Of a DNA stretch of 64,000 nucleotides, positions 1 to 64,000 are shown in pieces. The stretch spans positions 1-64,000 of the forward strand of contig NZ_JAJVDH010000008.1 in NCBI RefSeq assembly GCF_022758145.1. The letters are read 5' to 3'. Position 1 is the stretch's first letter. The number at the start of each line of letters is the position of its first letter. This DNA comes from Pontibacter vulgaris (GTDB lineage: Bacteria; Bacteroidota; Bacteroidia; Cytophagales; Hymenobacteraceae). Both the position numbers and the translations under genes were made by a program. The notes under the pieces are model-generated. The model had not been told where the DNA came from. It saw only the letters and a list, made by a program, of their open reading frames with translations, and made no database searches.

Positions 1-83
1 TTGCAACAAGCAAAAGCAGCTTTTTTGTGGCCCCGGGCCCTTACAAGCCCTTTTCCCAAATCCCGCTCCGGCTGAACGGGCTG

Positions 84-113
84 CAAAAGTAGCCTTTTGT
101 TTTCAGAAAGCAA
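84..113 (-). promoter_or_regulatory. leftward Bacteroidota-type promoter, possibly of an rRNA operon outside the window
   Basis: Read on the minus strand, 84-91 is TACTTTTG, an exact match to the Bacteroidota -7 box TAnnTTTG. A TTG lies at 111-113, 19 bases upstream, fitting the -33 element. The bases after the box read GCAGCCCG, which resembles the start of rRNA operon leaders I recall from this phylum. The transcript would leave the window to the left, so its gene cannot be seen; the rRNA idea is inference. Confidence 0.45.
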
Positions 114-340
114 GCCCCCGGCCCCAACTTTTCTACTCACATCAGCTAAGGCGCTGTCGGTGAAGGGGATTGTTTTTCAATTATTTCAAATCACTAATTC
201 CCCGACCAGCCTTTCTTTCCAGGCGCAGAGTAATAACATCAGTAATTAACTTAGAAGTTCCTGCTTGATTTAAAAATTTTGTTAATTCTCTTACTCTTAA
301 TCATTACTCAAAATACCTGCCTTGATTCATATCCACTACA

Positions 341-378
341 AAAAGAAAGAGCCCTAACAATGCAGGGCTCTTTCTTTT
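341..378 (-). terminator. bidirectional terminator after the DUF2480 gene
   Basis: A perfect 15-bp stem (341-355 with 364-378) encloses an 8-base loop. AAAAGAAAGAGCCCT pairs with AGGGCTCTTTCTTTT, giving a T-rich tail in both directions. It lies just beyond the stop of the leftward gene at 395. Confidence 0.85.
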
Positions 379-394
379 CAGTAAAGACTATACT

Positions 395-907
395 TTATAT
401 TGCCTTTGGCTTTTTATATAAAGGAACTGTACTACATGGTTCGCCATACATTAAGCTACTAACTACTGGCAGCAACTTTCGCATAATTTCTACATAGGCA
501 TAAGTTGGTACAGGTATACTTCCGCATCCTTTGATGACTACTTTTGCATCTCTATACTCTTCTGAATCTATTTTGGAAATTGCCTCCTGCATTAATGCCT
601 GTTCAAGTGCTTCCAGATCTCCGAATACATAATAATTTGCATGTGCCTGCAGTTTTGTAGCTAAAAGCATATAAGCCCAGGTTGGCACGATAGCATCAGC
701 TGAACAAACTATAGCCACATTCTTTCCGGCATACACAGACCAGTCATGCTCTTTTATAAATGCTCTGAAATCCTTCTCTCTCAGTATAAGGCCATGGAAC
801 AGATTTTCTTTTATATCATATATAACACGCTCGCCCGGGTGCAACAGTTCTTCCAGGTTTAGAGTTACGAGTGCGCTTTGGGCTACTTTATTTACAAACT
901 CTGACAT
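395..907 (-). CDS. DUF2480 family protein
   Basis: A protein of 170 residues starting at MSEFVNKVAQ. It matches the Bacteroidota-specific DUF2480 family as I remember it: an N-terminal NKVAQSALVTLNLEE segment, a central REKDFR..I..HDWS stretch, a CSADAIVPTWAYML block, and a C-terminal KGCGSIPVPTYAY followed by the SLMYGEPCSTVPLYK ending. No signal peptide or membrane segment is seen, so it is probably cytosolic. The frame stays open to 940, but that longer start would overlap tsaB; 907 leaves a 7-base gap after the tsaB stop and fits family length. It probably forms an operon with tsaB. Its biochemical function is unknown. Confidence 0.85.
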   Translation of the reverse strand: MSEFVNKVAQSALVTLNLEELLHPGERVIYDIKENLFHGLILREKDFRAFIKEHDWSVYAGKNVAIVCSADAIVPTWAYMLLATKLQAHANYYVFGDLEALEQALMQEAISKIDSEEYRDAKVVIKGCGSIPVPTYAYVEIMRKLLPVVSSLMYGEPCSTVPLYKKPKAI

Positions 908-914
908 ATATGTA

Positions 915-1613
915 TTAATTAGTAGTGCTTTTACCTGCACTTGTTATATAAACATCCTTTAAATAGAAGGGTTCATAATAAGCTACATCTTCAAACTGCT
1001 GGTTGTTATACTTTGCAAGTGCTAGCTCTCCTATTGGTTTGGCTGAAGGCACAATGCCCTCTATAAATAAGGCTTGCGAATAACCAGCTTTCATAGATTT
1101 AAACTTATCAGCACCGCTTCCGAAAAATATTATCTGCTGATGTGCCAGTTGGTTACTAAAGGTATCTTCTGTAAGTATAACCGGGGCTATTGGCAATACT
1201 TCTTCCAGGTTATGTGTGAGCATACAAGTATAAACCTCCTGGCGGCGGGCATCCAGCATCGGGCAAAACAGGTAGTTCTCAGGATTTGGTATAGTTGCTA
1301 TTACCTGGGCAGCCAAACTGTAAAGTGTAGAAACTTCTATTAAAGGTATATCCAAAGAATAGCAAAGACCTTTTGCAGTAGAGCTACCTATGCGCAAGCC
1401 TGTATAAGACCCCGGCCCACCCGAAATAGCTACTGCACTTAAATCTTTAAGACTAAAGCCGCAGTTTTCGAGCAATTGCGAAACCATAACCGTTATATGC
1501 GAAGAATGTGACTTCTCGATCCGCAACTCTGATGCCCCTAGTAGCTGTGCATCGTTAAACAGAGCAACAGAGCATACAGTAGAGGAGGTTTCGAGTGCTA
1601 ATAATAAAGACAT
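915..1613 (-). CDS. tsaB: tRNA threonylcarbamoyladenosine biosynthesis protein TsaB
   Basis: A 232-residue protein of the ASKHA fold that partners TsaD and TsaE in making the t6A modification at position 37 of ANN-decoding tRNAs. Visible hallmarks are the N-terminal LALETSSTVCSVAL phosphate-binding strand, the ExSHSSHI segment around residues 33-40, and the SGGPGSYTGLRIG signature at 64-76. It lacks the metal-binding histidines of TsaD, as TsaB should. A TAATTTTG promoter box sits about 30 bases upstream. The DUF2480 gene follows closely and is probably cotranscribed. Confidence 0.95.
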   Translation of the reverse strand: MSLLLALETSSTVCSVALFNDAQLLGASELRIEKSHSSHITVMVSQLLENCGFSLKDLSAVAISGGPGSYTGLRIGSSTAKGLCYSLDIPLIEVSTLYSLAAQVIATIPNPENYLFCPMLDARRQEVYTCMLTHNLEEVLPIAPVILTEDTFSNQLAHQQIIFFGSGADKFKSMKAGYSQALFIEGIVPSAKPIGELALAKYNNQQFEDVAYYEPFYLKDVYITSAGKSTTN

Positions 1614-1643
1614 GGGTATGGATTCTGGTAAAACTTATTTCCG

Positions 1644-1674
1644 CAAAATTAACTTAACCTGAGCAAGGTCACAA
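1644..1674 (-). promoter_or_regulatory. promoter of tsaB
   Basis: On the minus strand, 1644-1651 reads TAATTTTG, an exact TAnnTTTG box 30 bases before the tsaB start. A TTG at 1672-1674 stands 20 bases further upstream and fits the -33 element. Confidence 0.6.
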
Positions 1675-1701
1675 CTATTCTGTATTGCCTGTACTAATAT
1701 T

Positions 1702-1734
1702 AAAAAAGGGAAGCACTATTTAAAGTACTTCCCT
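1702..1734 (-). terminator. terminator of the S41 protease gene
   Basis: AGGGAAG (1707-1713) pairs with CTTCCCT (1728-1734), followed on the minus strand by a run of six T (1702-1707). It lies 20 bases past the protease stop at 1754. Confidence 0.7.
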
Positions 1735-1753
1735 CCTCTTATATTATATATGT

Positions 1754-3403
1754 TTATTTCACCTTCAGGTAAGATGCGTATTTCTGCGGATCGTTCAGAA
1801 CGCGTTTTGCCATCAGGATATCCGGATCATCGTCGAAGGTAGATTCTATATATCCCTTCTGCAGGTAGTATCTTGATGCTATTTCGGCTTCCAGCATTTC
1901 CTGTATCTCCGGTCTGAATCGGGTCAGATCGTTGGCTTTGTTATGCGACACTTTCTTCTTTATACCATCCAGCTCATTTTTAATATCCTCGTAATGCTTG
2001 CCATTTTTGGCTTTTGCGGCCAGGTCTTCTAATTCACGCTCCACCTCAGTGGTATAGTTCAGGTCCTTGTTTCCCAGGAAAGCAACAAATTTCTGATATT
2101 CGGCATCGGTCAGTTTGAATTTACTGGCGGCTGCTATACTTGGGTGCTCGGCTTTATACTTGTTTGCAAAATCAAAGAAGTAACCTTTGGAAGCTATTGT
2201 TCTGGTGATCTCAGAATAATCAGGTTGTTTTACTTCTACATCCGGGCTAACGCCACCTCCATCGTATACTACACGGCCGGCAGCAGTTTTGAAAGCAGCC
2301 CGCACCGAATCCGGAATAGTACCCACGCTGCCATCTTCGTTGCGGTGCGAATAATCAATGGCCTGTATGCAACGGCCACTCGGTATATAATATTTAGCTG
2401 TAGTAACTTTTAACTGCGAGTTATAAGAAAGCGGACGTGTTGCCTGCACCAGACCTTTTCCGTAAGTACGCTCCCCTACCAGTACAGCACGGTCATAGTC
2501 CTGCATTACGCCAGCCACAATTTCGGCAGCCGAGGCACTGTGAGAACTGGTAAGTATAACCAAAGGCACTTCTTTATCCAGAGGCTCATCAAGCGCTTTG
2601 TATGTTTTGTTCCAGTCTTTAACCTTACCCTTTGTGCTTACAATATCTTTGCCTTTATCAACAAACAGGTTAGAGATGTTAACAGCTTCGTGCAGCAAAC
2701 CGCCCGGGTTATCGCGCAAATCGAAGATAATCTTTTTAGCACCCTGCTCCTTCAGCTTCTGCACTGCCATCTTCACTTCGCGCGAGGCATCTACTGTAAA
2801 GCCCGAAAGCTGGAAATAACCAATCTCGTTATCGATCATGCCATAATAAGGTACGTTCTCTACCATAATATTGGCCCTTGTCAATTCTACAGTTCTGGAT
2901 TTTGTCTGGCCGTAGCTGCGTATTTCCAGTTTAACCGTTGAGTTAGCCTGCCCTTTCAGCAGCTTGCTTACATCAGATGAGTTTTTGTTCGATACATTAA
3001 CCCCGTCTATCTTCAGAATTTCGTCGCCTATTACAATACCAGCTTTGTGAGCAGGTGAGTTTTCATATGGCATTTGCACTACCACTTTACCATCGCGGCT
3101 GCCAACAATAGCACCTATGCCGCCATACTGGCCCGTGGTCATGGTCCGGAAATCTTCAATATCGTCTTCGGGAATGTAGTTTGTGTAAGGATCCAGCGAC
3201 TTAAGCATGGCATCTATACCTATGCGTACCATTTTAGATGGGGGTACGTCATCTACATAATACGTATTTACTTCTTTAAAAAGGGAGGCAAAAACATCGA
3301 GGTTCTTGGCTATTTCGAAATAGCGTTCAGACTCTGTTTTAAAAGCAAACAGGCCCATAGCAACGCTACCAATCAGCAGGCCGGCAATAGACTTTTTATA
3401 CAT
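1754..3403 (-). CDS. S41 family carboxy-terminal processing peptidase (CtpA/Prc-like) with PDZ domain
   Basis: A 549-residue envelope serine protease that would clip C-terminal tails of periplasmic proteins. Residues 1-21 form a hydrophobic signal or anchor. A PDZ domain spans roughly 90-165, with GGIGAIVG and the SPAHKAGIVIGDEILKIDG segment. The peptidase core contains DLRDNPGG near 228-235. By spacing to other family members the catalytic pair should be Ser291, in SASAAEIVAG, and Lys316, in TYGKGLVQ, 25 residues apart as in E. coli Prc. The C-terminal 150 residues are charged and helical. It lies downstream of rnpA with a 28-base gap, so it may share the rpmH-rnpA transcript. Its substrate cannot be read from the sequence. 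Confidence 0.93.
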   Translation of the reverse strand: MYKKSIAGLLIGSVAMGLFAFKTESERYFEIAKNLDVFASLFKEVNTYYVDDVPPSKMVRIGIDAMLKSLDPYTNYIPEDDIEDFRTMTTGQYGGIGAIVGSRDGKVVVQMPYENSPAHKAGIVIGDEILKIDGVNVSNKNSSDVSKLLKGQANSTVKLEIRSYGQTKSRTVELTRANIMVENVPYYGMIDNEIGYFQLSGFTVDASREVKMAVQKLKEQGAKKIIFDLRDNPGGLLHEAVNISNLFVDKGKDIVSTKGKVKDWNKTYKALDEPLDKEVPLVILTSSHSASAAEIVAGVMQDYDRAVLVGERTYGKGLVQATRPLSYNSQLKVTTAKYYIPSGRCIQAIDYSHRNEDGSVGTIPDSVRAAFKTAAGRVVYDGGGVSPDVEVKQPDYSEITRTIASKGYFFDFANKYKAEHPSIAAASKFKLTDAEYQKFVAFLGNKDLNYTTEVERELEDLAAKAKNGKHYEDIKNELDGIKKKVSHNKANDLTRFRPEIQEMLEAEIASRYYLQKGYIESTFDDDPDILMAKRVLNDPQKYASYLKVK

Positions 3404-3431
3404 ACTAATCAGGTTAGGGACGGAGGTAAGG

Positions 3432-3848
3432 TTACTTACTCAAACAACGTTCTAAACCGTAAATTAGTTTTTTCTGAATTGTATCGTAGGTTTTTTTTTC
3501 TTTACCAATGTAAAGTATGGCAAGAAGGCGTGGCGCCTGTGCCTGGTTCTGAAGGAGGAAATGCTTGTTAAGGCGGTAAGCCTCACGTATTTGCCGCTTC
3601 AGGCGGTTACGATCGGTTGCGCGCTTAAAGTATCTTTTGGATACAGAAATTAAAACCTGAGTAGAGCCGGGTAACGGCTCCTCTCCGGGTGGCGTGTAGA
3701 GTACAAACCGCAGCGGATACAAATTAAAAGAAGAACCCTTGCTGAACAGCAGCGCGATAAGGCGCTTACTACACAAGCGTTCTTCTTTCGAAAATGTATA
3801 GGAAGAAGGTTGCGCTGTTTGGTTATCGTTAGCGGGCTCTATATGCAT
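3432..3848 (-). CDS. rnpA: ribonuclease P protein component
   Basis: A 138-residue basic protein that binds the RNase P RNA and helps trim the 5' ends of precursor tRNAs. The diagnostic RNR motif is clear in KRATDRNRLKRQIREAYR, and FSKEERLCSKRLIALLFSKG fits the N-terminal domain. About 20 polar residues precede the conserved domain, so a shorter start is possible, but no other ATG lies close by. It follows rpmH by 35 bases, the classic bacterial arrangement. The usual next genes yidD/yidC are absent; the S41 protease comes next. Confidence 0.95.
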   Translation of the reverse strand: MHIEPANDNQTAQPSSYTFSKEERLCSKRLIALLFSKGSSFNLYPLRFVLYTPPGEEPLPGSTQVLISVSKRYFKRATDRNRLKRQIREAYRLNKHFLLQNQAQAPRLLAILYIGKEKKTYDTIQKKLIYGLERCLSK

Positions 3849-3883
3849 GAGCAGCTACGGTTAAGCAAAGCACAACCTACGAA

Positions 3884-4042
3884 TTAAGCCTTATGTCTTT
3901 TCTCGTCAGAAACAGTTAGTCTCTTTCTGCCTTTTGCTCTTCTGCTAGCAAGTACTCTTCTACCGTTAGCGGTTTCCATTCTAGATCTGAAACCGTGCTT
4001 GTTTCTTCTTTTTCTCTGAGAAGGCTGGAATGTTCTTTTCAT
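3884..4042 (-). CDS. rpmH: 50S ribosomal protein L34
   Basis: Translating the minus strand from the ATG at 4040-4042 gives 52 residues beginning [19 protein letters not shown] and ending KRHKA before TAA. This is a full-length bL34: the MKRTFQPS start, the HGFRSRM core and the [17 protein letters not shown] segment are all invariant family features. It sits directly upstream of rnpA, as in most bacteria, and has a good TAnnTTTG promoter. Confidence 0.98.
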
Positions 4043-4070
4043 CGTCTGCCAATGGTTTTATTATGGCCTG

Positions 4071-4102
4071 CAAAATTAGAGAACCTTTTCTAAATTAGCA
4101 AA
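4071..4102 (-). promoter_or_regulatory. promoter of rpmH-rnpA
   Basis: On the minus strand, 4071-4078 is TAATTTTG (TAnnTTTG) and 4099-4102 is TTTG, separated by 20 bases. Both Bacteroidota elements match consensus exactly. The box ends 28 bases before the rpmH ATG. Confidence 0.75.
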
Positions 4103-4203
4103 GTCATCCTAACTAATATTTTAACAAAGATGATAGTTTCGGGCCAAAAAGCGTTAAATAACTCTCAAAAGCCACTTTTTTATTCTCAACAAATTTCCGG
4201 TGC

Positions 4204-5925
4204 ATGATACACTACCACGTTTCCTATACAAATCCGCTGTCGCATTACCTGACCATAACCATAACTATACCTGATAACAAAGCAACTGAATTATACTTGC
4301 AGCTGCCCGCCTGGCGCCCTGGGCGCTACGAGTTGCAGCACTTTGCCCAGAAAATACGCGATGTAAAGGCCACAGCTAACGGCGGAAGTATAACAATAGA
4401 GAAGGTAACCAAAGACCGCTGGCTGGTGCAAACCGGCAGTGCAGAAAGTATAACGGTAACCTATACTTTTTACGCCCGCCAGATGGATGCCGGCGGCTCG
4501 TGGCTGGATGAAGAGCAACTATACCTGAACCCGATAAACTGTATGATGGCCGTAGCAGACCGGGAACACGAAACTTGTGAGCTTGCTCTACAAATACCTG
4601 AGAACTGGCAAATTGCCTGCGGACTAAAGAAAACTGCGAATTATACTTTAGAAGCCTCTAATTACGAACAGTTAGTTGATAGTCCGTTAATTGCCAGTGG
4701 CAATCTGAAGCACGAAGCATTTGAGTTACAAGGCACGCAATTTCATATCTGGATACAAGGCGACTGCAAACCTGACTGGCAAAAGATCATACACGATTTT
4801 AAAGCATTTACAGAAGAGCAACTGCAGGTTTTCGGCGATTTCCCGGCAACAGAGTATCATTACCTGAACCAGATTTTACCATACCGTACTTATCATGGTG
4901 TGGAGCACAGCAATTCTACAGTTATCACGCTTGGCCCCGGCGAGCTGCTAATGGAGCCCAGCTTGTACAAGGAATTTATCGGGGTGAGTTCACATGAGCT
5001 ATTCCACACGTGGAACATCAAGAAAATACGCCCGAAAGAAATGCTGCCTTACAACCTTAAACAGGAAAATTACTTCCGAACGGGGTATGTAGCCGAGGGC
5101 ATTACCACCTATTACGGCGACTATATGCTGGCACGTTCAGGGGTATTTACAACAGAACAATACTTTGCAGAACTAAACACAACCTTGCAGCGCTACTTTA
5201 CTGACTATGGCCACCAGCATCTTTCTCTTGCCGATTCATCTTTTGACCTGTGGCTGGATGGTTACAAACCCAGCATACCTGACCGTAAAGTATCTATTTA
5301 TGTAAAAGGTGCTTTAACAGCACTTCTCCTCGACCTGCAACTGCGCCGCGAAACAAAAAACCAGGCCAGCCTGGACACTGTACTAAAGAAACTTTGGGAG
5401 GATTTTGGCAAACGCACTATAGGTTATACAGCGCAGGATTACGAACGGATAGTTGAGCTAGCAGCAGGCAAATCACTCGGTTTATACTTCGACAATTTTA
5501 TTAAAGGAAACGCACCTATAGAGCAGGCTTTAGATGAGGCTTTATACTTTGTAGGCTGTAGCTTGAAAAACGAAGACAACCTGCTGCACTATGAAGCCAA
5601 GTATGGCTTTAAAATATCGGCTGAGCAAAGTATAAAAGTAACCGCCATAGCACCGGACTCTCCGGCCTCTGCCGCCTTAAGTATAGACGATGAACTGGTT
5701 GCTTTAGATGGCCGGAAACTGGAGCAAAACCTGCAACATTTATTAGCGCAGTCAGACTTACAGCAACCTGTAACGCTTACGCTTTTCCGGGATAAACAAC
5801 TGCGGCAGGTAACGCTGCAGGCAAGCAGAAAACACTTTTACCCGAAGTATAAAATAACAAAACGCTCTGATGCTTCCGAAACCGAAAAGCAGCATTTTAA
5901 ACTTTGGCTGAAGCAAGAGTTTTAA
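4204..5925 (+). CDS. M61 family metallopeptidase (glycyl aminopeptidase-like) with C-terminal PDZ domain
   Basis: A 573-residue zinc peptidase. The gluzincin motif HELFH lies at residues 264-268 (His264, Glu265, His268), followed by the M61 hallmark TWNIKKIRP. Glu298 in GYVAEGITTYYGD is the expected third ligand. The N-terminal 180 residues form the beta domain typical of M61, and a PDZ-like domain covers about 455-545 (SAEQSIKVTAIAPDSPASAAL). No signal peptide is visible, so a cytosolic location is likely. Family members act as aminopeptidases preferring Gly or Ala; the substrate here is unknown. It stands alone, with a terminator right after it. Confidence 0.92.
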   Translation: MIHYHVSYTNPLSHYLTITITIPDNKATELYLQLPAWRPGRYELQHFAQKIRDVKATANGGSITIEKVTKDRWLVQTGSAESITVTYTFYARQMDAGGSWLDEEQLYLNPINCMMAVADREHETCELALQIPENWQIACGLKKTANYTLEASNYEQLVDSPLIASGNLKHEAFELQGTQFHIWIQGDCKPDWQKIIHDFKAFTEEQLQVFGDFPATEYHYLNQILPYRTYHGVEHSNSTVITLGPGELLMEPSLYKEFIGVSSHELFHTWNIKKIRPKEMLPYNLKQENYFRTGYVAEGITTYYGDYMLARSGVFTTEQYFAELNTTLQRYFTDYGHQHLSLADSSFDLWLDGYKPSIPDRKVSIYVKGALTALLLDLQLRRETKNQASLDTVLKKLWEDFGKRTIGYTAQDYERIVELAAGKSLGLYFDNFIKGNAPIEQALDEALYFVGCSLKNEDNLLHYEAKYGFKISAEQSIKVTAIAPDSPASAALSIDDELVALDGRKLEQNLQHLLAQSDLQQPVTLTLFRDKQLRQVTLQASRKHFYPKYKITKRSDASETEKQHFKLWLKQEF

Positions 5926-5941
5926 TCCCTTCACAAACAAA

Positions 5942-5969
5942 AAGAGGAAAGCATTAACGCTTTCCTCTT
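5942..5969. terminator. bidirectional terminator between convergent genes
   Basis: An 11-bp perfect stem, AAGAGGAAAGC (5942-5952) with GCTTTCCTCTT (5959-5969), separates the M61 peptidase gene from the small leftward gene at 6007. Confidence 0.75.
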
Positions 5970-6006
5970 CTATATCTCATAGTTTAATTTTGCTTTATTG
6001 GTACGC

Positions 6007-6207
6007 TTACTTTTTATCGTAAGGTGTGTTGTTGCCACCTTTAGCCAGGTTCCTGTTTGGGTTCTGTACTTTGGTGTCATCTTCGTTTAGCGCATTGCGT
6101 GGTGGGTTACTCTCAATGTTACCCATCAGCTTGTTCGGATCCTGCTGGTCCGGGTTATTCTTTTTAAGCTCGTCCTTCGTGTTCTTATTCTTATCGTGCA
6201 TGCTCAT
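6007..6207 (-). CDS. small hydrophilic protein of unknown function
   Basis: A 66-residue, strongly polar peptide rich in Asn, Asp and Lys, with segments such as DKNKNTKDELKK and DPNKLMGNIE. It has no hydrophobic core, signal or cysteines and is probably disordered. A second ATG two codons in (MHDKNK) could be the true start. It has its own position between terminators and an intact frame. Short disordered proteins of this sort occur in Cytophagales and are sometimes stress-related, but that is only an analogy. I do not recognise the family. Confidence 0.6.
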   Translation of the reverse strand: MSMHDKNKNTKDELKKNNPDQQDPNKLMGNIESNPPRNALNEDDTKVQNPNRNLAKGGNNTPYDKK

Positions 6208-6302
6208 AGCTTGTTTTCTTAAGTAGTTTATACTTTAGTTTTACCCCTATTCGTAAGGTTAGGTTACAAATCCATACTTAAACCCCTGCCATAGAGCAAC
6301 AA

Positions 6303-6328
6303 AAAAGGGAGACTTTCGCCTCCCTTTT
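6303..6328 (-). terminator. terminator of the PfkB kinase gene
   Basis: AAAAGGGAG (6303-6311) pairs with CTCCCTTTT (6320-6328) around an 8-base loop, 23 bases beyond the kinase stop. Confidence 0.75.
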
Positions 6329-6351
6329 CCTATCGTTTATACTTGCTAAAC

Positions 6352-7275
6352 CTACTGTAGTATAGTATCGAAAGCAACCAGGTTCACAAACTGCTGCACG
6401 CGGTTGTCAATCTCCTGCTGGCTCAGGTTTTTAAGGCGCTCCGTACCAAATTTCTCTACGCAGAACGATGCCAATGCCGAACCATGAATAATGGCGCGCT
6501 TCATGTTTTCGAAGCTGATATCATCCGTAGCTGCAAGGTAACCTATAAAGCCACCTGCAAACGTATCGCCGGCTCCGGTTGGGTCAAACACTTCTTCCAA
6601 AGGTAATGCCGGCGCAAAAAATACTTTCTCTTCATTGAACAACAAGGCACCGTGCTCTCCTTTTTTGATGATCAGGAACTTAGGCCCCATCGCCATGATC
6701 TTTTTGGCAGCTTTCACCAATGAATACTCACCGCTTAACTGGCGTGCTTCTTCATCGTTTATAGAAAGTACATCTACCATAGCCATCGTTTCTTTCAGCT
6801 CGCTCAGGGCAATGTCCATCCAGAAATTCATGGTATCCATCACGATCAGTTTCGGGCGCTTTACAAGGCGCTCTATTACTGTTTTTTGTACCTGTGGTGC
6901 CAGGTTACCCAGCATCAGGTAATCGCAGCCCTGGTAGTTTTCAGGGATGATCGGATCAAAATCGCCCAGTACGTTAAGCTCTGTAACCAACGTTTCGCGG
7001 CTGTTCATGTCGTTAAAATAGCGGCCAGACCAGAAGAAAGATTTCTCGTTCTCCTTAACCTGCACGCCTTCGGTGCTGATGTTACGCTGGTGCATCAGGC
7101 TGATGTGGTCTTGGTCGAAATCGCCACCTACAACCGATACTACATTTATTGGCTTCACGAAATAAGAAGCCGACAATGAAATATAAGTTGCAGCGCCACC
7201 TACAATTTTATCTGTTTTTCCGAAGGGTGTTTCCAGCGCGTCAAACGCCATCGAACCAACTACTACTAAGCTCAT
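6352..7275 (-). CDS. PfkB family sugar/nucleoside kinase
   Basis: A 307-residue ribokinase-fold kinase. The first PfkB signature region is seen near residues 25-50 (VGGAATYISL, NVVSVVGGDF) and the second is the textbook DPTGAGDTFAGGF at 231-243, with Asp237 as the catalytic base. ATP is the expected donor; the acceptor (ribose, adenosine, fructose or other) cannot be told from the motifs. The chain is a little shorter than ribokinases, consistent with the uncharacterised PfkB group widespread in Bacteroidota. It is single in its transcription unit, with tRNA-His upstream on the same strand and a terminator on each side. Confidence 0.9.
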   Translation of the reverse strand: MSLVVVGSMAFDALETPFGKTDKIVGGAATYISLSASYFVKPINVVSVVGGDFDQDHISLMHQRNISTEGVQVKENEKSFFWSGRYFNDMNSRETLVTELNVLGDFDPIIPENYQGCDYLMLGNLAPQVQKTVIERLVKRPKLIVMDTMNFWMDIALSELKETMAMVDVLSINDEEARQLSGEYSLVKAAKKIMAMGPKFLIIKKGEHGALLFNEEKVFFAPALPLEEVFDPTGAGDTFAGGFIGYLAATDDISFENMKRAIIHGSALASFCVEKFGTERLKNLSQQEIDNRVQQFVNLVAFDTILQ

Positions 7276-7376
7276 ACTTTTAATTTTGAATGACTGATTT
7301 TTGAATGAGTGAATAATTTAAACTGAAAACCAGTAATTTAAACACTCTGCAAGTTAGCAATTAACTAAAACAAAAA

Positions 7377-7405
7377 AGCCCCTGAAGGTTTGCTTCAAGG
7401 GCTTG
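7377..7405 (-). terminator. terminator of tRNA-His
   Basis: AAGCCCCTGAAG (7377-7388) pairs with CTTCAAGGGCTT (7394-7405) with one mismatch; a T-rich run follows on the minus strand. It overlaps the last bases of the encoded CCA end of the tRNA. Confidence 0.7.
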
Positions 7406-7481
7406 GGGTGGAAGATGGGGCTCGAACCCACGACCCCCAGAATCACAATCTGGTGCTCTAACCGACTGAGCTACAACCACC
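7404..7481 (-). tRNA. tRNA-His (anticodon GTG)
   Basis: The minus strand folds as a cloverleaf: D arm GCTC/GAGC, anticodon stem CCAGA/TCTGG enclosing TTGTGAT with anticodon GTG, and T arm GTGGG/CCCAT with loop TTCGAGC. Base 7481 supplies the extra G at position -1 and 7407 the C73 discriminator, both hallmarks of tRNA-His. CCA is encoded at 7404-7406. The acceptor stem is odd: the 5' strand GTGGTTG faces the 3' strand CTTCCAC, leaving U-U oppositions at 5-68 and 6-67. Confidence 0.92.
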
Positions 7482-7651
7482 GTGTTTGAGAGTGCAAATA
7501 TACAGCACGTTTTGTTATTTGCAATACTTTGTACACACTTTTAATTAAAAAAATTTCACGCGCAACTGCTTTAAAAAGTTAACTACTTCAAGTAAAGACA
7601 GTTGCTGTAGCTATAGTTTTACTGCCACGAATCTCCAGACTAAATATAAAA

Positions 7652-7718
7652 TTGAGTTTATAACTCAACTGGGCCGGAGGCCCAACTATAGCAAGTCCCG
7701 AGCGTGGACGCTCGCGCC
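7652..7718. repeat. three-hairpin REP-like element
   Basis: Three hairpins follow one another: TTGAGTT/AACTCAA (7652-7668), TGGGCC/GGCCCA (7670-7684) and CGAGCG/CGCTCG (7699-7714). On the minus strand the last reads TGGCGCGAGC, six bases, GCTCG, then ACTT, which matches the arms of the 27-bp inverted repeat at 43981-44049. The rest of 7482-7742 shows nothing coding. The element is probably a non-autonomous dispersed repeat; no transposase is nearby. Confidence 0.5.
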
Positions 7719-7742
7719 ATACCCTTACTCATACCAGCCTTA

Positions 7743-8111
7743 TTACTTACTCAGCTTAGTGCCGCACCACGGACAGTAATTTATTACCACCATAGTTGCG
7801 CCGCCATTGTGTACTGGTATGCCATAAAGCCCTTCGTCCCATTTATTGATAATTACTTCAGGGTCATCATACTTTATCTCCCCATCTTCGTCCAGGCTTT
7901 CAAATACTTTATCGGCCATCATCATGCAGCAGTAGCTTTCGTAATCGAAGCCTTTGGCTTTCAGCTTTTCGGCAGTGGCCCAGTTATAGCAGGTTTCGTC
8001 TTCGTGTATAGCCTCCTCGTAAGCTTCATACTCTTCTGACTCTAATACTTCTTCCGGAAGCTCCTTTTCGAAGAACTTATAGTGTAATTCTTTAAACTTC
8101 TCTAACTCCAT
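7743..8111 (-). CDS. small acidic protein with a C-terminal CPWCG zinc-ribbon-like motif (DUF6980-like)
   Basis: A 122-residue, very acidic protein. The C-terminus ends in NYCPWCGTKLSK, a treble-clef or zinc-knuckle half-site, and an internal YCCMMMADK segment may provide further metal ligands. I associate this architecture with DUF6980, without being certain. There is no signal peptide. The start lies two bases after the dihydroorotase stop, so the gene is translated from the same mRNA as pyrC. Function is unknown; the pairing with pyrC may be lineage-specific. Confidence 0.75.
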   Translation of the reverse strand: MELEKFKELHYKFFEKELPEEVLESEEYEAYEEAIHEDETCYNWATAEKLKAKGFDYESYCCMMMADKVFESLDEDGEIKYDDPEVIINKWDEGLYGIPVHNGGATMVVINYCPWCGTKLSK

Positions 8112-8113
8112 AC

Positions 8114-9448
8114 TTACCTGTCGAACAATAGCCTCTCCCCTTTTTTGCTCTCATCAAACGCACCTTTGCTATAAGCCAGATGCCCCGAAACTATAGTATG
8201 TATTATAGTTGAACTGAAAGTATGGCCCTCGAATGGCGACCAGCCGCATTTATAGTAGGTATTTTCTTTGGTAACCGTGTAAGGTTTGTTCAGGTCTACT
8301 AGCACCAGGTCGGCCCAGTAGCCTTCGCGTATGTAGCCACGCTCGCGCACGTTAAAAAGTATAGCCGGCGCATGGCACATTTTCTCTACCATTTTCTCCA
8401 GAGTCAGTTTGCCCTGCTTCACAAACTCCAACATCATCTGTAAAGAGTGTTGAATCAGTGGTACACCACTTGGCGCTTGTTTATACTTGCCTTGTTTTTC
8501 TTCCCACAGGTGCGGGGCATGGTCGGTGGCAATCACATCCAGCTTATCTTCCAGCAAACCTTTCAGCAAAGCCTCTTTGTGGCGATGCTCTTTTACAGCC
8601 GGGTTACATTTTATCTGGGTGCCATACTTGTCGTAATCTTCCTTATCAAACCACAAGTGGTGCACGCATACTTCGGCAGTAATACGCTTCTGTTCCAGCG
8701 GAATATCGTTGCGAAAAAGCTTCAGTTCTTCTTCAGTTGAGATGTGCAGGATGTGCAGGCGCGTGTTGTGCTTCTCAGCCAGTTTTACTGCCAGGAAAGA
8801 AGATTTAAAACAAGCAGCTTCGTTTCTAATTTCGGGGTGACATTTTACCGGAATATCATCGCCATACTTTTCTTCATAGATAGCCATGTTATCGCGGATG
8901 GTCTGCTCGTCTTCGCAGTGCACGGCAATCGGCAGTTTGGCTTTCGAGAAGATTTGCTCCAGTGTTTCGGCATTATCTACGAGCATGTTCCCCGTGGAAG
9001 AACCCATAAATATCTTGATACCACAAACCGTATTCGGGTTGGTAAGCAGCACTTCGGACAGGTTATCGTTGGTGGCCCCCATGTAAAAAGAGTAGTTCGC
9101 CAGCGAGGTTTCGGCTGCAATGTTATACTTGTCCTCCAACAGTTCTTGGGTTGTAGCATTCGGCACCGTGTTCGGCATCTCCATAAAAGAAGTAGTACCG
9201 CCAGCCACAGCCGCTCTCGCTTCTGAGCCTATAGTTGCTTTGTGCGTCAGGCCCGGCTCCCGGAAGTGTACCTGGTCATCTATTACACCAGGCAGCAAGT
9301 ATAAACCGGTAGCATCTATAGTTTGGTCAGCTTCGGTTGTTATACTTTGGCCTATCTGCGCAATGCGTCCTTCTTTTACCAGAACATCGGCATTTGTTAT
9401 ACTTCCTTCGTTAACGAGTTGGGCATTCTTTATGAGGATAGATTTCAT
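8114..9448 (-). CDS. pyrC: dihydroorotase
   Basis: A 444-residue amidohydrolase that closes carbamoyl-aspartate to dihydroorotate, the third step of pyrimidine synthesis. The chain has the N-terminal beta-sandwich segment, then DDQVHFREPGLTHK (57-70), the carbamylated-lysine site K145 in CGIKIFMGS, His177 in AVHCED, the HILHIS histidines and the catalytic Asp in ATDHAPHL. Position 59 is Gln where most dihydroorotases and hydantoinases have the first His of the HxH metal pair; I recall the same DDQVHFREPG in other Bacteroidetes enzymes such as that of Porphyromonas. It is probably cotranscribed with the CPWCG protein downstream. Confidence 0.93.
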   Translation of the reverse strand: MKSILIKNAQLVNEGSITNADVLVKEGRIAQIGQSITTEADQTIDATGLYLLPGVIDDQVHFREPGLTHKATIGSEARAAVAGGTTSFMEMPNTVPNATTQELLEDKYNIAAETSLANYSFYMGATNDNLSEVLLTNPNTVCGIKIFMGSSTGNMLVDNAETLEQIFSKAKLPIAVHCEDEQTIRDNMAIYEEKYGDDIPVKCHPEIRNEAACFKSSFLAVKLAEKHNTRLHILHISTEEELKLFRNDIPLEQKRITAEVCVHHLWFDKEDYDKYGTQIKCNPAVKEHRHKEALLKGLLEDKLDVIATDHAPHLWEEKQGKYKQAPSGVPLIQHSLQMMLEFVKQGKLTLEKMVEKMCHAPAILFNVRERGYIREGYWADLVLVDLNKPYTVTKENTYYKCGWSPFEGHTFSSTIIHTIVSGHLAYSKGAFDESKKGERLLFDR

Positions 9449-9505
9449 GATGCTAAGATACGGAGAGAAGAGATTAGTTAGAAGTAAGCTTACGACAAGA
9501 ACGCA

Positions 9506-9724
9506 TTACTGATGCAGGTGCATTGCACATTCAGTACAAATCTTCAGCTCATTAACTTCCAACGGAGTGTAGTATTCTCTGATATTCTCAGCTAAAAAAC
9601 CCGGGTAAATTGTTTCTGGCAGTTCAGGCTTATACCCCTCAGACTGGCATACAATACATTGATTAAGCCACTTTCGTACTTCAGGGTATTGCTTAGAATA
9701 CTGCTGCTTATCTCTGCCTTTCAT
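9506..9724 (-). CDS. small protein with two CxxC motifs, probable zinc binder
   Basis: A 72-residue protein with CIVC near residues 23-26 and CTEC near 63-66, spaced as for one zinc site, joined by an aromatic, Glu-rich middle (YIPGF-like YPGFLAENIREYYTPLE). No signal peptide. It lies 57 bases upstream of pyrC on the same strand and may be part of that transcript. I do not recognise a named family; the cysteine pairs support a real, structured protein. Confidence 0.65.
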   Translation of the reverse strand: MKGRDKQQYSKQYPEVRKWLNQCIVCQSEGYKPELPETIYPGFLAENIREYYTPLEVNELKICTECAMHLHQ

Positions 9725-9745
9725 AATATTATTTGCTCACTCATA

Positions 9746-10183
9746 TCAAGATAAATGCTCTAAATCATCCAGATCTCGTCTACGCCCGCTACTTTCCTTG
9801 TTTTTCCGCAAGTCTTTTAAACTTATGAAATTTACAGGTACTCCCTCATCTTCAATTACCACTTTATTGGGGAAACATTCTTCAAAAGCTACACCATCTA
9901 TACTTGTTAGCACATCAATTCTAAATGGTGGATAACCCAACTGAATAATGTTATCTTTAGCTAAGAAATCATTTTCTGTCAATCCAAAACTTCCAAATCC
10001 GAACTCTTTCATAATCAGCACCATTGTTTTGGCAGTGTTGGGATTAGGGCTGATCCAAACATCCAGATCACCGGTATACCTTGGATGACCATGAATACCA
10101 ACTGCATAGCCTCCAACTATAAGATAATTAACTTTGTGTTTGTTTAATAACTCTACAAACTCTCTGAAGTCCGGGCTCAGCAT
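9746..10183 (-). CDS. MNT-type nucleotidyltransferase, candidate toxin-antitoxin or modification enzyme
   Basis: A 145-residue protein with the minimal nucleotidyltransferase signature: YLIVGGYAVGIHGHPRYTGDLDVWI, giving the GG loop and the DxD metal site around residues 39-41. A third acidic residue is expected in FRIDVLTSIDG near 89. Proteins of this size are usually AbiEii/DUF6036-like or MNT members of toxin-antitoxin pairs. Its start lies inside the preceding small gene: the two overlap by 56 bases in different frames, implying tight translational coupling. Which partner is toxic, if either, cannot be told from sequence. Confidence 0.8.
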   Translation of the reverse strand: MLSPDFREFVELLNKHKVNYLIVGGYAVGIHGHPRYTGDLDVWISPNPNTAKTMVLIMKEFGFGSFGLTENDFLAKDNIIQLGYPPFRIDVLTSIDGVAFEECFPNKVVIEDEGVPVNFISLKDLRKNKESSGRRRDLDDLEHLS

Positions 10184-10319
10184 CTTTCTTTATAAATTTG
10201 ATATATTGATTTCTAAGCAACTCAATAGCAGCCAACCGCTCCTCCGGGGACTTTGTCTGCCAAAAAGCAAAATCAGACTGCTGATCTTTCAGACTAATTC
10301 TTCTAACTACTTTTTCCAT
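10128..10319 (-). CDS. small partner protein of the nucleotidyltransferase
   Basis: A 63-residue basic protein beginning MEKVVRRISLKDQQSDF and containing KSPEERLAAIELLRNQY, a segment I recall from short proteins encoded just upstream of AbiEii/MNT-like nucleotidyltransferases. The C-terminus (LQRVCRVIKQ) also fits that family. Its stop lies 56 bases inside the nucleotidyltransferase gene. Probably the partner or antitoxin-like component of a two-gene module. Length and motif argue for a real gene despite its size. Confidence 0.7.
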   Translation of the reverse strand: MEKVVRRISLKDQQSDFAFWQTKSPEERLAAIELLRNQYIKFIKKDAEPGLQRVCRVIKQTQS

Positions 10320-10388
10320 AGTCTTACAATATACGCATATTCTGAGACTGTATTAAACACATTATTCCTGCCTCCCGCAAAAATCCCG

Positions 10389-10396
10389 TACCTTTG
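10389..10396 (+). promoter_or_regulatory. promoter of the DEAD-box helicase gene
   Basis: TACCTTTG is an exact Bacteroidota -7 box, ending 31 bases before the ATG at 10428. It decides the start: any reading of the frame from further upstream would begin before the promoter. Confidence 0.65.
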
Positions 10397-10427
10397 CATA
10401 TTAACACTAAGTATAAACTATAGTACC

Positions 10428-11771
10428 ATGGCAGAAGAAGCAGAGAAAGAGATAACCACGTTCGCAGATTTTCAGCTGAACAAACAATTGCTGAATGCCA
10501 TTGAAGAAGCTGGCTACGACAAGCCTACGCCTATACAGTTGCAAGCCATTCCGCAGATTATGGCTGGCCACGATATAATGGGAATTGCCCAGACCGGAAC
10601 CGGAAAAACAGCCGCTTACCTGCTGCCTATACTTATGAAGGTAAAGTATGCGCAGGGCACAAATCCGCGCGCACTTATACTTGCCCCTACCCGCGAGCTG
10701 GCCATGCAGATCGAAGAAAGTATAAGCCTGCTCGCCAAGTATACCGATATCCGACATACCGCTATTTATGGTGGTTTAGGCCCCAAAACGCAGATCGAGA
10801 TCATCAACAAAGGCCTTGATATTATTGTGGCTACGCCCAAGCGCCTGCTGGAACTTTACATGAAGGGCGAACTGATACTGAAAGAGCTGAAGACAATGGT
10901 GCTCGACGAAGCCGACAAGATGATGGATATGGGCTTTATGCCGCAGATTCGCCAGATCCTGGAAGTAATTCCGCGCAAACGCCAGAACCTGCTCTTTTCA
11001 GCAACTATGCCCGAAAAGGTGGTAGAACTGTCAGAAGAGTTTTTGGAATTCCCGACCCGCATTGAAGTAACGCCACAGGCCACGCCAGTAGAAACAGTAA
11101 GCCAGGTATTATATCAGGTACCAAACCTGCGTACTAAAATTGCGCTACTCGAACATCTTATTCAGGATACAGAAAACCTTAAACGGGTTATTATTTTTAC
11201 AAGGAGCAAGAAGAACGCCGAGAGTGTATCCAAGTTTATAGAACACCGCAACTACGGCGAAGTACGCGCCATACATGGCAACAAAGGCCAGAACACGCGC
11301 ATCAACTCCATGGAAGCTTTTAAAGGCGGCGATGTACGCTTTTTAGTTGCAACCGATTTAGCAGCACGTGGCATCGACGTTACCATGGTAAGCCATGTAA
11401 TCAACTTTGATGTGCCCTTTGTATACGAAGATTATGTGCACCGCATTGGCCGGACCGGCCGTGCCGAAAACGTGGGTGCAGCCATAACTTTTGCCAACGA
11501 AGCCGAGATGTACCATGTGGCTAAAATTGAAAAGCTGATCCGGATGCAGATTCCGCAGTTACCTTTGCCTGCCGAGGTGGAAGTGTTTAAAACTCCTTTT
11601 GATGAGCAACAGGAAATTGCCATGGAGATAGACCGCCAGAAGCGGCGCGACAACCCGGATTTTAAAGGCGCTTTCCATGAAAAGAAAGCCATACCAAGAA
11701 GCAGGAAAGCAGCCAGTAAAAAAGACCCTAAAGTTTCGTTCTGGCAGAAAACCAAAAAGAAGAAACGTTAA
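10428..11771 (+). CDS. DEAD-box ATP-dependent RNA helicase
   Basis: A 447-residue superfamily 2 helicase that unwinds RNA duplexes, probably in ribosome assembly or mRNA turnover. The motifs come in order: the Q motif FADFQLNKQLLNAIEEAGY..PTPIQ, Walker A AQTGTGKT (54-61), PTRELA, TPKRLLE, VLDEADKM, SATMP, the helicase C block RFLVATDLAARGID and HRIGRTGRA. A Lys/Arg-rich tail ends the protein, as in RhlE-type enzymes. The frame is open about 98 codons upstream, but the MAEEAEKEITTFADF start follows the promoter and matches family length. A 19-bp terminator comes right after the stop. Confidence 0.95.
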   Translation: MAEEAEKEITTFADFQLNKQLLNAIEEAGYDKPTPIQLQAIPQIMAGHDIMGIAQTGTGKTAAYLLPILMKVKYAQGTNPRALILAPTRELAMQIEESISLLAKYTDIRHTAIYGGLGPKTQIEIINKGLDIIVATPKRLLELYMKGELILKELKTMVLDEADKMMDMGFMPQIRQILEVIPRKRQNLLFSATMPEKVVELSEEFLEFPTRIEVTPQATPVETVSQVLYQVPNLRTKIALLEHLIQDTENLKRVIIFTRSKKNAESVSKFIEHRNYGEVRAIHGNKGQNTRINSMEAFKGGDVRFLVATDLAARGIDVTMVSHVINFDVPFVYEDYVHRIGRTGRAENVGAAITFANEAEMYHVAKIEKLIRMQIPQLPLPAEVEVFKTPFDEQQEIAMEIDRQKRRDNPDFKGAFHEKKAIPRSRKAASKKDPKVSFWQKTKKKKR

Positions 11772-11773
11772 TA

Positions 11774-11814
11774 AACAAAGAGGCCGGTGCTGTAGCAGCA
11801 CCGGCCTCTTTGTT
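11774..11814. terminator. strong bidirectional terminator
   Basis: A perfect 19-bp stem (11774-11792 with 11796-11814) closes a 3-base loop and is flanked by A/T-rich tails. It separates the helicase gene from the convergent membrane-protein gene at 11836. Confidence 0.9.
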
Positions 11815-11835
11815 ATTTTATAGTTATACTCTATG

Positions 11836-12282
11836 TTATAGAAAAGTAGCAGCCAGTTGTTTAAACTCATAAACCAGTAAGGTTTGCGCCGCCCCCCAAA
11901 GCACAGCGCTCCAGAGCATGTGCACGAAAATAAGCTTACGAGGCGCTCCGAATAAAGCCGCTACTACGGTACCAAGTATAGGTGTCAGGAAAATAGGAGT
12001 AAGAAAAGCAATGCCGATAATACCAAACCGTTGCCATACCTGCACTATACGGCGGTTTTTGCGGGTAAAAACAGGTTCCTTTTTTTCGCGACGCCGCTTT
12101 GCCATCCATTCCGAAAAAGCCCGCCCGATGATCGAGAAAATTACTACACTCGTCATCATTCCGGCTACAGTAAACAAGAACGTTTCAAAGTACGATAACC
12201 CGAGGCTGCTTCCGGCCACAGGGCCACCAAAAAATTTTACCATGCTAACCAGGTAAACCGATAAGTACTTTAAAATCTCCAC
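11836..12282 (-). CDS. small multi-pass membrane protein, possibly of the small multidrug export/DedA-like type
   Basis: A 148-residue protein with about four hydrophobic segments: near residues 5-25, 30-55, 85-110 and 118-140. A basic cytosolic loop, WMAKRRREKKEP, lies between the second and third. The stretch FGIIGIAFLTPIFLTPILG with its repeated TPI and Gly/Pro resembles the re-entrant loop of DedA or PF06695 proteins, so a small transporter is possible. It ends at the shared hairpin and has a 171-base upstream gap to upp. Assignment beyond 'integral membrane protein' is weak. Confidence 0.7.
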   Translation of the reverse strand: MEILKYLSVYLVSMVKFFGGPVAGSSLGLSYFETFLFTVAGMMTSVVIFSIIGRAFSEWMAKRRREKKEPVFTRKNRRIVQVWQRFGIIGIAFLTPIFLTPILGTVVAALFGAPRKLIFVHMLWSAVLWGAAQTLLVYEFKQLAATFL

Positions 12283-12453
12283 CTACACAAAATCTAAATT
12301 GTAATCTAAAATCTAAACTTACTCTATAAACTAAAATATACGAGCAAGGCCAGTAAAATAATAGCACTTTTACTATAACAACTGTTTAACCGTCAGGTTT
12401 ATTGTATTGAGTGCGAACTGTTTAGTAACAGGCACACCCCCGTTATAGTTCAG

Positions 12454-13110
12454 CTATATTTTCGGGCCAAAGGCAAGGTCACCGGCATCTCCAAGGCCCG
12501 GCACAATGTATGATTTCTCGTTGAGATGATCATCCAGCGCTCCCAGCCAGATGCTGGCTTCCGGTATTTCCTGCTGCACATATTTTACTCCTTCCGGCGA
12601 GGCAATAACCGCCGCCACATGTACCTGCACCGGCTTGCCATGTCGCAGCATGCCTTTATATGCTTTCACCAGCGATTTTCCGGTAGCCAGCATCGGGTCG
12701 GCAAGTATAAGTATCTTATCGTGCAGGTCAGTAGATGCCAGGTACTCCATGTTTATCTGCAGCTCAGTATTCTCTTCTTCCACGCGGTAAGCCCCAACAA
12801 ACGTGCTGTAAGCTTTATCAAAATAGTTTAACATGCCATTATACAAGGGCAAACCAGCCCGAAGTATAGTTGCCAGCACGGGCTGCGCCTGCAGCAACTG
12901 GGTTTGCGTTTGCGCCAGCGGCGTAGTTATGCCAGCCGAAGTATAAGGCAGCGTTTTAGAAATTTCGTAAGCCAGCAGCTCCCCTAATCTTTCCAGGTTT
13001 CTGCGGAAGCGAAGGCTGTCGTGCTGTATGTTTACATCGCGCAGCTCGGCCACAAAATGATTAGCCAGCGATGGCGTTTCCGTAAGAATATGAAGGTTTT
13101 CTTTGTTCAT
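12454..13110 (-). CDS. upp: uracil phosphoribosyltransferase
   Basis: A 218-residue salvage enzyme converting uracil plus PRPP to UMP. The PRPP loop LADPMLATGKS lies at 136-146 and the uracil-binding PGLGDAGDLAFG at 204-215. Other fits are LGELLAYEISKTLP and TILRAGLPLYNGML. The length is typical. A TAACTTTG promoter box lies 55 bases upstream, so the gene is probably its own unit. Confidence 0.95.
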   Translation of the reverse strand: MNKENLHILTETPSLANHFVAELRDVNIQHDSLRFRRNLERLGELLAYEISKTLPYTSAGITTPLAQTQTQLLQAQPVLATILRAGLPLYNGMLNYFDKAYSTFVGAYRVEEENTELQINMEYLASTDLHDKILILADPMLATGKSLVKAYKGMLRHGKPVQVHVAAVIASPEGVKYVQQEIPEASIWLGALDDHLNEKSYIVPGLGDAGDLAFGPKI

Positions 13111-13450
13111 GAGGTTTGCCTGTACGCGTTCTGGTTAGCTAATATACATAGTACCGGCACAGCACCAAAGTTACCGTAAAATTTCGCCTTTGGTTTCTGT
13201 TGCTGCCTTTTCTTTTTCGGCTATTTATACTTTGTTTTAAGCCATCTTAAACTTTGCCTTCCACCATCAACCGGTTTAAATTTACACCTGTTTTCTCTGA
13301 AACTTTAATGCTGCTTTATACTTATACCTGCACTTAAAGCCGTTACATATCCTGACGCATTGCCAACCTGTTATGTATCATCCAGTTTTTCACTCTTAGC
13401 AGAGTTAATTTATAAGTATAACTTTACCTTTTCAAACCGAGGAATTATTT
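13111..13450. other. divergent intergenic region between upp and the Wzi-like gene
   Basis: This 340-base region holds the upp promoter near 13170 and, by position, the promoter of the rightward gene at 13451, for which I find no exact box. Several copies of the TATACTT word occur. No coding region is supported. Confidence 0.5.
13166..13173 (-). promoter_or_regulatory. promoter box of upp
   Basis: The minus strand reads TAACTTTG here, an exact TAnnTTTG box, 55 bases before the upp ATG. Confidence 0.55.
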
Positions 13451-15127
13451 ATGAGACCTATACTTGGCGCACTACTGCTGGTAATTTGTATGGCTTTAAA
13501 CCTGCAGGCGCAGGATGTATACGTACCTTACGACCGCGATACCTACCACCTGATAGACCGCTACCAGATAAAGTATGGCCAGGAACTAGAGAACCTGCAA
13601 TCTAATGTAAAGCCGATTGGCCGCCAGGAAGTAGCAAAGCTTGCCGAAGTTAGCGCCATGAATGCCCAGACAGCAGCCGATCAGTTTAACACCGCTTACC
13701 TGCTGAACGACAACTGGAATTATACCGACCAGGAAAATAACCGCAGCAAATGGAAGTTCCTGAAATACTTTTACCTCAACAATACAGATCTATACCATTA
13801 CGAGAGCACGGATAAAGATTTTTCGGTGCGTGTTAGCCCGGTAATGCACCTGGAGCTAGGCCACGACAACCAAACCGATGGCGTGCGCTATGTGAACACA
13901 CGCGGTGTGCAGCTGGAAGGAACACTGGATGGCAAATTCGGCTTTTATACTTTTATTGGCGAGAACCAGGCACGTTACCCGGGTTATGTAAACGACCGTA
14001 TTCTGCGCGATGGCGTGGTGCCACACGAAGGTTTTTGGAAACGGTTTAAAGGAGACGGCTACGATTACATTAATGCCCGGGGCTATTTAAACTATGCGGT
14101 TAGCAAGCACGTGGAAATACAGTTGGGCCACGACCGCCACTTTATGGGCGATGGCTACCGTTCGTTGTTATACTCTGATTACGCCCCGCCGGCCTTTTTC
14201 CTGAAACTGAATACCAAAGTATGGCGCCTGCATTACATGAACCTTTTCCAGGAGCTTACATCTGATTTCGTACGCGGCGGAGGCGATAAGCTGTTGCCTA
14301 AAAAATACATGGCCCTGCACCGCCTTGGGATAAACATTACCGATAATTTTAACATAGGCGCTTTCGAAACTATAGTTTTCGCGCGTGGTAAAGGCCGCTT
14401 CGAGTTACAGTATTTAAACCCGGTTATCTTTTATAGAAGTGTTGAACATGGCTTGGGCAGCGAAGACAATGCCATGCTGGGAACAGACTTCCGCTGGAAC
14501 ATTGCCAACCGTGTGCAGCTGTATGGCCAGCTGATGCTGGATGAATTTCTGCTACGAGAAGTAAAAGCGAAGAATGGCTGGTGGGCAAACAAACAGGCCG
14601 GCCAGCTTGGTGCTAAGTATATTGATGCATTCGGTTTATCTAATTTTGATTTGCAGGGAGAAGTAAATGTTATCCGGCCTTATACTTACCAGCACCGCAG
14701 CCAATCGAGCAACTATCAGCACTATAAACAGTCGCTGGCACACCCTAACGGCGCTAACCTCTACGAGCTGATAGGGATTGTACGTTACCAGCCGCACCCA
14801 CGCCTGAACCTGACCGGCAAAGCCATTGCCACCCGTTACGGCCAGGATGTGATCTCGTTTGCTGATACTATAAACTGGGGCAATAATGTAAATCTCTCGT
14901 ACGAGCTGCGGCCAACAGACTATGGCCACGAAATTGGGCAAGGCATAACAACCAACCAACTGCACCTCGACCTGACGGCTTCTTTCCAGTTCCGCCACAA
15001 CGTGTTTGTAGATCTGAAACAGATTCTGCGCCGCACCGACGCCGAAGATAATTTACTCGACAAGAACACAGCTTATACTTCAGTAGCTTTCCGCTGGAAT
15101 ATTCCGCAACGCCTGCACGAATTTTAA
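13451..15127 (+). CDS. Wzi-like capsule assembly / outer-membrane beta-barrel protein
   Basis: A 558-residue protein with a signal peptide (about residues 1-20, ending LQAQ) followed by alternating aromatic beta strands throughout, including GYDYINARGYLNYAVSKHVEIQLGHDRHFMGDGYRSLLYSDYAPP. The end, VAFRWNIPQRLHEF, has a terminal Phe as in outer-membrane barrels. The long aromatic segments and the HDRHFMGDGYRS region fit the Wzi capsule-assembly family, which anchors surface polysaccharide. It is monocistronic: promoter region before, terminator at 15149. I am confident of the barrel, moderately so of the Wzi label. Confidence 0.8.
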   Translation: MRPILGALLLVICMALNLQAQDVYVPYDRDTYHLIDRYQIKYGQELENLQSNVKPIGRQEVAKLAEVSAMNAQTAADQFNTAYLLNDNWNYTDQENNRSKWKFLKYFYLNNTDLYHYESTDKDFSVRVSPVMHLELGHDNQTDGVRYVNTRGVQLEGTLDGKFGFYTFIGENQARYPGYVNDRILRDGVVPHEGFWKRFKGDGYDYINARGYLNYAVSKHVEIQLGHDRHFMGDGYRSLLYSDYAPPAFFLKLNTKVWRLHYMNLFQELTSDFVRGGGDKLLPKKYMALHRLGINITDNFNIGAFETIVFARGKGRFELQYLNPVIFYRSVEHGLGSEDNAMLGTDFRWNIANRVQLYGQLMLDEFLLREVKAKNGWWANKQAGQLGAKYIDAFGLSNFDLQGEVNVIRPYTYQHRSQSSNYQHYKQSLAHPNGANLYELIGIVRYQPHPRLNLTGKAIATRYGQDVISFADTINWGNNVNLSYELRPTDYGHEIGQGITTNQLHLDLTASFQFRHNVFVDLKQILRRTDAEDNLLDKNTAYTSVAFRWNIPQRLHEF

Positions 15128-15148
15128 CCTGCATAAACAACTAATACT

Positions 15149-15176
15149 AAAAGGAGCTTCAGAAGAGGCTCCTTTT
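15149..15176 (+). terminator. terminator of the Wzi-like gene
   Basis: AAAAGGAGC (15149-15157) pairs with GCTCCTTTT (15168-15176), continuing into a T run. Confidence 0.8.
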
Positions 15177-15266
15177 TTATTTGCCTGCTCATTCACATTA
15201 TTATAGTGCAGCAACACATAGCTACACACTTTGCACATAGTTGTAAAATCACATTCACTAAATGGC

Positions 15267-15274
15267 TATCTTTG
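15267..15274 (+). promoter_or_regulatory. promoter of the ABC exporter gene
   Basis: TATCTTTG is an exact TAnnTTTG box in the 276-base gap upstream of the ABC transporter, 129 bases before its ATG, implying a long 5' untranslated leader. Confidence 0.5.
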
Positions 15275-15403
15275 CGGCAGCAAACAGCAATTAATTATCT
15301 GTTTGCCTTAAAATAAGCTTTTATACTTTAATCCCTCCGGATGCTGCAGCTCAGTACTCAGTAGCTATAAGCATTGATTAGTTAATCCGGGGCCTTATAC
15401 TTT

Positions 15404-17242
15404 ATGAAAACCTATCTCCGGATACTGCAATACGCCAAGCCTTATAGCCGGTTTGTTCCGCTTTACACGCTTTATACCATTCTGGGTATCATTTTCGGCC
15501 TGTTCAATTTTACGCTCATCATTCCGTTGCTCAATGTATTATTCGGGCAGGTCGGTGCCGATGAAGCCGCTATCATGACAACGCAGCGCCCAGAATTTGC
15601 CCTGAACATCGAGTTCTTCAAAGATTTCTTTAACTACTATTTCGGGCAGGTTATACTGGAGAATGGCCGACAGGGTGCTTTACTTTTTGTTTGCTCCATT
15701 GTGGTAGTTTCAATTTTTATGGCCAACCTGTTCCGGTACTTGGCATTCAGAATTGTTGGGGAGCTACGCGCGCATGTGGTAAGAAATATGCGAAAGGCAG
15801 TGTACGAGCGTGTAACACAACTGCACCTGGGCTACCTTTCCAACGAGCGTAAAGGCGACCTGATGACGCGCCTTACAGTGGATATACAGGAAGTGGAAAG
15901 CTCGGTAGTAAGTACGCTAACAGTAATCATCCGCGAGCCTATTTCTATCATTGCCTTTTTCGTGCTGCTGTTTAGTATGTCTGTAAAGCTCACGTTATTC
16001 ACACTTATTTTACTGCCGGTATCAGGCGGCATTATTGCAGGCATTTCTAAAAGGCTGAAACGCAAAGCAAAACAAGGCCAGGACTCGCTCAGCTTTATAC
16101 TTACTATAATTGATGAAACACTGAGCGGCATGCGCGTTATCAAGGCTTTTAACGCCGAGCCTTTTATACTTAACAAATTTCACAACCAAAATAACCGCTA
16201 CGCACGCATACAGCGCTCTATTGCAAACAAGCGCGACCTTGCCTCTCCCCTCTCTGAATTTATGGGTGTAACTGTTGTAGCCGGGCTTTTATACTTTGGC
16301 GGTACGCTGGTGCTTAACAACGAATCGGAGCTTTCGCCCAGCGAGTTCATTACCTACATTATACTTTTCTCGCAGGTGCTGGTGCCGGCCAAGGCAATGT
16401 CATCGGCGTTCAGTAACATCCAGCGCGGCCTGGTTTCCGGTGAGCGGGTATTGCAAGTAATCGATACAAAGCCGCAAATCGTGAATAAACCGAATGCGAA
16501 AGAGCTACCTGCTTTTGAGCACCAGATCGAGTTTAACAATGTTTCGTTTGGCTATGGCGATAAAGCAGTACTGCAAAACATTAACCTGACAATAGAAAAA
16601 GGAAAGACTGTAGCGCTTGTTGGCCCGTCGGGTGGTGGTAAATCAACCCTGGCAGACCTGATTCCGCGCTTCTACGATCCTACTTCCGGCAGCATACTTA
16701 TTGACGGGCACGATATCCGGGATTATACCATGGAGTCGGTACGCGATAAGATGGGCGTAGTAACACAGGAGTCTATACTTTTCAACGATACTATTTTTAA
16801 CAACATCGCGTTTAACAAGACCGATGCCACCGAGGAAGAAGTAATAGCAGCTGCCAGAATTGCCAATGCCCATGATTTTATCATGCAAACACCGGATGGT
16901 TACCAGACCACGATTGGCGACCGCGGCGGCAGGCTTTCGGGTGGTCAGCGGCAGCGCATCAGCATAGCACGGGCCATACTTAAAAACCCGCCTATACTTA
17001 TACTTGACGAGGCAACTTCTGCCCTCGATACGGAATCGGAAAAGCTGGTGCAGGAAGCGCTTACCAACCTGATGAAGAACCGTACTTCCATCGTAATTGC
17101 CCACCGACTCAGCACGATACAGCATGCCGATGAGATTGTGGTACTGCAACAAGGGCAAATTATAGAACGCGGCAGGCACGAAGATCTGCTGCTTACCAGC
17201 GGCCTTTATGCAAAATTAACTCAGATGCAACTAACAACATAG
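15404..17242 (+). CDS. ABC exporter, fused permease and ATPase (MsbA-like)
   Basis: A 612-residue half-transporter. The N-terminal 330 residues carry about six membrane helices, and the C-terminal nucleotide-binding domain shows Walker A GPSGGGKST near 406, the signature LSGGQRQR near 511, Walker B ILILDEATSALD near 529 and the switch His in IAHRLSTIQHADE. It would act as a homodimer. Homology is of the lipid A flippase (MsbA) or multidrug exporter type. Lipid or LPS export is plausible given gmhA nearby. The Walker B Ile-Leu-Ile-Leu is encoded ATA-CTT-ATA-CTT, giving two overlapping copies of the TATACTT word. Confidence 0.93.
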   Translation: MKTYLRILQYAKPYSRFVPLYTLYTILGIIFGLFNFTLIIPLLNVLFGQVGADEAAIMTTQRPEFALNIEFFKDFFNYYFGQVILENGRQGALLFVCSIVVVSIFMANLFRYLAFRIVGELRAHVVRNMRKAVYERVTQLHLGYLSNERKGDLMTRLTVDIQEVESSVVSTLTVIIREPISIIAFFVLLFSMSVKLTLFTLILLPVSGGIIAGISKRLKRKAKQGQDSLSFILTIIDETLSGMRVIKAFNAEPFILNKFHNQNNRYARIQRSIANKRDLASPLSEFMGVTVVAGLLYFGGTLVLNNESELSPSEFITYIILFSQVLVPAKAMSSAFSNIQRGLVSGERVLQVIDTKPQIVNKPNAKELPAFEHQIEFNNVSFGYGDKAVLQNINLTIEKGKTVALVGPSGGGKSTLADLIPRFYDPTSGSILIDGHDIRDYTMESVRDKMGVVTQESILFNDTIFNNIAFNKTDATEEEVIAAARIANAHDFIMQTPDGYQTTIGDRGGRLSGGQRQRISIARAILKNPPILILDEATSALDTESEKLVQEALTNLMKNRTSIVIAHRLSTIQHADEIVVLQQGQIIERGRHEDLLLTSGLYAKLTQMQLTT

Positions 17243-17371
17243 TAATAATCCTATATAACACAGCACCATACATTGAATTTTGCTTTCAAAGGGGAAAATG
17301 TAACCAAATAATCACATTTATTTTTTAGATTTAGTTACAAGAACAAGCACCCAACTCTAACAATTAAAAGC

Positions 17372-17707
17372 ATGAAAGCAATCAAAACAATTTTCGATGT
17401 TCTGGTAGTAGCCTTTGTTTTATTTACAGCCCTGCTACTTACCGCTGTACTTGATGAGAACGAGATTTTCAGGATTACTTCCGAAATCCAGCGCCTTAAC
17501 CTTTACATGTTGCTGGTAGCAGCAGGAAGTGGCCTGGCTATAGTTAAGCTCCTGGTAAATAAACTATACATAAACGCCGTAAAGCACGACCTGCACATGG
17601 CGCAATTAAAAATAAACGAACTGAAAGCTGACCTGTACGAAAAACGACAGGCTTTTAGAAGCAACAGCTACCGCCACTCCATGATGGAGGAAGCCATAGC
17701 CAGCTAA
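17372..17707 (+). CDS. two-helix membrane protein with coiled-coil tail, unknown function
   Basis: A 111-residue protein with two predicted membrane segments (about residues 8-25 and 44-64) and a charged helical C-terminus with KHDLHMAQLKINELKADLYEKRQAF, likely a coiled coil. It ends 12 bases before gmhA and may be its operon partner. I recognise no family. Confidence 0.65.
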   Translation: MKAIKTIFDVLVVAFVLFTALLLTAVLDENEIFRITSEIQRLNLYMLLVAAGSGLAIVKLLVNKLYINAVKHDLHMAQLKINELKADLYEKRQAFRSNSYRHSMMEEAIAS

Positions 17708-17719
17708 TAAATCATAAAA

Positions 17720-18292
17720 ATGAGCAATACCATACTTACAGAGCTAACAGAAGCTCAGAATACGCTTACCAATTTTATCGCTGACCCGGCTAACATTGCC
17801 GCTATAGAACAGGCTGCCACAATAATGGGCGATGCCATACTTGCCGGCAGAAAAATTATTTCGTGCGGCAACGGCGGCTCTATGTGCGATGCCATGCACT
17901 TTGCCGAAGAACTAACCGGCCGCTACCGCGATAACCGCAAGGCTATTCCGGCTATTTCTATTTCTGATGCCAGCCACATGAGCTGCGTGGGCAACGACTA
18001 TGGGTACGACTTTGTATTCTCGCGCTACCTGGAGGCCTTAGGCAATAACGGCGATGTATTGTTAGCTATAAGCACCAGCGGTAACTCGGGCAACGTGCTT
18101 AAAGCTGCCGAAACCGCTAAAGCCAAAGGCATGAAAGTAGTAGGCCTGACGGGTAAAGATGGTGGCAAACTGGCTCCGCTCTGCGATGTAGAAATCAGGG
18201 TACCACACACTGGCTATGCCGACCGCGTACAGGAAATTCATATTAAAGTAATTCACATACTTATACTGTTGCTGGAGAAAAGGTTGGTGTAA
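17720..18292 (+). CDS. gmhA: D-sedoheptulose-7-phosphate isomerase
   Basis: A 190-residue SIS-domain enzyme that converts sedoheptulose 7-phosphate to D-glycero-D-manno-heptose 7-phosphate, the first step to ADP-heptose for LPS core. The motifs are [22 protein letters not shown], the [15 protein letters not shown] phosphate-binding loop and the terminal [12 protein letters not shown] segment, all characteristic of GmhA. The Glu and His metal ligands in FAEELTGR and EIHIKVIH are present. The other heptose genes are not in this window. A hairpin follows the stop. Confidence 0.93.
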
Positions 18293-18336
18293 GTTATACT
18301 TCAGTAACAAGACACAGCGCAAATATTATTGCGTAT

Positions 18337-18374
18337 AAAAGGGAGGTAACTACAAGTATAGTTGCTTCCCTTTT
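18337..18374 (+). terminator. imperfect terminator after gmhA
   Basis: AAAAGGGA ... AACTA pairs with TAGTT ... TCCCTTTT, with small bulges, around CAAG. It ends 15 bases before the next gene's start and the sequence after it is dense in the TATACTT word. Confidence 0.65.
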
Positions 18375-18389
18375 ATACTTTATACTATC

Positions 18390-19067
18390 ATGTACAGATT
18401 TATACTTTACTTTATACTTGTTCTGCTACTTGGCTCCTGCGAAAGCCGCCGCCAGCCAGAGCAGACAACAGGAACCACTTCAACTTCAGAAAAGACAAAT
18501 AAAACGGCAGCTATACCTGCGCCTACAAAACCTGCCAGGCCTGCGGCCACGCAAAAACCAGATTCCTTATTCATGATTGTACCGGGCCAGCGGATAGGGC
18601 AAATAAGTTTAGGCGAAACGGCAGAAATGGTAAACAGTAAATTAGGCCAGCCTGATAGTGGCGATGCAGCTATGGGTAAAGCCCTCACTTTCTGGATAAA
18701 TCCGGATGAAAAGAAAGTACGACAGTATGTAGCGGTATACTTTGTGCGCAGCACAGATGGCGCAGCGGAAGCCATGCGGGCACAACAGATACAGGTTTCT
18801 TCTCCGGCTTTTAAAACCCAGCACGGCCTTGGCACTGGCAGTAAGCTCAGCAACATCAGGGGCAAGTATAAATTGCAGCCAATGGCTTATTATACCAACG
18901 AAAAACAAAAACAGGTATACATTTACGATGATGAAGACCAGGGCATTGCCTTTGAGGTAACCACCCCCGACAGCCTTTGCACAGCCATTACTATACACAA
19001 AGCCGGCGAAAGTATAACCGATACCTACCTGCCCCTGCACCCCGACATGATACGGCTGAAAGAATAA
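18390..19067 (+). CDS. lipoprotein with SmpA/OmlA-like domain
   Basis: A 225-residue secreted lipoprotein. Signal peptide with lipobox LLLGSC, lipidated Cys about residue 17, then a Thr/Ala/Pro-rich linker (about 20-60) before a globular domain beginning VPGQRIGQISLGETAEMVNSKLGQPD. The pattern GQISLGET..V...LGQPD is that of SmpA/OmlA-like (BamE-type) modules, which often occur in lipoproteins of other function. Codons for its first residues, Phe-Ile-Leu-Tyr-Phe-Ile-Leu, use ATA-CTT twice. It is separated from comM by about 110 bases. Function unknown. Confidence 0.75.
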   Translation: MYRFILYFILVLLLGSCESRRQPEQTTGTTSTSEKTNKTAAIPAPTKPARPAATQKPDSLFMIVPGQRIGQISLGETAEMVNSKLGQPDSGDAAMGKALTFWINPDEKKVRQYVAVYFVRSTDGAAEAMRAQQIQVSSPAFKTQHGLGTGSKLSNIRGKYKLQPMAYYTNEKQKQVYIYDDEDQGIAFEVTTPDSLCTAITIHKAGESITDTYLPLHPDMIRLKE

Positions 19068-19121
19068 GTTTTTGAGGAACTACGAGAAAGTAAAACAAAG
19101 CCGGTATTACTTGGAATCAAT

Positions 19122-19129
19122 TAACTTTG
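19122..19129 (+). promoter_or_regulatory. promoter box of comM
   Basis: TAACTTTG is an exact TAnnTTTG box, 48 bases before the ATG at 19178. It sits on top of a possible in-frame TTG start at 19127, showing that the longer reading is not the true gene start. Confidence 0.6.
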
Positions 19130-19177
19130 AGCTTTGTTGCGTCTCAAAATCATCCAATTTATACTTTAACAGGAAGC

Positions 19178-20716
19178 ATGCTTATTAAGACGTTTGGCAG
19201 CGCCGTGCAAGGGGTTAATGCCTACACCATTACCATAGAAGTTAGTGTAAGCGCAGGTACAAAATACTTTTTAGTAGGATTACCCGATAATGCAGTTAAA
19301 GAAGGCGAGCAGCGCATAGAGTCTGCCCTTAAACAATACGGCTACAAAATGCCACGGCAGAAAGTGGTTATCAACATGGCACCTGCCGATATCCGCAAAG
19401 AGGGCTCTGCCTACGACCTGACAATTGCAATGGGCATAGTAGCAGCCTCCGGACAGATAGCTTCCGATAAACTTTCGCAGTATATGATTATGGGTGAGCT
19501 TTCGCTGGATGGTTCGTTACGCCCGATTAAAGGGGTACTGCCTATTGCTATACAGGCCCGCAAAGAAGGTTTTAAAGGATTTATACTTCCAATGCAAAAT
19601 GCCCGCGAAGCTGCCATTGTTAATAACCTGGATATTATAGGCGTAGAGAACATAAAACAAGCCATCGAATTTTTAGATGGACAGCGTCACATAGAACCTC
19701 TTATAGTTGATACCCGCGAAGTATTCCAGAACAGTGCCGATCAGTATGCCGCCGATTTTGCCGATGTGCAAGGGCAGGAAAATATTAAACGCGCGCTGGA
19801 AATTGCAGCCGCCGGTGGCCATAACGTGATTATGATCGGCCCGCCGGGAGCAGGCAAGACCATGCTTGCCAAGCGGCTGCCCTCTATACTTCCGCCACTA
19901 TCCATGCACGAAGCACTGGAAACTACCAAGATACACTCGGTTGCAGGCAAATTAGGTGAGGCAGGCTCTTTGCTTTACACCCGTCCTTACCGCGCACCAC
20001 ACCATACTATTTCAGATGTGGCATTGGTTGGCGGTGGCGGCATTCCGCAACCCGGCGAAATATCATTAGCGCATAATGGTGTGTTATTTTTAGATGAGTT
20101 GCCGGAATTTAAAAGAACAGTGCTGGAGGTTATGCGCCAGCCGCTGGAGGAACGCAAGGTAACCATATCGAGGGCTAAAACCACACTCGATTTTCCGGCT
20201 AATTTTATGCTGGTAGCTAGTATGAACCCTTGCCCCTGCGGCTATTATAACCATCCGGAGAAAGAATGTGTATGCGGATCGGGTGTTGTGCAACGCTACC
20301 TGAACAAAGTTAGCGGCCCTTTACTTGACCGCATAGACTTACACGTGGAAGTTACGCCTGTTACATTTGATGAGATGACTGCCACCCGCAAAACGGAAAA
20401 CAGCCAAGATATACGCGAAAGGGTAGTAACAGCGCGTCGCCTCCAGAACGAACGCTTTAAAGAAGTGCCGCACATATACTCCAACGCCATGATGCCGTCG
20501 CAAATGGTAAAAGAAATCTGCGAAATAAACGAGGCCGGAAAAGCACTGCTAAAAACTGCAATGGAGCGGCTTGGGCTTTCTGCCCGCGCTTATGACCGCA
20601 TCTTAAAAGTAAGCAGAACTATTGCAGACTTAGCCAATAGCGAACAAATAAGAATTGAACATTTAGCAGAAGCTATACAATACCGCAGCCTCGACAGAGA
20701 AGGATGGGCCGGATAA
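19178..20716 (+). CDS. comM: YifB/ComM family Mg-chelatase-like AAA+ ATPase
   Basis: A 512-residue protein starting MLIKTFGSAVQGVNAYTITIEV, the standard ComM beginning. An N-terminal Lon-like beta domain (about 1-180) leads to an AAA+ module with Walker A GPPGAGKTML near 205-214, LFLDELPEF and NPCPCGYYNHPEKECVCG, the cysteine-rich insertion of the family. ComM is a helicase that drives branch migration during chromosomal recombination after natural transformation in Haemophilus and Vibrio; homologues are also found in non-competent species. The ATG was chosen over the upstream TTG because the promoter box overlaps that TTG. A 15-bp terminator follows. Confidence 0.93.
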   Translation: MLIKTFGSAVQGVNAYTITIEVSVSAGTKYFLVGLPDNAVKEGEQRIESALKQYGYKMPRQKVVINMAPADIRKEGSAYDLTIAMGIVAASGQIASDKLSQYMIMGELSLDGSLRPIKGVLPIAIQARKEGFKGFILPMQNAREAAIVNNLDIIGVENIKQAIEFLDGQRHIEPLIVDTREVFQNSADQYAADFADVQGQENIKRALEIAAAGGHNVIMIGPPGAGKTMLAKRLPSILPPLSMHEALETTKIHSVAGKLGEAGSLLYTRPYRAPHHTISDVALVGGGGIPQPGEISLAHNGVLFLDELPEFKRTVLEVMRQPLEERKVTISRAKTTLDFPANFMLVASMNPCPCGYYNHPEKECVCGSGVVQRYLNKVSGPLLDRIDLHVEVTPVTFDEMTATRKTENSQDIRERVVTARRLQNERFKEVPHIYSNAMMPSQMVKEICEINEAGKALLKTAMERLGLSARAYDRILKVSRTIADLANSEQIRIEHLAEAIQYRSLDREGWAG

Positions 20717-20754
20717 GCCAACACATTAGTAAACACATGTAAACCAATGTTTTA

Positions 20755-20789
20755 AAAAAGGCAACAACTACTTAAGTTGTTGCCTTTTT
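20755..20789 (+). terminator. terminator of comM
   Basis: A 15-bp perfect stem, AAAAAGGCAACAACT (20755-20769) with AGTTGTTGCCTTTTT (20775-20789), closes a 5-base loop. Confidence 0.9.
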
Positions 20790-20959
20790 CGTATAACAAG
20801 GTAGCCAATGTAGTAATAATGCAAGCATTGGCTTCATAACAAAAGTATAATTATGTTATACTTTTATAAAAAGCATCCGTAAGAGGCATACATCAGACAA
20901 GTGCAGGCCTTTGTTGTTGATTTGAGTGTTTGATCTATTATCAGTTAACCAACTTTACT

Positions 20960-21550
20960 ATGAAGAAAACAATTCTATTATTCGTTTTTGTGCTGGCAAC
21001 TTTTGCAGCTGCCCAGGCACAGGCTCCGCGCATAGGTTTGCGCGCGGGTCTCAATTACTCTGGCTTCGAAGGCGACGATGCCGATAACCTCGGCGTTGAT
21101 GATATGATGTTTGGCTTTCATGCCGGCTTAACTGCCAACGTACCCTTGGTAGAAGATTTCTTTTCTGTGCAGCCTGAAGTTTTATTTTCTAAAAAAGGCG
21201 CTGAATCTAAAGATGATGATGTGAAGTATAAGTTAAGCTACATCGATGTTCCTGTACTTGCCCGCGTTAATGCAGGCCCTATTTATTTTGAAGGCGGCCC
21301 GCAGGTTTCTTTCAGAATAGGTGGCGATATTGAAGTGCAAGGCACCAACGTAGACGATGACCTCGATCAGTTTAAGGCTACAAGCTTAGGCTATGCTGCC
21401 GGTTTAGGGTTAGGCTCTACTCCGCTTGGCTTAAGTGTGGGCGTGCGTTATAACGGCGACATTTCTAAAATGAACGACAATGACAATGCCCCTGAATTCA
21501 GAAATTCCGTTTTCATGTTTACAGTAGGTTTTAACATACCTACCAGATAA
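20960..21550 (+). CDS. outer-membrane beta-barrel protein, PorT-like family (copy 1 of 4)
   Basis: A 196-residue exported barrel. Start chosen at MKKTILLFVFVLATFAAAQAQ, a clean signal peptide cut after AQAQ, and not ten codons upstream. The mature part has glycine/aromatic strands: RIGLRAGLNYSGF, FHAGLTANVPL, PEVLFSKKG, YIDVPVLARV, GPIYFEGGPQVSF, LGYAAGLGLGS. It is the first of four tandem paralogues. The family is known from PorT of Porphyromonas, although here the barrels are smaller and of unknown role. It is followed by a 16-bp terminator. Confidence 0.85.
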   Translation: MKKTILLFVFVLATFAAAQAQAPRIGLRAGLNYSGFEGDDADNLGVDDMMFGFHAGLTANVPLVEDFFSVQPEVLFSKKGAESKDDDVKYKLSYIDVPVLARVNAGPIYFEGGPQVSFRIGGDIEVQGTNVDDDLDQFKATSLGYAAGLGLGSTPLGLSVGVRYNGDISKMNDNDNAPEFRNSVFMFTVGFNIPTR

Positions 21551-21578
21551 TTCCGACATTAGTACAAATAAAACTATG

Positions 21579-21615
21579 AACACAAAAGCCCGGCTATAGG
21601 CCGGGCTTTTGTGTT
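21579..21615 (+). terminator. terminator between barrel genes 1 and 2
   Basis: A 16-bp perfect stem (21579-21594 with 21600-21615), loop TATAG, GC-rich core AAGCCCGGC. Confidence 0.85.
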
Positions 21616-21739
21616 TTCTAATACACCTAAAGCTCTGCATATTTTTAACACCTCAGGTTGTAAAGTATAGCTAATAAAATTTACATTAGTACTTGATTTA
21701 TAGTTCTTCTTTTTGAAACCATAAACTTAAAGTATACTT

Positions 21740-22333
21740 ATGAAAAAATTTTTACTGCTTTCGGTCTTGTTCACAATCTTAGCCTTTTCATGCTATGCAC
21801 AAAAACCAAGTATAGCGTTTAGGTTGGGCGGCAACTATTCCAATTTCTCCGGCTCCGATGCAGAAGAGCTTGACCTGAAAGGAATCTGGGGTGGCCATGG
21901 GGGAGTTATAATAACTGTGCCCGTTGTAAAAAATTATGTCGGTATTAAGACAGATATTATTTACTCTATGAAAGGTGCCGCAACCGAAGATGATAGCCTG
22001 CGCATTACCTTAGGTTATATTGATATGCCCATCCTGGGCCAACTAACAGCTGGCCCTTTTTACATGGAAGCCGGACCTCAGCTTTCTTTTAAGGTAAGCG
22101 ATAATTTTAAGAACGAGAGTGGCCGCACCGATCTTGAAAGTATAAACAACAGTTTTAAGCGCACAAGCCTAAGTTATGCAGCAGGCGCCGGCATCCGGAT
22201 ACCTGCTATAGGTATGAGTATTGGCATGCGCTACAACGGAGATTTATCTAACCTGGTAGATAATATCGATGACAGGGAGTTCAGGAATTCGCTGCTTATG
22301 CTTACAACAAGCTTCGGCATCCCGAGCAAATAA
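21740..22333 (+). CDS. outer-membrane beta-barrel protein, PorT-like family (copy 2 of 4)
   Basis: A 197-residue barrel with signal peptide MKKFLLLSVLFTILAFSCYAQ. The cysteine at residue 18 lies in FSCYAQ; it is not a good lipobox, since signal peptidase I at CYAQ fits better. Strand pattern parallels copy 1: AFRLGGNYSNF, YVGIKTDIIYSMKG, YIDMPILGQL, GPFYMEAGPQLSF, LSYAAGAGI, MRYNGDLSNL. No strong hairpin is seen after the stop, unlike its neighbours. Confidence 0.82.
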   Translation: MKKFLLLSVLFTILAFSCYAQKPSIAFRLGGNYSNFSGSDAEELDLKGIWGGHGGVIITVPVVKNYVGIKTDIIYSMKGAATEDDSLRITLGYIDMPILGQLTAGPFYMEAGPQLSFKVSDNFKNESGRTDLESINNSFKRTSLSYAAGAGIRIPAIGMSIGMRYNGDLSNLVDNIDDREFRNSLLMLTTSFGIPSK

Positions 22334-22528
22334 GCCCCTGTTTATCTAACAAAATCAGTGCAATTAATTTTTTTGCTGAAATTTTTTAAGGTTCGTACTC
22401 AGCGAGTTGCGAAGCAAGTATAGCTATTTCTTAATAATTCGCATCTTTTCATATCCAAAATGCCGTATACGTTGCGTTACATGGTACGAAATGTGTTATC
22501 ACAAGTATCAAAACAAAACTTAACAATT

Positions 22529-23191
22529 ATGAAGAAGCTATTATTTTTAATCGTATTTGCTTTTGCAACCGTATCGGCGGCACAGGCTCAGAATGTAAAA
22601 TTTGGTGTAAGAGGTGGTGCTAACATCTCTAACCTGTCTGGCGATTTACGCGATGAAGACAGATTTGAGAACAAGGTTGGTTTTCATGCCGGTGCTACAC
22701 TTAACTTTGGTATAGTTGATGATTTCTTCTCTATACAGCCAGAGTTGCTTTACTCTCAGAAAGGCTTTAAGAACAGCGACAGCGAAGTAACTATCTTAGG
22801 CCAGACCAGACGCCGCGAAGGTAAAGTAAACTATAACTACTTAGAGCTACCTGTGCTGGCACGTATTAAGGCTGGCCCACTATACTTTGAAGGTGGCCCG
22901 CAGGCATCTTACCTGTTAAGCGTTAATAACGAGACAAAGACTTACGTGAACAACAACCTGCAGTCTACTACCCGCGACGAAAACAGCAAAGAAGGTTTAG
23001 CTGAATTTGAATTAGGTTATGCCGCTGGTATCGGTCTTGCAGCTGGTAATGGCCTGAGCCTGGGTGTTCGCTACAACGGCAGCTTCAGCGATTTTGTAGA
23101 TGAAGATGTAAACTTTGAAGGCGACCTTACTAACGCACGCCACTCAACTATAATGGTTACACTTGGCTTTACTCTGCCATCAGCCAGATAA
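22529..23191 (+). CDS. outer-membrane beta-barrel protein, PorT-like family (copy 3 of 4)
   Basis: A 220-residue barrel. The start MKKLLFLIVFAFATVSAAQAQ gives a normal signal peptide and avoids 23 upstream codons lacking one. Shared strands include FGVRGGANISNLSG, FFSIQPELLYSQKG, YLELPVLARIKAGPLYFEGGPQASYLL, LGYAAGIGL and GVRYNGSFSDFV. It is slightly longer than copies 1 and 2 through an insertion around the NNETKTYVNNNLQ loop. Followed by a terminator at 23212. Confidence 0.82.
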   Translation: MKKLLFLIVFAFATVSAAQAQNVKFGVRGGANISNLSGDLRDEDRFENKVGFHAGATLNFGIVDDFFSIQPELLYSQKGFKNSDSEVTILGQTRRREGKVNYNYLELPVLARIKAGPLYFEGGPQASYLLSVNNETKTYVNNNLQSTTRDENSKEGLAEFELGYAAGIGLAAGNGLSLGVRYNGSFSDFVDEDVNFEGDLTNARHSTIMVTLGFTLPSAR

Positions 23192-23211
23192 TTTAATTTC
23201 TGCCAATATTG

Positions 23212-23241
23212 AAAAAGCCCTGCCTTAGTGCAGGGCTTTTT
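23212..23241 (+). terminator. terminator after barrel gene 3
   Basis: AAAAAGCCCTGC (23212-23223) pairs with GCAGGGCTTTTT (23230-23241), loop CTTAGT. Confidence 0.85.
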
Positions 23242-23334
23242 TTATGCTTTATACTTCGCGTTTAACTATTTAGCAGCTACTATAGTACAACATAGCAGAG
23301 CCAGTTTATACTTCAACCTATCTGCTGTAAAACT

Positions 23335-23973
23335 ATGAAAGCATTTATACTTCCGATTGTTCTTATACTTTCGTTGCCGGTACAGGCCCAGTTCTTTCAT
23401 GTAGGTGCAAAGGCGGGTGGAGGATTTTCTAATGCGCTTGGCAGCGATGCAAAATCGAATGTAAACTATAAAGCAGGTTTACATTCGGGGCTTATACTTA
23501 ACCTTGAGTTCTCGCCAGTTTTCGCTACCCAGCTAGAACCGCAATACAGCACCAAAGGCTTTACATACGACGATTATCCTACTGAACAAGGCGAAGCTTT
23601 AGCCGGAGATGTTGCACTTCGCTACTTAGAAATACCATTAATAGCCCAGGTAAAAAAGGCCTCGTTATTTGCAGAGGCTGGCCCCTACATTGGTTTTTTG
23701 CTGAACACGAAGAGCGATGTGAACAGGCTGCAACTACAACCTGGCCAGGAACCCATCATATTAGGCGAACGGGAGTTTATAACAGATGAGTTCGAAAAAA
23801 TAGATTATGGTTACGCCGTTGGCGGCGGACTTATACTTGATACCGGCTTCTTTGTAAGTGTGCGCAACACCGGCGGCTTCAGTTCTTTCTCCAAAGACCT
23901 GAACCAGCGTAACTTTAACTGGCAACTATCTATTGGCTACATTATGCCCAGCCGCGCTGCCAGTAATTATTAA
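23335..23973 (+). CDS. outer-membrane beta-barrel protein, PorT-like family (copy 4 of 4)
   Basis: A 212-residue barrel, signal peptide MKAFILPIVLILSLPVQAQ. It is the most diverged of the four: FHVGAKAGGGFSNALGSD, QLEPQYSTKGF, LRYLEIPLIAQVKKASLFAEAGPYIGFLL, DYGYAVGGGL and FVSVRNTGGFSSF. The order of strands matches the others, supporting common descent. A bidirectional terminator lies directly at its stop. Confidence 0.82.
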   Translation: MKAFILPIVLILSLPVQAQFFHVGAKAGGGFSNALGSDAKSNVNYKAGLHSGLILNLEFSPVFATQLEPQYSTKGFTYDDYPTEQGEALAGDVALRYLEIPLIAQVKKASLFAEAGPYIGFLLNTKSDVNRLQLQPGQEPIILGEREFITDEFEKIDYGYAVGGGLILDTGFFVSVRNTGGFSSFSKDLNQRNFNWQLSIGYIMPSRAASNY

Positions 23974-24016
23974 AGCAAAAGCCTTCCCGACGTCTTATCA
24001 GAAAGGCTTTCGCTTT
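23972..24016. terminator. bidirectional terminator between barrel gene 4 and the M20 dipeptidase
   Basis: AAAGCAAAAGCCTT (23972-23985) pairs with AAGGCTTTCGCTTT (24003-24016) with one mismatch, at the convergent gap. Confidence 0.75.
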
Positions 24017-24034
24017 GAAGTATAACTTCCGATT

Positions 24035-25396
24035 TTATTTATTCATTTCAGCGTAGTGCTTATAGAATAATGGTATAGTTTCGATGCCTTTCATAAAGTT
24101 GAAAACACCGAAATGCTCGTTTGGCGAATGTATAGCATCTGAATCAAGTCCGAAGCCCATCAGCACAGAATCAAGGCCAAGCTCTGATTTGAACATAGCC
24201 ACAATCGGAATAGAGCCACCGCTGCGTACCGGAATTGGCTTCACACCAAATGTTTCTTCGTATGCTTTAGATGCTGCCTGGTAAGCTACCGAGTCTGTTG
24301 GGGTAACAACCGGCTCGCCACCGTGGTGTGGTTTAACCACAACCTTTACACTTGCCGGAGCTATACTTTCAAAGTGCTTCTGAAATTTTTCAGTAATCTC
24401 ATCGGCTGTCTGGTTAGGCACCAAACGCATCGAAATTTTGGCATAGGCTTTAGAAGCGATCACAGTTTTGGCACCTTCGCCTGTATAACCTCCCCATATA
24501 CCATTCACATCAAGCGTTGGCCTGATCGAGTTGCGCTCCATTGTGCTGTAACCAGCTTCGCCATGAACATCGCCCAAATCCAACGCTTTTTTATACTTCT
24601 CCAGGTCAAAAGGGGCGCGGGCCATTTCGGCGCGTTCTTCCTGGCTTAGCTCCTGCACGTTATCATAAAAGCCAGGTATAGTTATGTGGTTGTTCTCGTC
24701 ATGCAACGAGGCTATCATCTGGCAAAGTATGTTTATCGGGTTGGCTACTGCGCCACCATAAAGTCCGGAGTGCAGATCACGGTTCGGGCCCGTTACTTCT
24801 ACCTCCACATAGCTCAGGCCACGCAGGCCGGTAGTAATAGATGGCACATCGTTAGCCAGCATACCTGTATCCGAGATCAGGATTACATCGCCTTTCAGTT
24901 TTTCTTTGTTGTTCTTTACAAAGGTACCCAGGTTAGCAGATCCAACTTCTTCTTCACCTTCTATCATGAACTTCACGTTGCAAGGCAGGGCATTGTTTTT
25001 CATCATTACCTCAAACGCCTTTACGTGCATGTACATCTGGCCTTTGTCGTCGCAGGCACCGCGGGCATATATTTTGCCGTCTTTAATTACCGGCTCAAAA
25101 GGCGGCGAAGTCCATAGTTCGTAAGGGTCGGCTGGTTGTACATCATAATGCCCGTATACCAGCACGGTTGGCAAATTCGGGTCGATAATCTTCTCACCAT
25201 ACACGATGGGGTAACCTGCTGTTTCGCAAAGTTCCACGTGGTCGGCACCGGCCTCGCGTATTTTTTCGGCTACAAACTCTGCCGTGCGAATCACATCCTG
25301 CTTAAATTTCGGGTCAGCGCTTACAGACGGAATGCGCAGCATATCCAGCAGCTCATTTACAAATCTGTCTTTGTTTTCGGAGATATATTGGTTCAT
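24035..25396 (-). CDS. M20 family dipeptidase (ArgE/DapE/CNDP-like)
   Basis: A 453-residue zinc aminoacylase-type enzyme. Metal-site motifs: VLVYGHYDVQPADP with the first His-Asp, ARGACDDKGQMYMH with the bridging Asp, and IEGEEEVGSANL with the catalytic Glu pair. The large interdomain lid with DLHSGLYGGAVANP is the dimerisation domain. Near the C-terminus VRSGGSIPIVAMF and AIHSPNEHFG provide the remaining ligand. The chain matches cytosolic dipeptidases of carnosinase type rather than DapE. Probably a housekeeping peptidase of cytosolic dipeptides. It sits alone downstream of plsY, with a terminator between. Confidence 0.92.
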   Translation of the reverse strand: MNQYISENKDRFVNELLDMLRIPSVSADPKFKQDVIRTAEFVAEKIREAGADHVELCETAGYPIVYGEKIIDPNLPTVLVYGHYDVQPADPYELWTSPPFEPVIKDGKIYARGACDDKGQMYMHVKAFEVMMKNNALPCNVKFMIEGEEEVGSANLGTFVKNNKEKLKGDVILISDTGMLANDVPSITTGLRGLSYVEVEVTGPNRDLHSGLYGGAVANPINILCQMIASLHDENNHITIPGFYDNVQELSQEERAEMARAPFDLEKYKKALDLGDVHGEAGYSTMERNSIRPTLDVNGIWGGYTGEGAKTVIASKAYAKISMRLVPNQTADEITEKFQKHFESIAPASVKVVVKPHHGGEPVVTPTDSVAYQAASKAYEETFGVKPIPVRSGGSIPIVAMFKSELGLDSVLMGFGLDSDAIHSPNEHFGVFNFMKGIETIPLFYKHYAEMNK

Positions 25397-25433
25397 GCTT
25401 CAGAAACTTGGTTTTGGCTTAAAGTTAATAAAA

Positions 25434-25462
25434 AAAGCCACCCCTGTTTAAAGGATGGCTTC
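25434..25462 (-). terminator. terminator of plsY
   Basis: AAGCCAcCC pairs with GGaTGGCTT with one mismatch, followed on the minus strand by a T run. It lies between the plsY stop and the dipeptidase start. Confidence 0.65.
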
Positions 25463-25484
25463 TTCTTATGCTAAGATTTTATAC

Positions 25485-26129
25485 TTACTTTTTACGGCCC
25501 AGCTTAATATTGGCTTTGCTCTCCTCGCCGGTAAGCAGGCGGTTTATGTTTTTGCGGTGCGTTAATACTACCATGGCAAAAAGCACAAAACCAAATATGA
25601 TAAGTATAGGGTTATCCGGGTGAAAGCGCGGCAACAGTAACAGAATAGGAAAAGCCAGCGCCGCGATCATAGAACCCAGCGAAACATACTTTGATGTAAG
25701 CAGCACAATCACAAAGATCAGCATGCAAACCAATGCAACCTGAGGTTGTATGGCCAGCATCATGCCTAGTAACGTTGCTACTCCTTTTCCGCCTTTAAAG
25801 CGCTCGTACACCGGGAAAATGTGCCCCACTACAGCTAACGCACCAAGTATAAGCTGAAAAATTACCAGGTTATCCGGTTCAATCGCATTAAAGATCACAA
25901 GCAAACCGGCAAGCGACGTAGCTACCCATCCTTTAAAAATATCGATGAGCATCACGATTGTTCCCGGCTTTTTACCCAACACGCGGAAGGTGTTTGTAGC
26001 ACCGGAGTTACCGCTGCCATGCTGCCGTATATCGATGCCATAGTATGCTTTACCTAACCAAACAGCTGTAGAGATGGAGCCTATCAGGTAAGCGGCAATA
26101 CAAAGTATAGCAATCAAAAGTAAATCCAT
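25485..26129 (-). CDS. plsY: glycerol-3-phosphate acyltransferase PlsY
   Basis: A 214-residue membrane acyltransferase that uses acyl-phosphate to make lysophosphatidate. The three PlsY motifs are visible: IGSISTAVWLGKAYYGIDIRQHGSGNSGATN, the central FKGGKGVATLLG, and HRKNINRLLTGEE near the end. It has five or so membrane segments. Start chosen at MDLLLIAI (26129), since the 23 codons upstream are not part of the family. A lone TATATTTG box lies about 95 bases upstream. The usual partner plsX is not in the window. Confidence 0.93.
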   Translation of the reverse strand: MDLLLIAILCIAAYLIGSISTAVWLGKAYYGIDIRQHGSGNSGATNTFRVLGKKPGTIVMLIDIFKGWVATSLAGLLVIFNAIEPDNLVIFQLILGALAVVGHIFPVYERFKGGKGVATLLGMMLAIQPQVALVCMLIFVIVLLTSKYVSLGSMIAALAFPILLLLPRFHPDNPILIIFGFVLFAMVVLTHRKNINRLLTGEESKANIKLGRKK

Positions 26130-26223
26130 GTAATGTAAAAATATATGTATGCTGCCCCTGTAACCAAGCCTAATGCAAATTAGTGCAAAAGCCTGCATCC
26201 CGTTTACGGCCCGGAAGGGGCTT

Positions 26224-26231
26224 CAAATATA
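26224..26231 (-). promoter_or_regulatory. promoter box of plsY
   Basis: The minus strand reads TATATTTG, an exact TAnnTTTG box, between the stop of the 1602-residue gene and plsY. Confidence 0.5.
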
Positions 26232-26286
26232 GTTATAACTTAATTTAAACGCCAAAGACTTTCCGTTGTATACGCTTATATTAAGA

Positions 26287-29200
26287 TTACTGGTTATTTA
26301 ACTCCCCGCCCTGGTCTTCAGCAAACGGGTCGTTTTTCTTATTCTTTTTCTTACGGCCTTTCTCTTTTTTAGGAGTTGCTTCTTCTTCGGTAAAATCAGC
26401 GCTCTTACCTCCTTCGTCTATGCGCGGCTGGTCTGCGGCTATTTTAAAACCATCTTTGCCTTTCAGGTAATCATATCTGAACTGCTCAATAAACTGGTTT
26501 TTCTCAATAGCTTCGCCGGCATAAATGCCATACTTGGTGCTGGTGCCCCGGCCGCCTTTCGACTTAGAACGTACCGCTTTGTTAAACTTATCATCCGACG
26601 AAGCCAACGTAAGGCCATTTTCAAAGAAGCTGAAGTAGTACCAGGTATACGGGTCGGCCTGCAAGTATAAATTTACAGCCGGTTCACCGTTCATGTCCTG
26701 GCGCATTTCCAGGTAACCATCCAGCTGGGTGTTTACATCTTCTTTTAGCATACTGGCCAGGCTTATTTTACCAACGCTATACCAGGCGTTTTTCTCGTTA
26801 GACCAGCGCAGGTTTACTTTATTAAGTATAAGGCTTCGTACCAGTTGCTTAGATACTTTTGGCAGTGGCACGTGGCCTGTTGCCGTTTGTTGTATGTAAT
26901 CGCGCACGCCACGGTTGCCAATAAACTCACCTAACTTGTAAAGCGTGGCATCGCTGCCATCCATGGCCTCTACAGCCCCAGCCGAGTTGCCCCGAATATT
27001 ACCAGCCATTGCAGTAAGTGCCTGAGCAGGCATGGTCATGTCGAAAGCCAGGAAAGCATCCAGGTTATAACGGCTGCTATCTGCGTTACCGGTTCCGTTA
27101 CCAGATGCTGTTATTTTAAAATCCTTGTTCGTTTTCAACGGGTTAAGTTTTCCTTCGAAGCGGAAGGTATTAGCAGCTTCGTTGTATAACAGAACATTGC
27201 CTTCGTAAGAATCGCCATAGGCACGCTCTTCGCGCCCCATTTTAAACTCTGTTTTGCTCTTATCATACGAGAGCAGGCCATCCACTACAAATAAGTCCAG
27301 GTCTTCGGCATCCTGCTTTTTAGACACAAACGTGTTGTATAGTTTGGCTGAAGATTTAGATATGTGCAATCCGGTATAAAGTGGCGTGCCGTCGGTGGCC
27401 TGCATTTTCTTTATCGGGATGCGTATATTTTGAGGGTTAAGAGAGTCTTTCTTATATGGGAACCAGTCAGAGTCGGATCCTTTGTCTGAGAAATTAAACT
27501 TCAGGTCGCCATCAAAATCCAGGTACTGCAATGGTGCATTCATAGTTACCTTACCCCGGTACAGTGTTCTCGGGAAAATATAGAACGGCTTTGCCTCACC
27601 TATATTGGCAACGGCGTGGGTAAATACCGGCCCGTTTTTCTTGCCTCTCGGGTTTGAGTAAGTAAAATCGGAGAACTGCAGTTTAAAGGAATCTGCGGCT
27701 GCGTTGGAGTAATCATGTATGGCGCTGCCTTTAAAAGCCTTGCGCGAAAGCACGTCTATGTTTCCGGCGTATAGTTTATGGTACTGCTGCACAGAATCTG
27801 TTAGAATTTTGGCATTACGCAGTGTTTTTATCGTTGCATCTGCCGCTACCGATACTTTTCCGCTATCAGGCACTACATAAGAATCTGCTACTGCAATATA
27901 AGGCACACCACCTGCGCGTATCACATTATCCTTCAGGTTATAATCGCCGCTAGCAGCCATAAACTGTAACGAATCCTGCTGCGGGTGCATCGAGTAGAAG
28001 TAGTTTTTAGCGTTATTTTCGTCTGCTTTCAGCGTAACTTTCTGCGCTTTAATATCCCACTTGGCACTACTCATAGAGGTTTTATACTGCGCTTTCGGGA
28101 ATTCTATACTTGCTTCGCCTTTCTTCTCGATCTCGAAATCTACCTGGCCTTTGGTAAGGTCGTATGCAAACTGTACGCCATCTGCTTTTATACCTGCCTT
28201 ACCTGCCACATCCGATTTTACAACCATCTGGGCGTGCTTACCGCTGAAACTGCGTTGCTTAATTGCTAGGTCGGCGGAGGTTACCGTAGCTGCAGGGTTT
28301 TCCATAATACCACTGCCATACATGCCCCCCGGTGCTAATTTGGCTACCCCTTTAAAGGCATATTGCTCCTTAAATACCTGCATAGGTTCTTTTTGGGTTT
28401 GCAGGTACATGGTATCCGCTTTTGGCAGCCAGTTCATATTAAAGCCGGTTAAAGTTGCTACCGGAAACTCGCCCCCTCCTATTTTACCTTCGGCTATACT
28501 TGCTTTGGTGCCTTGTTTTGTAACTACTGCATTCTGGTAGTAAGTATACTTCGGAGATTCTAGTGTAGCAGTCAGGTACTTCAGTTTGCCTTTGCTCTGG
28601 ATGCCTTCGGAGTTCATCATGATGGTATCAAAAACAATTCCTTTACCACCAAAAGCCGGCAAACCAGCAGCGGATGGTTTATAGTAAAAGCCCAGTGTTT
28701 CGTCGGGCATCATCTGCAGTTTTGTTTTGATGGGCGGAAAAATACCCCCGGAGTTAAACGTACCATCAAAAGCAACCGCCCCTTTGCCGGCACTCAAACT
28801 ATCCAGTTTAAAAGGCGGCATATCAAAGAATACGGTGCTGTCGTAAGCACCACCCAGTACATCGGGTCTGTTAAAGGCTACACGGGCACCTATCGGGGCA
28901 TCGAATTTAGGGTACTCCGGAAAAAAGTCTTTACCCGATTTGTTATTGGGCTTATTGATATAAAGTTTGCCTGATAATTTTCCGCCTTTACCGGTCAGCA
29001 CCTGGTCTGTAGCTTCGCCGCCTGTAGCGCGGCGCTTTTTCGAAACCATGGCAATTGTATCCAGCTTCTGCAAATCAATCATGAACTCGTCGTAATTAAA
29101 CTTGAACTCATGGCCTTTAAAAGCAAGGCGGCTGGCATATACCTGCCCATCGAACTCGATATCGCGGTTTTTTAATACCCTGATCTCGCTATTCTTCGGA

Positions 29201-31095
29201 AGCACATACACTGCTGACGTATCGTTGTTAAAAGTTATTTTTTTAACACCGCGCACGGTGAGTTTATTATCAGCGAGGTTAAGTGTAGCATTGCGGCCAG
29301 ATGGAACTACAGATTTTATGATCAGGTGGTCGTAGTCGTTTTTCTTGCGCGATGAGCCTACATAATGCCAGGCTTTTGGTTTCAGCGCGATGAAGCCCGA
29401 CTGTGGTTCGTAGTTCAGGTAGCCCTCGCGCGACAGGTTATTGGCCGCCTCTTTTATAGCCGACTCATTTATTTTATTATAGTTTGAGACTTCAGAAGCG
29501 TAAAACTCATTTGTCTTCGCTTTTGCTGCATAAGCTACCAGTGCCTGTAACGGGTGAAATGTGGCAACACCTACCAATTGCTGGTATCGGTTATTAGAAT
29601 AATATTGCGTAGACTCGAACTGTACTGGGATAAGTGTTTTGGTATTCAGAATAGAGAAATTCACATCCTGTGTGTTCAGATCCCAGTGCAGGCGCTCGGC
29701 TACAATTTCGAGTTTATGGTAGGTATCGTAAAATGGCGTGCGGCTAAAAGGGCCTTTGTCTTTTGTAAGGATAAGCTCCTTGTTTGTCTTGGAGAAACGC
29801 AGCTGCATAGCCGGGTGCGTAAGCGAATCTTTCTGCTGGTAAATGGCTATAGAAGCGCGGTTTGCCAGAATCAGCGAATCGTTCATGGTATAGCTACGGG
29901 CCATCGACCTGAATTTGCGAACACCATCCTGCATAACTACTATCTCCGAAAGGCTGCCATCTAAAGAATTACTTCCGGCGATATTGCCGGTTAAAGAGAA
30001 GCCTCCTTTATAGGCAATATTATTGGTATGAGTTCTTACTTTGGCGTTATTAGTAAAGGAGGTAAACTTTGGGTATGGGTAGTTGCCGCTTTTACGCTTC
30101 CCACTGATCATCTCGAAAGCGCCTTCTACCGGCTCTTCCAGCAAAGCAGGATAGGTGAGTGTAACATCCGGCGCTTTAAAACCTGCAAACGAGATATCAA
30201 ACGCATACTTCCGAAGTATAACCGAAGCCGGCTTACCATCGGGTTGCCAGTCATAAGAACCGCCTTCGCCCACAAACAGGTTACGCGCAAGCATCAGTTG
30301 CCCGCTTGTATTGTTCACCGAAACAGAATCCCAGGGGGTAACAAAAGTGAGCGTAGTGTTTTCGAGTTTAAGCGTAGGACCATTAACTTTAGGCATGGCA
30401 GGTATAAACCGCTTTTTTATACTTTCCTGCCGGTTTTTGCTGGCTTTTTTACTGTCTGCTTTTTTAGGTTGCTCGGTTATAGTTCCCCAACCATCGTCAG
30501 TGGCAGTTTCATCTTTGGTAGCGGCTTCATCGTCCCATGAAAAATCGTCCCATTCGCTGTTATTCTCAGTTGCCTTGGCACCGTCTTTTGGCGAAGCACC
30601 ACCTTCATAAGCAAAACTGATGGCACCACCCGAAGTACGCAAAGTATAGTATGTATTCTGGAAAAGACGGCCAGACGACAAGTATAAGCTTGAGGTGTGC
30701 AGGAAGCGCTCCAGGTTTGTCATTTCTTCCTGTTGCACAGCTTTGTCAGTTACATCCAGCATGTTATCGAGGGCGCTGCCACGGAGGTTGTGGTTATTAA
30801 CGCCAGCCACCACCATCGTATAAAACTGCTGGAAGTGGGGCTTGGTGCGCAAACGCTTGCGGTACATGTGCTGGCTGATCTTGATCACATCCTGCTGCTG
30901 CTTATTTGTTAGCTTTCCGCTGCTCCAGATTTCTTCCAGGTCAGCGGAAAGCTTTTCGGCATTTTCAACTTTACCCGCTAACAGCATCGCCTTCGCTTCG
31001 CCAACAAAATCTGCAGGTTTACCAGAGAACTTTGTCTGTGCCTGCGCCGTCAGAATCGTTAAAAAAAAGAATAAGGGTAAAAGTTTATGCCTCAT
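26287..31095 (-). CDS. very large secreted protein of unknown function, repetitive beta architecture
   Basis: At 1602 residues this is the largest gene in the window. A signal peptide (MRHKLLPLFFFLTILTAQAQ) is followed by an alpha-rich segment (about 25-150) reminiscent of TPR-like repeats, then an Asp/Trp-rich linker (EWDDFSWDDE) and a Lys-rich linker, then about 1200 residues of short amphipathic strands such as LTVRGVKKITFNND, DIEFDGQVYASRL, GGKLSGKLYINKPN and GKVTMNAPLQYLDFDGDLKFN. The C-terminus is Lys/Asp-rich. Such strand repeats suggest an LptA/OstA-like or AsmA-like beta groove, but no catalytic or named motif is visible. It begins 10 bases after prmA and may be cotranscribed. I have no family name. 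Confidence 0.85.
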   Translation of the reverse strand: MRHKLLPLFFFLTILTAQAQTKFSGKPADFVGEAKAMLLAGKVENAEKLSADLEEIWSSGKLTNKQQQDVIKISQHMYRKRLRTKPHFQQFYTMVVAGVNNHNLRGSALDNMLDVTDKAVQQEEMTNLERFLHTSSLYLSSGRLFQNTYYTLRTSGGAISFAYEGGASPKDGAKATENNSEWDDFSWDDEAATKDETATDDGWGTITEQPKKADSKKASKNRQESIKKRFIPAMPKVNGPTLKLENTTLTFVTPWDSVSVNNTSGQLMLARNLFVGEGGSYDWQPDGKPASVILRKYAFDISFAGFKAPDVTLTYPALLEEPVEGAFEMISGKRKSGNYPYPKFTSFTNNAKVRTHTNNIAYKGGFSLTGNIAGSNSLDGSLSEIVVMQDGVRKFRSMARSYTMNDSLILANRASIAIYQQKDSLTHPAMQLRFSKTNKELILTKDKGPFSRTPFYDTYHKLEIVAERLHWDLNTQDVNFSILNTKTLIPVQFESTQYYSNNRYQQLVGVATFHPLQALVAYAAKAKTNEFYASEVSNYNKINESAIKEAANNLSREGYLNYEPQSGFIALKPKAWHYVGSSRKKNDYDHLIIKSVVPSGRNATLNLADNKLTVRGVKKITFNNDTSAVYVLPKNSEIRVLKNRDIEFDGQVYASRLAFKGHEFKFNYDEFMIDLQKLDTIAMVSKKRRATGGEATDQVLTGKGGKLSGKLYINKPNNKSGKDFFPEYPKFDAPIGARVAFNRPDVLGGAYDSTVFFDMPPFKLDSLSAGKGAVAFDGTFNSGGIFPPIKTKLQMMPDETLGFYYKPSAAGLPAFGGKGIVFDTIMMNSEGIQSKGKLKYLTATLESPKYTYYQNAVVTKQGTKASIAEGKIGGGEFPVATLTGFNMNWLPKADTMYLQTQKEPMQVFKEQYAFKGVAKLAPGGMYGSGIMENPAATVTSADLAIKQRSFSGKHAQMVVKSDVAGKAGIKADGVQFAYDLTKGQVDFEIEKKGEASIEFPKAQYKTSMSSAKWDIKAQKVTLKADENNAKNYFYSMHPQQDSLQFMAASGDYNLKDNVIRAGGVPYIAVADSYVVPDSGKVSVAADATIKTLRNAKILTDSVQQYHKLYAGNIDVLSRKAFKGSAIHDYSNAAADSFKLQFSDFTYSNPRGKKNGPVFTHAVANIGEAKPFYIFPRTLYRGKVTMNAPLQYLDFDGDLKFNFSDKGSDSDWFPYKKDSLNPQNIRIPIKKMQATDGTPLYTGLHISKSSAKLYNTFVSKKQDAEDLDLFVVDGLLSYDKSKTEFKMGREERAYGDSYEGNVLLYNEAANTFRFEGKLNPLKTNKDFKITASGNGTGNADSSRYNLDAFLAFDMTMPAQALTAMAGNIRGNSAGAVEAMDGSDATLYKLGEFIGNRGVRDYIQQTATGHVPLPKVSKQLVRSLILNKVNLRWSNEKNAWYSVGKISLASMLKEDVNTQLDGYLEMRQDMNGEPAVNLYLQADPYTWYYFSFFENGLTLASSDDKFNKAVRSKSKGGRGTSTKYGIYAGEAIEKNQFIEQFRYDYLKGKDGFKIAADQPRIDEGGKSADFTEEEATPKKEKGRKKKNKKNDPFAEDQGGELNNQ

Positions 31096-31105
31096 AGGGT
31101 AAAAA

Positions 31106-31936
31106 TTAGTTGTGTTTAAAAAGAGCAGACACCCAGTTATTTTTCGTGCGGTGTGAAATATATGTCAGGCCGAGTTCCGTGGCTCGCTCCTGTATCATAG
31201 GCAAATCTTCGGTATAAAAACCGCTTAGCAACAGCCAGCCTTCCGGCTTCAGCACAGCCACATAGGCAGGCATATCCTCGAGCAACACGTTGCGGTTAAT
31301 GTTGGCAAGTATAATATCGTAAGGCTGGTCTCCTTTTATAGTTTCGGCACCACCCAAACGTACATCTATACTTCCGTAGCCATTAAGTTCAGCATTCTCG
31401 CGGGCATTTTCTACTGTCCAGTCTTCTATTTCTACGGCTACAATTTCAGATGCGCCCAGCTCGCCGGCCATAATAGCCAGTATACCTGTGCCGCAACCCA
31501 TATCGAGTACGCGCTTGCCTTGGTGGTCCAGCGTCAGCTGGTTCTCTATCATCAGGGTGGTGGTTTCGTGGTGGCCCGTGCCAAAAGACATTTTCGGGTT
31601 GATTACGATATCATACTTTGCAGCAGCCGGTTTCTCGTGAAACGATGCCCTTACAGATACTTCGCCTCCAATAAAAAGCGGTTCAAAGTTGCGTTCCCAC
31701 TCCTCGTTCCAGTTCTGGCGCTCTATCTTTTGTGTAGTATAAGTTACCTGCGAAAAATCAGCATAGCGGTTAATTACTTCTTCCAGCGCTTCCTGGCTAT
31801 ACTTGTCTTCGTCTATGTAGGCGCTGAAACCTTCTTCGTTTTCAACAAAGGCATCAAAACCTAATTCGCCAAGCTCGGCTGTCAGGATGTCGGCAAATTC
31901 GGGGGTTACTTTTAAGCTTACTTCTATAAAATCCAT
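31106..31936 (-). CDS. prmA: ribosomal protein L11 methyltransferase
   Basis: A 276-residue SAM-dependent methyltransferase trimethylating L11. It has the N-terminal substrate-recognition ferredoxin-like domain, the family-specific NPKMSFGTGHHETTTLM (123-139), the SAM motif VLDMGCGTGILAI (153-165), acidic VEIEDWTV and ILANINRNVLL. The length is typical. It lies in a tight unit: the DUF6150-like gene ends 9 bases before it and the 1602-residue gene starts 10 bases after it. Confidence 0.95.
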   Translation of the reverse strand: MDFIEVSLKVTPEFADILTAELGELGFDAFVENEEGFSAYIDEDKYSQEALEEVINRYADFSQVTYTTQKIERQNWNEEWERNFEPLFIGGEVSVRASFHEKPAAAKYDIVINPKMSFGTGHHETTTLMIENQLTLDHQGKRVLDMGCGTGILAIMAGELGASEIVAVEIEDWTVENARENAELNGYGSIDVRLGGAETIKGDQPYDIILANINRNVLLEDMPAYVAVLKPEGWLLLSGFYTEDLPMIQERATELGLTYISHRTKNNWVSALFKHN

Positions 31937-31945
31937 AAAAATTAA

Positions 31946-32326
31946 TTATTCGCGGCATGTGGCGTAAGAGCGCACATCAGTAAAGTGCACTGTAAAATCG
32001 GCAAAATTGCGGTTATCGGTTACGTAAATAATGTGGTCGGCAAAGGCTTTGTTAGGTGTGATGTACCAGATGGCGGTAGCATCGGCAAAAAGCTTGTTGT
32101 TTTCGCGGTAAACCACCATGTTGGCAAAAGCCTCTTCTTCATTCAGAAACACGGTATAAGCAGCTGTATTTTTATACTTGGGGTCGCGCTCCAGGTAAAC
32201 GGAGCCATAAATCTGGCAAAAATCCTTACCAGTTGCCACGGGTAATGCAGGCGTTGGCGCTTTCATAAGCGAGAAAAGCGCAAGTATAAAAGTGAATAAT
32301 ACAGGCATAGGCCTAAATTTAATCAA
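31946..32326 (-). CDS. secreted DUF6150-like protein
   Basis: A 126-residue exported protein with a signal-like N-terminus (about 1-28) then a beta domain with repeated Phe-Ala-Asp: CQIYGSVYLERDPKYKNTAAYTVFLNEEEAFANMVVY, NKLFADATAIWY, KAFADHIIYVT, NFADFTVHFTD. The paired cysteines near the start and end of the mature region could form a disulphide. I match this pattern to DUF6150. An internal ATG (MPVLFTF) is an equally likely start. It is the first gene of the unit with prmA. Confidence 0.72.
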   Translation of the reverse strand: MIKFRPMPVLFTFILALFSLMKAPTPALPVATGKDFCQIYGSVYLERDPKYKNTAAYTVFLNEEEAFANMVVYRENNKLFADATAIWYITPNKAFADHIIYVTDNRNFADFTVHFTDVRSYATCRE

Positions 32327-32347
32327 AGTTAACCAGATGCGCTAACA

Positions 32348-32384
32348 AAAAAGGCTGCTGATGCAGTGCACCGGCAGCCTTTTT
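32348..32384 (-). terminator. terminator of tpiA
   Basis: AAAAAGGCTGC (32348-32358) pairs with GCAGCCTTTTT (32374-32384), an 11-bp perfect stem just beyond the tpiA stop. Confidence 0.8.
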
Positions 32385-32402
32385 AATTTTATACTTTAAC
32401 TT

Positions 32403-33164
32403 TTAGAAAGATTTAATGATATCGGCGAAGTCTCTTGATTTAAGCGAAGCGCCACCGATCAGGCCGCCATCCACATCTGGCTGGGCAAAAAGCTCTCTGG
32501 CATTACCCGGGTTGCAGCTACCGCCATATAGTATAGAACAGTTAAAAGCAGCTTCGGCATCGAACATACGGGATAGTTGCTCACGAATATAGGCGTGCAT
32601 TTCCTGTGCCTGCTGGCTGCTGGCTGTACGGCCCGTACCGATGGCCCAGATTGGCTCATAGGCAACTACTATTTGGTCGAATTCTTCGTTGCTCAGGTAC
32701 GAAAGGCTATCGTGCAGCTGTTTACCTACATAATCAAAGTGGTTATCAGCATCGCGCTCTTCCAGCGGCTCGCCGCAGCAAAAAATAGGGGTCAGGCCTT
32801 GCGCTAAAGCAGCTTTCAGTTTTTTGTAAAGTGTCTGGGCATCTTCGTGGTGGTACATGCGGCGCTCGCTGTGGCCAATAATTACATACTCTGTACCAAC
32901 CGATTTAAGCATAGCAGCAGAAACTTCGCCGGTAAAGGCACCGCTTTCGTGCTCGCTTACGTTTTGGGCCGCTAGGTGCATCAGGCTGTTGCCTTGAGTT
33001 AGCTTGCCCACGCTTTGCAGAAAAGGAAACGGAGGGGCCACGATCACGGTCACATCACCGGTCACTTCGTCTTTCACCATGTTATCGATCTCCGACACCA
33101 GCGAAAGTGCGTCCTCATATGTTTTATTCATTTTCCAGTTGCCAGCAACAATTCGTTTTCTCAT
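32403..33164 (-). CDS. tpiA: triose-phosphate isomerase
   Basis: A 253-residue TIM barrel interconverting dihydroxyacetone phosphate and glyceraldehyde 3-phosphate. Catalytic residues: Lys11 in AGNWKMNK, His98 in VIIGHSERR and Glu170 in VVAYEPIWAIGTG. The phosphate loop GLIGGASL is present near the C-terminus. Length and order are typical. It carries its own terminator. Confidence 0.97.
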   Translation of the reverse strand: MRKRIVAGNWKMNKTYEDALSLVSEIDNMVKDEVTGDVTVIVAPPFPFLQSVGKLTQGNSLMHLAAQNVSEHESGAFTGEVSAAMLKSVGTEYVIIGHSERRMYHHEDAQTLYKKLKAALAQGLTPIFCCGEPLEERDADNHFDYVGKQLHDSLSYLSNEEFDQIVVAYEPIWAIGTGRTASSQQAQEMHAYIREQLSRMFDAEAAFNCSILYGGSCNPGNARELFAQPDVDGGLIGGASLKSRDFADIIKSF

Positions 33165-33333
33165 GTTTTATAGTTTGATGATTGTTATACTTCAGATGGC
33201 CTGTTTTTAAACAGCATTACGGCAAGTTAGCAATTTCTATTTTTGAGCTATACTTTATACTTCTCAATTTGATGCGATAAAGTATACTTATGGCATTTGA
33301 TTTCCGGCCACGCCAAATTAAACACAAAGTAAA

Positions 33334-33371
33334 AGCCGAAGAAAGAACAGAAACCTGCTATTTCTTCGGCT
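33334..33371 (-). terminator. terminator after the 102-residue gene
   Basis: AGCCGAAGAAA (33334-33344) pairs perfectly with TTTCTTCGGCT (33361-33371), 32 bases past the stop at 33403. Confidence 0.7.
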
Positions 33372-33402
33372 CGCTTATACGTAGGTGAACCTGATACTTT
33401 CG

Positions 33403-33711
33403 TTAGTCTACTACTTCAAAATTCACGATCGGGAACACATCCTTATCGCCGGTTTTGGCATTGGTAAAAGACAATTCAAGCTGCCATGGATCGGGCATCG
33501 AGATATGAGCATAATAGTCGTACAATCCAGGCACGCTTAATTGCCTGTGCTTATCGTAGCTATTTACAATTTTTATCTGGTCTTCGCCAATGGCTGCATC
33601 GCCGTATAATTTCACTCTACTGCCATCAAGCAACTCGGCTCGCAGCATTATTTGGTTTCCATTCAGGTGTTTAATGGAGTTCAGGTATTTTTCGTCAAGG
33701 GCTTCCATCAC
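33403..33711 (-). CDS. small protein of unknown function downstream of uvrA
   Basis: A 102-residue protein starting MMEALDEKYL (the second Met is an alternative). Alternating hydrophobic residues in IMLRAELLDGSRVKLYGDAAIG and WQLELSFTNAKTG suggest a small beta domain. No signal, cysteine pair or membrane segment. It follows uvrA after 104 bases and precedes a terminator, so it may ride on the uvrA transcript. I recognise no family. Confidence 0.65.
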   Translation of the reverse strand: MMEALDEKYLNSIKHLNGNQIMLRAELLDGSRVKLYGDAAIGEDQIKIVNSYDKHRQLSVPGLYDYYAHISMPDPWQLELSFTNAKTGDKDVFPIVNFEVVD

Positions 33712-33815
33712 AATATTCTTTTATATAGATATCGCAGAACCCTTATAAAAGGTTTATACTTTGCCTGTTTTTTTTCAGACGATTACCCCAACAAATTTAT
33801 ACTGTTCTCTTACCC

Positions 33816-36620
33816 TTATAATTTGCCTTTCAGGAAACGGGCAGTATGGTTATCTTCCAACTTCGCCATATCTTCCGGAGTGCCTTCAAAAAGCAGGTGT
33901 CCACCGTTCGTGCCGCCTTCCGGACCAAGGTCTATCACCCAGTCAGCAGATTTAATGATGTCCATGTTATGCTCGATAATAACTACCGTGTTGCCATTCT
34001 CGATAAGCGCATTTATTGCAGACAACAGTTTGTTGATATCGTGAAAATGCAGGCCTGTACTTGGCTCATCAAAAATAAACAGGATATTCTCATGGTGTGG
34101 CTGCGCCCCTTTGGTAAGGAACGATGCCAGCTTTACCCGCTGCGCCTCGCCACCAGATAACGTGTTGCTCGACTGGCCCAAACGGATATAACCCAAACCA
34201 ACATCATCCAGCGGTTTCAGGCGGTCCATGATCTTAGGCTGATCAGCGAAAAAGCCGATGCTATCCGCAATGGTCATGTCCAGCACTTCTGCTATACTTT
34301 TATCTTTATACTTGATATCGAGCACATCCTGCTTAAAGCGCTGGCCGTGGCAGCTTTCGCAAGTCAGGTAAATATCAGCCATAAACTGCATTTCTATCTT
34401 TACCTGGCCTTCGCCCTGGCATACTTCGCAGCGACCGCCCTCAATATTAAACGAGAAATGCGATGGCTTAAAACCACGCGCTTTGGCCAATGGTTGCTCG
34501 GCATACAGCGAACGAATAGCATCGTAAGCCTTCACGTATGTTACCGGATTTGAGCGCGACGATTTACCGATCGGGTTCTGATCCACGAATTCCACATGGC
34601 CTATTTTAGTATAGTCGCCCTGCAGTTTATCAAATTTACCGGTAGCTTCGGATGTGGCGCCGTGCAGTTTCTGCATAGCCGGGTAAAGTATCTTTTTGAT
34701 CAGAGTAGATTTACCGGAACCACTAACCCCTGTTACCACCGTCATGACATTCAGCGGAAACTTTACACTCAGGTTTTTGAGGTTATTCTCGCGGGCACCG
34801 GTAATTTCTATCGCATTGCGCCACTTACGGCGTTGTGAAGGCACAGGCATTTCCATTCTGCCGCTCAGGTATTTGCCGGTATAGGTTTCAGCAGTTTTAA
34901 CGATCTCGTCAAAAGTACCCTGGAACATAAGGTTACCACCACCAGAACCTGCTTCCGGCCCAATATCAATAAGCTGGTCGGCTGCACGCATGATTTCTTC
35001 TTCGTGCTCCACCACAATTACAGTATTACCAATCTGCTGCAGCGAGCGCAACACACCAATCAGCTGCTCCGAATCTTTCGGGTGCAAGCCTATACTTGGC
35101 TCATCCAGGATATACATAGAACCTACCAACGCGCTACCCAACGAGGTAGCCAGACTGATACGCTGGCTCTCGCCACCTGACAAGGTATTCGAAAGACGGT
35201 TAAGCGTGAGATAACCCAGCCCCACGCGGTTCAGGTAGCCTAAGCGGTTTGTTACTTCCACTACCAGTCGGTCGGCAACTTTCTGATCGTGTTCGCTTAT
35301 TTGCAGGTTCTCAAAAAACTCAAGTGTTTTTGTAATCGGCAGCAATACCAGGTCAGTTATACTTTTGCCATCTACTTTTACATAGCTGGCATCTTTGCGC
35401 AGACGCGATCCTTTGCAATCCGGGCAGGTGGTGCGGCCACGGTAACGAGACAGCATAACGCGGTACTGTATCTTGTGTGTCTGGCTTTGTAAATGTTTGA
35501 AGAAGGCGTTCAGGCCCTCGAAGTATTTATTACCTGTCCAGAGTAATTCCTGCTCGGCTTCCGATAGCTCGTTGTAAGGGCGGTGTATCGGAAAATCGAA
35601 ACGAATACCATTTTTGATAAGCGGTTGCTGCCATTCGTTCATTTTATCGGAACGCCAGGGCGCAATGGCACCTTCATAAACTGTCAGGCTTTTATCAGGT
35701 ATAACCAGGTCAGGGTCTATGCCCAGCACACTTCCGAAACCTTCGCAGGTCTGGCAGGCACCGTAAGGGTTGTTAAAGCTGAAGAAGTTTACAGAAGGCT
35801 CTTCGAACACTATGCCATCCAGCTCAAACCTGTCGGAGAAAACACGTACATCGTCGCCATGCATGACGCGGCATTCGCCGTGACCTTCGTAAAAAGCGGT
35901 CTGCACGGAGTCGGCAATTCTGAACTGCAGGTCTTCATCGGATTTATAAACAACCGCACGGTCTATCAGAATGTATACTTCCTTGCCAAGCTTCGGCTTT
36001 TCCTGCGCCAGCAATTCTTCTATAAAGTATACCTGGCCATCGGCATAAATACGGGAGTAACCTTTCTGTAAAAGCAGGTCCAGTTCTTTAGCCAGGGTAC
36101 GCTCCGGCGATAGCAGCAGTGGCGCCAGTATCATAACACGCGCTTCATCCTCCAACGAGAAAATATAATCTACCACATCGGCCACAGTATCTTTCTGCAC
36201 TACCTCGCCTGAAACCGGCGAAATAGTTTTACCTATGCGGGCATAAAGCAATTTGAGGTAATCGTAGATCTCGGTGCTGGTGCCAACTGTAGAACGGTTA
36301 TTTTTTATACTTACCTTTTGCTCAATGGCAATTGCCGGGCTGATGCCCTTAATATAATCAACATCGGGCTTATCCATACGGCCCAGGAACTGGCGGGCGT
36401 AAGAACTTAAACTCTCCACGTACATGCGTTGCCCTTCGGCATACAAAGTATCAAAAGCCAGCGATGATTTGCCCGAGCCCGAAAGGCCTGTAATTACAAT
36501 AAACTGGTTACGCGGTAGTGCCACGCTCAGGTTTTTCAGGTTATGTACCCGTGCGCCTTTAATAATGATGTTCTGGCGGGGGTCTAATGTATCGAGGTTA
36601 TTTTCAGGTATGTTTGCCAT
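33816..36620 (-). CDS. uvrA: excinuclease ABC subunit UvrA
   Basis: A 934-residue ATPase that scans DNA for bulky lesions with UvrB. Two ABC cassettes are present: Walker A ITGLSGSGKSSLAFDTLYAEGQ near 40-60 and TGVSGSGKST near 645, with signatures LSGGESQRI and LSGGEAQRVKLA. Zinc sites are seen as CPDCKG, CEVCQGEGQ and CESCHGQ. DEPSIGLHP and DEPSTGLHF follow each signature. Start chosen at MANIPENNL (36620) because the 11 upstream codons lack family residues. A near-consensus TATCTTTA box lies about 80 bases upstream. Confidence 0.97.
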   Translation of the reverse strand: MANIPENNLDTLDPRQNIIIKGARVHNLKNLSVALPRNQFIVITGLSGSGKSSLAFDTLYAEGQRMYVESLSSYARQFLGRMDKPDVDYIKGISPAIAIEQKVSIKNNRSTVGTSTEIYDYLKLLYARIGKTISPVSGEVVQKDTVADVVDYIFSLEDEARVMILAPLLLSPERTLAKELDLLLQKGYSRIYADGQVYFIEELLAQEKPKLGKEVYILIDRAVVYKSDEDLQFRIADSVQTAFYEGHGECRVMHGDDVRVFSDRFELDGIVFEEPSVNFFSFNNPYGACQTCEGFGSVLGIDPDLVIPDKSLTVYEGAIAPWRSDKMNEWQQPLIKNGIRFDFPIHRPYNELSEAEQELLWTGNKYFEGLNAFFKHLQSQTHKIQYRVMLSRYRGRTTCPDCKGSRLRKDASYVKVDGKSITDLVLLPITKTLEFFENLQISEHDQKVADRLVVEVTNRLGYLNRVGLGYLTLNRLSNTLSGGESQRISLATSLGSALVGSMYILDEPSIGLHPKDSEQLIGVLRSLQQIGNTVIVVEHEEEIMRAADQLIDIGPEAGSGGGNLMFQGTFDEIVKTAETYTGKYLSGRMEMPVPSQRRKWRNAIEITGARENNLKNLSVKFPLNVMTVVTGVSGSGKSTLIKKILYPAMQKLHGATSEATGKFDKLQGDYTKIGHVEFVDQNPIGKSSRSNPVTYVKAYDAIRSLYAEQPLAKARGFKPSHFSFNIEGGRCEVCQGEGQVKIEMQFMADIYLTCESCHGQRFKQDVLDIKYKDKSIAEVLDMTIADSIGFFADQPKIMDRLKPLDDVGLGYIRLGQSSNTLSGGEAQRVKLASFLTKGAQPHHENILFIFDEPSTGLHFHDINKLLSAINALIENGNTVVIIEHNMDIIKSADWVIDLGPEGGTNGGHLLFEGTPEDMAKLEDNHTARFLKGKL

Positions 36621-37085
36621 AAGAAAGTGGCCTTTGCAACAGAAGCACAACAATTTATACTTCAGGGAAAGCCCTTAAACTTGCTGTTTTTATAAGATGT
36701 AAAGATACGAATAGATAACCTCTTTTTGAAGGCCTTGGTTGCATCTGAGGCGTATTATTGACTACTACTTTACACGGAAATTTAAAAGCCGGTGCAATTT
36801 GGCCCTTGTGCTACTAAGTTGTTTACCGGCTTTGCCCATACCAAGCTATACTTCACGTAAAAGCTGTAACCTGCATTAACGCCCCTACCACCCTAACGTA
36901 TTATAAATAGCTGTATATCCGAATTTTAACAATTCCGGAAATGCGCACCCTCACCTTCCGGAAAAATAGCCAGGCTACATGTGACTTATGCCTGCTTACT
37001 TCCTTCTATTACCCGCTCTTGCGGGTACGCTGCCTGTTGCTATGTGTGTGTGTGTGTGTGAGAAATGACCGTAATGCGCTGCCTC
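36621..37085. other. divergent intergenic region with a (TG)9 repeat
   Basis: This 465-base region separates leftward uvrA from the rightward T9SS-cargo gene. It contains a 9-bp inverted repeat AAAGCCGGT/ACCGGCTTT (36785-36793, 36825-36833) and the (TG)9 tract described separately. No coding region is credible; a short frame crossing the TG tract translates to a meaningless CVCVCV run. Confidence 0.5.
37043..37060 (+). repeat. (TG)9 dinucleotide microsatellite upstream of the T9SS-cargo gene
   Basis: Nine uninterrupted TG units end 25 bases before the ATG at 37086. Such tracts change length by slippage and can alter spacing between promoter and start. No other simple repeat of this length was noticed in the window. 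Confidence 0.85.
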
Positions 37086-38150
37086 ATGAAGATATTTACC
37101 CTCCTGAAAGGTATACTTATTTGTTGCCTGTTGTATATAAGCCTGCCAAAAAATGCTATTGCTCAAAATGGAATAAACCTTCCTCCAATTGAGGGTTCCT
37201 GTATAGTTGAAACGCCATGCTTATCTGTCAGAATAGACGAGATTAACCCCTCGCCTGATAACCCTGACGATTTAAGGCTCGTGCTTTTATATGACATTAA
37301 CGAAGGTGGGACATGCGGCACTTTTCAGAACATCAAATCTGAAGCAACAGGAGGATCGCCTGTTAATTTAAATACTAATGAAATAGTTGAAGGCGAGCAG
37401 TTTGTAGTCTTGTTTGTTAACAGAGAAGATTTCCTGGCAGACCCTGAAATCCGGATTGATGCGCACTCCCGGGTAAGATTTGTACTGCCAATTCTTAACA
37501 TCAACATTAACGTCAATATATTTTATGATATAACACTTGTAACCGGCCTGGAGCCTGGGGGCGAACCTTGCATAGCCATTGTTCCGCTACCAGTAGAGCT
37601 GGTATACTTTAAAGGCAAAACTACCGAAAGTGGCGTATCGCTGGAGTGGCGCACAGCTAGTGAAATAGATAACAAGCATTTTGAAGTAGAGCGCAGCGCC
37701 GATGGCAAAACATTTGAGCAAATCGCAATTGTGGAAGGCCATGGCAATTCAGTTACACCCATAAACTATACTTTAACTGACACCAGCCCGCTTGGTGGCA
37801 CCAGTTACTACAGGCTAAAGCAGGTAGATTTTAGCGGGCCGTATGAGTATTCGCCCATCATAGCTATTACACGCGAGAGTATAAATGCCCATACCATAGA
37901 ACTTAGTGTGGCACCAAACCCTTGCCAGAACGGCGACTGCACGTTGAGTATTCGCAAGCCTGCCGGCAGCCAGGAAACCAGAGTTCAATTAAAAGATATA
38001 TCGGGGCGGGTAGTATATGAGCAGCTGGTAAATGGCCAAAGCGAAACAGTAGAACTACCCATGCAGGATCTGGCTAAACTTAAGGGGCTGTATATTTTAT
38101 CGGCCACTTCAGGCAATGCTGTAATGCATAAACGGGTAGTGCTGGAATAA
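37086..38150 (+). CDS. secreted protein with type IX secretion C-terminal sorting domain
   Basis: A 354-residue protein. A signal peptide (MKIFTLLKGILICCLLYISLPKNAIAQ) opens it; the mature N-terminal region (about 30-170) has paired cysteines and no known family. A fibronectin/jelly-roll-like segment, VELVYFKGKTTESGVSLEWRTASE and FEVERSADGKTFEQI, precedes the C-terminal type A sorting domain: APNPCQNGDCTLSI, GRVVYEQLV and a final KGLYILSA..MHKRVVLE. Such domains direct export across the outer membrane by the T9SS. The ATG at 37086 was preferred over 37065 as it gives a clean signal. A (TG)9 tract lies just upstream. Confidence 0.82.
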   Translation: MKIFTLLKGILICCLLYISLPKNAIAQNGINLPPIEGSCIVETPCLSVRIDEINPSPDNPDDLRLVLLYDINEGGTCGTFQNIKSEATGGSPVNLNTNEIVEGEQFVVLFVNREDFLADPEIRIDAHSRVRFVLPILNININVNIFYDITLVTGLEPGGEPCIAIVPLPVELVYFKGKTTESGVSLEWRTASEIDNKHFEVERSADGKTFEQIAIVEGHGNSVTPINYTLTDTSPLGGTSYYRLKQVDFSGPYEYSPIIAITRESINAHTIELSVAPNPCQNGDCTLSIRKPAGSQETRVQLKDISGRVVYEQLVNGQSETVELPMQDLAKLKGLYILSATSGNAVMHKRVVLE

Positions 38151-38289
38151 AGCTTTATATTGACCCGCATGCTTATTTAGCGTTAATAAACCGGTGCAAA
38201 AAGTATGGTAGCAGAAGCATAAATTTGAACCTGTGCCCGCCTTATACCCGTATGGAAGTTAATCACCAAACGTTATAACCAATCTATTT

Positions 38290-38424
38290 ATGGGAAAAGG
38301 AGATAAAAAATCCAAGAAAGGTAAAATTAAGAAGGGTAGCTACGGCAACAGCAGACCACATAAACCTGGTAAAGCCGAGCAACTACACACGGCTCAGAAA
38401 GAGGCTGCCGCCACAGCTGAGTAA
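38290..38424 (+). CDS. 30S ribosomal protein THX
   Basis: Translating from the ATG at 38290 gives a 44-residue, Lys/Gly-rich peptide beginning MGKGDKKSKKGKIKKGSYG, then NSRPHKPGK and an Ala/Glu-rich tail to a TAA at 38422-38424. The MGKGDKKSKxGKI start is the hallmark of the small basic THX ribosomal protein of Thermus and Bacteroidota. The tail AEQLHTAQKEAAATAE extends beyond the short Thermus form. A 17-bp terminator follows. Confidence 0.92.
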   Translation: MGKGDKKSKKGKIKKGSYGNSRPHKPGKAEQLHTAQKEAAATAE

Positions 38425-38433
38425 CACACTACC

Positions 38434-38479
38434 AAAAGCAAACGCACCGCTTTATATACCAGGCGGTGCGTTTGCTTTT
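38434..38479. terminator. bidirectional terminator after the THX gene
   Basis: A 17-bp perfect stem, AAAAGCAAACGCACCGC (38434-38450) with GCGGTGCGTTTGCTTTT (38463-38479), between the convergent THX and MFS genes. Confidence 0.9.
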
Positions 38480-38510
38480 TATCTAGAAGCCATCTATTAG
38501 AAGCCAGCTA

Positions 38511-39779
38511 TCAGGCGGTTTCCGCTTCCGGAGTTAAGTGCAGCTGGCGCAGTTTATCGGCTTTAAACGCAGTAACACCAACTACCAGCAGCGTCATAAT
38601 GCCACCAAAAACCACCGATGGCACCACACCCATCAGCTTTGCAGCAAAACCAGATTCAAATGCGCCTATTTCGTTGGACGAGCCTACAAAAATATTGTTA
38701 ACCGACGACACCCGGCCTTTCATGTATTCTGGTGTAAGGGTATGAATAAGCGTAGACCGGATGATAACACTTATACTATCGAAAGCACCGCTAAGAGCCA
38801 GCAGCAGCAAAGAGAACCAGAAGTTAGTTGAAAGCCCGAAAAGGATAATACAAACCCCGAAGCCTGCTACGCAGATCAGCATTTTACGCCCGGCGTTCGC
38901 CGAAATCGGATAGTAGGCCATAATTACAGCCATCAAAACAGAGCCAATAGCCGGTGCTGCCCGCAAAAAGCCTAAGCCCTGCGGACCCGTCATTAATATT
39001 TCAGAAGCAAAAATGGGCAACAAAGCTACCGCGCCGCCAAACAACACGGCAAACAGGTCAAGTGAAATGGCGTTAAGTATGATCTGATTGTTGAACACAA
39101 AACTGATACCGGAGCGAAGGCTTTCTTTCAGGTTCTGTGGGTTCACATTCTCAGGCAGTGGTTTGGAGCCGATCATCGAAAAAGAAACTAGCGCCAGCAG
39201 TACCAGCACAGCATCGGTAGTATAAGCAGCACTAATACCGAAAAAACCATAGATAAGACCACCCAGCGCCGGCCCACCCACCGAGGCTGCCTGCCAGGTA
39301 GTGCTGCTCCAGGTAATAGCATTAGCATAAAGTTGCTTATTGGCTACCAGCTGCGGCATAAACGAGAATACGGCAGGCCCCATAAAGCCACGTGCAATAC
39401 CACTTATAAAGATTACAATATAAATAGGCAGCGCCCCAAACAAGTTTAAAGTATGGCTCATATCCAGGGTAAAGTATAACAGCGCCCCCGAACATAGCAA
39501 CAGCACAGTAACCACCACCATTATTATCTTCTTGCGAGGCACCATGTCGGCGAGGTAGCCAGCATAAAGCGACACCACAATAGAGGGTATCGCCTCGGCC
39601 AAACCGATCAAACCCAGCGATAGCGGGTCTTTTGTAATATTGTAAATCTGCCAGCCTACAATTACAGCCTGTATCTGCATGGCCAGCGTAATACATAGCC
39701 TGGCCGAAATATAAAGCCTGAAATCCGGTATCCGGAGTACAGCATAAGGGTCGTGCTTGCGCTCAGGGCTGTTACGCAT
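38511..39779 (-). CDS. major facilitator superfamily exporter (EntS/MFS_3-like)
   Basis: A 422-residue, twelve-helix membrane transporter. It opens YAVLRIPDFRLYISARLCITLAMQIQAVIVGWQIYNIT and has LGLIGLAEAIPSIVVSLYAGYLADMVPRKKI, the MFS A-motif region with its basic loop after helix 2. The C-terminal half shows MKGRVSSVNNIFVGSSNEIGAFESG, typical of the EntS-like export group. Probably a drug or siderophore exporter; substrate unknown. It has its own TAGCTTTG promoter box and shares a terminator with THX. Confidence 0.87.
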   Translation of the reverse strand: MRNSPERKHDPYAVLRIPDFRLYISARLCITLAMQIQAVIVGWQIYNITKDPLSLGLIGLAEAIPSIVVSLYAGYLADMVPRKKIIMVVVTVLLLCSGALLYFTLDMSHTLNLFGALPIYIVIFISGIARGFMGPAVFSFMPQLVANKQLYANAITWSSTTWQAASVGGPALGGLIYGFFGISAAYTTDAVLVLLALVSFSMIGSKPLPENVNPQNLKESLRSGISFVFNNQIILNAISLDLFAVLFGGAVALLPIFASEILMTGPQGLGFLRAAPAIGSVLMAVIMAYYPISANAGRKMLICVAGFGVCIILFGLSTNFWFSLLLLALSGAFDSISVIIRSTLIHTLTPEYMKGRVSSVNNIFVGSSNEIGAFESGFAAKLMGVVPSVVFGGIMTLLVVGVTAFKADKLRQLHLTPEAETA

Positions 39780-40195
39780 ATTAAGTTTGTTTTAACAAAG
39801 TGAATGCCCTGCAAAGCTACGCTAACAACAGCAAAATAAGCGTGTATATACTTAGTTAAAATTGCGGTAAGCCTGGCGCCATATTCTGCCACTTACCAGC
39901 CGCATTAATCCTTTTACCAATCTATATAGTTAACATTCTATTATTATCGCATTTTTCTGTAACACTACAGCAAAAACAGAAGTATAACTTTTTACAGAAC
40001 GGCAAACATTACCCTGTCTCCATCCCAAAACCGGGCTTAAACCTTTCTGTTAAAGTATCAATTTGCTGCTGGTATAGCAGCACAGTAACCAATTAATTAA
40101 TTCTACTTTTAGTAGCAATACAGGCAACGCAGGCACATAAACCCTGCGAACGGAATTACTTTCACTTTTTATTAACCTTTATATACCCTGATCCT
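39780..40195. other. divergent intergenic region
   Basis: This 416-base AT-rich region holds the MFS promoter near 39815 and the unmapped promoter of the rightward gene at 40196. I see no RNA fold or coding region in the remainder. Confidence 0.5.
39812..39819 (-). promoter_or_regulatory. promoter box of the MFS gene
   Basis: The minus strand reads TAGCTTTG, an exact TAnnTTTG box, 32 bases before the ATG. Confidence 0.6.
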
Positions 40196-40537
40196 ATGGA
40201 AAAACTGGACATCCGAACATTATTGGAAAGCATCGAGAAGAAGGTGTACCAGCAGGAAATTACATCTGGCGAAGATGTAACAAAGCTGATCAATGCCGAG
40301 ATTGCCAACGCAATCAATTTGAAATATAAAAAAGACAACGGTGCAGATATCGACTCTTTCTTACAGAACGTGCCGTGCACTACCCTTGAGTGCTACTTAG
40401 AGCATTTGCAGGCTGTGGAGCAAAAACTGAAGCAGCCTTTTGATATTACGGCACAGTGCAAACCTGTTGAGGAACGCGAAATAAACCGCCGCTTGCTTTT
40501 AATATTAAACCGATTGAAAGGATATAGCAGGAAATAA
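40196..40537 (+). CDS. protein of unknown function
   Basis: A 113-residue, helix-rich protein with mixed charge: MEKLDIRTLLESIEKKVYQQEI, LINAEIANAINLKYKK and LECYLEHLQAVEQKLKQPF. Two cysteines in the middle and one near the end show no metal-binding spacing. No signal or membrane segment. It is a single-gene unit closed by the hairpin at 40557. I recognise no family; its size and codon pattern support a real gene. Confidence 0.65.
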   Translation: MEKLDIRTLLESIEKKVYQQEITSGEDVTKLINAEIANAINLKYKKDNGADIDSFLQNVPCTTLECYLEHLQAVEQKLKQPFDITAQCKPVEEREINRRLLLILNRLKGYSRK

Positions 40538-40556
40538 ACACTTACTTATAATGCAG

Positions 40557-40592
40557 AAAACCTTCGCAAGAGCCAATTCTTCCGAAGGTTTT
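40557..40592 (+). terminator. terminator after the 113-residue gene
   Basis: AAAACCTTCG (40557-40566) pairs with CGAAGGTTTT (40583-40592), followed by a T run. Confidence 0.75.
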
Positions 40593-40765
40593 TTTTATGC
40601 CCTTTCGGTTCTAGCCTAGCCCAAGGTTGACAAATATCATTCTTTATAAAAGTATAAGTACCTAAACTTGCACCTAAATTCTTTAACAAAAGCCTGCTAT
40701 AAACCACAGAACTATAGTTTGCCAACCTGTAACCATGTGGTGTTAGAGAAAAAGAAGACCGAAAG

Positions 40766-41131
40766 ATGAAGAAAGCCTTAGAAAACGAAGCAGACATAAA
40801 GCTACTGGTCGATACTTTTTATGATAAAGTAAATGCTGATGAGCTGCTATCGCCTATATTCAATGATTTTGCCCAGATAGACTGGGACCACCATTTGCCT
40901 GTCATGTATACTTTCTGGAGCACCGTGCTATTTGGGAGTATGGCCTACAAAGGCCAGCCTTTTCCGAAACACATGCGCCTGCCTATAGACCCCGGCCACT
41001 TTGCCCGCTGGATAGAGTTATTTACAGCTACCGTAGATGAACTGTTTGAAGGCGAAAGCGCTACAGAAGCAAAACAGAAAGCAACCAGCATTGCCCAGAT
41101 ATTTCAGTTGCGCATGGGGCTGCTGCATTAA
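40766..41131 (+). CDS. group III truncated haemoglobin
   Basis: A 121-residue globin. The short helix A is missing as in truncated forms; the B helix carries VDTFYDKVNADELLSPIF, the E region WDHHLPVMYTFWSTVLFG and the F helix PIDPGHFARWIELF, whose His is the proximal haem ligand. The conserved Trp in the second half and the E..ATEAKQKATSIAQIFQLRM helix H suit group III. These bind O2 or NO; their role is often NO or redox protection. It is a single unit between two hairpins. Start at ATG 40766 gives the normal family length. Confidence 0.9.
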   Translation: MKKALENEADIKLLVDTFYDKVNADELLSPIFNDFAQIDWDHHLPVMYTFWSTVLFGSMAYKGQPFPKHMRLPIDPGHFARWIELFTATVDELFEGESATEAKQKATSIAQIFQLRMGLLH

Positions 41132-41612
41132 AACAAATAAGAATTTATAAAAGGGTAAAGCCGGAATAGCAAGTATAGCTGTTTCGGCTTTTAGCTTTTA
41201 AGAGGGTTTATACTTAGGTTAAGCCTCCGTACTTAACTGCTCCAACTACGTGTTTATTTCTTCCGGATTTAGATCTTGCCAACGGCCCTAAAATATCTTT
41301 CAACTCTAAAAAGTGCGTTTTTATTAAAATAAACGTGTTTTTATATATGTGGAAAACTAAATTAAATAAATCACATACATTTTTAAACTTTACCCTCGTA
41401 TAATAGAAAATCAAATTTGGGAGGCGTAACGCTCTATTACAGTATGTTTATATAGCGCCTTTATAATTTTTTTCGGCTGAAGGGTTGGTTTTTATTGCAC
41501 AGCTAAAAAGCATTACCTATATTTGATTTACCTATCTGAAAAATTATTTGTTTTAACAGCTTAACGCAACAATATGATATAAAGCTCTACGTTAAACTAA
41601 TGTAGCTTTACA
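41132..41612. other. AT-rich intergenic region upstream of the ECF sigma gene
   Basis: These 481 bases hold the globin terminator at 41157-41191 and otherwise an AT-rich stretch without credible coding sequence. The near-consensus TAGCTTTA shortly before the sigma start at 41613 may be a weak promoter. Length and AT content suggest room for regulation. Confidence 0.45.
41157..41191 (+). terminator. terminator of the globin gene
   Basis: A 14-bp stem, AAAGCCGGAATAGC (41157-41170) with GCTGTTTCGGCTTT (41178-41191), including two G-T pairs, loop AAGTATA, which is itself a copy of the iterated word. Confidence 0.7.
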
Positions 41613-42215
41613 ATGAATACAACTACCCAGCTAAGCGACTCCGAACTGGTAACGCTTTATATCGCAGGTAATGAAAATGCGTTTGAACAGCTAGTAAACA
41701 GACACAAGAACAAAGTATTCACTACGATCTTACTGATTGTCAAAGACACGTATATAGCAGAAGACCTTCTGCAGGATACCTTTATTAAGGCTATCCATAC
41801 TATGAAGGGCGGGCGCTATAACGAGGAAGGCAAGTTCTCGCCGTGGATCTGCCGCATCGCCCATAACCTGGCGATCGACTTTTTCCGGAAAGAAAAACGA
41901 AGCCCGATGATCACCCTCGAAGACGGGAGTAATGTGTTCAATACCTTGTCGTTTGCTGAAGACTCCGCGGAGTCGCTGCAGATAAAAGAAGACACACACA
42001 CTCGTTTGCGCGAGCTAATCCAGACGCTGCCCCAATCGCAGCGTGAGGTGCTGATGATGCGGCATTACGCCGACATGAGTTTCCAGGAGATAGCCGAGGC
42101 TACCGGGGTGAGCATCAACACGGCTTTGGGTCGTATGCGCTACGCGCTTATTAACCTAAGGAAAAAGATGCTTAACGGTACTATTGCTTATGATAAAAAC
42201 CTCTACTCAGAATGA
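41613..42215 (+). CDS. ECF RNA polymerase sigma factor
   Basis: A 200-residue group 4 sigma factor. Region 2 is clear: SELVTLYIAGNENAFEQLVNRHKNKVFTTILLIVKDTYIAEDLLQDTFIKAI, binding core polymerase and the -10 element. Region 4 is the helix-turn-helix LPQSQREVLMMRHYADMSFQEIAEATGVSINTALGRMRYALINLRK. There is no extra C-terminal domain. The short partner gene at 42190 overlaps its end and may be its anti-sigma-like regulator. Its targets and trigger cannot be read here. Confidence 0.93.
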   Translation: MNTTTQLSDSELVTLYIAGNENAFEQLVNRHKNKVFTTILLIVKDTYIAEDLLQDTFIKAIHTMKGGRYNEEGKFSPWICRIAHNLAIDFFRKEKRSPMITLEDGSNVFNTLSFAEDSAESLQIKEDTHTRLRELIQTLPQSQREVLMMRHYADMSFQEIAEATGVSINTALGRMRYALINLRKKMLNGTIAYDKNLYSE

Positions 42216-42420
42216 GCTTATCCAGTATGTATATGATGAGTTGGCAGATGATGCCCGCCAGCAGCTGGAAACGGCCTTAATGCACGACAACGAGCTTGCC
42301 GAAAGCTGCTCTGACCTCTTGCTGGTTCAACAATTACTTGATGGCGCGACCAAAACACCTTCAGATCGTGCCATAAATAACATCCTGAATTACTCAAAAA
42401 ACTTAAGTTTGCAGTCTTAA
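42190..42420 (+). CDS. small protein coupled to the ECF sigma factor, candidate anti-sigma
   Basis: A 76-residue protein beginning MIKTSTQNELIQYVYDELADDARQQLETALMHDNELAESCSDLL, like the N-terminal helical part of soluble anti-sigma domains, but without the zinc HxxxCxxC motif and without a membrane segment. It overlaps the sigma gene by 26 bases, giving translational coupling. The terminator hairpin begins inside its last codons. The first possible TTG at 42184 is less likely than this ATG. Anti-sigma function is inferred from position. Confidence 0.65.
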   Translation: MIKTSTQNELIQYVYDELADDARQQLETALMHDNELAESCSDLLLVQQLLDGATKTPSDRAINNILNYSKNLSLQS

Positions 42421-42434
42421 CCGACTGCAAACTT
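42405..42434 (+). terminator. terminator overlapping a stop codon
   Basis: AAGTTTGCAGTC (42405-42416) pairs with GACTGCAAACTT (42423-42434), a 12-bp perfect stem followed by T run. It includes the stop of the small gene and ends six bases before the nth start at 42440. Confidence 0.85.
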
Positions 42435-42439
42435 TTTTT

Positions 42440-43123
42440 ATGCGCAAAAAAGAACGCTACAAGCTCCTGATCGATTATTTCACGAATAACTTTCCGGAGC
42501 CTGAGACAGAACTGGCCTATACCAACCCGTACGAGCTTATACTTGCTGTTGTGCTGAGTGCGCAATGCACTGATAAGCGTGTAAACATGGTTACACCTGC
42601 CCTTTTCGAGGCTTACCCCACACCAGAAGCTTTGGCTGCCGCCGCACCAGAAGAGATATTTGAATACATCAGAAGTATATCGTACCCGAACAACAAGGCA
42701 AAACACCTTGCCGGTCTGGGCCGCATGCTGGTAGAGCAGTTCAACTCCGAAGTACCCAGCACCGTGGAAGAACTGGTAAAGCTACCTGGCGTAGGTCGTA
42801 AAACTGCCAACGTTATTGTTTCGGTTATCTGGAACCAGCCGGCCATGGCTGTAGATACGCACGTATTCAGAGTAAGCAAGCGATTAGGCTTGGTTGATAA
42901 GAAAGCAAAAACACCGCTGGAAGTAGAACGGGAGCTGGTGAGCAACCTGCCGGAAGAGCTTATTGCCAAAGCACACCACTGGCTTATACTTCATGGCCGC
43001 TACATCTGCATAGCCCGCCGCCCTAAATGCGAAGAATGCCCGCTCACCCATTTCTGCGCCTTCTTCCAGAAAAACTTCCCCAACATACCCGATGACCCGG
43101 AGAATAAGCTGGGCGGAATTTAA
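42440..43123 (+). CDS. nth: endonuclease III
   Basis: A 227-residue DNA glycosylase/AP lyase removing oxidised pyrimidines. The helix-hairpin-helix LPGVGRKTANVIVS carries the catalytic Lys, the Asp lies in AVDTHVFRV, and the [4Fe-4S] cluster ligands appear as C-x6-C-x2-C-x5-C in CIARRPKCEECPLTHFCAF. Start codon comes directly after the terminator T run, so it needs its own promoter or read-through. It is the second Fe-S glycosylase of the window, besides mutY. Confidence 0.95.
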   Translation: MRKKERYKLLIDYFTNNFPEPETELAYTNPYELILAVVLSAQCTDKRVNMVTPALFEAYPTPEALAAAAPEEIFEYIRSISYPNNKAKHLAGLGRMLVEQFNSEVPSTVEELVKLPGVGRKTANVIVSVIWNQPAMAVDTHVFRVSKRLGLVDKKAKTPLEVERELVSNLPEELIAKAHHWLILHGRYICIARRPKCEECPLTHFCAFFQKNFPNIPDDPENKLGGI

Positions 43124-43146
43124 GCTTTAAGCCTATAAAGTATAAA

Positions 43147-43182
43147 AGCCTGCTGTAACTATAGTTGCAGTGGGCTTTTTTG
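43147..43182 (+). terminator. terminator of nth
   Basis: AAAAGCC and CTG pair with CAG and GGCTTTT around a TG/TG mismatch; the loop is TAACTATAGTTG, containing the sister word. Followed by a T run. Confidence 0.6.
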
Positions 43183-43303
43183 TTGGTATATAGTATATAT
43201 ACTATATTTGATTACTCGATTAGACTTAATTGTTGACAATAACGAATAAGCCATATGGACATCCGTTTATAAACTAGTTATAGCAAAGCTCAATTAAGAA
43301 ACG

Positions 43304-43912
43304 ATGATGAAAACTATTTTAAGCTTGATTCTACTATTGATAGCTTCCTCCTGCTCTAATCCGGATCAGGAAAATAAACAAATTTCGATTATAGAAGAAA
43401 GACCATCTGTTATAACTGATTCGCTTAAAAATGAAAATATTCAACAAACTGCTTCGGAAAATGCGAAATCAGAGGATTGTATATTTGACCAAGCCACACA
43501 GACAGATGAATTTTTAAAGGGTATTCAAGAATTAAAGGGATATAAGTGGGACTTTGCATCACGTACTGCAACCTATATTTTAGAGACAGGTGATTCATTA
43601 TTGGTCACCAGAGGAGGGTGTAATCATTTTATTATATCAGGAGAATTTAGGCTAAGGAATGACAAAACGGATTATTCCCAGTGGGTTAATGTCTATCAAA
43701 AAGTGTTGTGGATTGCAAAGGCTCTTGACAAAGAGTTTTATTATGAGGAGCTGAAGAGGGATATTGATTCAGGTAAGGTTACCCTAGCGGACCATGGCGA
43801 CATTGATTTAGCTTCCTTTGAAAATGAACTACTAGTTGATAATGCTTACGTTATTGAAAGAAACTTGCAACCAAGTAAAACAATCATAAAATTAAGCGCG
43901 ACATTGAATTAA
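43304..43912 (+). CDS. AT-rich lipoprotein of unknown function
   Basis: A 202-residue protein with lipobox SSC at residues 15-17, a Ser/Asn/Glu-rich linker and a globular part from about 55 on (EDCIFDQATQTDEFLKG, TATYILETGDSLLVTRGGCNHFI). Two further cysteines (in EDC and GGC) may pair. It is visibly AT-richer than its neighbours, and its 609 bases contain no TATACTT/AAGTATA, unlike most genes here. Both suggest recent acquisition. The perfect 27-bp inverted repeat follows 68 bases downstream. No recognised family. Confidence 0.7.
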   Translation: MMKTILSLILLLIASSCSNPDQENKQISIIEERPSVITDSLKNENIQQTASENAKSEDCIFDQATQTDEFLKGIQELKGYKWDFASRTATYILETGDSLLVTRGGCNHFIISGEFRLRNDKTDYSQWVNVYQKVLWIAKALDKEFYYEELKRDIDSGKVTLADHGDIDLASFENELLVDNAYVIERNLQPSKTIIKLSATLN

Positions 43913-43980
43913 AAGCCATAGGCATAACAACAACTATAGTACATAAATGCACTATAGCCAAGAACGTTGAAATAAACTCC

Positions 43981-44049
43981 GCTGGTGCGAGCTTGTAGCT
44001 CGTACTTTCTCAATAAGGAAATAAGTACGAGCTACAAGCTCGCACCAGC
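43981..44049. repeat. perfect 27-bp inverted repeat with REP-like core
   Basis: The arms GCTGGTGCGAGCTTGTAGCT...(43981-44007) and its exact complement (44023-44049) enclose a 15-base loop. Each arm has its own small hairpin CGAGC-TTGTA-GCTCG. The pattern TGGTGCGAGC..GCTCG..ACTT matches the hairpin at 7699-7714. The arms face the start of the YdjM-like gene 55 bases on. Likely a non-autonomous repeat or attenuator. Confidence 0.75.
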
Positions 44050-44104
44050 ATTAACAAACAAAACAAACCATCATCTACCAAACTATAACCCAAACCCCAC
44101 TCCC

Positions 44105-44797
44105 ATGTTTCTAGGTCATTTTGCTGTTGGTCTGGCAGGTAAGGCCGCAGCGCCGAAACCCTCACTTGGTACTTTATTTATGGCTGCGCAGTTCCTGGAT
44201 CTGTTGTGGCCTACGTTGCTGATGCTAAATTTGGAGCAAGCTATGATCTCTCCTGAGCCGGGTGTGCTGGTGCCGCTTAAGTTTACGAATTACCCTATCT
44301 CGCATAGTTTGCTGCTGGTGCTGGGCTGGGGTTTACTGTTCGGAGTGGTTTACTGGCTCATCAAAAAAGATACGCGCTCGGCAATTATACTTGGGTTGCT
44401 GGTTGTCAGCCACTGGCTTTTAGATCTTATAGTGCACGTACCAGACCTTCCGCTTTACCCCGGCGATGCTCCCATGCTTGGCCTCGGTTTATGGACATCA
44501 ACTACAGCAACTATACTTGCAGAAAGCCTGCTGTTTATACTTGGCCTGTGGCTATACCTGAGAAACACGAAAGCGAAGAACAAAACCGGTATCTATAGCT
44601 TCTGGGCACTGATCATATTTTTAGTAGTAATCTATTTTATGAACCTGTTCGGGCCGGTGCCGCCAAGTATGGATGCCGTAGCCTGGGGCGGACAAATGCA
44701 GTGGCTGCTCATCATCTGGGCGTACTGGGCCGACCGCAACCGCGAAACTATAAATTATAGTTCTGTAAGTTCTCAAACTATAATGCCTGCTTTATAA
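44105..44797 (+). CDS. multi-pass membrane protein, possibly YdjM-like metal-dependent hydrolase
   Basis: A 230-residue protein with about six membrane segments. Start chosen at MFLGHFAVGLAGKAAAPKPSLGTL (44105), since the frame further upstream runs through the inverted repeat. The N-terminal LGHFAVGLA, the central PISHSLLLVLGWG and the VSHWLLDLIVHVPD block provide His and Asp residues reminiscent of YdjM (PF04307) membrane hydrolases. I trust the membrane topology, less so the family. Confidence 0.65.
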   Translation: MFLGHFAVGLAGKAAAPKPSLGTLFMAAQFLDLLWPTLLMLNLEQAMISPEPGVLVPLKFTNYPISHSLLLVLGWGLLFGVVYWLIKKDTRSAIILGLLVVSHWLLDLIVHVPDLPLYPGDAPMLGLGLWTSTTATILAESLLFILGLWLYLRNTKAKNKTGIYSFWALIIFLVVIYFMNLFGPVPPSMDAVAWGGQMQWLLIIWAYWADRNRETINYSSVSSQTIMPAL

Positions 44798-44903
44798 TCG
44801 CTGTTTATGAGATAGCTTTTTGAGGTAAGTATAGTAGGCTAGAACTTCTATACTACTACCTTCGATAGGTACGAAACTATAATCCTACATTTTACTTATT
44901 CGC

Positions 44904-45458
44904 ATGTTACCAACCTTCTTCCCCACACAAAATGATTTCAGAAAATGGCTGGAAGAGAACCATGAAAAAGAAACTGAACTGCTGGTTGGCTTTTATAAAG
45001 TTGGAAGTGGCAAGCCAAGTATAACCTGGCCGCAATCTGTAGACGAAGCCTTGTGTTTTGGCTGGATAGATGGTGTGCGCAGAAACATTGATGCGGAAAG
45101 CTATAGCATCCGCTTCACGCCACGGAAACCTAAAAGCACCTGGAGCGCTGTGAATATCAAAAAAGTAGAGGAGCTATCAAAACTAGGACTGATGCGTCCG
45201 GCCGGTTTTGCCAGTTTCGACAAGCTGGAAGAAAGCAACTCCAGGATTTACAGCTACGAAAAAGCTCCTGAAGCACTTTCTAAAGCCTACACAGAGCAGT
45301 TTAAAGCAAACTCAAATGCCTGGGCATTCTTTCAGGGGCAGGCACCTTCTTACAAAAAGCGGGCTATACATTGGGTAATGGCTGGCAAGCAGGAAAAAAC
45401 ACAGTTAAGCCGACTCCACAAACTAATCGCAACCAGCCAAGCAGGTAATAGGATTTAA
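44904..45458 (+). CDS. YdeI/OmpD-associated family protein
   Basis: A 184-residue protein: FPTQNDFRKWLEENHEKETELLVGFYKVGSGKPSITWPQSVDEALCFGWIDGVRRN followed by RFTPRKPKSTWSAVNIKKVEEL and the C-terminal FFQGQAPSYKKRAIHWV..AKQEKTQLSRL helix. These are the marks of the YdeI/OmdA family, sometimes called bacteriocin-protection proteins. No signal peptide. Real function is unclear. Terminator follows. Confidence 0.85.
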   Translation: MLPTFFPTQNDFRKWLEENHEKETELLVGFYKVGSGKPSITWPQSVDEALCFGWIDGVRRNIDAESYSIRFTPRKPKSTWSAVNIKKVEELSKLGLMRPAGFASFDKLEESNSRIYSYEKAPEALSKAYTEQFKANSNAWAFFQGQAPSYKKRAIHWVMAGKQEKTQLSRLHKLIATSQAGNRI

Positions 45459-45510
45459 GATTTAAAGTATAGCCTTAGCCGAAAGGCTTGCTATTATAAC
45501 AGCTACAATA

Positions 45511-45540
45511 AAAAAGGGAAGCCATTTAGCTTCCCTTTTT
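45511..45540. terminator. bidirectional terminator
   Basis: AAAAAGGGAAGC (45511-45522) pairs with GCTTCCCTTTTT (45529-45540), a 12-bp stem between convergent genes. Confidence 0.85.
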
Positions 45541-45555
45541 TATTGGTATTATACC

Positions 45556-46017
45556 TTAGCTTCTATGCTGGCGCCTTTCGCCTCTTTCACCTTTTCGGTG
45601 GTCGCGTTTCTGAGCATGTTTCACTTTCATTTCCTCACGATGTGCTTCGTATTGGGCGTACTGCTTTTTGTTCAGAATGTCCTTCAGCTCGGCTTCGTAG
45701 CGGGCTTTGCTGGCCTGTCTGTCGCTACGCATACTCTTACGGTCTCTGGCTTCACCGCGGTTGGCCTGCATTTCCTGAGCACGCTTCAGGTTTAGCTCCT
45801 GTAGCTTTTTCTGCTGTCTTTTGCTCAGGTCCAGCTTTTTAGCAAGCATTTCAGTACGCTTAGCAGCTATTTCTTCAGGGCTTTTCTTATACTTCTGTAC
45901 ACGTTTGCCACGCTGCTCAGTACGGTGTCTTCTTTCTTTCTGAGGTGCAGTAGTTTGTGCATATGTAGTTCCCGCCATCAGCGCACCAAGCGCTAACATT
46001 GCTATGATCTTTTTCAT
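45556..46017 (-). CDS. secreted basic helical protein, DUF4890/Spy-like
   Basis: A 153-residue exported protein. Signal peptide to about residue 20 (LMAGTTYAQ), then a Lys/Arg-rich helical body with KSPEEIAAKRTEMLAKKLDLSKRQQKKLQELN and RYEAELKDILNKKQYAQYEAHREEM. The LDLSKRQ..KL..L..K and L..IL...QY segments match the Spy/CpxP-like repeat seen in Bacteroidota DUF4890 proteins, periplasmic helical chaperone-like sensors. The His-rich tail HRKGERGERRQHRS may bind metal. Function is by analogy only. Confidence 0.75.
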   Translation of the reverse strand: MKKIIAMLALGALMAGTTYAQTTAPQKERRHRTEQRGKRVQKYKKSPEEIAAKRTEMLAKKLDLSKRQQKKLQELNLKRAQEMQANRGEARDRKSMRSDRQASKARYEAELKDILNKKQYAQYEAHREEMKVKHAQKRDHRKGERGERRQHRS

Positions 46018-46199
46018 CTTCTTTCTTCTTGAAAAGGTTAGTTTGTTAACTTAGCAGAGCTTCGGCCTAGGATACTTTGCTCTGTTGTTGTCGCTATTCC
46101 AAATGTTATGCCAGAAAGCAAGAACCTGTATTCCTATAGCTTAATAAAGCCTGCTGCTAAAACAGGCTGTTCGCAAGTGCTTATTAATCGAAATAAAGT

Positions 46200-46772
46200 A
46201 TGGATGCATTGATTCACGAAGGCAAAACCTTTACTAAAATAAACTACTCCGGGAAACAGGTAAAAAACAGGGAGTTTGAGAAGTGCATTTTCCTGGGCTG
46301 TGACCTCTCGGACTCTAACTTCTCTCAGAATCGTTTCAGCGATTGCCAGTTTATAGGCTGCAACCTTGCTATGCTCAAATTAAATCACTCCACGCTGGAT
46401 AACGTGCATTTTAAGGAGTGTAAACTAACAGGTATAAATTTCAGTGAATGCGAAAGCTTTTTGTTTTCGGTGGGTTTCGAGCAATGTATACTGGATTATG
46501 CTTCGTTTATGAACAGGAAAATGCCGAAAACCCATTTCAATAACAGCTCTCTTAAAAATGTAAGTTTTGAGAACGCCAACCTGGAGAAAGCCGTGTTTGA
46601 GAATACTGACCTGGCCGGCGCCGTTTTTGACAGAACCATGCTGAAAGAAGCTGATCTTTCAACAGCTTTCAATTACACAATAGATCCGGAACAGAATAAT
46701 ATCAGGAAGGCCAGGTTTGCACTGCAGGGAGTAGCGGGGCTTTTGGCAAAGTATGATATCAGGATAGCCTAA
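46200..46772 (+). CDS. pentapeptide-repeat protein, Qnr/MfpA-like
   Basis: A 190-residue right-handed quadrilateral helix built of A(D/N)LXX repeats: CDLSDSNFSQNRFSDCQFIGCNLAML, LDNVHFKECKLTGINFSECE, NSSLKNVSFENANLEKAVFENTDLAGAVFDRTMLKEADLS. A 5-residue periodicity is visible for about 150 residues, interrupted near 95-105 (DYASFMNRKMPKTH). The C-terminus NYTIDPEQNNIRKARFALQGVAGLLAKYDIRIA suits the dimerisation helix of DNA-mimic members. Such proteins may protect gyrase. Chromosomal homologues are common, so drug resistance should not be assumed. Confidence 0.85.
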   Translation: MDALIHEGKTFTKINYSGKQVKNREFEKCIFLGCDLSDSNFSQNRFSDCQFIGCNLAMLKLNHSTLDNVHFKECKLTGINFSECESFLFSVGFEQCILDYASFMNRKMPKTHFNNSSLKNVSFENANLEKAVFENTDLAGAVFDRTMLKEADLSTAFNYTIDPEQNNIRKARFALQGVAGLLAKYDIRIA

Positions 46773-46788
46773 TACGGCTATTTATACT

Positions 46789-48000
46789 TTAGCGCATTAC
46801 ATGCTGGCGGGTTACCTGTAGCAACACATCTTCTACTTCCCTGGCAAGTTGTTTTCTGTCGAACCGGGTTGTGGCTACAGCTGCCCCCCGTATGCCCGCC
46901 TGTTGCAGTTCATCCGGATTCGCCAATACGCGTTTTATAGTTTCGGCAAGTATGGCGGGTTGCTCAGCCGGCGAATACCAGCCGCAATTATACTTCTCTA
47001 CAAAAGCTTTTGTCCAGCCCGGGTTGGTAACAATAGCCGGTGTGCCGCTGGCAAGGCTATCGTAGAATTTGGAAGGTGAGTTAGCAGCCAGTACCGGCAA
47101 ATCATTAAAAGTAACCAAAGACAGGTCGGCCAGCCTGAAAAGCCTGAAAATATCCGGCCTGGTAAGTGGCGGAAGCAACAACACATTGGGTAGTTTACGG
47201 GCAAGTTGCTGTAAATCGGGTTCGTAAAAACCCCCACCTGCAAATACGAATTTTATACTTTCATCGGTGGCCAGTGTCTGTGCGGCCTGCATTAACGTCG
47301 GGATATCGTTGGCGCGGCCATACGTACCAGCATAGAGCACCACACGCTTACCGGCGAGGTTATACTTTGTTCGCAGCTGCTCAACATCCTCAGGTTTTAT
47401 AGTTGTTACCAGATCGATGTCGGTGCCGTTCAGGTTCGTCGTTATTTTATCCCTGCTTATACCCAGCTCGGCTACATAATCCGTCATGTCGGGCGATAGG
47501 GTAATAATATGGCTGGCACTTTTGTAAAGGCTCTTCTCTAAAGCATATAACCTGTGCTGTAGCCATTTGCTTTTAACAGCACCCATTTCGATCGGGAAAC
47601 TTGGCCACAGGTCCTGCACCTCGAATACCCACGGCACATTACGCAACTTTGCAACCTGGGCCGCAACCCATGGCGTAGAAAGCGGCGTAGACACGCCCCA
47701 GATGACATCGGGTTCGGGTATAGTTATACCTTTTGCCAGACTATAAGCAGCATAACCGGTATAAGAGAAAAGCCGTTGTGCTATACCCATCTTGTTATAG
47801 TAAGGCACATGCTGCTCATAAAGCCGTACACCTTCCGGTACCCAGCTATACTTATCTGTAATTCTGAGTTGCTTCCAGGCGCTACTGCTAATCAGGCTTA
47901 TTTCATGCCGCTTCACCAACTCTCCCAGGAAAGTATAATGCCGGCAGGTAGCAGGACAATCCGGGCTGTGGTGGTGCTGGTTAAAAACGGCTATGTGCAT
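46789..48000 (-). CDS. GT4 family glycosyltransferase
   Basis: A 403-residue GT-B enzyme. The N-terminal domain begins IAVFNQHHHSPDCPATCRHYTFLGELVKRHE and carries WVFEVQDLWPSFPIEMG, typical of WbuB-like transferases. The C-terminal domain has the nucleotide-sugar site VVLYAGTYGRANDIPTLMQA and the acidic SPSKFYDSLASGTPAIVTNPGW (E/DX7E-like). Acts in envelope polysaccharide synthesis; donor and acceptor unknown. It ends 28 bases after gldB. Confidence 0.87.
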   Translation of the reverse strand: MHIAVFNQHHHSPDCPATCRHYTFLGELVKRHEISLISSSAWKQLRITDKYSWVPEGVRLYEQHVPYYNKMGIAQRLFSYTGYAAYSLAKGITIPEPDVIWGVSTPLSTPWVAAQVAKLRNVPWVFEVQDLWPSFPIEMGAVKSKWLQHRLYALEKSLYKSASHIITLSPDMTDYVAELGISRDKITTNLNGTDIDLVTTIKPEDVEQLRTKYNLAGKRVVLYAGTYGRANDIPTLMQAAQTLATDESIKFVFAGGGFYEPDLQQLARKLPNVLLLPPLTRPDIFRLFRLADLSLVTFNDLPVLAANSPSKFYDSLASGTPAIVTNPGWTKAFVEKYNCGWYSPAEQPAILAETIKRVLANPDELQQAGIRGAAVATTRFDRKQLAREVEDVLLQVTRQHVMR

Positions 48001-48028
48001 TTAATTGAATTATAAGGCTATGACAGAA

Positions 48029-49018
48029 CTATCGCCTCTCAGGTTTATACTTAGACTCGTCAAAAATCTTCTGAAAATCGTCGTTAGCCATTAACTCAGG
48101 CAGCGTTACGTCGGGGTTACGTTCCATATACTTTTTCACGATCTGCCAGCCCACCCAGGTACCTATGCGGCCAGGTGCTGTGGCATCAATTTCAGGAGTA
48201 TTCGGGCGCTCGCCAATGTACTTGTTTACCACAAAAGGGCTTTTCTCATACAGCAGGCTTTTCTCTATAAAATGCGCCCATATTTTGCCTTCGTTATGGT
48301 TCACATCGGCCAGCTTTTGGGCACTGTAGCCTATTATGAGCGAATCCGGGGTGCAAGGCATTACCGTTTTAACAAAGTAGTAAGCCTTGCCGGCACTGAT
48401 CATCTCGGCCAGCAGGCTGCGCTCTAAAAAACTGGCTTTATTAAACTTGTTCGATAAAAGCAGCATAGCAGAAGGCACAATATAATCGCGCTCGTACCTC
48501 GACAGGATGTATTCGTAGGTATCGGGGCGGTAGCTTGCCTTTTTACCGATAAAGAAATCAATACCTAACACCAGCAGGCTGTCTGTTACAAGTAAATCCT
48601 GGCTCAGGCCCGATACAAAAGTTTTTACCTGTGGCTCCTTAAAATCAGGGTAATGATATTTAATGATTTTGAAGGCTGTTTCCAGTTGCTCTTTTTCCTT
48701 CTCCATCTTCCCGAACTTCTGTTCAGCTTCTGAAGCCAGCTTTTTAAGTTCCGGGTTGGTAGCCAATCCGTACAATGAATTCTGCAAAACGGAGTCAGGT
48801 AGCTGGCCCTGCTGTAAAAATTTTCGTGCAAACAGCGGGTGCGACTTCAGGAACTGAGTTACTTCTTCTTTTGATCTTATCTTAAAGAATGGTTGCTCAA
48901 GTCGCTCTATTTCAACTGTTACAGGAATTTCAGCCGCCCCTTCCGGTATCTGGCAGCCTTTCTTCTGGCACCCGAACGCGAAAAGAAGTATGGATAGTAT
49001 TAGGATTCTATAATACAT
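48029..49018 (-). CDS. gldB: gliding motility lipoprotein GldB
   Basis: A 329-residue lipoprotein. Start at MYYRILILSILLFAFGCQKKG, giving a lipobox with Cys at 17, and not at the far upstream ATG at 49240. The mature part matches GldB: VEIERLEQPFFKI, FLKSHPLFARKFL, DFFIGKKASYRPDTYEYILSRYERDYIVPSAMLLLSNKFN, and NEGKIWAHFIEKSLLYEKSPFVVNKYIGERPNTPEIDATAPGRIGTWVGWQIVKKYMERNPDV. Required for gliding in Flavobacterium; likely function in the T9SS assembly. It is divergent to the barrel gene at 49089, with a 70-base shared promoter region. Confidence 0.9.
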   Translation of the reverse strand: MYYRILILSILLFAFGCQKKGCQIPEGAAEIPVTVEIERLEQPFFKIRSKEEVTQFLKSHPLFARKFLQQGQLPDSVLQNSLYGLATNPELKKLASEAEQKFGKMEKEKEQLETAFKIIKYHYPDFKEPQVKTFVSGLSQDLLVTDSLLVLGIDFFIGKKASYRPDTYEYILSRYERDYIVPSAMLLLSNKFNKASFLERSLLAEMISAGKAYYFVKTVMPCTPDSLIIGYSAQKLADVNHNEGKIWAHFIEKSLLYEKSPFVVNKYIGERPNTPEIDATAPGRIGTWVGWQIVKKYMERNPDVTLPELMANDDFQKIFDESKYKPERR

Positions 49019-49025
49019 TGCTTCA

Positions 49026-49033
49026 TATATTTG
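49026..49033 (+). promoter_or_regulatory. promoter box of the barrel gene at 49089
   Basis: TATATTTG is an exact TAnnTTTG box, in the 70-base divergent gap between gldB and the barrel gene, 55 bases before the ATG. Confidence 0.55.
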
Positions 49034-49088
49034 TACAAAAATAGGCTGTTTATACGTATTAGTGTAACACAACTGCTTCAATTTAACT

Positions 49089-49766
49089 ATGCAAATGAAG
49101 AAACTAACCCTCCTGCTATTGTTTTTATGTTTTGGCTTAACAGCAATGGCGCAAGTAGAGATCGGTTTGATGGTATCACCTACTATTTCAGGTAACCGTT
49201 TTATCTCCGAAGATAAGTATAACTTTGAAAAAGAAAGCAACAGCCTGCGCCTTGGTGTAGGTGTAGTAGCCGATTATTTCTTTGCTAAAAATTATGCTTT
49301 CAGCACCGGTTTAATGTACCGTAGCAAAGGCAGCGAGATCACTTACAACTATACCAAAGATAACGGTGATGGCACCGCTGATCAGGTGAACGGTAAAGAT
49401 GATATTTCTCTGCAGTACATTGAGCTTCCCATTTCATTAAAGCTTTTCACGAACGAGGTAGCACCAAGCACCATGTTATACTTCCAGGTAGGTACTTCGC
49501 TTAACACCAAAGTAGCTGCACAGGTAAATAATAAGAAGGTAATTGACGGCGAAAAAGTATCCAAGCGTTTCAATATTTTTGAAGCCGATGTAATTCTTGG
49601 TGGTGGCGCTGAAATGCAGATGGGCGAAAGCACGAAACTGTTTGCCGGCTTAACTTATCACCGTGGCCTTACCAACATCGACGATTATTACCGTGACCGC
49701 CTCGACGATAAAAACTTTTCTCTGAAGAATAACGGGGTATCCATCGATTTTGGTGTGAAGTTCTAA
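49089..49766 (+). CDS. outer-membrane beta-barrel protein, PorT-like
   Basis: A 225-residue exported barrel. Signal peptide MQMKKLTLLLLFLCFGLTAMAQ (the second Met is an alternative), then strands LGVGVVADYFFAKNYAFSTGLMYRSKG, YIELPISLKLFTN, MLYFQVGTSLN, FNIFEADVILGGGAEMQMG, TKLFAGLTYHRGLTNI and a final FGVKF with terminal aromatic. Same general family as the four barrels at 20960-23973. Its position opposite gldB suggests an envelope-linked role. Followed by a 16-bp terminator. Confidence 0.82.
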   Translation: MQMKKLTLLLLFLCFGLTAMAQVEIGLMVSPTISGNRFISEDKYNFEKESNSLRLGVGVVADYFFAKNYAFSTGLMYRSKGSEITYNYTKDNGDGTADQVNGKDDISLQYIELPISLKLFTNEVAPSTMLYFQVGTSLNTKVAAQVNNKKVIDGEKVSKRFNIFEADVILGGGAEMQMGESTKLFAGLTYHRGLTNIDDYYRDRLDDKNFSLKNNGVSIDFGVKF

Positions 49767-49786
49767 GTTATACTTCTTTAAAAAGC

Positions 49787-49822
49787 AAAAAGGCTCCCCG
49801 ATGTGAATCGGGGAGCCTTTTT
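49787..49822. terminator. bidirectional terminator between the barrel gene and rng
   Basis: A 16-bp perfect stem (49787-49802 with 49807-49822), GC core GGCTCCCCGAT, loop GTGA. Confidence 0.9.
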
Positions 49823-49836
49823 ATTTAAGTTTATAC

Positions 49837-51435
49837 TTATTCTTCTTCTCTATCCTGAACACCATTAATTTCAGAAGAGTCAGAACGCATTTCAATTTCT
49901 TCGCCCCGATCATCCATTACTTTATAGTCTGTAATGCCCAGCGATGTATCTTTAACTAGTTTTACCCACTTAAAATACTTAAAGAACCACTTCATTTGCT
50001 TTGATACCACACCCTTGGTATAATAAGTATAAACAAACGGGTGCACGTATAAAGTAAGGCTTTTATGGTTGTGGCTTGTCAGCAGGTCGTCTACCGCTGC
50101 ATCAATATCATCTGTTACCAGAATACTGGCTGTTATTTTACCGGTACCGCCGCAAGTAGGGCAAACCTCACCGGTTACAATGTTTTGCTCTGGCCTTACA
50201 CGCTGACGCGTTATTTGCATCAGGCCGAATTTAGAGATTGGCAGAACTGTCGATTTAGATCGGTCTCTCTTCAGTTCTTCTTTAAATACCTCAAATACTT
50301 TCTGGCGGTTTTCCGGCGACTTCATATCGATGAAGTCTACAACAATGATACCACCTATATCCCGAAGGCGCAGCTGACGAGCCACTTCACGGGCTGCCAT
50401 TGTGTTTACGTTTACTGCTGTGGCCTCCTGATCGGTTTCGGTATTGGATTTATTCCCACTGTTTACATCAATTACATGCAGCGCTTCTGTGTGCTCAATT
50501 ACCAGGTATCCGCCTCCAGGTATGGTCACTGTTTTACCAAAGGCTGCCTTTAACTGTTTCTCGATGTTAAAGTGTTCGAAGGTTTTGGTTTTGCCGGTGT
50601 AATGCTTCAGAATCTTTAACTTATCCGGTGCAATACTGCCGATGTATGTTTTGATCTCGTCGTAGAGCTGTTCGTCGTCTACTACTATATTGTCAAAACT
50701 TTCGTTTAGCAAATCCCTCAAAATGGATGAAGAACGGCCCAGTTCTCCTATTATCTTTTCAGAAGGCTTAGCCACTCTAAGTGTCTTAAAACCTTCTTCC
50801 CAGTTAGTTAGCATGTTGCGCAGGTCTCTGTCGAGTTCTGCCACTTCACGCCCTTCTGCCACCGTACGAATGATCACGCCAAAATTTTCAGGCTTGATCG
50901 AAGTGATCAAACGCTTCAGGCGTGTTCGCTCCTCTTTGCTAACGATTTTCTTGGATACGCTTACCGTATTTGAAAACGGCACAAGCACCAGGTATCGTCC
51001 GGCAAGAGATAGCTCGCAGGAAAGGCGTGGCCCTTTTGTAGAAATAGGTTCTTTAACGATCTGCACTAATAACTGCTGCCCTTTTTTAAGAACATCAGAT
51101 ATCTTGCCGAGTTTGTCTATTTCGGGCTCAAATTTTAACTGGTTAAGTTTAGGAGAAGCGTTCTTCTGAGTCTGTGCTACTTTTAAAAACTTATTCAGTG
51201 TTTTAATATTGGCTCCCAGATCATGGTAATGCAGGAAAGCATCTTTCTGGTAGCCAATATCAATAAAAGCAGCATTAAGGCCTGGCATCACTTTCTTTAC
51301 AGTTCCCAGAAAAATATCCCCGACGATGTAGTTTGTATCCTTTTTCTCGTGGTGATATTCAACCAGTCTTTTATCCTGTAGCAGTGCAATGCGCTCTCCA
51401 TCTTGAGTAGAATTGATGATAAGCTCGTTACTCAA
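49837..51435 (-). CDS. rng: ribonuclease G (Rne/Rng family)
   Basis: A 532-residue endoribonuclease acting in rRNA and mRNA processing. It has the S1 RNA-binding domain near the N-terminus (GDIFLGTVKKVMPGLNAAFIDIGYQKDAFLH), the RNase H-like catalytic region with IDVNSGNKS and VVDFIDMKSPENR carrying the metal-binding Asp residues, and the zinc-link CPTCGGTG that joins dimers. It lacks the long C-terminal scaffold of E. coli RNase E. The tail DRGEEIEMRSDSSEINGVQDREEE is acidic. Confidence 0.94.
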   Translation of the reverse strand: MSNELIINSTQDGERIALLQDKRLVEYHHEKKDTNYIVGDIFLGTVKKVMPGLNAAFIDIGYQKDAFLHYHDLGANIKTLNKFLKVAQTQKNASPKLNQLKFEPEIDKLGKISDVLKKGQQLLVQIVKEPISTKGPRLSCELSLAGRYLVLVPFSNTVSVSKKIVSKEERTRLKRLITSIKPENFGVIIRTVAEGREVAELDRDLRNMLTNWEEGFKTLRVAKPSEKIIGELGRSSSILRDLLNESFDNIVVDDEQLYDEIKTYIGSIAPDKLKILKHYTGKTKTFEHFNIEKQLKAAFGKTVTIPGGGYLVIEHTEALHVIDVNSGNKSNTETDQEATAVNVNTMAAREVARQLRLRDIGGIIVVDFIDMKSPENRQKVFEVFKEELKRDRSKSTVLPISKFGLMQITRQRVRPEQNIVTGEVCPTCGGTGKITASILVTDDIDAAVDDLLTSHNHKSLTLYVHPFVYTYYTKGVVSKQMKWFFKYFKWVKLVKDTSLGITDYKVMDDRGEEIEMRSDSSEINGVQDREEE

Positions 51436-51517
51436 TTTTTCTCAAAGATTAGTTGGATGTATAGACCAAAGCCCACTATCGCCTGAGCAATGTGGGCCTC
51501 ATTAAACGCAGAAGAAA

Positions 51518-51607
51518 TTACTTCTTCTTATGTCTGTTTTTTCTTAAGCGCTTCTTTCTTTTGTGGGTAGCGATCTTATGTCTTTTTCTTTTCTTTCCGC
51601 AAGGCAT
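51518..51607 (-). CDS. 29-residue AURKAIP1/COX24-like basic protein
   Basis: Translating the minus strand from the ATG at 51605-51607 gives MPCGKKRKRHKIATHKRKK, then RLRKNRHKKK and TAA at 51518-51520. Almost wholly Lys, Arg and His. It matches the AURKAIP1/COX24 domain family of very short proteins, related to the mitochondrial small-subunit protein mS38, which I recall being annotated in Bacteroidota. A ribosomal role is plausible. It lies between the TPR gene and rng, and may belong to that transcript. Confidence 0.85.
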   Translation of the reverse strand: MPCGKKRKRHKIATHKRKKRLRKNRHKKK

Positions 51608-51646
51608 AGTCTTGAAGTTTTGTATTTGTGAATAATTTCTTTAGTT

Positions 51647-52534
51647 CTATTTAAGTCCTGCCAGGTACTCGTCAACCGAAGTTGTCAGGGCAGGGTCTTT
51701 ACTCATTTTCTTTACCTTATTAAAAAGCGCCACTGCTTCTTCTTTCTTTCCGGTCTCGGCCAGCGACACTGCCAGGTAGAATGTTCCTTCAATATGCTCC
51801 GGGTTAACGGCTACAAGCTTACGGAAGCGCTCTTCAGCTTTATCGTACTGGTTAGACTGCATGGAAAGAATTCCAAGGTTAAACAGTGCCTTCTCATTAT
51901 TCGGGTCGGCGGCAATAACTTCACGCAACAGCATAATTCCCTGCATTGGGTTTTCGCTGGCAATGTAAGTCATGGCAATGTTAGTCTTAGAATCCAGGTC
52001 AGTCGGGTTGTTCTTCAACACCTGCTCATACATTTCGCGTGCTTTTACGCCCAGTTCCTTCGCACGCTCCTGCGTTGCCGCAAAAGTAAATGCCTGGTAA
52101 TACTGGTCGCCCGCTTTCTTGTAGCTCTTTTCACCCGGACGGGCTTTAGCAGCTATTTCGTAGTAATAACCTGCGCTGTCAAATTTACTGGCTGTAGCAT
52201 AAGCTGCTGCCAGTTCTCCGGCCAAACGGCTTTTAGCCTGCCCGTCAGTAGCTTTGTTATACTTAGCTCTGGCTGTGGCAAGTTCTAATAATTGTTCAGG
52301 AGTAGCAGTCATGTGCGCTGCATCTGCACTGGTTGCAGTGGCAGGTGCTCCGGCAGCCGGCTCCGTTCCGTGTTCATGGCCATCGTCTTCTGAGTGGCCT
52401 TCCGGAACAGCAGCTGTAGCGCCTTTTTCAAAGCTCTGCTTATCCTTTTCATTTACAACAACCTTAGGCAAAAAGAACATAACGGCGGCCAAAGCTATGG
52501 CTGCTACTACAATCAGTATTTGTGCCCGTGTCAT
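51647..52534 (-). CDS. membrane-anchored TPR protein
   Basis: A 295-residue protein. An N-terminal membrane helix (about 5-25), then an Ala/Glu/His-rich linker (SEDDGHEHGTEPAAGAPATATSADAAH), then about four TPRs: KSRLAGELAAAYATASKFDSAGYYYEIAAKARP, REMYEQVLKNNPTDLDSKTNIAMTYIA, LREVIAADPNNEKALFNLGILSMQSNQYDKAEERFRKL and HIEGTFYLAVSLAETGKKEEAVALF. TPRs are protein-binding scaffolds. It sits between HU and the AURKAIP1-like gene, an arrangement I think is conserved in the phylum. No enzymatic function visible. Confidence 0.82.
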   Translation of the reverse strand: MTRAQILIVVAAIALAAVMFFLPKVVVNEKDKQSFEKGATAAVPEGHSEDDGHEHGTEPAAGAPATATSADAAHMTATPEQLLELATARAKYNKATDGQAKSRLAGELAAAYATASKFDSAGYYYEIAAKARPGEKSYKKAGDQYYQAFTFAATQERAKELGVKAREMYEQVLKNNPTDLDSKTNIAMTYIASENPMQGIMLLREVIAADPNNEKALFNLGILSMQSNQYDKAEERFRKLVAVNPEHIEGTFYLAVSLAETGKKEEAVALFNKVKKMSKDPALTTSVDEYLAGLK

Positions 52535-52583
52535 TCTTTTTGCTTAAGATGTTGTTTATGAACTGGTAATGGTTTTAGAACGG

Positions 52584-52591
52584 CAAAGATA
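52584..52591 (-). promoter_or_regulatory. promoter box of the TPR gene
   Basis: The minus strand reads TATCTTTG, an exact box, 49 bases before the TPR start and just past the HU stop. Confidence 0.55.
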
Positions 52592-52599
52592 CAAAAGAA

Positions 52600-52905
52600 T
52601 TAGGAATGAGCCAGTTCTTTAATCTTTTTGCTGTTTTTAATCTTCGCGATGAAGGTTTTAGACGGCTTGAAGCTTGGTATAAAATGCTCGTCGATGATGA
52701 TAGATGTATTCTTTGAAATGTTACGGGCTACTTTTTTAGCGCGCTTCTTATTCACAAAGCTACCAAAACCTCTCACATAGATGTTGTTACCATCTGCCAT
52801 TGAGTCTTTCACTACCTTGAAAAACGCCTCGATGGTAGATTGAACATCAGCTTTATCAATCCCTGTTTTATCAGCAATCTCTGATATTACTTCTGCTTTA
52901 GTCAC
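52600..52905 (-). CDS. HU family DNA-binding protein
   Basis: A 101-residue histone-like protein that bends DNA. MTKAEVISEIADKTGIDKADVQSTIEAFFKVVKDSMADGNNIYVRGFGSFVNKKRAKKVARN is the HU/IHF fold with the beta arm NISKNTSIIIDEHFIPSFKPSK. The arm's central Pro (FKPSKTF) is present. A TACCTTTG promoter lies upstream in the divergent gap with mutY. C-terminal tail IKNSKKIKELAHS is short and basic. Confidence 0.93.
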   Translation of the reverse strand: MTKAEVISEIADKTGIDKADVQSTIEAFFKVVKDSMADGNNIYVRGFGSFVNKKRAKKVARNISKNTSIIIDEHFIPSFKPSKTFIAKIKNSKKIKELAHS

Positions 52906-52995
52906 TTTCTTAGATCTTTATAAATTTAAAATAAGTTAATTTCCCAACACTTTGAAAATCAGGAACACAGCTACTCATTCCTTAATTTCGGGGCA

Positions 52996-53003
52996 CAAAG
53001 GTA
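52996..53003 (-). promoter_or_regulatory. promoter box of HU
   Basis: The minus strand reads TACCTTTG, an exact TAnnTTTG box, 90 bases before the HU start. Confidence 0.6.
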
Positions 53004-53197
53004 GTTTTACTTTTCGATAAGTAAAAGCTTTACTCATAAATTATTAGATATTCTGACACCCTCTTATTGCACTCATAATCTATACCTTATGCCCTTATAC
53101 TTTGAAGGCGTTCCCCCTAAACGCGGGGTTCCTGATTATATTTTATAGTTACAACATTGGCTCTACCTATAAGCAAGAGCGATAATCAAACATTGTT

Positions 53198-53205
53198 TAC
53201 TTTTG
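53198..53205 (+). promoter_or_regulatory. promoter box of mutY
   Basis: TACTTTTG, an exact box, ends 42 bases before the ATG at 53248. It overlaps the longer open frame at 53203, excluding that reading as start. Confidence 0.6.
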
Positions 53206-53247
53206 TCTGTTCTGCAAAGCCAGTACCGTGCCAAGCCTTTCAAAATC

Positions 53248-54339
53248 ATGCAAAATATAGATAACCAATTATTTACAAAAAGTATAATTAACTGGTATGA
53301 ACAACACAAACGCGCGCTGCCCTGGCGCGAAACCACCAATCCATACTTTATCTGGCTATCGGAAGTAATCCTGCAACAGACCCGCGTGAACCAGGGACTG
53401 CCCTACTATTTAAAATTCACTGAAGCTTATCCAACAATACAAGACTTAGCTGCTGCCCCGGAAGATGAAGTACTGCGCCTTTGGCAAGGACTTGGTTACT
53501 ACTCCCGTGCCCGCAACATGCACCATACGGCGCGGCAGGTTGTAAGCGAGTATGGCGGCAATTTCCCAAGGTCTTATAATGAGTTATTAAAGCTTCGGGG
53601 TGTAGGGAGCTATACTGCTGCCGCTATAGCTTCTTTTGCTTTCAGGGAGCAGGTAGCCGTATTAGATGGCAATGTGTTCCGGGTGCTGGCGCGGGTTTAT
53701 GGATTAACAGAAGATATTGCGGCACCGGCCTCCCGCAAAGTATTTCAGCAACTAGCAGATTCGCTTGTACCTGCCGACACTCCGGATACTTTTAACCAGG
53801 CCATTATGGAGTTTGGTGCTATACAGTGTACGCCGCTTATGCCCGATTGCATGTTCTGCCCCCTGCAGCAGGTTTGCTTTGCCTTTAACCATGGTATGGT
53901 GCAGGAACTTCCGGTAAAATCGAAGGCCAAAGCAGCCCGGCAGCGTTACTTCCATTATTTTGTTTTTGAATGGGAGGGCAACTATTACATGCGCAAAAGG
54001 CTGGCTGGCGACATCTGGCAGGGTCTTTACGATTTTTACCTTTTCGAAACATTAGATAAAACACTCGAAACTGAAGCCATACTTGCAGAGTTGCAGGCAG
54101 CAGGAATAGAAGTGAAACCTACTCAATTACGCCTGCCTGCCAAAGACTATAAACATGTGCTCAGTCACCAGAAAATAGGCGCCCGGTTTTACCTTATTAA
54201 GCTCAAATCTCGTTTAAGAGAGGAAGTTATGCAGGAAGCGAGGCTGGCGCTTTATACTGCCAATGAGATAGAACAATTACCAAAACCAATTCTTATCAAC
54301 AGCTATTTGAAAGATGAGAATATTTTATTAAATTTATAG
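53248..54339 (+). CDS. mutY: A/G-specific adenine glycosylase
   Basis: A 363-residue repair enzyme removing adenine opposite 8-oxoguanine. Catalytic Glu lies in SEVILQQTRV; HhH motif LRGVGSYTAAAIASFAF; catalytic Asp in VLDGNVFRVLAR; [4Fe-4S] ligands C-x6-C-x2-C-x5-C in CTPLMPDCMFCPLQQVC. The C-terminal NUDIX-like domain (about 230-340) recognises 8-oxoG. Start MQNIDNQLFTKSIINWYEQ follows the promoter. It heads the rightward unit mutY-ssb-gldE-gldD, though with separate spacing. Confidence 0.95.
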   Translation: MQNIDNQLFTKSIINWYEQHKRALPWRETTNPYFIWLSEVILQQTRVNQGLPYYLKFTEAYPTIQDLAAAPEDEVLRLWQGLGYYSRARNMHHTARQVVSEYGGNFPRSYNELLKLRGVGSYTAAAIASFAFREQVAVLDGNVFRVLARVYGLTEDIAAPASRKVFQQLADSLVPADTPDTFNQAIMEFGAIQCTPLMPDCMFCPLQQVCFAFNHGMVQELPVKSKAKAARQRYFHYFVFEWEGNYYMRKRLAGDIWQGLYDFYLFETLDKTLETEAILAELQAAGIEVKPTQLRLPAKDYKHVLSHQKIGARFYLIKLKSRLREEVMQEARLALYTANEIEQLPKPILINSYLKDENILLNL

Positions 54340-54449
54340 ACTGAACTATTATAAGTATAACAGCATTATGTAGTTCAGTAAGCCATAATTTGCCTCCGGC
54401 TTGGTTGCCGGGGTAGCACAAGTAAACTAAATATTAAACAAAAAAAGAC

Positions 54450-54911
54450 ATGGCAAGTGTAAACAAAGTAATCCTTATCGGAAATCTGGGCAAAGACCCT
54501 GAAGTACGTCATTTAGAAGGCGGCGTAGCTGTAGCACGTTTCCCGCTGGCAACATCAGAAACCTACAAAGACAAAAACGGCCAGAAGCAGGAGAAAACAG
54601 AATGGCATAACATTGTGTTATGGCGCGGCCTGGCTGAAGTAGCTGAGAAATATGTGCGCAAAGGCCAATCTGTGTTTATTGAAGGCAAGATCAGAACAAG
54701 CCAGTACCAGGACAAAGATGGCAACCAGCGTTATTCTACCGAAATTGTAGCCGACAACATGACTATGCTGACGCGTGGCGAAGGCGGCCAGCAGGAAGGC
54801 GGCAATTTCCAGGGAGCACCTGCTGCAGCCAGTGCCAACTATAGCACTGGCAATACATCAGCTTCTGCCGGTGTTGCGCAGAACGACGAGCCAGACGACT
54901 TGCCGTTCTAA
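54450..54911 (+). CDS. ssb: single-stranded DNA-binding protein
   Basis: A 153-residue OB-fold protein: [107 protein letters not shown], then a Gly/Ala/Ser-rich disordered linker and the conserved acidic tip EPDDLPF that binds partners in repair and replication. Length typical. 26 bases before gldE. Confidence 0.96.
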
Positions 54912-54937
54912 CCTAAGTTCCACTTAAAAGTACAGTT

Positions 54938-56308
54938 TTGGAAAGTATAGATTCCGGAGACCCCTTAAGTTATAGTTTGCTGCAATTATTTCAGAGTGCA
55001 ACAACTTTACTTAGTCTAGAATATATGGCAGGTATTTTTGCCTGCTTACTACTACTGCTGCTCTCTGCCCTCACCTCGGGGGCAGAGGCCGCTTTCTTCT
55101 CACTCACAGAGCAGGAATTAGAGAACTGCAAAAATAGCTCAAACCCAAAAGAGCAAAGCATTTACCGGCTTTTACAAAATCCCCGCAAACTTCTCGGCAC
55201 CTTCCTGATTATTAACAATGGCATTAACGTTGGCTTTATAACACTGTTTGCTTTTCTGGCATGGCAGTTAGTTGGCTCCACGGCCATACCTTTCTGGCCC
55301 ATGGTGGCATGCCTGCTTACAGCAACTTTTCTCATCGTTTTCTTCGGAGAAGTGTTGCCCAAAGTATATGCCCAGAAACGTCGTTTTAAAATTGCCAGGC
55401 GCACTGCCACGTTATTACAGGCCACGCAAGCAGCGGTTAGCCCGCTTACGTGGCTTTTGTTAAGTATAAGTGGTTTAATTGAGAAGCGCTACATGGGCCG
55501 CTCTTACAGCCATACTATAGAAAACCTGCACCACAGCCTTGATGTAGCACTCACAAATGAAGAATCATCGCCGGAAGAGCGCCGAATTTTAAGAGGTGTT
55601 GTAAACTTTGGCTCTATTACGGTTAAGCAGATCATGCGCCCCCGCATGGATATTGTAGCCTTTAATGCAGCGAAAACATTGCCCGAGCTTTTGCCTGAGA
55701 TTGTGCAGTGGGGGTATTCGCGCGTGCCTGTTTACACCGAAAGTACAGACAAAATAGAAGGTATACTTTACATAAAGGATTTGCTGCCTTACCTGGATAA
55801 AGGAGCAGACTTTAACTGGCAGGAATTACTACGCCCGCCTTTTTATGTACCCGAGAACAAGCGCATTTCAGAGCTCTTCCAGGACTTTAAGGACAAACAC
55901 GTACACATGGCCATTGTGGTAAATGAGTATGGCGCCACATCGGGTTTGCTTACCTTAGAAGATATTGTAGAGGAAATTGTGGGTGAGATAAACGATGAGT
56001 TTGACGACGACGATGACATTATCTACTCCCAATTAGACGAAAATACTTTTATCTTTGACGGGAAAACATCGTTGCACGACTTTTGTAAAATTGCAGAAGT
56101 GCCTTTTGATACTTTTAACGAGGTTAAAGGCGAAAACGAAACGATAGCCGGATTAATGCTGGCGCTGTTTTCAAAAATACCAAAAGCAGGCGAAGACACC
56201 GCATTCGGTCGCTTCCATTTCACCATTGAGTCGGCGGACAGTAAGCGCGTAAAACGAGTAAAGATAAATGTCGCAAGCAAAAAAGAGCAGTACCATAAAG
56301 TCGGTTAG
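54938..56308 (+). CDS. gldE: gliding motility-associated protein GldE, CNNM/CBS transporter-like
   Basis: A 456-residue membrane protein. The N-terminal DUF21/CNNM domain (about 30-200) has four membrane segments, including SALTSGAEAAFFSLTEQELEN. Then two CBS domains (about 215-340) with MRPRMDIVAF and YGATSGLLTLEDIVEEIVGEINDEFD, and a C-terminal CorC-like domain. It matches GldE of Flavobacterium. The best start is a TTG at 54938 (MESIDSGDP), since the GDP segment suits the family; the first ATG is 28 codons on. It overlaps gldD by 41 bases. Confidence 0.88.
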   Translation: MESIDSGDPLSYSLLQLFQSATTLLSLEYMAGIFACLLLLLLSALTSGAEAAFFSLTEQELENCKNSSNPKEQSIYRLLQNPRKLLGTFLIINNGINVGFITLFAFLAWQLVGSTAIPFWPMVACLLTATFLIVFFGEVLPKVYAQKRRFKIARRTATLLQATQAAVSPLTWLLLSISGLIEKRYMGRSYSHTIENLHHSLDVALTNEESSPEERRILRGVVNFGSITVKQIMRPRMDIVAFNAAKTLPELLPEIVQWGYSRVPVYTESTDKIEGILYIKDLLPYLDKGADFNWQELLRPPFYVPENKRISELFQDFKDKHVHMAIVVNEYGATSGLLTLEDIVEEIVGEINDEFDDDDDIIYSQLDENTFIFDGKTSLHDFCKIAEVPFDTFNEVKGENETIAGLMLALFSKIPKAGEDTAFGRFHFTIESADSKRVKRVKINVASKKEQYHKVG

Positions 56309-56885
56309 CCTGCAAGCTATACTTTGGTTTGCCATGGCAACGGCAATGGTAGCCTGCGGAGCAGAGTATACGCCAAAGCCAAAAGGATACAACCGCATCG
56401 ATCTGCCTAAAGCAGCATACCAACCCTTGCAGGAGCAGCATCCGTTTACATTCGAATACTCTAAATACGCCAAAATTCGCCCGGATTCATCGAGCATTGC
56501 GCGTCCGCACTGGATCAATATTATCTACCCAAGCCTCGGTGCTAATGTGCAGATAACATATATGCCCATCAACAATAACCCGAAGGCATTCTTAAACCTG
56601 ACGGAAGATGCGCGCCGCTTAACATCTAAGCACCAGATAAAGGCTTATTCTATAGAAGAAACCGAAATTAAAACACCCAACGGCGATGTAGCTTCTGTGT
56701 TCGAACTGACGGGCGAAGTACCAAGCCAGTTCCAGTTTTATGTAACCGATACCACTACACATTTCTTCCGGGGCGCTTTATACTTTAAAACCGCCACGCA
56801 AAACGATTCGCTGGCGCCGGTGATCGAGTATGTAAAAAAGGATATCATCCATTTGCTGAACACGCTAAAGTTTAAGGATAAGTAA
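56268..56885 (+). CDS. gldD: gliding motility lipoprotein GldD
   Basis: A 205-residue lipoprotein. Signal peptide and lipobox MVACGAEY, with Cys near residue 30, then the GldD core: YTPKPKGYNRIDLPKAAYQPLQEQHPFTFEYSKYAKI, HWINIIYPSLGANVQITY and LTEDARRLTSKHQIKAYSIEETEI, ending FFRGALYFKTATQNDSLAPVIEYVKKDIIHLLNTLKF. It is needed for gliding and secretion in Flavobacterium. The gene starts 41 bases inside the end of gldE, strong translational coupling. Confidence 0.92.
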   Translation: MSQAKKSSTIKSVSLQAILWFAMATAMVACGAEYTPKPKGYNRIDLPKAAYQPLQEQHPFTFEYSKYAKIRPDSSSIARPHWINIIYPSLGANVQITYMPINNNPKAFLNLTEDARRLTSKHQIKAYSIEETEIKTPNGDVASVFELTGEVPSQFQFYVTDTTTHFFRGALYFKTATQNDSLAPVIEYVKKDIIHLLNTLKFKDK

Positions 56886-57101
56886 TAATTAGTAGACGCT
56901 CGAAATATGCGAACGTACTTTTAAAAGAAAAGAAAGCATCTTAAGCAACATCACTTCATATGCTTTCTTTTATACTTATATCTTAACCTTTCAAAGTTCT
57001 TCAAAAAGGCAGCAAACTTGACTTCAACATAGTCACAATCTTTCCTAATCCAAATATTAATTTTATATTTAATAGCAGATTAATCCCTCTGACTAGTATA
57101 T

Positions 57102-57578
57102 ATGAAAAATAAACTATGCTTTCTGGCGAGTCTTATTCTACTTCTTTCCTGCTCAAAAGATAATATTTGTAATGAAGCCTTTTGCGTGAAGATTAATGGG
57201 AAGAAGTGGTGGCCGAGCAGTGGGTTTAAGGTTAATTCTTTATCATTTAACTTGGTGGACAATGGGAATAGGTTTTGGTTTAGTGCTCAGAACGGTTCCA
57301 CATCCATCTTAGTAAGTGTAAGAGACACGACAAGAGGAATTCAATTAGGTGACTATGAATTAGCAGAGGGTTATAATGCTGGGTATTATACTAAGGATTC
57401 GAATATTGAATTTCGTACAAACATAAATAATACGGGTTCTTTGTCCATCACAGCAATAGACAAATCCAAGAGAACAATCTCCGGTACATTCTATTTTAAA
57501 GCCCGTAACTCTACTACAGGTGAAGTTGTTGAGATTTCAGATGGAAGTTTTAACAGGAAGACTTACTACGAATTCTAA
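57102..57578 (+). CDS. lipoprotein of unknown function (DUF6252-like)
   Basis: A 158-residue lipoprotein, AT-rich. Signal peptide with lipobox LLSCSKD; mature N-terminus carries CNEAFCVKINGKKWWPSSGF, two cysteines and an aromatic pair. The end TGSLSITAIDKSKRTISGTFYFKARNSTTGEVVEISDGSFN resembles the DUF6252 family of Bacteroidota lipoproteins. Isolated between two intergenic regions. I see no partner gene. Confidence 0.68.
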   Translation: MKNKLCFLASLILLLSCSKDNICNEAFCVKINGKKWWPSSGFKVNSLSFNLVDNGNRFWFSAQNGSTSILVSVRDTTRGIQLGDYELAEGYNAGYYTKDSNIEFRTNINNTGSLSITAIDKSKRTISGTFYFKARNSTTGEVVEISDGSFNRKTYYEF

Positions 57579-57652
57579 AGTTATTATATATAGTTAAAAT
57601 TTATTTCCTCAACTACCGCCGTTGTTGGTGTTCTCGCCAACAACTCCAAAGA

Positions 57653-57697
57653 AACAAAGTATAAAGCCCTGGCAGCATTTACACCTGTCGGGGCTTT
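57653..57697 (+). terminator. probable terminator upstream of recG
   Basis: An imperfect stem, AAAGCCCtGgCAG with CTGtCgGGGCTTT, two mismatches, near 57664-57697. It would stop transcription from the AT-rich lipoprotein gene just before the recG promoter. A separate IR GTTGTTGG/CCAACAAC lies at 57621-57644. Confidence 0.5.
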
Positions 57698-57701
57698 TGC
57701 G

Positions 57702-57709
57702 TATTTTTG
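57702..57709 (+). promoter_or_regulatory. promoter box of recG
   Basis: TATTTTTG, an exact TAnnTTTG box, 42 bases before the GTG start. Confidence 0.55.
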
Positions 57710-57751
57710 TAATCTATACTTATCCTGAATCATACTTATTAAGCTGAAAGC

Positions 57752-59848
57752 GTGAGCAACTTCTTCCATACCAAGATTGAGTTCCTGAAAGGGGTGGGAC
57801 CGCAGCGTGCTGAGCTGCTGCAGAAGGAGCTTAATATTTATACGTACGGCGACCTGATCCAGCATTACCCTTTCCGCTACCTTGACCGCACGCAGTTTTA
57901 TAGGATCGCTGAGATGGACGAGAGCCTGCCGTACGTGCAGGTGAAGGGTACCATCAAAGGCAAAGAGCTTTTAGGCGAAGGACGCAAACAGCGTTTGGCT
58001 GCCAAGCTAATAGACGAAACCGGCGAACTCGAACTGGTTTGGTTTAAAGGCGTGAAGTGGATGGAGAAAACGGTAAAAAACCACACAGAGTACATCGTTT
58101 TTGGTAAGCCAACCGAGTTTAACGGCAAATTCAGCATGGCGCACCCGGAGCTGGAAGAGTTAAGCGAGGTAAAGCAAACCAATGCATTTTTGCAACCGGT
58201 TTACCATACCACCGAAAAACTGAAGATGCACCGCATCGAGAGCAAAACCATTATGAAAATGATGGAAATGCTGTTGAAAGTGGCTGCCCCAAATATACAG
58301 GAAACCCTCTCTCCTGAACTTATAGACCATTACCGCCTGATGGACAAGCGCAATGCGCTTATCAATATTCACTTCCCGGAATCGGTGGAAAAGTATAATG
58401 CCGCCAAGTTCAGGCTGAAATTTGAAGAACTCTTTTACATACAGCTACGCTTGCTACGCCAGAAAACCGTGCGTCGTGCCGACCTGGCCGGCCAGATTTT
58501 CAGCCAGGTGCCAACTGTAACCGAGTTCTACAAAAACCACATGACCTTTGACCTGACAGGTGCACAGAAAAGGGTTATAAAGGAAATACACAAAGACCTG
58601 ACTGCAGGCAAGCAAATGAACCGCCTGCTGCAGGGCGATGTAGGTTCGGGTAAAACGATAGTTGCTTTTATTACCATGCTGATTGCGGCCGATAACGGTG
58701 CGCAGTCTGTTTTAATGGCCCCTACCGAAATTCTCGCCGACCAGCATTACGTTGGACTGAAAGCTTTTGCAGACAGGCTGGGCATTAACATCGGCAAACT
58801 AACCGGCTCTACTAAAACCAAAGACCGCAAAGAACTACACGAGCAACTCCGCTCCGGCGAAATGAAAATGATCGTGGGTACGCATGCCTTGCTTGAAGAT
58901 GTAGTGCAGTTTCAGAACCTGGGGCTTTGTATCGTGGATGAGCAGCACCGTTTTGGTGTGGAGCAGCGCTCCAAGCTTTGGCGCAAGAACCCGCGCGTCA
59001 TCCCACATGTGCTCGTCATGACGGCCACACCAATTCCGCGCACCCTAGCCATGACTTTGTATGGCGATCTGGATGTATCCGTTATTGATGAAATGCCGGC
59101 TGGCCGTAAAGAAATTGTTACAGTTCACCGCTTCGACTCGCACCGCCTGCGTGTTTTCCAGTTTCTCCGCGATCAAATAAAACTTGGCCGCCAGGTATAC
59201 ATTGTGTACCCGCTCATAGAGGAATCGGAGCAAATGGAAAACTATAAGGACCTGATGGATGGCTACGAAAGTATAAGAAGAGCCTTTCCGGAGTACCAAG
59301 TAAGTATGGTACATGGCAAATTAAAAGCGCAGGATAAAGATTACGAAATGCAGCGCTTTGTGCGTAACGAAACCCAGATTATGGTGGCTACCACCGTAAT
59401 TGAAGTGGGCGTGAACGTACCCAATGCTTCGGTAATGATCATTGAAAGTGCCGAGCGGTTTGGCTTGTCGCAGCTGCACCAGTTGCGTGGCCGGGTTGGC
59501 CGTGGTGCCGAACAGAGCTACTGTATACTCATGACGGGCTACAAGCTGAGCAAAGACAGCAAAACAAGGCTGGAAACAATGGTACGCACTAACAACGGCT
59601 TCGAAATTGCGGATATTGACCTGAAACTGCGTGGGCCCGGAGACCTGATGGGTACGCAGCAAAGCGGCGTGCTTGATTTGCTGATTGCTGATCTTGCCAA
59701 AGATGCCCCTATATTACAGGAAGCGCGGGCGGCAGCGCAACGTGTTTTAGAAGCAGATGCCCAACTTGAAAAGCCGGAAAACCAAAATTTGCGACGCCAC
59801 ATCCAATCGCTGAGTGCCAACACCGTAAACTGGAGCCGCATCAGCTAA
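57752..59848 (+). CDS. recG: ATP-dependent DNA helicase RecG
   Basis: A 698-residue helicase that regresses stalled replication forks. The N-terminal wedge OB-domain includes PHYPFRYLDRT-like YPFRYLDRTQF and TYGDLIQHYPF. Helicase motifs: Walker A LQGDVGSGKTIVAF, APTEILADQHY, VDEQHRFGVEQR, VMTATPIPRTLAMTLYGDLDVSVIDEMPAGRK, and VGVNVPNASVMIIESAERFGLSQLHQLRGRVGR. The chain is full length. Start is a GTG at 57752 (MSNFFHTKIEFLKGVGPQRAELL), the only start consistent with the family N-terminus. Confidence 0.96.
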   Translation: MSNFFHTKIEFLKGVGPQRAELLQKELNIYTYGDLIQHYPFRYLDRTQFYRIAEMDESLPYVQVKGTIKGKELLGEGRKQRLAAKLIDETGELELVWFKGVKWMEKTVKNHTEYIVFGKPTEFNGKFSMAHPELEELSEVKQTNAFLQPVYHTTEKLKMHRIESKTIMKMMEMLLKVAAPNIQETLSPELIDHYRLMDKRNALINIHFPESVEKYNAAKFRLKFEELFYIQLRLLRQKTVRRADLAGQIFSQVPTVTEFYKNHMTFDLTGAQKRVIKEIHKDLTAGKQMNRLLQGDVGSGKTIVAFITMLIAADNGAQSVLMAPTEILADQHYVGLKAFADRLGINIGKLTGSTKTKDRKELHEQLRSGEMKMIVGTHALLEDVVQFQNLGLCIVDEQHRFGVEQRSKLWRKNPRVIPHVLVMTATPIPRTLAMTLYGDLDVSVIDEMPAGRKEIVTVHRFDSHRLRVFQFLRDQIKLGRQVYIVYPLIEESEQMENYKDLMDGYESIRRAFPEYQVSMVHGKLKAQDKDYEMQRFVRNETQIMVATTVIEVGVNVPNASVMIIESAERFGLSQLHQLRGRVGRGAEQSYCILMTGYKLSKDSKTRLETMVRTNNGFEIADIDLKLRGPGDLMGTQQSGVLDLLIADLAKDAPILQEARAAAQRVLEADAQLEKPENQNLRRHIQSLSANTVNWSRIS

Positions 59849-60381
59849 GTATACTTAAAGGCTTTTTGTGGTAGCGTTTCTGGTCTGCTTGGTCGTGTTA
59901 ATTAATACAAGGCTGTCTGGCTGCTTTGTATATTTAGCTAATACACCCACCCTATAAATTGGCTTTTTAGCAGCTGTAGCAGAAGCTTCCTTTAATATCC
60001 GGCCGGCCAAAAGCAAAATAGTAAAGGGCAAAATTTTCAGTAGAAATCTAAAATTCATTTGGTACCGGCTATTTGTAAATCTATTTACACCAATTCATAG
60101 TTCAAGTTATATGCCAATAATAGGAATACCTCTATTTATACTTTAGGAGCATTTATTTATACTTTATATGCTAAACTTGTTCCTGATATGGGAAATTAAA
60201 AGAAAGACTGGGAAATTATTAAGTATACTTCCTGAAACCGCAGACGAGCGTAAGCTTTTCTTTCGTGGCAATTAACTTCTTAAAATTTTCTGCTTTACCC
60301 TATGTTAATAAATAGGATTTATTCTATACCTTGTTCTTTTAAAGAGAACAAACAACATACTGTGCCTAAAGTTTTACGCCC
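59849..60381. other. intergenic region with one weak small gene candidate
   Basis: This 533-base stretch has one possible leftward small gene at 59855-60058. The remainder is AT-rich, with scattered TATACTT words, and holds the promoter of the gene at 60382, for which no exact box was found. Confidence 0.5.
59855..60058 (-). CDS. doubtful small exported peptide
   Basis: A 67-residue frame with a signal-like start, MNFRFLLKILPFTILLLAGR, then a polar region rich in Thr, Lys and Ala. It ends 6 bases after recG on the opposite strand. It could be a real secreted peptide, but there is no family, promoter box or terminator to support it. Confidence 0.3.
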   Translation of the reverse strand: MNFRFLLKILPFTILLLAGRILKEASATAAKKPIYRVGVLAKYTKQPDSLVLINTTKQTRNATTKSL

Positions 60382-61839
60382 GTGAAAAAATTTATATACC
60401 CGCTATTTATACTTCTAGTGCTGAGCTCCGGGCTTGTTAAGGCGCAATCTAAAACAAAAGCATCTTCGCCTTTTGCTTACATACCTGATAATTCTGAAGA
60501 CCGCTACAACCAGCGCATCACTCAAAAAACCATACCAGTAGGACAAAATGAATTTGTTATACTTAGCAGGCGCTCAGAAAGCGAATATGCTGTAGAAAAA
60601 ATTAATACGGACCTTAAAAAAGCCTGGTCTGCTACACTTCCTGTTAGCACCAGCGAAACCATAGATGCCTTTTTCATAAATGGTGAAGCTGCTATAGTTA
60701 TAACCCACCGCAACAACGGGCAAGGCTCTCAACAGCTTTACGGCCACCGCATCAGCCTGCATAATGGCGCAAAACAAGAACCTGTTTTACTGGTAGAAGC
60801 TCCTTCAAAAGCCCGCAGAGCAAGTATAACAGCATCAGCAGACGGATCTAAAATACTAGCTTACCGTTACCAGACCGATGGCAACCAGCAACTCCGCAGC
60901 ATAAGCGGCACAATGTATGATGGCAACCTGGCCAGCATTAAAAATATCAGCTATAACCTCACCGATCTGCCCGCCATACTTTCTGCTGATGTGCAGTTAA
61001 GCAACACCGGCGACCAGTACATTAACCTGATATCTGATAACATGCGCCGCCTTACTGTAAAGCAATACCCGCTGAATGGCACAGAAGTTAAGGTGATGTC
61101 TGTTTTGGTAGGTGGCGTGTTCGAAGGCAGAAAAGTATACATCATGGACAGCAAGTTTTCACTGATGCCCGATGGCCAGCTCTATGGCGCAGTGCTTACT
61201 TCAGACGAGGACTCCGGCCAATACTATAGTTTGAAAGCTGTGAAGTTTAATTTCGAAGCAGAAGATATGGTGTTTGCCGAAGAATTTAAATTTACCCCAA
61301 CTTACCTGGCAAGTATAAATCAGCTTGATAAATATTCTGCCACTAAACCTGACCGCCTGGAAGACATTTACCTTTCGGATTTAGTGCTGACGCCAGAGCA
61401 GAAACTGGTGGTAATGGCTGAGAAAAAGTATACCGAAGGCGGAGAAAACTCGCCTTACTATGCCCGCGAAATCCATTTATTTGCTTACGATGAATTTATG
61501 GATAACGCGTGGAGCTCTGTGCTGATGAAACACCAGAAAGCCCCGGCCGATGAAGCTTTTTCAGGTATTTCGTACAAGGCTAAGCTATTCGGTAATAACC
61601 TGCATTTGCTAACACTGGAAGAGCTGAACGGGAAGTATGATTTATACTTACGCCGCATTAACACAAGCACGGGCACAGCCGATGCCCCTAAAGCAATAGG
61701 CCTTAACGTGGCAAACGATAAAAGTATAGCTTATGTAAAGGACTTTACTGCCTGGCTAACCGACAGGAATATTATTACAGTGGTGCGGCCAACCAAAAAG
61801 GCAAACAGCCTGCAGTTAAGTCGCATTCTGCTGAAATAA
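60382..61839 (+). CDS. secreted protein of unknown function, probable beta-propeller
   Basis: A 485-residue exported protein with a GTG start. Signal peptide MKKFIYPLFILLVLSSGLVKAQ, then regular stretches of four-stranded pattern such as GQNEFVILSRRSESEYAVEKINTDLKKAWSATL, AFFINGEAAIVITHRN, YDGNLASIKNISYNL and RLTVKQYPLNGTEV, suggesting a beta-propeller. No catalytic motif seen. The gene contains eight copies of the TATACTT/AAGTATA word. The stop is one base from that of the convergent glycosyltransferase. Confidence 0.7.
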   Translation: MKKFIYPLFILLVLSSGLVKAQSKTKASSPFAYIPDNSEDRYNQRITQKTIPVGQNEFVILSRRSESEYAVEKINTDLKKAWSATLPVSTSETIDAFFINGEAAIVITHRNNGQGSQQLYGHRISLHNGAKQEPVLLVEAPSKARRASITASADGSKILAYRYQTDGNQQLRSISGTMYDGNLASIKNISYNLTDLPAILSADVQLSNTGDQYINLISDNMRRLTVKQYPLNGTEVKVMSVLVGGVFEGRKVYIMDSKFSLMPDGQLYGAVLTSDEDSGQYYSLKAVKFNFEAEDMVFAEEFKFTPTYLASINQLDKYSATKPDRLEDIYLSDLVLTPEQKLVVMAEKKYTEGGENSPYYAREIHLFAYDEFMDNAWSSVLMKHQKAPADEAFSGISYKAKLFGNNLHLLTLEELNGKYDLYLRRINTSTGTADAPKAIGLNVANDKSIAYVKDFTAWLTDRNIITVVRPTKKANSLQLSRILLK

Positions 61840-61840
61840 C

Positions 61841-62572
61841 TTAACTTTCTAAACTCTGGAGGGCGCGGGTTTTATAGGCTGGTTTTCCTTCGTGTTTGTG
61901 CCGCAGCTTTTTAGTAAAGGAAGTAAGTTGCAGCATCATGTGCGAGAAGCCTACAAACGACACAATTTCTACATACATTTTAAACTCTTTTTTAGAGCCG
62001 TCCAGTATGCCAAGCTTATCCACTTTATAGGTATTCATAGCCGACCATGGCATCCAGCGCACAATCTTTTTATGCTTTAGCATGTAGCGGTTTATAGCTA
62101 CCTCCAGCTGGTAACGCTTCATGCGCTGCTTCATAACCTGCTCCAGGTCCGTTTTCTTGATCAGCCGCTCTCCTGAAAGCAAAATATCACTGCGGTACCA
62201 GCGTACAAACCACGGCGAGTTAATACGCCTGAGTATAATCATGTCGATAGCCCGGTGATCATCCATAGCGGTTATGGCGGCTTCTATCTCTTCCTGCCGT
62301 AAGTCCTGCAGGTCAGCATCCATTAACAATATCAGATCATTTTTAACAGCAGGCAGGCCATGGCGTATAGCGGCAGCTTTGCCTTGGTTTTCTGGCAGGC
62401 GCACCAGTTCTACCTGCGGCCATACAGCCTCCAGGTACTCAGCAGTTCCATCAGAAGATCCGTCATCCACGCAAAGTATCTGCCCAATGTTTTTTACACG
62501 GCATATTACCTCCAGCACCTGCGCAATTCGCTCCCTTTCGTTGTAAAAAGGTATAAGACATGTGGCTTTCAT
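61841..62572 (-). CDS. GT2 family glycosyltransferase
   Basis: A 243-residue GT-A enzyme. Start MKATCLIPFYNERERIAQVLEV (62572) is preferred, since the frame upstream to 62620 adds 16 unsupported residues. Nucleotide-sugar site: CVDDGSSDGTAEYLEAV and LLMDADLQDLRQEEIEAAI with the metal-binding DAD. The C-terminal part, with RRINSPWFVRWYRSDILLSGERLIKKTDLEQVMKQR, is short, without a membrane anchor. Likely works on envelope glycans or lipids. Donor and acceptor unknown. Confidence 0.85.
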   Translation of the reverse strand: MKATCLIPFYNERERIAQVLEVICRVKNIGQILCVDDGSSDGTAEYLEAVWPQVELVRLPENQGKAAAIRHGLPAVKNDLILLMDADLQDLRQEEIEAAITAMDDHRAIDMIILRRINSPWFVRWYRSDILLSGERLIKKTDLEQVMKQRMKRYQLEVAINRYMLKHKKIVRWMPWSAMNTYKVDKLGILDGSKKEFKMYVEIVSFVGFSHMMLQLTSFTKKLRHKHEGKPAYKTRALQSLES

Positions 62573-62713
62573 TCTTCTTTCTATACTACTGTATTTGTGT
62601 TCTTCAACATACGTGAACAAACGCCGGATTTCCCATTTTATGGTGCAAATAATTTACCGTTTACACGCAGTAAATATACTTATAGTTTAATGTTATCCGG
62701 TAATTGAGTATAA

Positions 62714-62745
62714 AAAAAGGCTACCTCCTTAGGAGATAACCTTTC
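62714..62745 (-). terminator. weak terminator of the acyl-CoA dehydrogenase gene
   Basis: AAAGGcTAcCTCC pairs with GGAGaTAaCCTTT with two mismatches, with a T run on the minus strand, past the stop at 62774. Confidence 0.5.
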
Positions 62746-62773
62746 TGTGTTTTAAATAAGAGTTATCAGGATA

Positions 62774-64000
62774 TTAATAAACGTATTCGTTTGCCTCGAT
62801 CAGGGCAGCTGCTATTCTGCGGCGAGCCTCTTTTGTGTTGTAAAGGTCTTTCTTTGTAAAGCGTTTCAGGCCCATAAACAGCAGGCGCTGCTCATCTCCT
62901 TCAGCCATCGAGGCAATGGCATCTTTACCAGCCAGGTAAGCAGTATCCACGGCATCGTTTACCACTACACGCACAATATCTATCTGGTTAGCAACAGCAG
63001 CTTCGCCTTCCAGGCCAACACGTTTTTCAACGCGTAGCAGTGTAGATTCTGCCACGTAAGTTTTGATTACCATATCCGCAATGTTCATCAGGATTTCCTG
63101 CTCTTTAGCCAGCGAGTTCATGTACTTTTGCACCGCTGTGCCGGCTACCATAAGTATGGCTTTTTTCAGGTTACGGATGGCTTTATGCTCTGCGGCAAAC
63201 AGGCCTTCTTCTTCAGAACCAAAATCAGGTATAGCCATCAGTTCGCCTTGTACTGCTTGTGCCGGCCCCATCAAGTCGAGCTCACCGCTCATGGCTTTCT
63301 TCAGGATCATATCCACGGTAAGCATGCGGTTTATCTCGTTGGTGCCTTCAAATATGCGGTTAATACGGGAGTCGCGGTAAGCACGGTCCATTGGGTAGTC
63401 GGCAGAGAAGCCGTAACCACCGTAGATCTGTACGCCTTCATCTACCACATAATCCAGTACTTCAGAGCCTTCTACTTTAAGTATAGCACACTCCACGGCA
63501 AATTCTTTTGCAGCACCCAGCAATGCTTCGTTCTCGTTTTTACCGGCAGCCATCAGCTCCTGTTCTTTGTGGTAAATATCCATACCTGCACGGTACAAAG
63601 CAGATTCTACGGCATAAATGCGAATGGCCTGCTCCGCCAGCTTATGCTTGATGGCGCCGAATTTTGCAATTGGCAGCTTAAACTGCATACGCTCGTTGGC
63701 ATACTTAACCGACAGGTCAGCTACTTTTTTGGCGGCACCCAATGTAGCGGCAGCCAGTTTAATACGGCCAATATTCAGGATGTTGAATGCAATTAAGTGC
63801 CCTTTGCCAATCTCGCCCAGCACGTTTTCTTTTGGTACCTGGCAATCTGTTAAGAACACCTGCCGAGTAGATGATCCTTTGATACCCATCTTGTGCTCTT
63901 CGTTACCGAGGCTAAGACCAGGATAATCTTTCTCAACTATAAAGCCGGTAAATTTATCGCCATCTACCTGCGCAAACACGATGAACACATCGGCAAAACC
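62774..64000 (-). CDS. acyl-CoA dehydrogenase, 5' part outside the window
   Basis: The minus-strand frame is open to the right edge, giving 408 visible residues beginning GFADVFIVFAQVDGDKFTGFIVEKD; the N-terminus lies beyond. Family features: the middle domain GLSLGNEEHKMGIKGSSTRQVFLTDCQVPKENVLGE, then the C-terminal helical domain with RMQFKLPIAKFGAIKHKLAEQAIRIYAVES, and YGFSADYPMDRAYRDSRINRIFEGTNEINRML, the flavin and substrate signature. The extra C-terminal 150 residues make it resemble the large (about 600-residue) Bacteroidota acyl-CoA dehydrogenases. FAD-dependent alpha-beta desaturation of acyl-CoA in beta-oxidation. Confidence 0.92.
   Translation of the reverse strand, partial: GFADVFIVFAQVDGDKFTGFIVEKDYPGLSLGNEEHKMGIKGSSTRQVFLTDCQVPKENVLGEIGKGHLIAFNILNIGRIKLAAATLGAAKKVADLSVKYANERMQFKLPIAKFGAIKHKLAEQAIRIYAVESALYRAGMDIYHKEQELMAAGKNENEALLGAAKEFAVECAILKVEGSEVLDYVVDEGVQIYGGYGFSADYPMDRAYRDSRINRIFEGTNEINRMLTVDMILKKAMSGELDLMGPAQAVQGELMAIPDFGSEEEGLFAAEHKAIRNLKKAILMVAGTAVQKYMNSLAKEQEILMNIADMVIKTYVAESTLLRVEKRVGLEGEAAVANQIDIVRVVVNDAVDTAYLAGKDAIASMAEGDEQRLLFMGLKRFTKKDLYNTKEARRRIAAALIEANEYVY

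Follow-up and report, generated by a model that had tools for sequence, protein, structure and literature searches.

In the parts of the literature drawn on here, recognition of self DNA at uptake through an enriched word is described, by a paper of 2025, as known only in the Neisseriaceae and the Pasteurellaceae (PMC12616744). The DUS of the Neisseriaceae come in eight dialects that share a fixed 3-base core and are congruent with the core tree, one genome carrying two dialects at once and some relatives carrying none (PMC3630211), and they are strongly conserved at aligned sites (PMC2397512). The Pasteurellaceae are predicted to use a type IV minor pilin as receptor for their USS (PMC12616744). 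Cyanobacterial HIPs have alternates in some genomes and are nearly absent from others, matching the methyltransferases present, and the same literature counts Chi among the classes of over-represented oligomers (PMC4390886). In Riemerella anatipestifer, which belongs to the same phylum as Pontibacter, transformation requires ComEC, DprA and a periplasmic three-HHH protein; the sections consulted of that report name no uptake word (PMC8459023).

Here we describe a short word in Pontibacter vulgaris, analyzed in a window of 64,000 nucleotides and in the genomes of its relatives. On balance, and by analogy, we favor the reading that this word serves as a self-recognition tag for DNA uptake, working like DUS or USS.

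Abundance of the word

A sequence-only reading of the window had called TATACTT/AAGTATA a highly iterated heptamer, and the excess is real: 183 copies occur in the window, in coding and intergenic DNA and on both strands (71 as AAGTATA and 112 as TATACTT on the + strand), while 100 dinucleotide shuffles average 11.73 (sd 3.52, maximum 25). Its counts by eye proved exact, with eight copies in a gene of unknown family at 60382..61839 (+ strand; no NCBIfam or Pfam match) and seven in an MsbA-like ABC transporter gene at 15404..17242 (+ strand; NCBIfam). The maximum-order Markov model that it had proposed as a check predicts 159.5 copies in the window against the 183 observed, an insensitive comparison because the word's own 6-mers already hold the signal. 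A second-order model predicts 151 copies of AAGTATA in 464 kb of the genome, where 1260 are found (about 2.7 per kb), the next base being A in 59%. Counted over the whole genome, AAGTATAA is found 6128 times and its reversed letters 177 times, and many other Pontibacter genomes likewise hold such a word in thousands of copies.

Copies in the window show mild clustering rather than even spacing (CV 1.26). An overlapping palindromic pair, AAGTATACTT, lies at 21730..21739, 28542-28551, 33280-33289, 59847-59856 and 60221-60230; its 25 occurrences in 464 kb are a bare count with no expectation attached. Hairpin terminators were rejected as an explanation, inverted neighbors 10-59 bases apart showing the two orders about equally (51 vs 45).

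Codon choice

The earlier reading had also proposed that the word, rather than the protein, picks the codons, and this is supported. Coding copies in the 464 kb number 819, against 114 after synonymous-codon shuffling, and this sevenfold excess appears in all six phases (three codon phases in two orientations), which bears out the copies reported there in all three codon phases. As it had suspected, ATA-CTT is commoner than codon use predicts, encoding 330 of 837 Ile-Leu pairs against 58 expected; AGT-ATA likewise encodes 179 of 550 Ser-Ile pairs against 29 expected (both in 464 kb). The comparison with relatives that it had suggested points the same way: in seven genus-wide genes, ATA-CTT makes up 74 of 349 Ile-Leu pairs in genomes with the AAG spelling, vs 3% (of 159) in genomes without a strong word and 4% (of 220) in AGG ones, although AAC genomes, too, have 11 of 73. 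Its premise that ATA is a rare Ile codon was wrong, as ATA accounts for 2803 of 8022 Ile codons in the 464 kb, and the share of ATA in the seven shared genes is 26% in AAG genomes vs 27% in wordless ones.

That the word is explained by base composition and codon use is vanishingly improbable. In favor of this, the window also exceeds a simple expectation for words of the ACCTG, TCCGGA and GAAGAA types, and wordless genomes retain words of this kind. However, the sevenfold excess survives codon shuffling, and the dinucleotide and codon shuffles together rule out composition or codon bias as the sole cause. Moreover, the word is strong where GC content is 53-54%, its density climbing with GC (rho 0.315), and both sister lineages and plasmids from the same cells lack it.

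Dialects and orthologous sites

Spellings across Pontibacter vary in the triplet before a constant TATA, and they can therefore be described as dialects on a fixed TATA core. Among 50 genomes, the class of many of which rests on 20 kb only, 20 use AAG-TATA, 12 AGG-TATA (one clade) and 4 AAC-TATA, three use AAG and AAC together, one uses NGG-TATA and one NTA-TATA, and nine have no strong word; the second contig of G002 (L252, L253) entered no count. P. actiniarum, P. akesuensis and P. mucosus are examples of AAG species, and FD36 of an AGG strain. The dialects track the tree, with 9 changes against 26.7 in shuffles. Wordless genomes are bigger (median 5.8 vs 4.6 Mb; 9 vs 41 genomes, p 1.9e-5); genome size was rejected as a correlate of the word, the comparison offering only four independent pairs and an uninformative sign test.

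The recG gene (57752..59848, + strand; NCBIfam) served as anchor for orthologous 20-kb stretches from 49 relatives, and site conservation was measured in this one 20-kb region, single genome pairs also being compared. Genomes of the same dialect keep words above background at orthologous sites, and between dialects the words are often respelled in place. Where one genome has an AAG word, its AAG partners also read AAG at 53% of sites (24% for random 7-mers), and wordless partners do so at 10.7% (17.7% for random 7-mers). AAG sites read AGGTATA at 15.6% in AGG partners vs 3.7% in wordless ones, and AACTATA at 14.4% in AAC partners vs 0.6%. G002, which has no word, also stands at 1.43 in the conservation test. 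AACTATA copies in the window's own genome lie at sites held in common with the AAC clade (28 of 45), vs 17 of 138 for AAG genomes.

A drive of the HIP1 kind, in which a DNA methyltransferase reads the word and methylation-dependent mismatch repair makes and keeps it, would also conserve sites and respell them in place, the dialects then being changes of methyltransferase. We consider this unlikely. It would be in line with the cyanobacterial HIPs, whose alternates and near absence go with matching methyltransferases (PMC4390886), and with the partly palindromic form of some dialects, such as ACTATAGT and GGTATACC. However, the main word, AAGTATA followed by A, is no palindrome, and a cellular enzyme that acts on every resident DNA molecule would not be expected to leave plasmids poor in the word, except where these are recent.

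Plasmids and strand

The word is scarce in the plasmid DNA analyzed (seven stretches from three plasmids, which belong to three AAG species) and present all over the sampled chromosome, where three of six word-poor bins fall in a polysaccharide cluster; in being rare in horizontally acquired DNA it behaves as DUS and USS do. This distribution would suit the binding site of a chromosome-organizing or self-marking defense protein with no role in uptake, which we nevertheless hold to be very improbable: binding alone gives no drive to respell many sites between close species, and we know of no such word-binding protein.

With the G-rich strand as a proxy for the leading strand, strand bias lies at 0.50-0.59 in seven of eight sets. 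A Chi-like hot spot of recombination, read by AddAB or RecBCD and spreading as tagged incoming DNA recombines better, would produce a drive resembling that of uptake, and the asymmetric form of the word, its length of 7-8 bases and a small surplus on the G-rich strand (0.544 for the window's own genome and 0.628 for recG stretches from other AAG genomes) accord with it. Still, the higher value comes from one shared region and the AGG (0.505) and AAC (0.508) sets are without bias, in contrast to the strong strand bias of E. coli Chi; about 2.7 copies per kb is also dense for Chi, whose density is usually lower. We regard a Chi-like role as quite unlikely.

Competence genes and a possible route of uptake

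The window contains a gene for a YifB family Mg chelatase-like ATPase (19127..20716, + strand; TIGR00368, 643 bits; Pfam), a protein also named ComM, with a role in transformation in other bacteria. ComEC is present in all 34 Pontibacter genomes tested (of 50), and DprA and HHH_3, a ComEA-like HHH protein, in 50 of 50. These genes do not appear to follow the word, because the nine wordless genomes hold all three whole. In G022 the ComEC, DprA and HHH protein genes are all disrupted, 17 of 18 other orthologues looking whole, and words are kept at 2.2 times background with a copy number not below that of G020, whose competence genes look whole; words are also strong in G018 and G009 despite a broken ComEC and DprA gene, respectively. 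The PilT family (TIGR01420), part of the known DUS and USS machines and the single profile that made up our type IV pilus test, matches none of the 50 Pontibacter genomes at E <= 1e-20 and 10 of 14 control genomes, and another uptake machine would therefore be needed. The presence of the three competence genes and their joint disruption in G022 speak for a role in uptake; the whole competence genes of wordless genomes, the words kept in G022, G018 and G009, the lack of PilT and the 0.63 strand bias in AAG recG stretches are points against it.

No word receptor was found among the candidates examined (DUF5689, barrel protein and HHH protein). The HHH protein was rejected as specificity factor, its reading frames being whole in all nine wordless genomes. 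DUF5689, a family of surface proteins from the competence operon of Riemerella, occurs in 22 of 50 genomes without relation to the word; as read from the sequences, two of four such loci adjoin SusD-like genes and two encode long nuclease-type proteins. The barrel protein that adjoins DUF5689 in Chryseobacterium has weak relatives, TonB-dependent receptors by Pfam, in 15 of 50 genomes, including one wordless genome, and was likewise set aside; one comparison scored just 18 candidates per genome. A literature search returned no record of DNA uptake or transformation in Pontibacter.

If the word is an uptake tag, a putative surface receptor would prefer DNA in which NNN-TATA bears its own triplet, and ComEC, the HHH protein and DprA would carry the tagged DNA inside. 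Through recombination the chromosome would gain copies of the word, and the tag would in this way spread and be repaired by its own transmission. A change in receptor specificity could then found a new dialect, the genome being respelled site by site. We infer the receptor, uptake itself and its part as the driver from the patterns described above. The wider claim, about evenly balanced in our judgment, is that Bacteroidota evolved sequence-specific DNA uptake without type IV pili, with a receptor of an undescribed kind as reader, at least five NNN-TATA spellings in the one genus Pontibacter, and fossils of other spellings still legible, as in the window's genome.

Were the function the same, the word would be a new, independent case of uptake tagging. 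Such a third instance, set in a different phylum and lacking the PilT family, would imply, if true, repeated origins of tagging on differing machinery. Within a single genus there are several dialects, genomes with two dialects at once, fossils of another dialect and wordless sisters, which makes the origin, switch and loss of uptake words testable, and the word may aid Pontibacter genetics, if donor DNA needs the right one.

Relation to known systems

The sequence-only reading had likened the word to HIP1 or to DNA-uptake sequences; the second likeness fits better, the main word not being palindromic as HIP1 is. We prefer the likeness to DUS because of the non-palindromic word, dialects with a fixed core, site conservation, respelling in place and scarcity on plasmids.

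Chi is likewise a short asymmetric word, but strand bias is weak or nil in most Pontibacter sets. As with HIP1, the Pontibacter word is highly iterated with alternates in some genomes; unlike it, AAGTATA (A next in 59%) is not a palindrome, whereas HIPs are palindromic and go with methyltransferases. Pontibacter shares ComEC, DprA and a three-HHH protein with Riemerella anatipestifer, but neither the DUF5689 lipoprotein family nor the barrel protein of that operon (the latter represented by a Chryseobacterium sequence) tracks the word. To our knowledge, the Pontibacter and USS words are unrelated, and Pontibacter, unlike the USS system, lacks the PilT family. Both are enriched short words with dialects, the USS being tied to competence (PMC12616744). 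From the DUS, whose receptor is ComP, the Pontibacter word differs in its phylum, in its four-base TATA core with a variable triplet, in its density (about 2.7 copies per kb in 464 kb) and in the absence of the PilT family. In common with the DUS, it is short, over-represented and found within genes as well as between them, with double-dialect genomes and wordless relatives, with dialects on a common core that follow phylogeny, and with conservation above background at orthologous sites.

Excess and placement of the word

The heptamer AAGTATA/TATACTT, which the sequence-only reading had reported as recurring across the window, occurs there 183 times versus 11.7 (sd 3.5) in dinucleotide shuffles. 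The maximum-order Markov check proposed with that report showed little excess in the window (183 versus 159.5), since the word raises the counts of its own sub-words. When the window was joined with 20 further stretches (464 kb of a 4.19-Mb draft genome), AAGTATA was seen 1260 times, with 151 expected under a second-order Markov model, and it was the most over-represented of all 7-mers with at least 30 copies. The base after the word is preferentially A and seldom T, with AAGTATAA at 743 versus 46 copies; the whole genome contains 6128 copies of AAGTATAA versus 177 for the same letters reversed.

According to a simple purpose-made gene caller, 819 of the 1260 copies lie wholly inside genes (2.2 per kb), 415 are intergenic (4.7 per kb), and 26 cross a gene edge. 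Synonymous-codon shuffling reduces the coding words from 819 to 114. As had been proposed, all codon phases are used, each of the three phases in both orientations being in excess over codon shuffles, and Ile-Leu pairs prefer ATA-CTT (330 of 837, 58 expected). The accompanying assumption that ATA is a rare isoleucine codon fails in this genome, where it makes up 35% of Ile codons. The window also holds an ORF of 1602 aa (26287-31095, minus strand) that has no match in NCBIfam or Pfam.

Word density correlates positively with GC (rho 0.315, 4-kb bins). Among 116 such bins, six are word-poor: three in a cluster of polysaccharide genes (asparagine synthase, epimerase, glycosyltransferase, and Wzz; GC 0.30-0.44), and three with an erythromycin-esterase-like gene, gidA, and dnaK. 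Since two of these bins contain core genes, word poverty is not confined to foreign DNA.

Dialects across Pontibacter

The dihydroorotase of P. vulgaris shares 93% identity with its counterparts in P. aydingkolensis and P. mucosus, in line with membership of Pontibacter. Among 50 Pontibacter genomes, 23 contain 2125-7030 copies of AAGTATAA and 27 contain 204-1201, and most of the low-count genomes carry another spelling of the word. TATACTT pairs at most 20 bases apart number 594 in P. vulgaris; in 22 genomes from other genera of the order they number at most 11, the maximum coming from a 9.0-Mb genome whose reversed-letter control gives 5.

Spellings were classed by how far 7-mer counts exceeded a first-order model, using one 20-kb stretch anchored on recG (window 57752..59848, plus strand) from each of 49 relatives and extra stretches from some, so that several genomes are classed on 20 kb only. 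The resulting dialects vary the triplet on a fixed TATA core. AAG-TATA is found in 20 genomes, AGG-TATA in 12 (431 copies versus 16.5 in 240 kb), AAC-TATA in four (262 versus 12.9 in 80 kb), and both AAG and AAC in three "double" genomes (135 and 132 versus 12.2 each, 60 kb). Genome G070 uses NGG-TATA (AGG 14x, GGG 12x, TGG and CGG 6.6x; also AAG, ATA, and TTA at 5.6-6x), and G069 (GC 53.5%) uses NTA-TATA (ATA 25x, TTA 18x, CTA 15x, GTA 8.5x; also CCA and TCA at 7-8x). By the same measure nine of the 50 genomes have no strong word ("wordless"), with traces above zero: AGG 4.5x and AAG 3.1x in G064 with G025, AGG 4.4x in G002, AAG 4.0x in G024, AGG 3.8x on 8 copies in G007, and at most 3.2x in G028, G034, and G026 with G068. 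P. arcticus has the AAG spelling, and such a word is absent from 21 kb of P. qinzhouensis. Wordless genomes are larger (median 5.8 versus 4.6 Mb among the 50), which may reflect shared descent, as there are only four independent pairs.

On a tree of seven concatenated proteins (2773 columns, all from one region; midpoint-rooted merely for display), the seven dialect labels need 9 changes versus 26.7 in shuffles. A single branch (SH-aLRT 100) separates the 12 AGG rows from all others, and the 7 AAC and double genomes group together (SH-aLRT 100). AAG genomes lie to either side of the root as drawn, and the wordless label changes four times.

In three AAG species (P. actiniarum, P. kalidii, and P. 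akesuensis), seven 20-kb plasmid stretches carry 0.5-5.5 words per 10 kb, and the chromosomes, at one 20-kb stretch each, carry 12, 21, and 13. The elements compared were deposited as plasmids, that of P. kalidii being annotated with transfer genes.

Other iterated words were seen elsewhere. A 21-kb stretch of Spirosoma profusum contains ACGTAGC 22 times on both strands (1.9 expected), nearly all in its first 11.4 kb (about 1-11400), and ACGTATC 18 times, so that Spirosoma may be a second Cytophagales genus with an iterated word; S. utsteinense has only 4 ACGTAGC. In Chitinophaga sp. GbtcB8, CAGCTGC occurs 36 times in 21 kb (4.2 expected), and CAGCAGG is among further words that are elevated; codon use may be the reason. 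The palindrome AAGGCCTT lies at 6 places (12 on both strands) in a Cytophagaceae MAG, versus 0.8 expected.

Conservation and respelling of sites

In pairwise alignments of the recG stretches, where pooling draws repeatedly on the same sites and on related genomes, AAG sites kept AAG at 53% in AAG partners versus 24% for random 7-mers, and at 47.5% versus 17% in double-genome partners. In wordless partners AAG stood at 10.7%, below random 7-mers (17.7%); with AGG partners the figure was 7.8%, and with AAC partners 12.3%. AAG sites read AGGTATA in 15.6% of cases in AGG partners versus 3.7% in wordless ones, and AACTATA in 14.4% in AAC partners versus 0.6%. Against single partners of P. vulgaris, AGGTATA occupied 7 of 32 AAG sites in G015 (AGG), with AAG at 0, and AACTATA 5 of 27 in G060 (AAC); in the wordless G028 none of 30 sites was respelled in either form, and in the wordless G064 AGGTATA was found at 3 of 32. 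In G069 ATATATA occupied 0 of 34 sites, so respelling in place is not seen for the NTA dialect.

Per genome, retention over background was 1.33-3.03 for AAG, 2.50-2.98 for double, 0.05-0.89 for AAC, AGG, NGG, and NTA, and 0.02-1.43 for wordless genomes, two of which (G002, 1.43; G007, 1.13) overlap or approach the lowest AAG genomes. AACTATA is itself at 4.9x in P. vulgaris (464 kb), and when its sites are aligned with other genomes, AACTATA also stands there in 28 of 45 AAC-genome comparisons and in 17 of 138 AAG-genome comparisons. Judging from these alignments, we take the copies to be a fossil of a dialect that was either earlier or shared.

Competence genes and the search for a receptor

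Transformation in Riemerella requires ComEC, DprA, and a three-HHH protein of the periplasm; the set further comprises a barrel protein of the outer membrane, a DUF5689 protein, and additional factors (PMC8459023). ComEC was found in 34 of 34 Pontibacter genomes tested, DprA in all 50 (48 above cut-off), and HHH_3 in all 50, including a protein of ~300-350 aa with three HHH_3 stretches in P. vulgaris. TIGR01420 (PilT family) had no hit at E <= 1e-20 in the 50 genomes, with 10 of 14 control genomes positive.

All three genes are disrupted in G022, whereas 17 of 18 further orthologues in that genome appeared intact and the one flagged is also flagged in 2 of 6 other genomes; this looks like lost competence. 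However, G022 retains words at 2.2x background despite the disruptions, its AAGTATAA count (2537) is not below that of P. actiniarum (2246), and all nine wordless genomes keep the three genes. The loss is thus no proof of a link between word and competence. Elsewhere, one gene is broken despite strong words (ComEC in G018, DprA in G009), by recent loss or assembly error.

No receptor was found among the candidate surface proteins examined in Pontibacter genomes. A TonB-dependent receptor of ~850-900 aa is present in 15 of 50 genomes, with a second CarboxypepD-type gene start nearby in several loci.

Comparison with known systems

A Chi-like recombination site might explain the word, but its strand bias is weak for Chi. 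With weak-skew bins left out, the G-rich strand share is 0.544 in P. vulgaris, 0.55 in G013 with G014, 0.55 in G022, and 0.59 in G035, as well as 0.505 in AGG, 0.508 in AAC, and 0.58 in G069 (36 words); it reaches 0.628 in the recG stretches of AAG genomes, which represent a single shared region. The early comparison with HIP1 is also weakened, as HIPs are palindromic and the main Pontibacter word is not. The other half of that comparison, with uptake sequences, gains from the dialects and site conservation. For Neisseriaceae, DUS dialects that share a fixed core, a genome carrying two dialects, and wordless relatives are described (PMC3630211), as are strongly conserved DUS sites (PMC2397512); Pontibacter resembles them in these respects. 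We do not class the word as a DUS, since the pilus part of such systems was not found, and a role in uptake is putative. The word is a real, strong phenomenon of one genus, evolving like DNA uptake sequences.

Discrimination by such words is placed only in Neisseriaceae and Pasteurellaceae by one paper (PMC12616744), and the literature covered, which held few subscription papers and excluded preprints, contained no such word in Bacteroidota and no DNA uptake in Pontibacter. If our reading holds, Pontibacter would supply the first such system beyond these two families, one lacking the PilT family.
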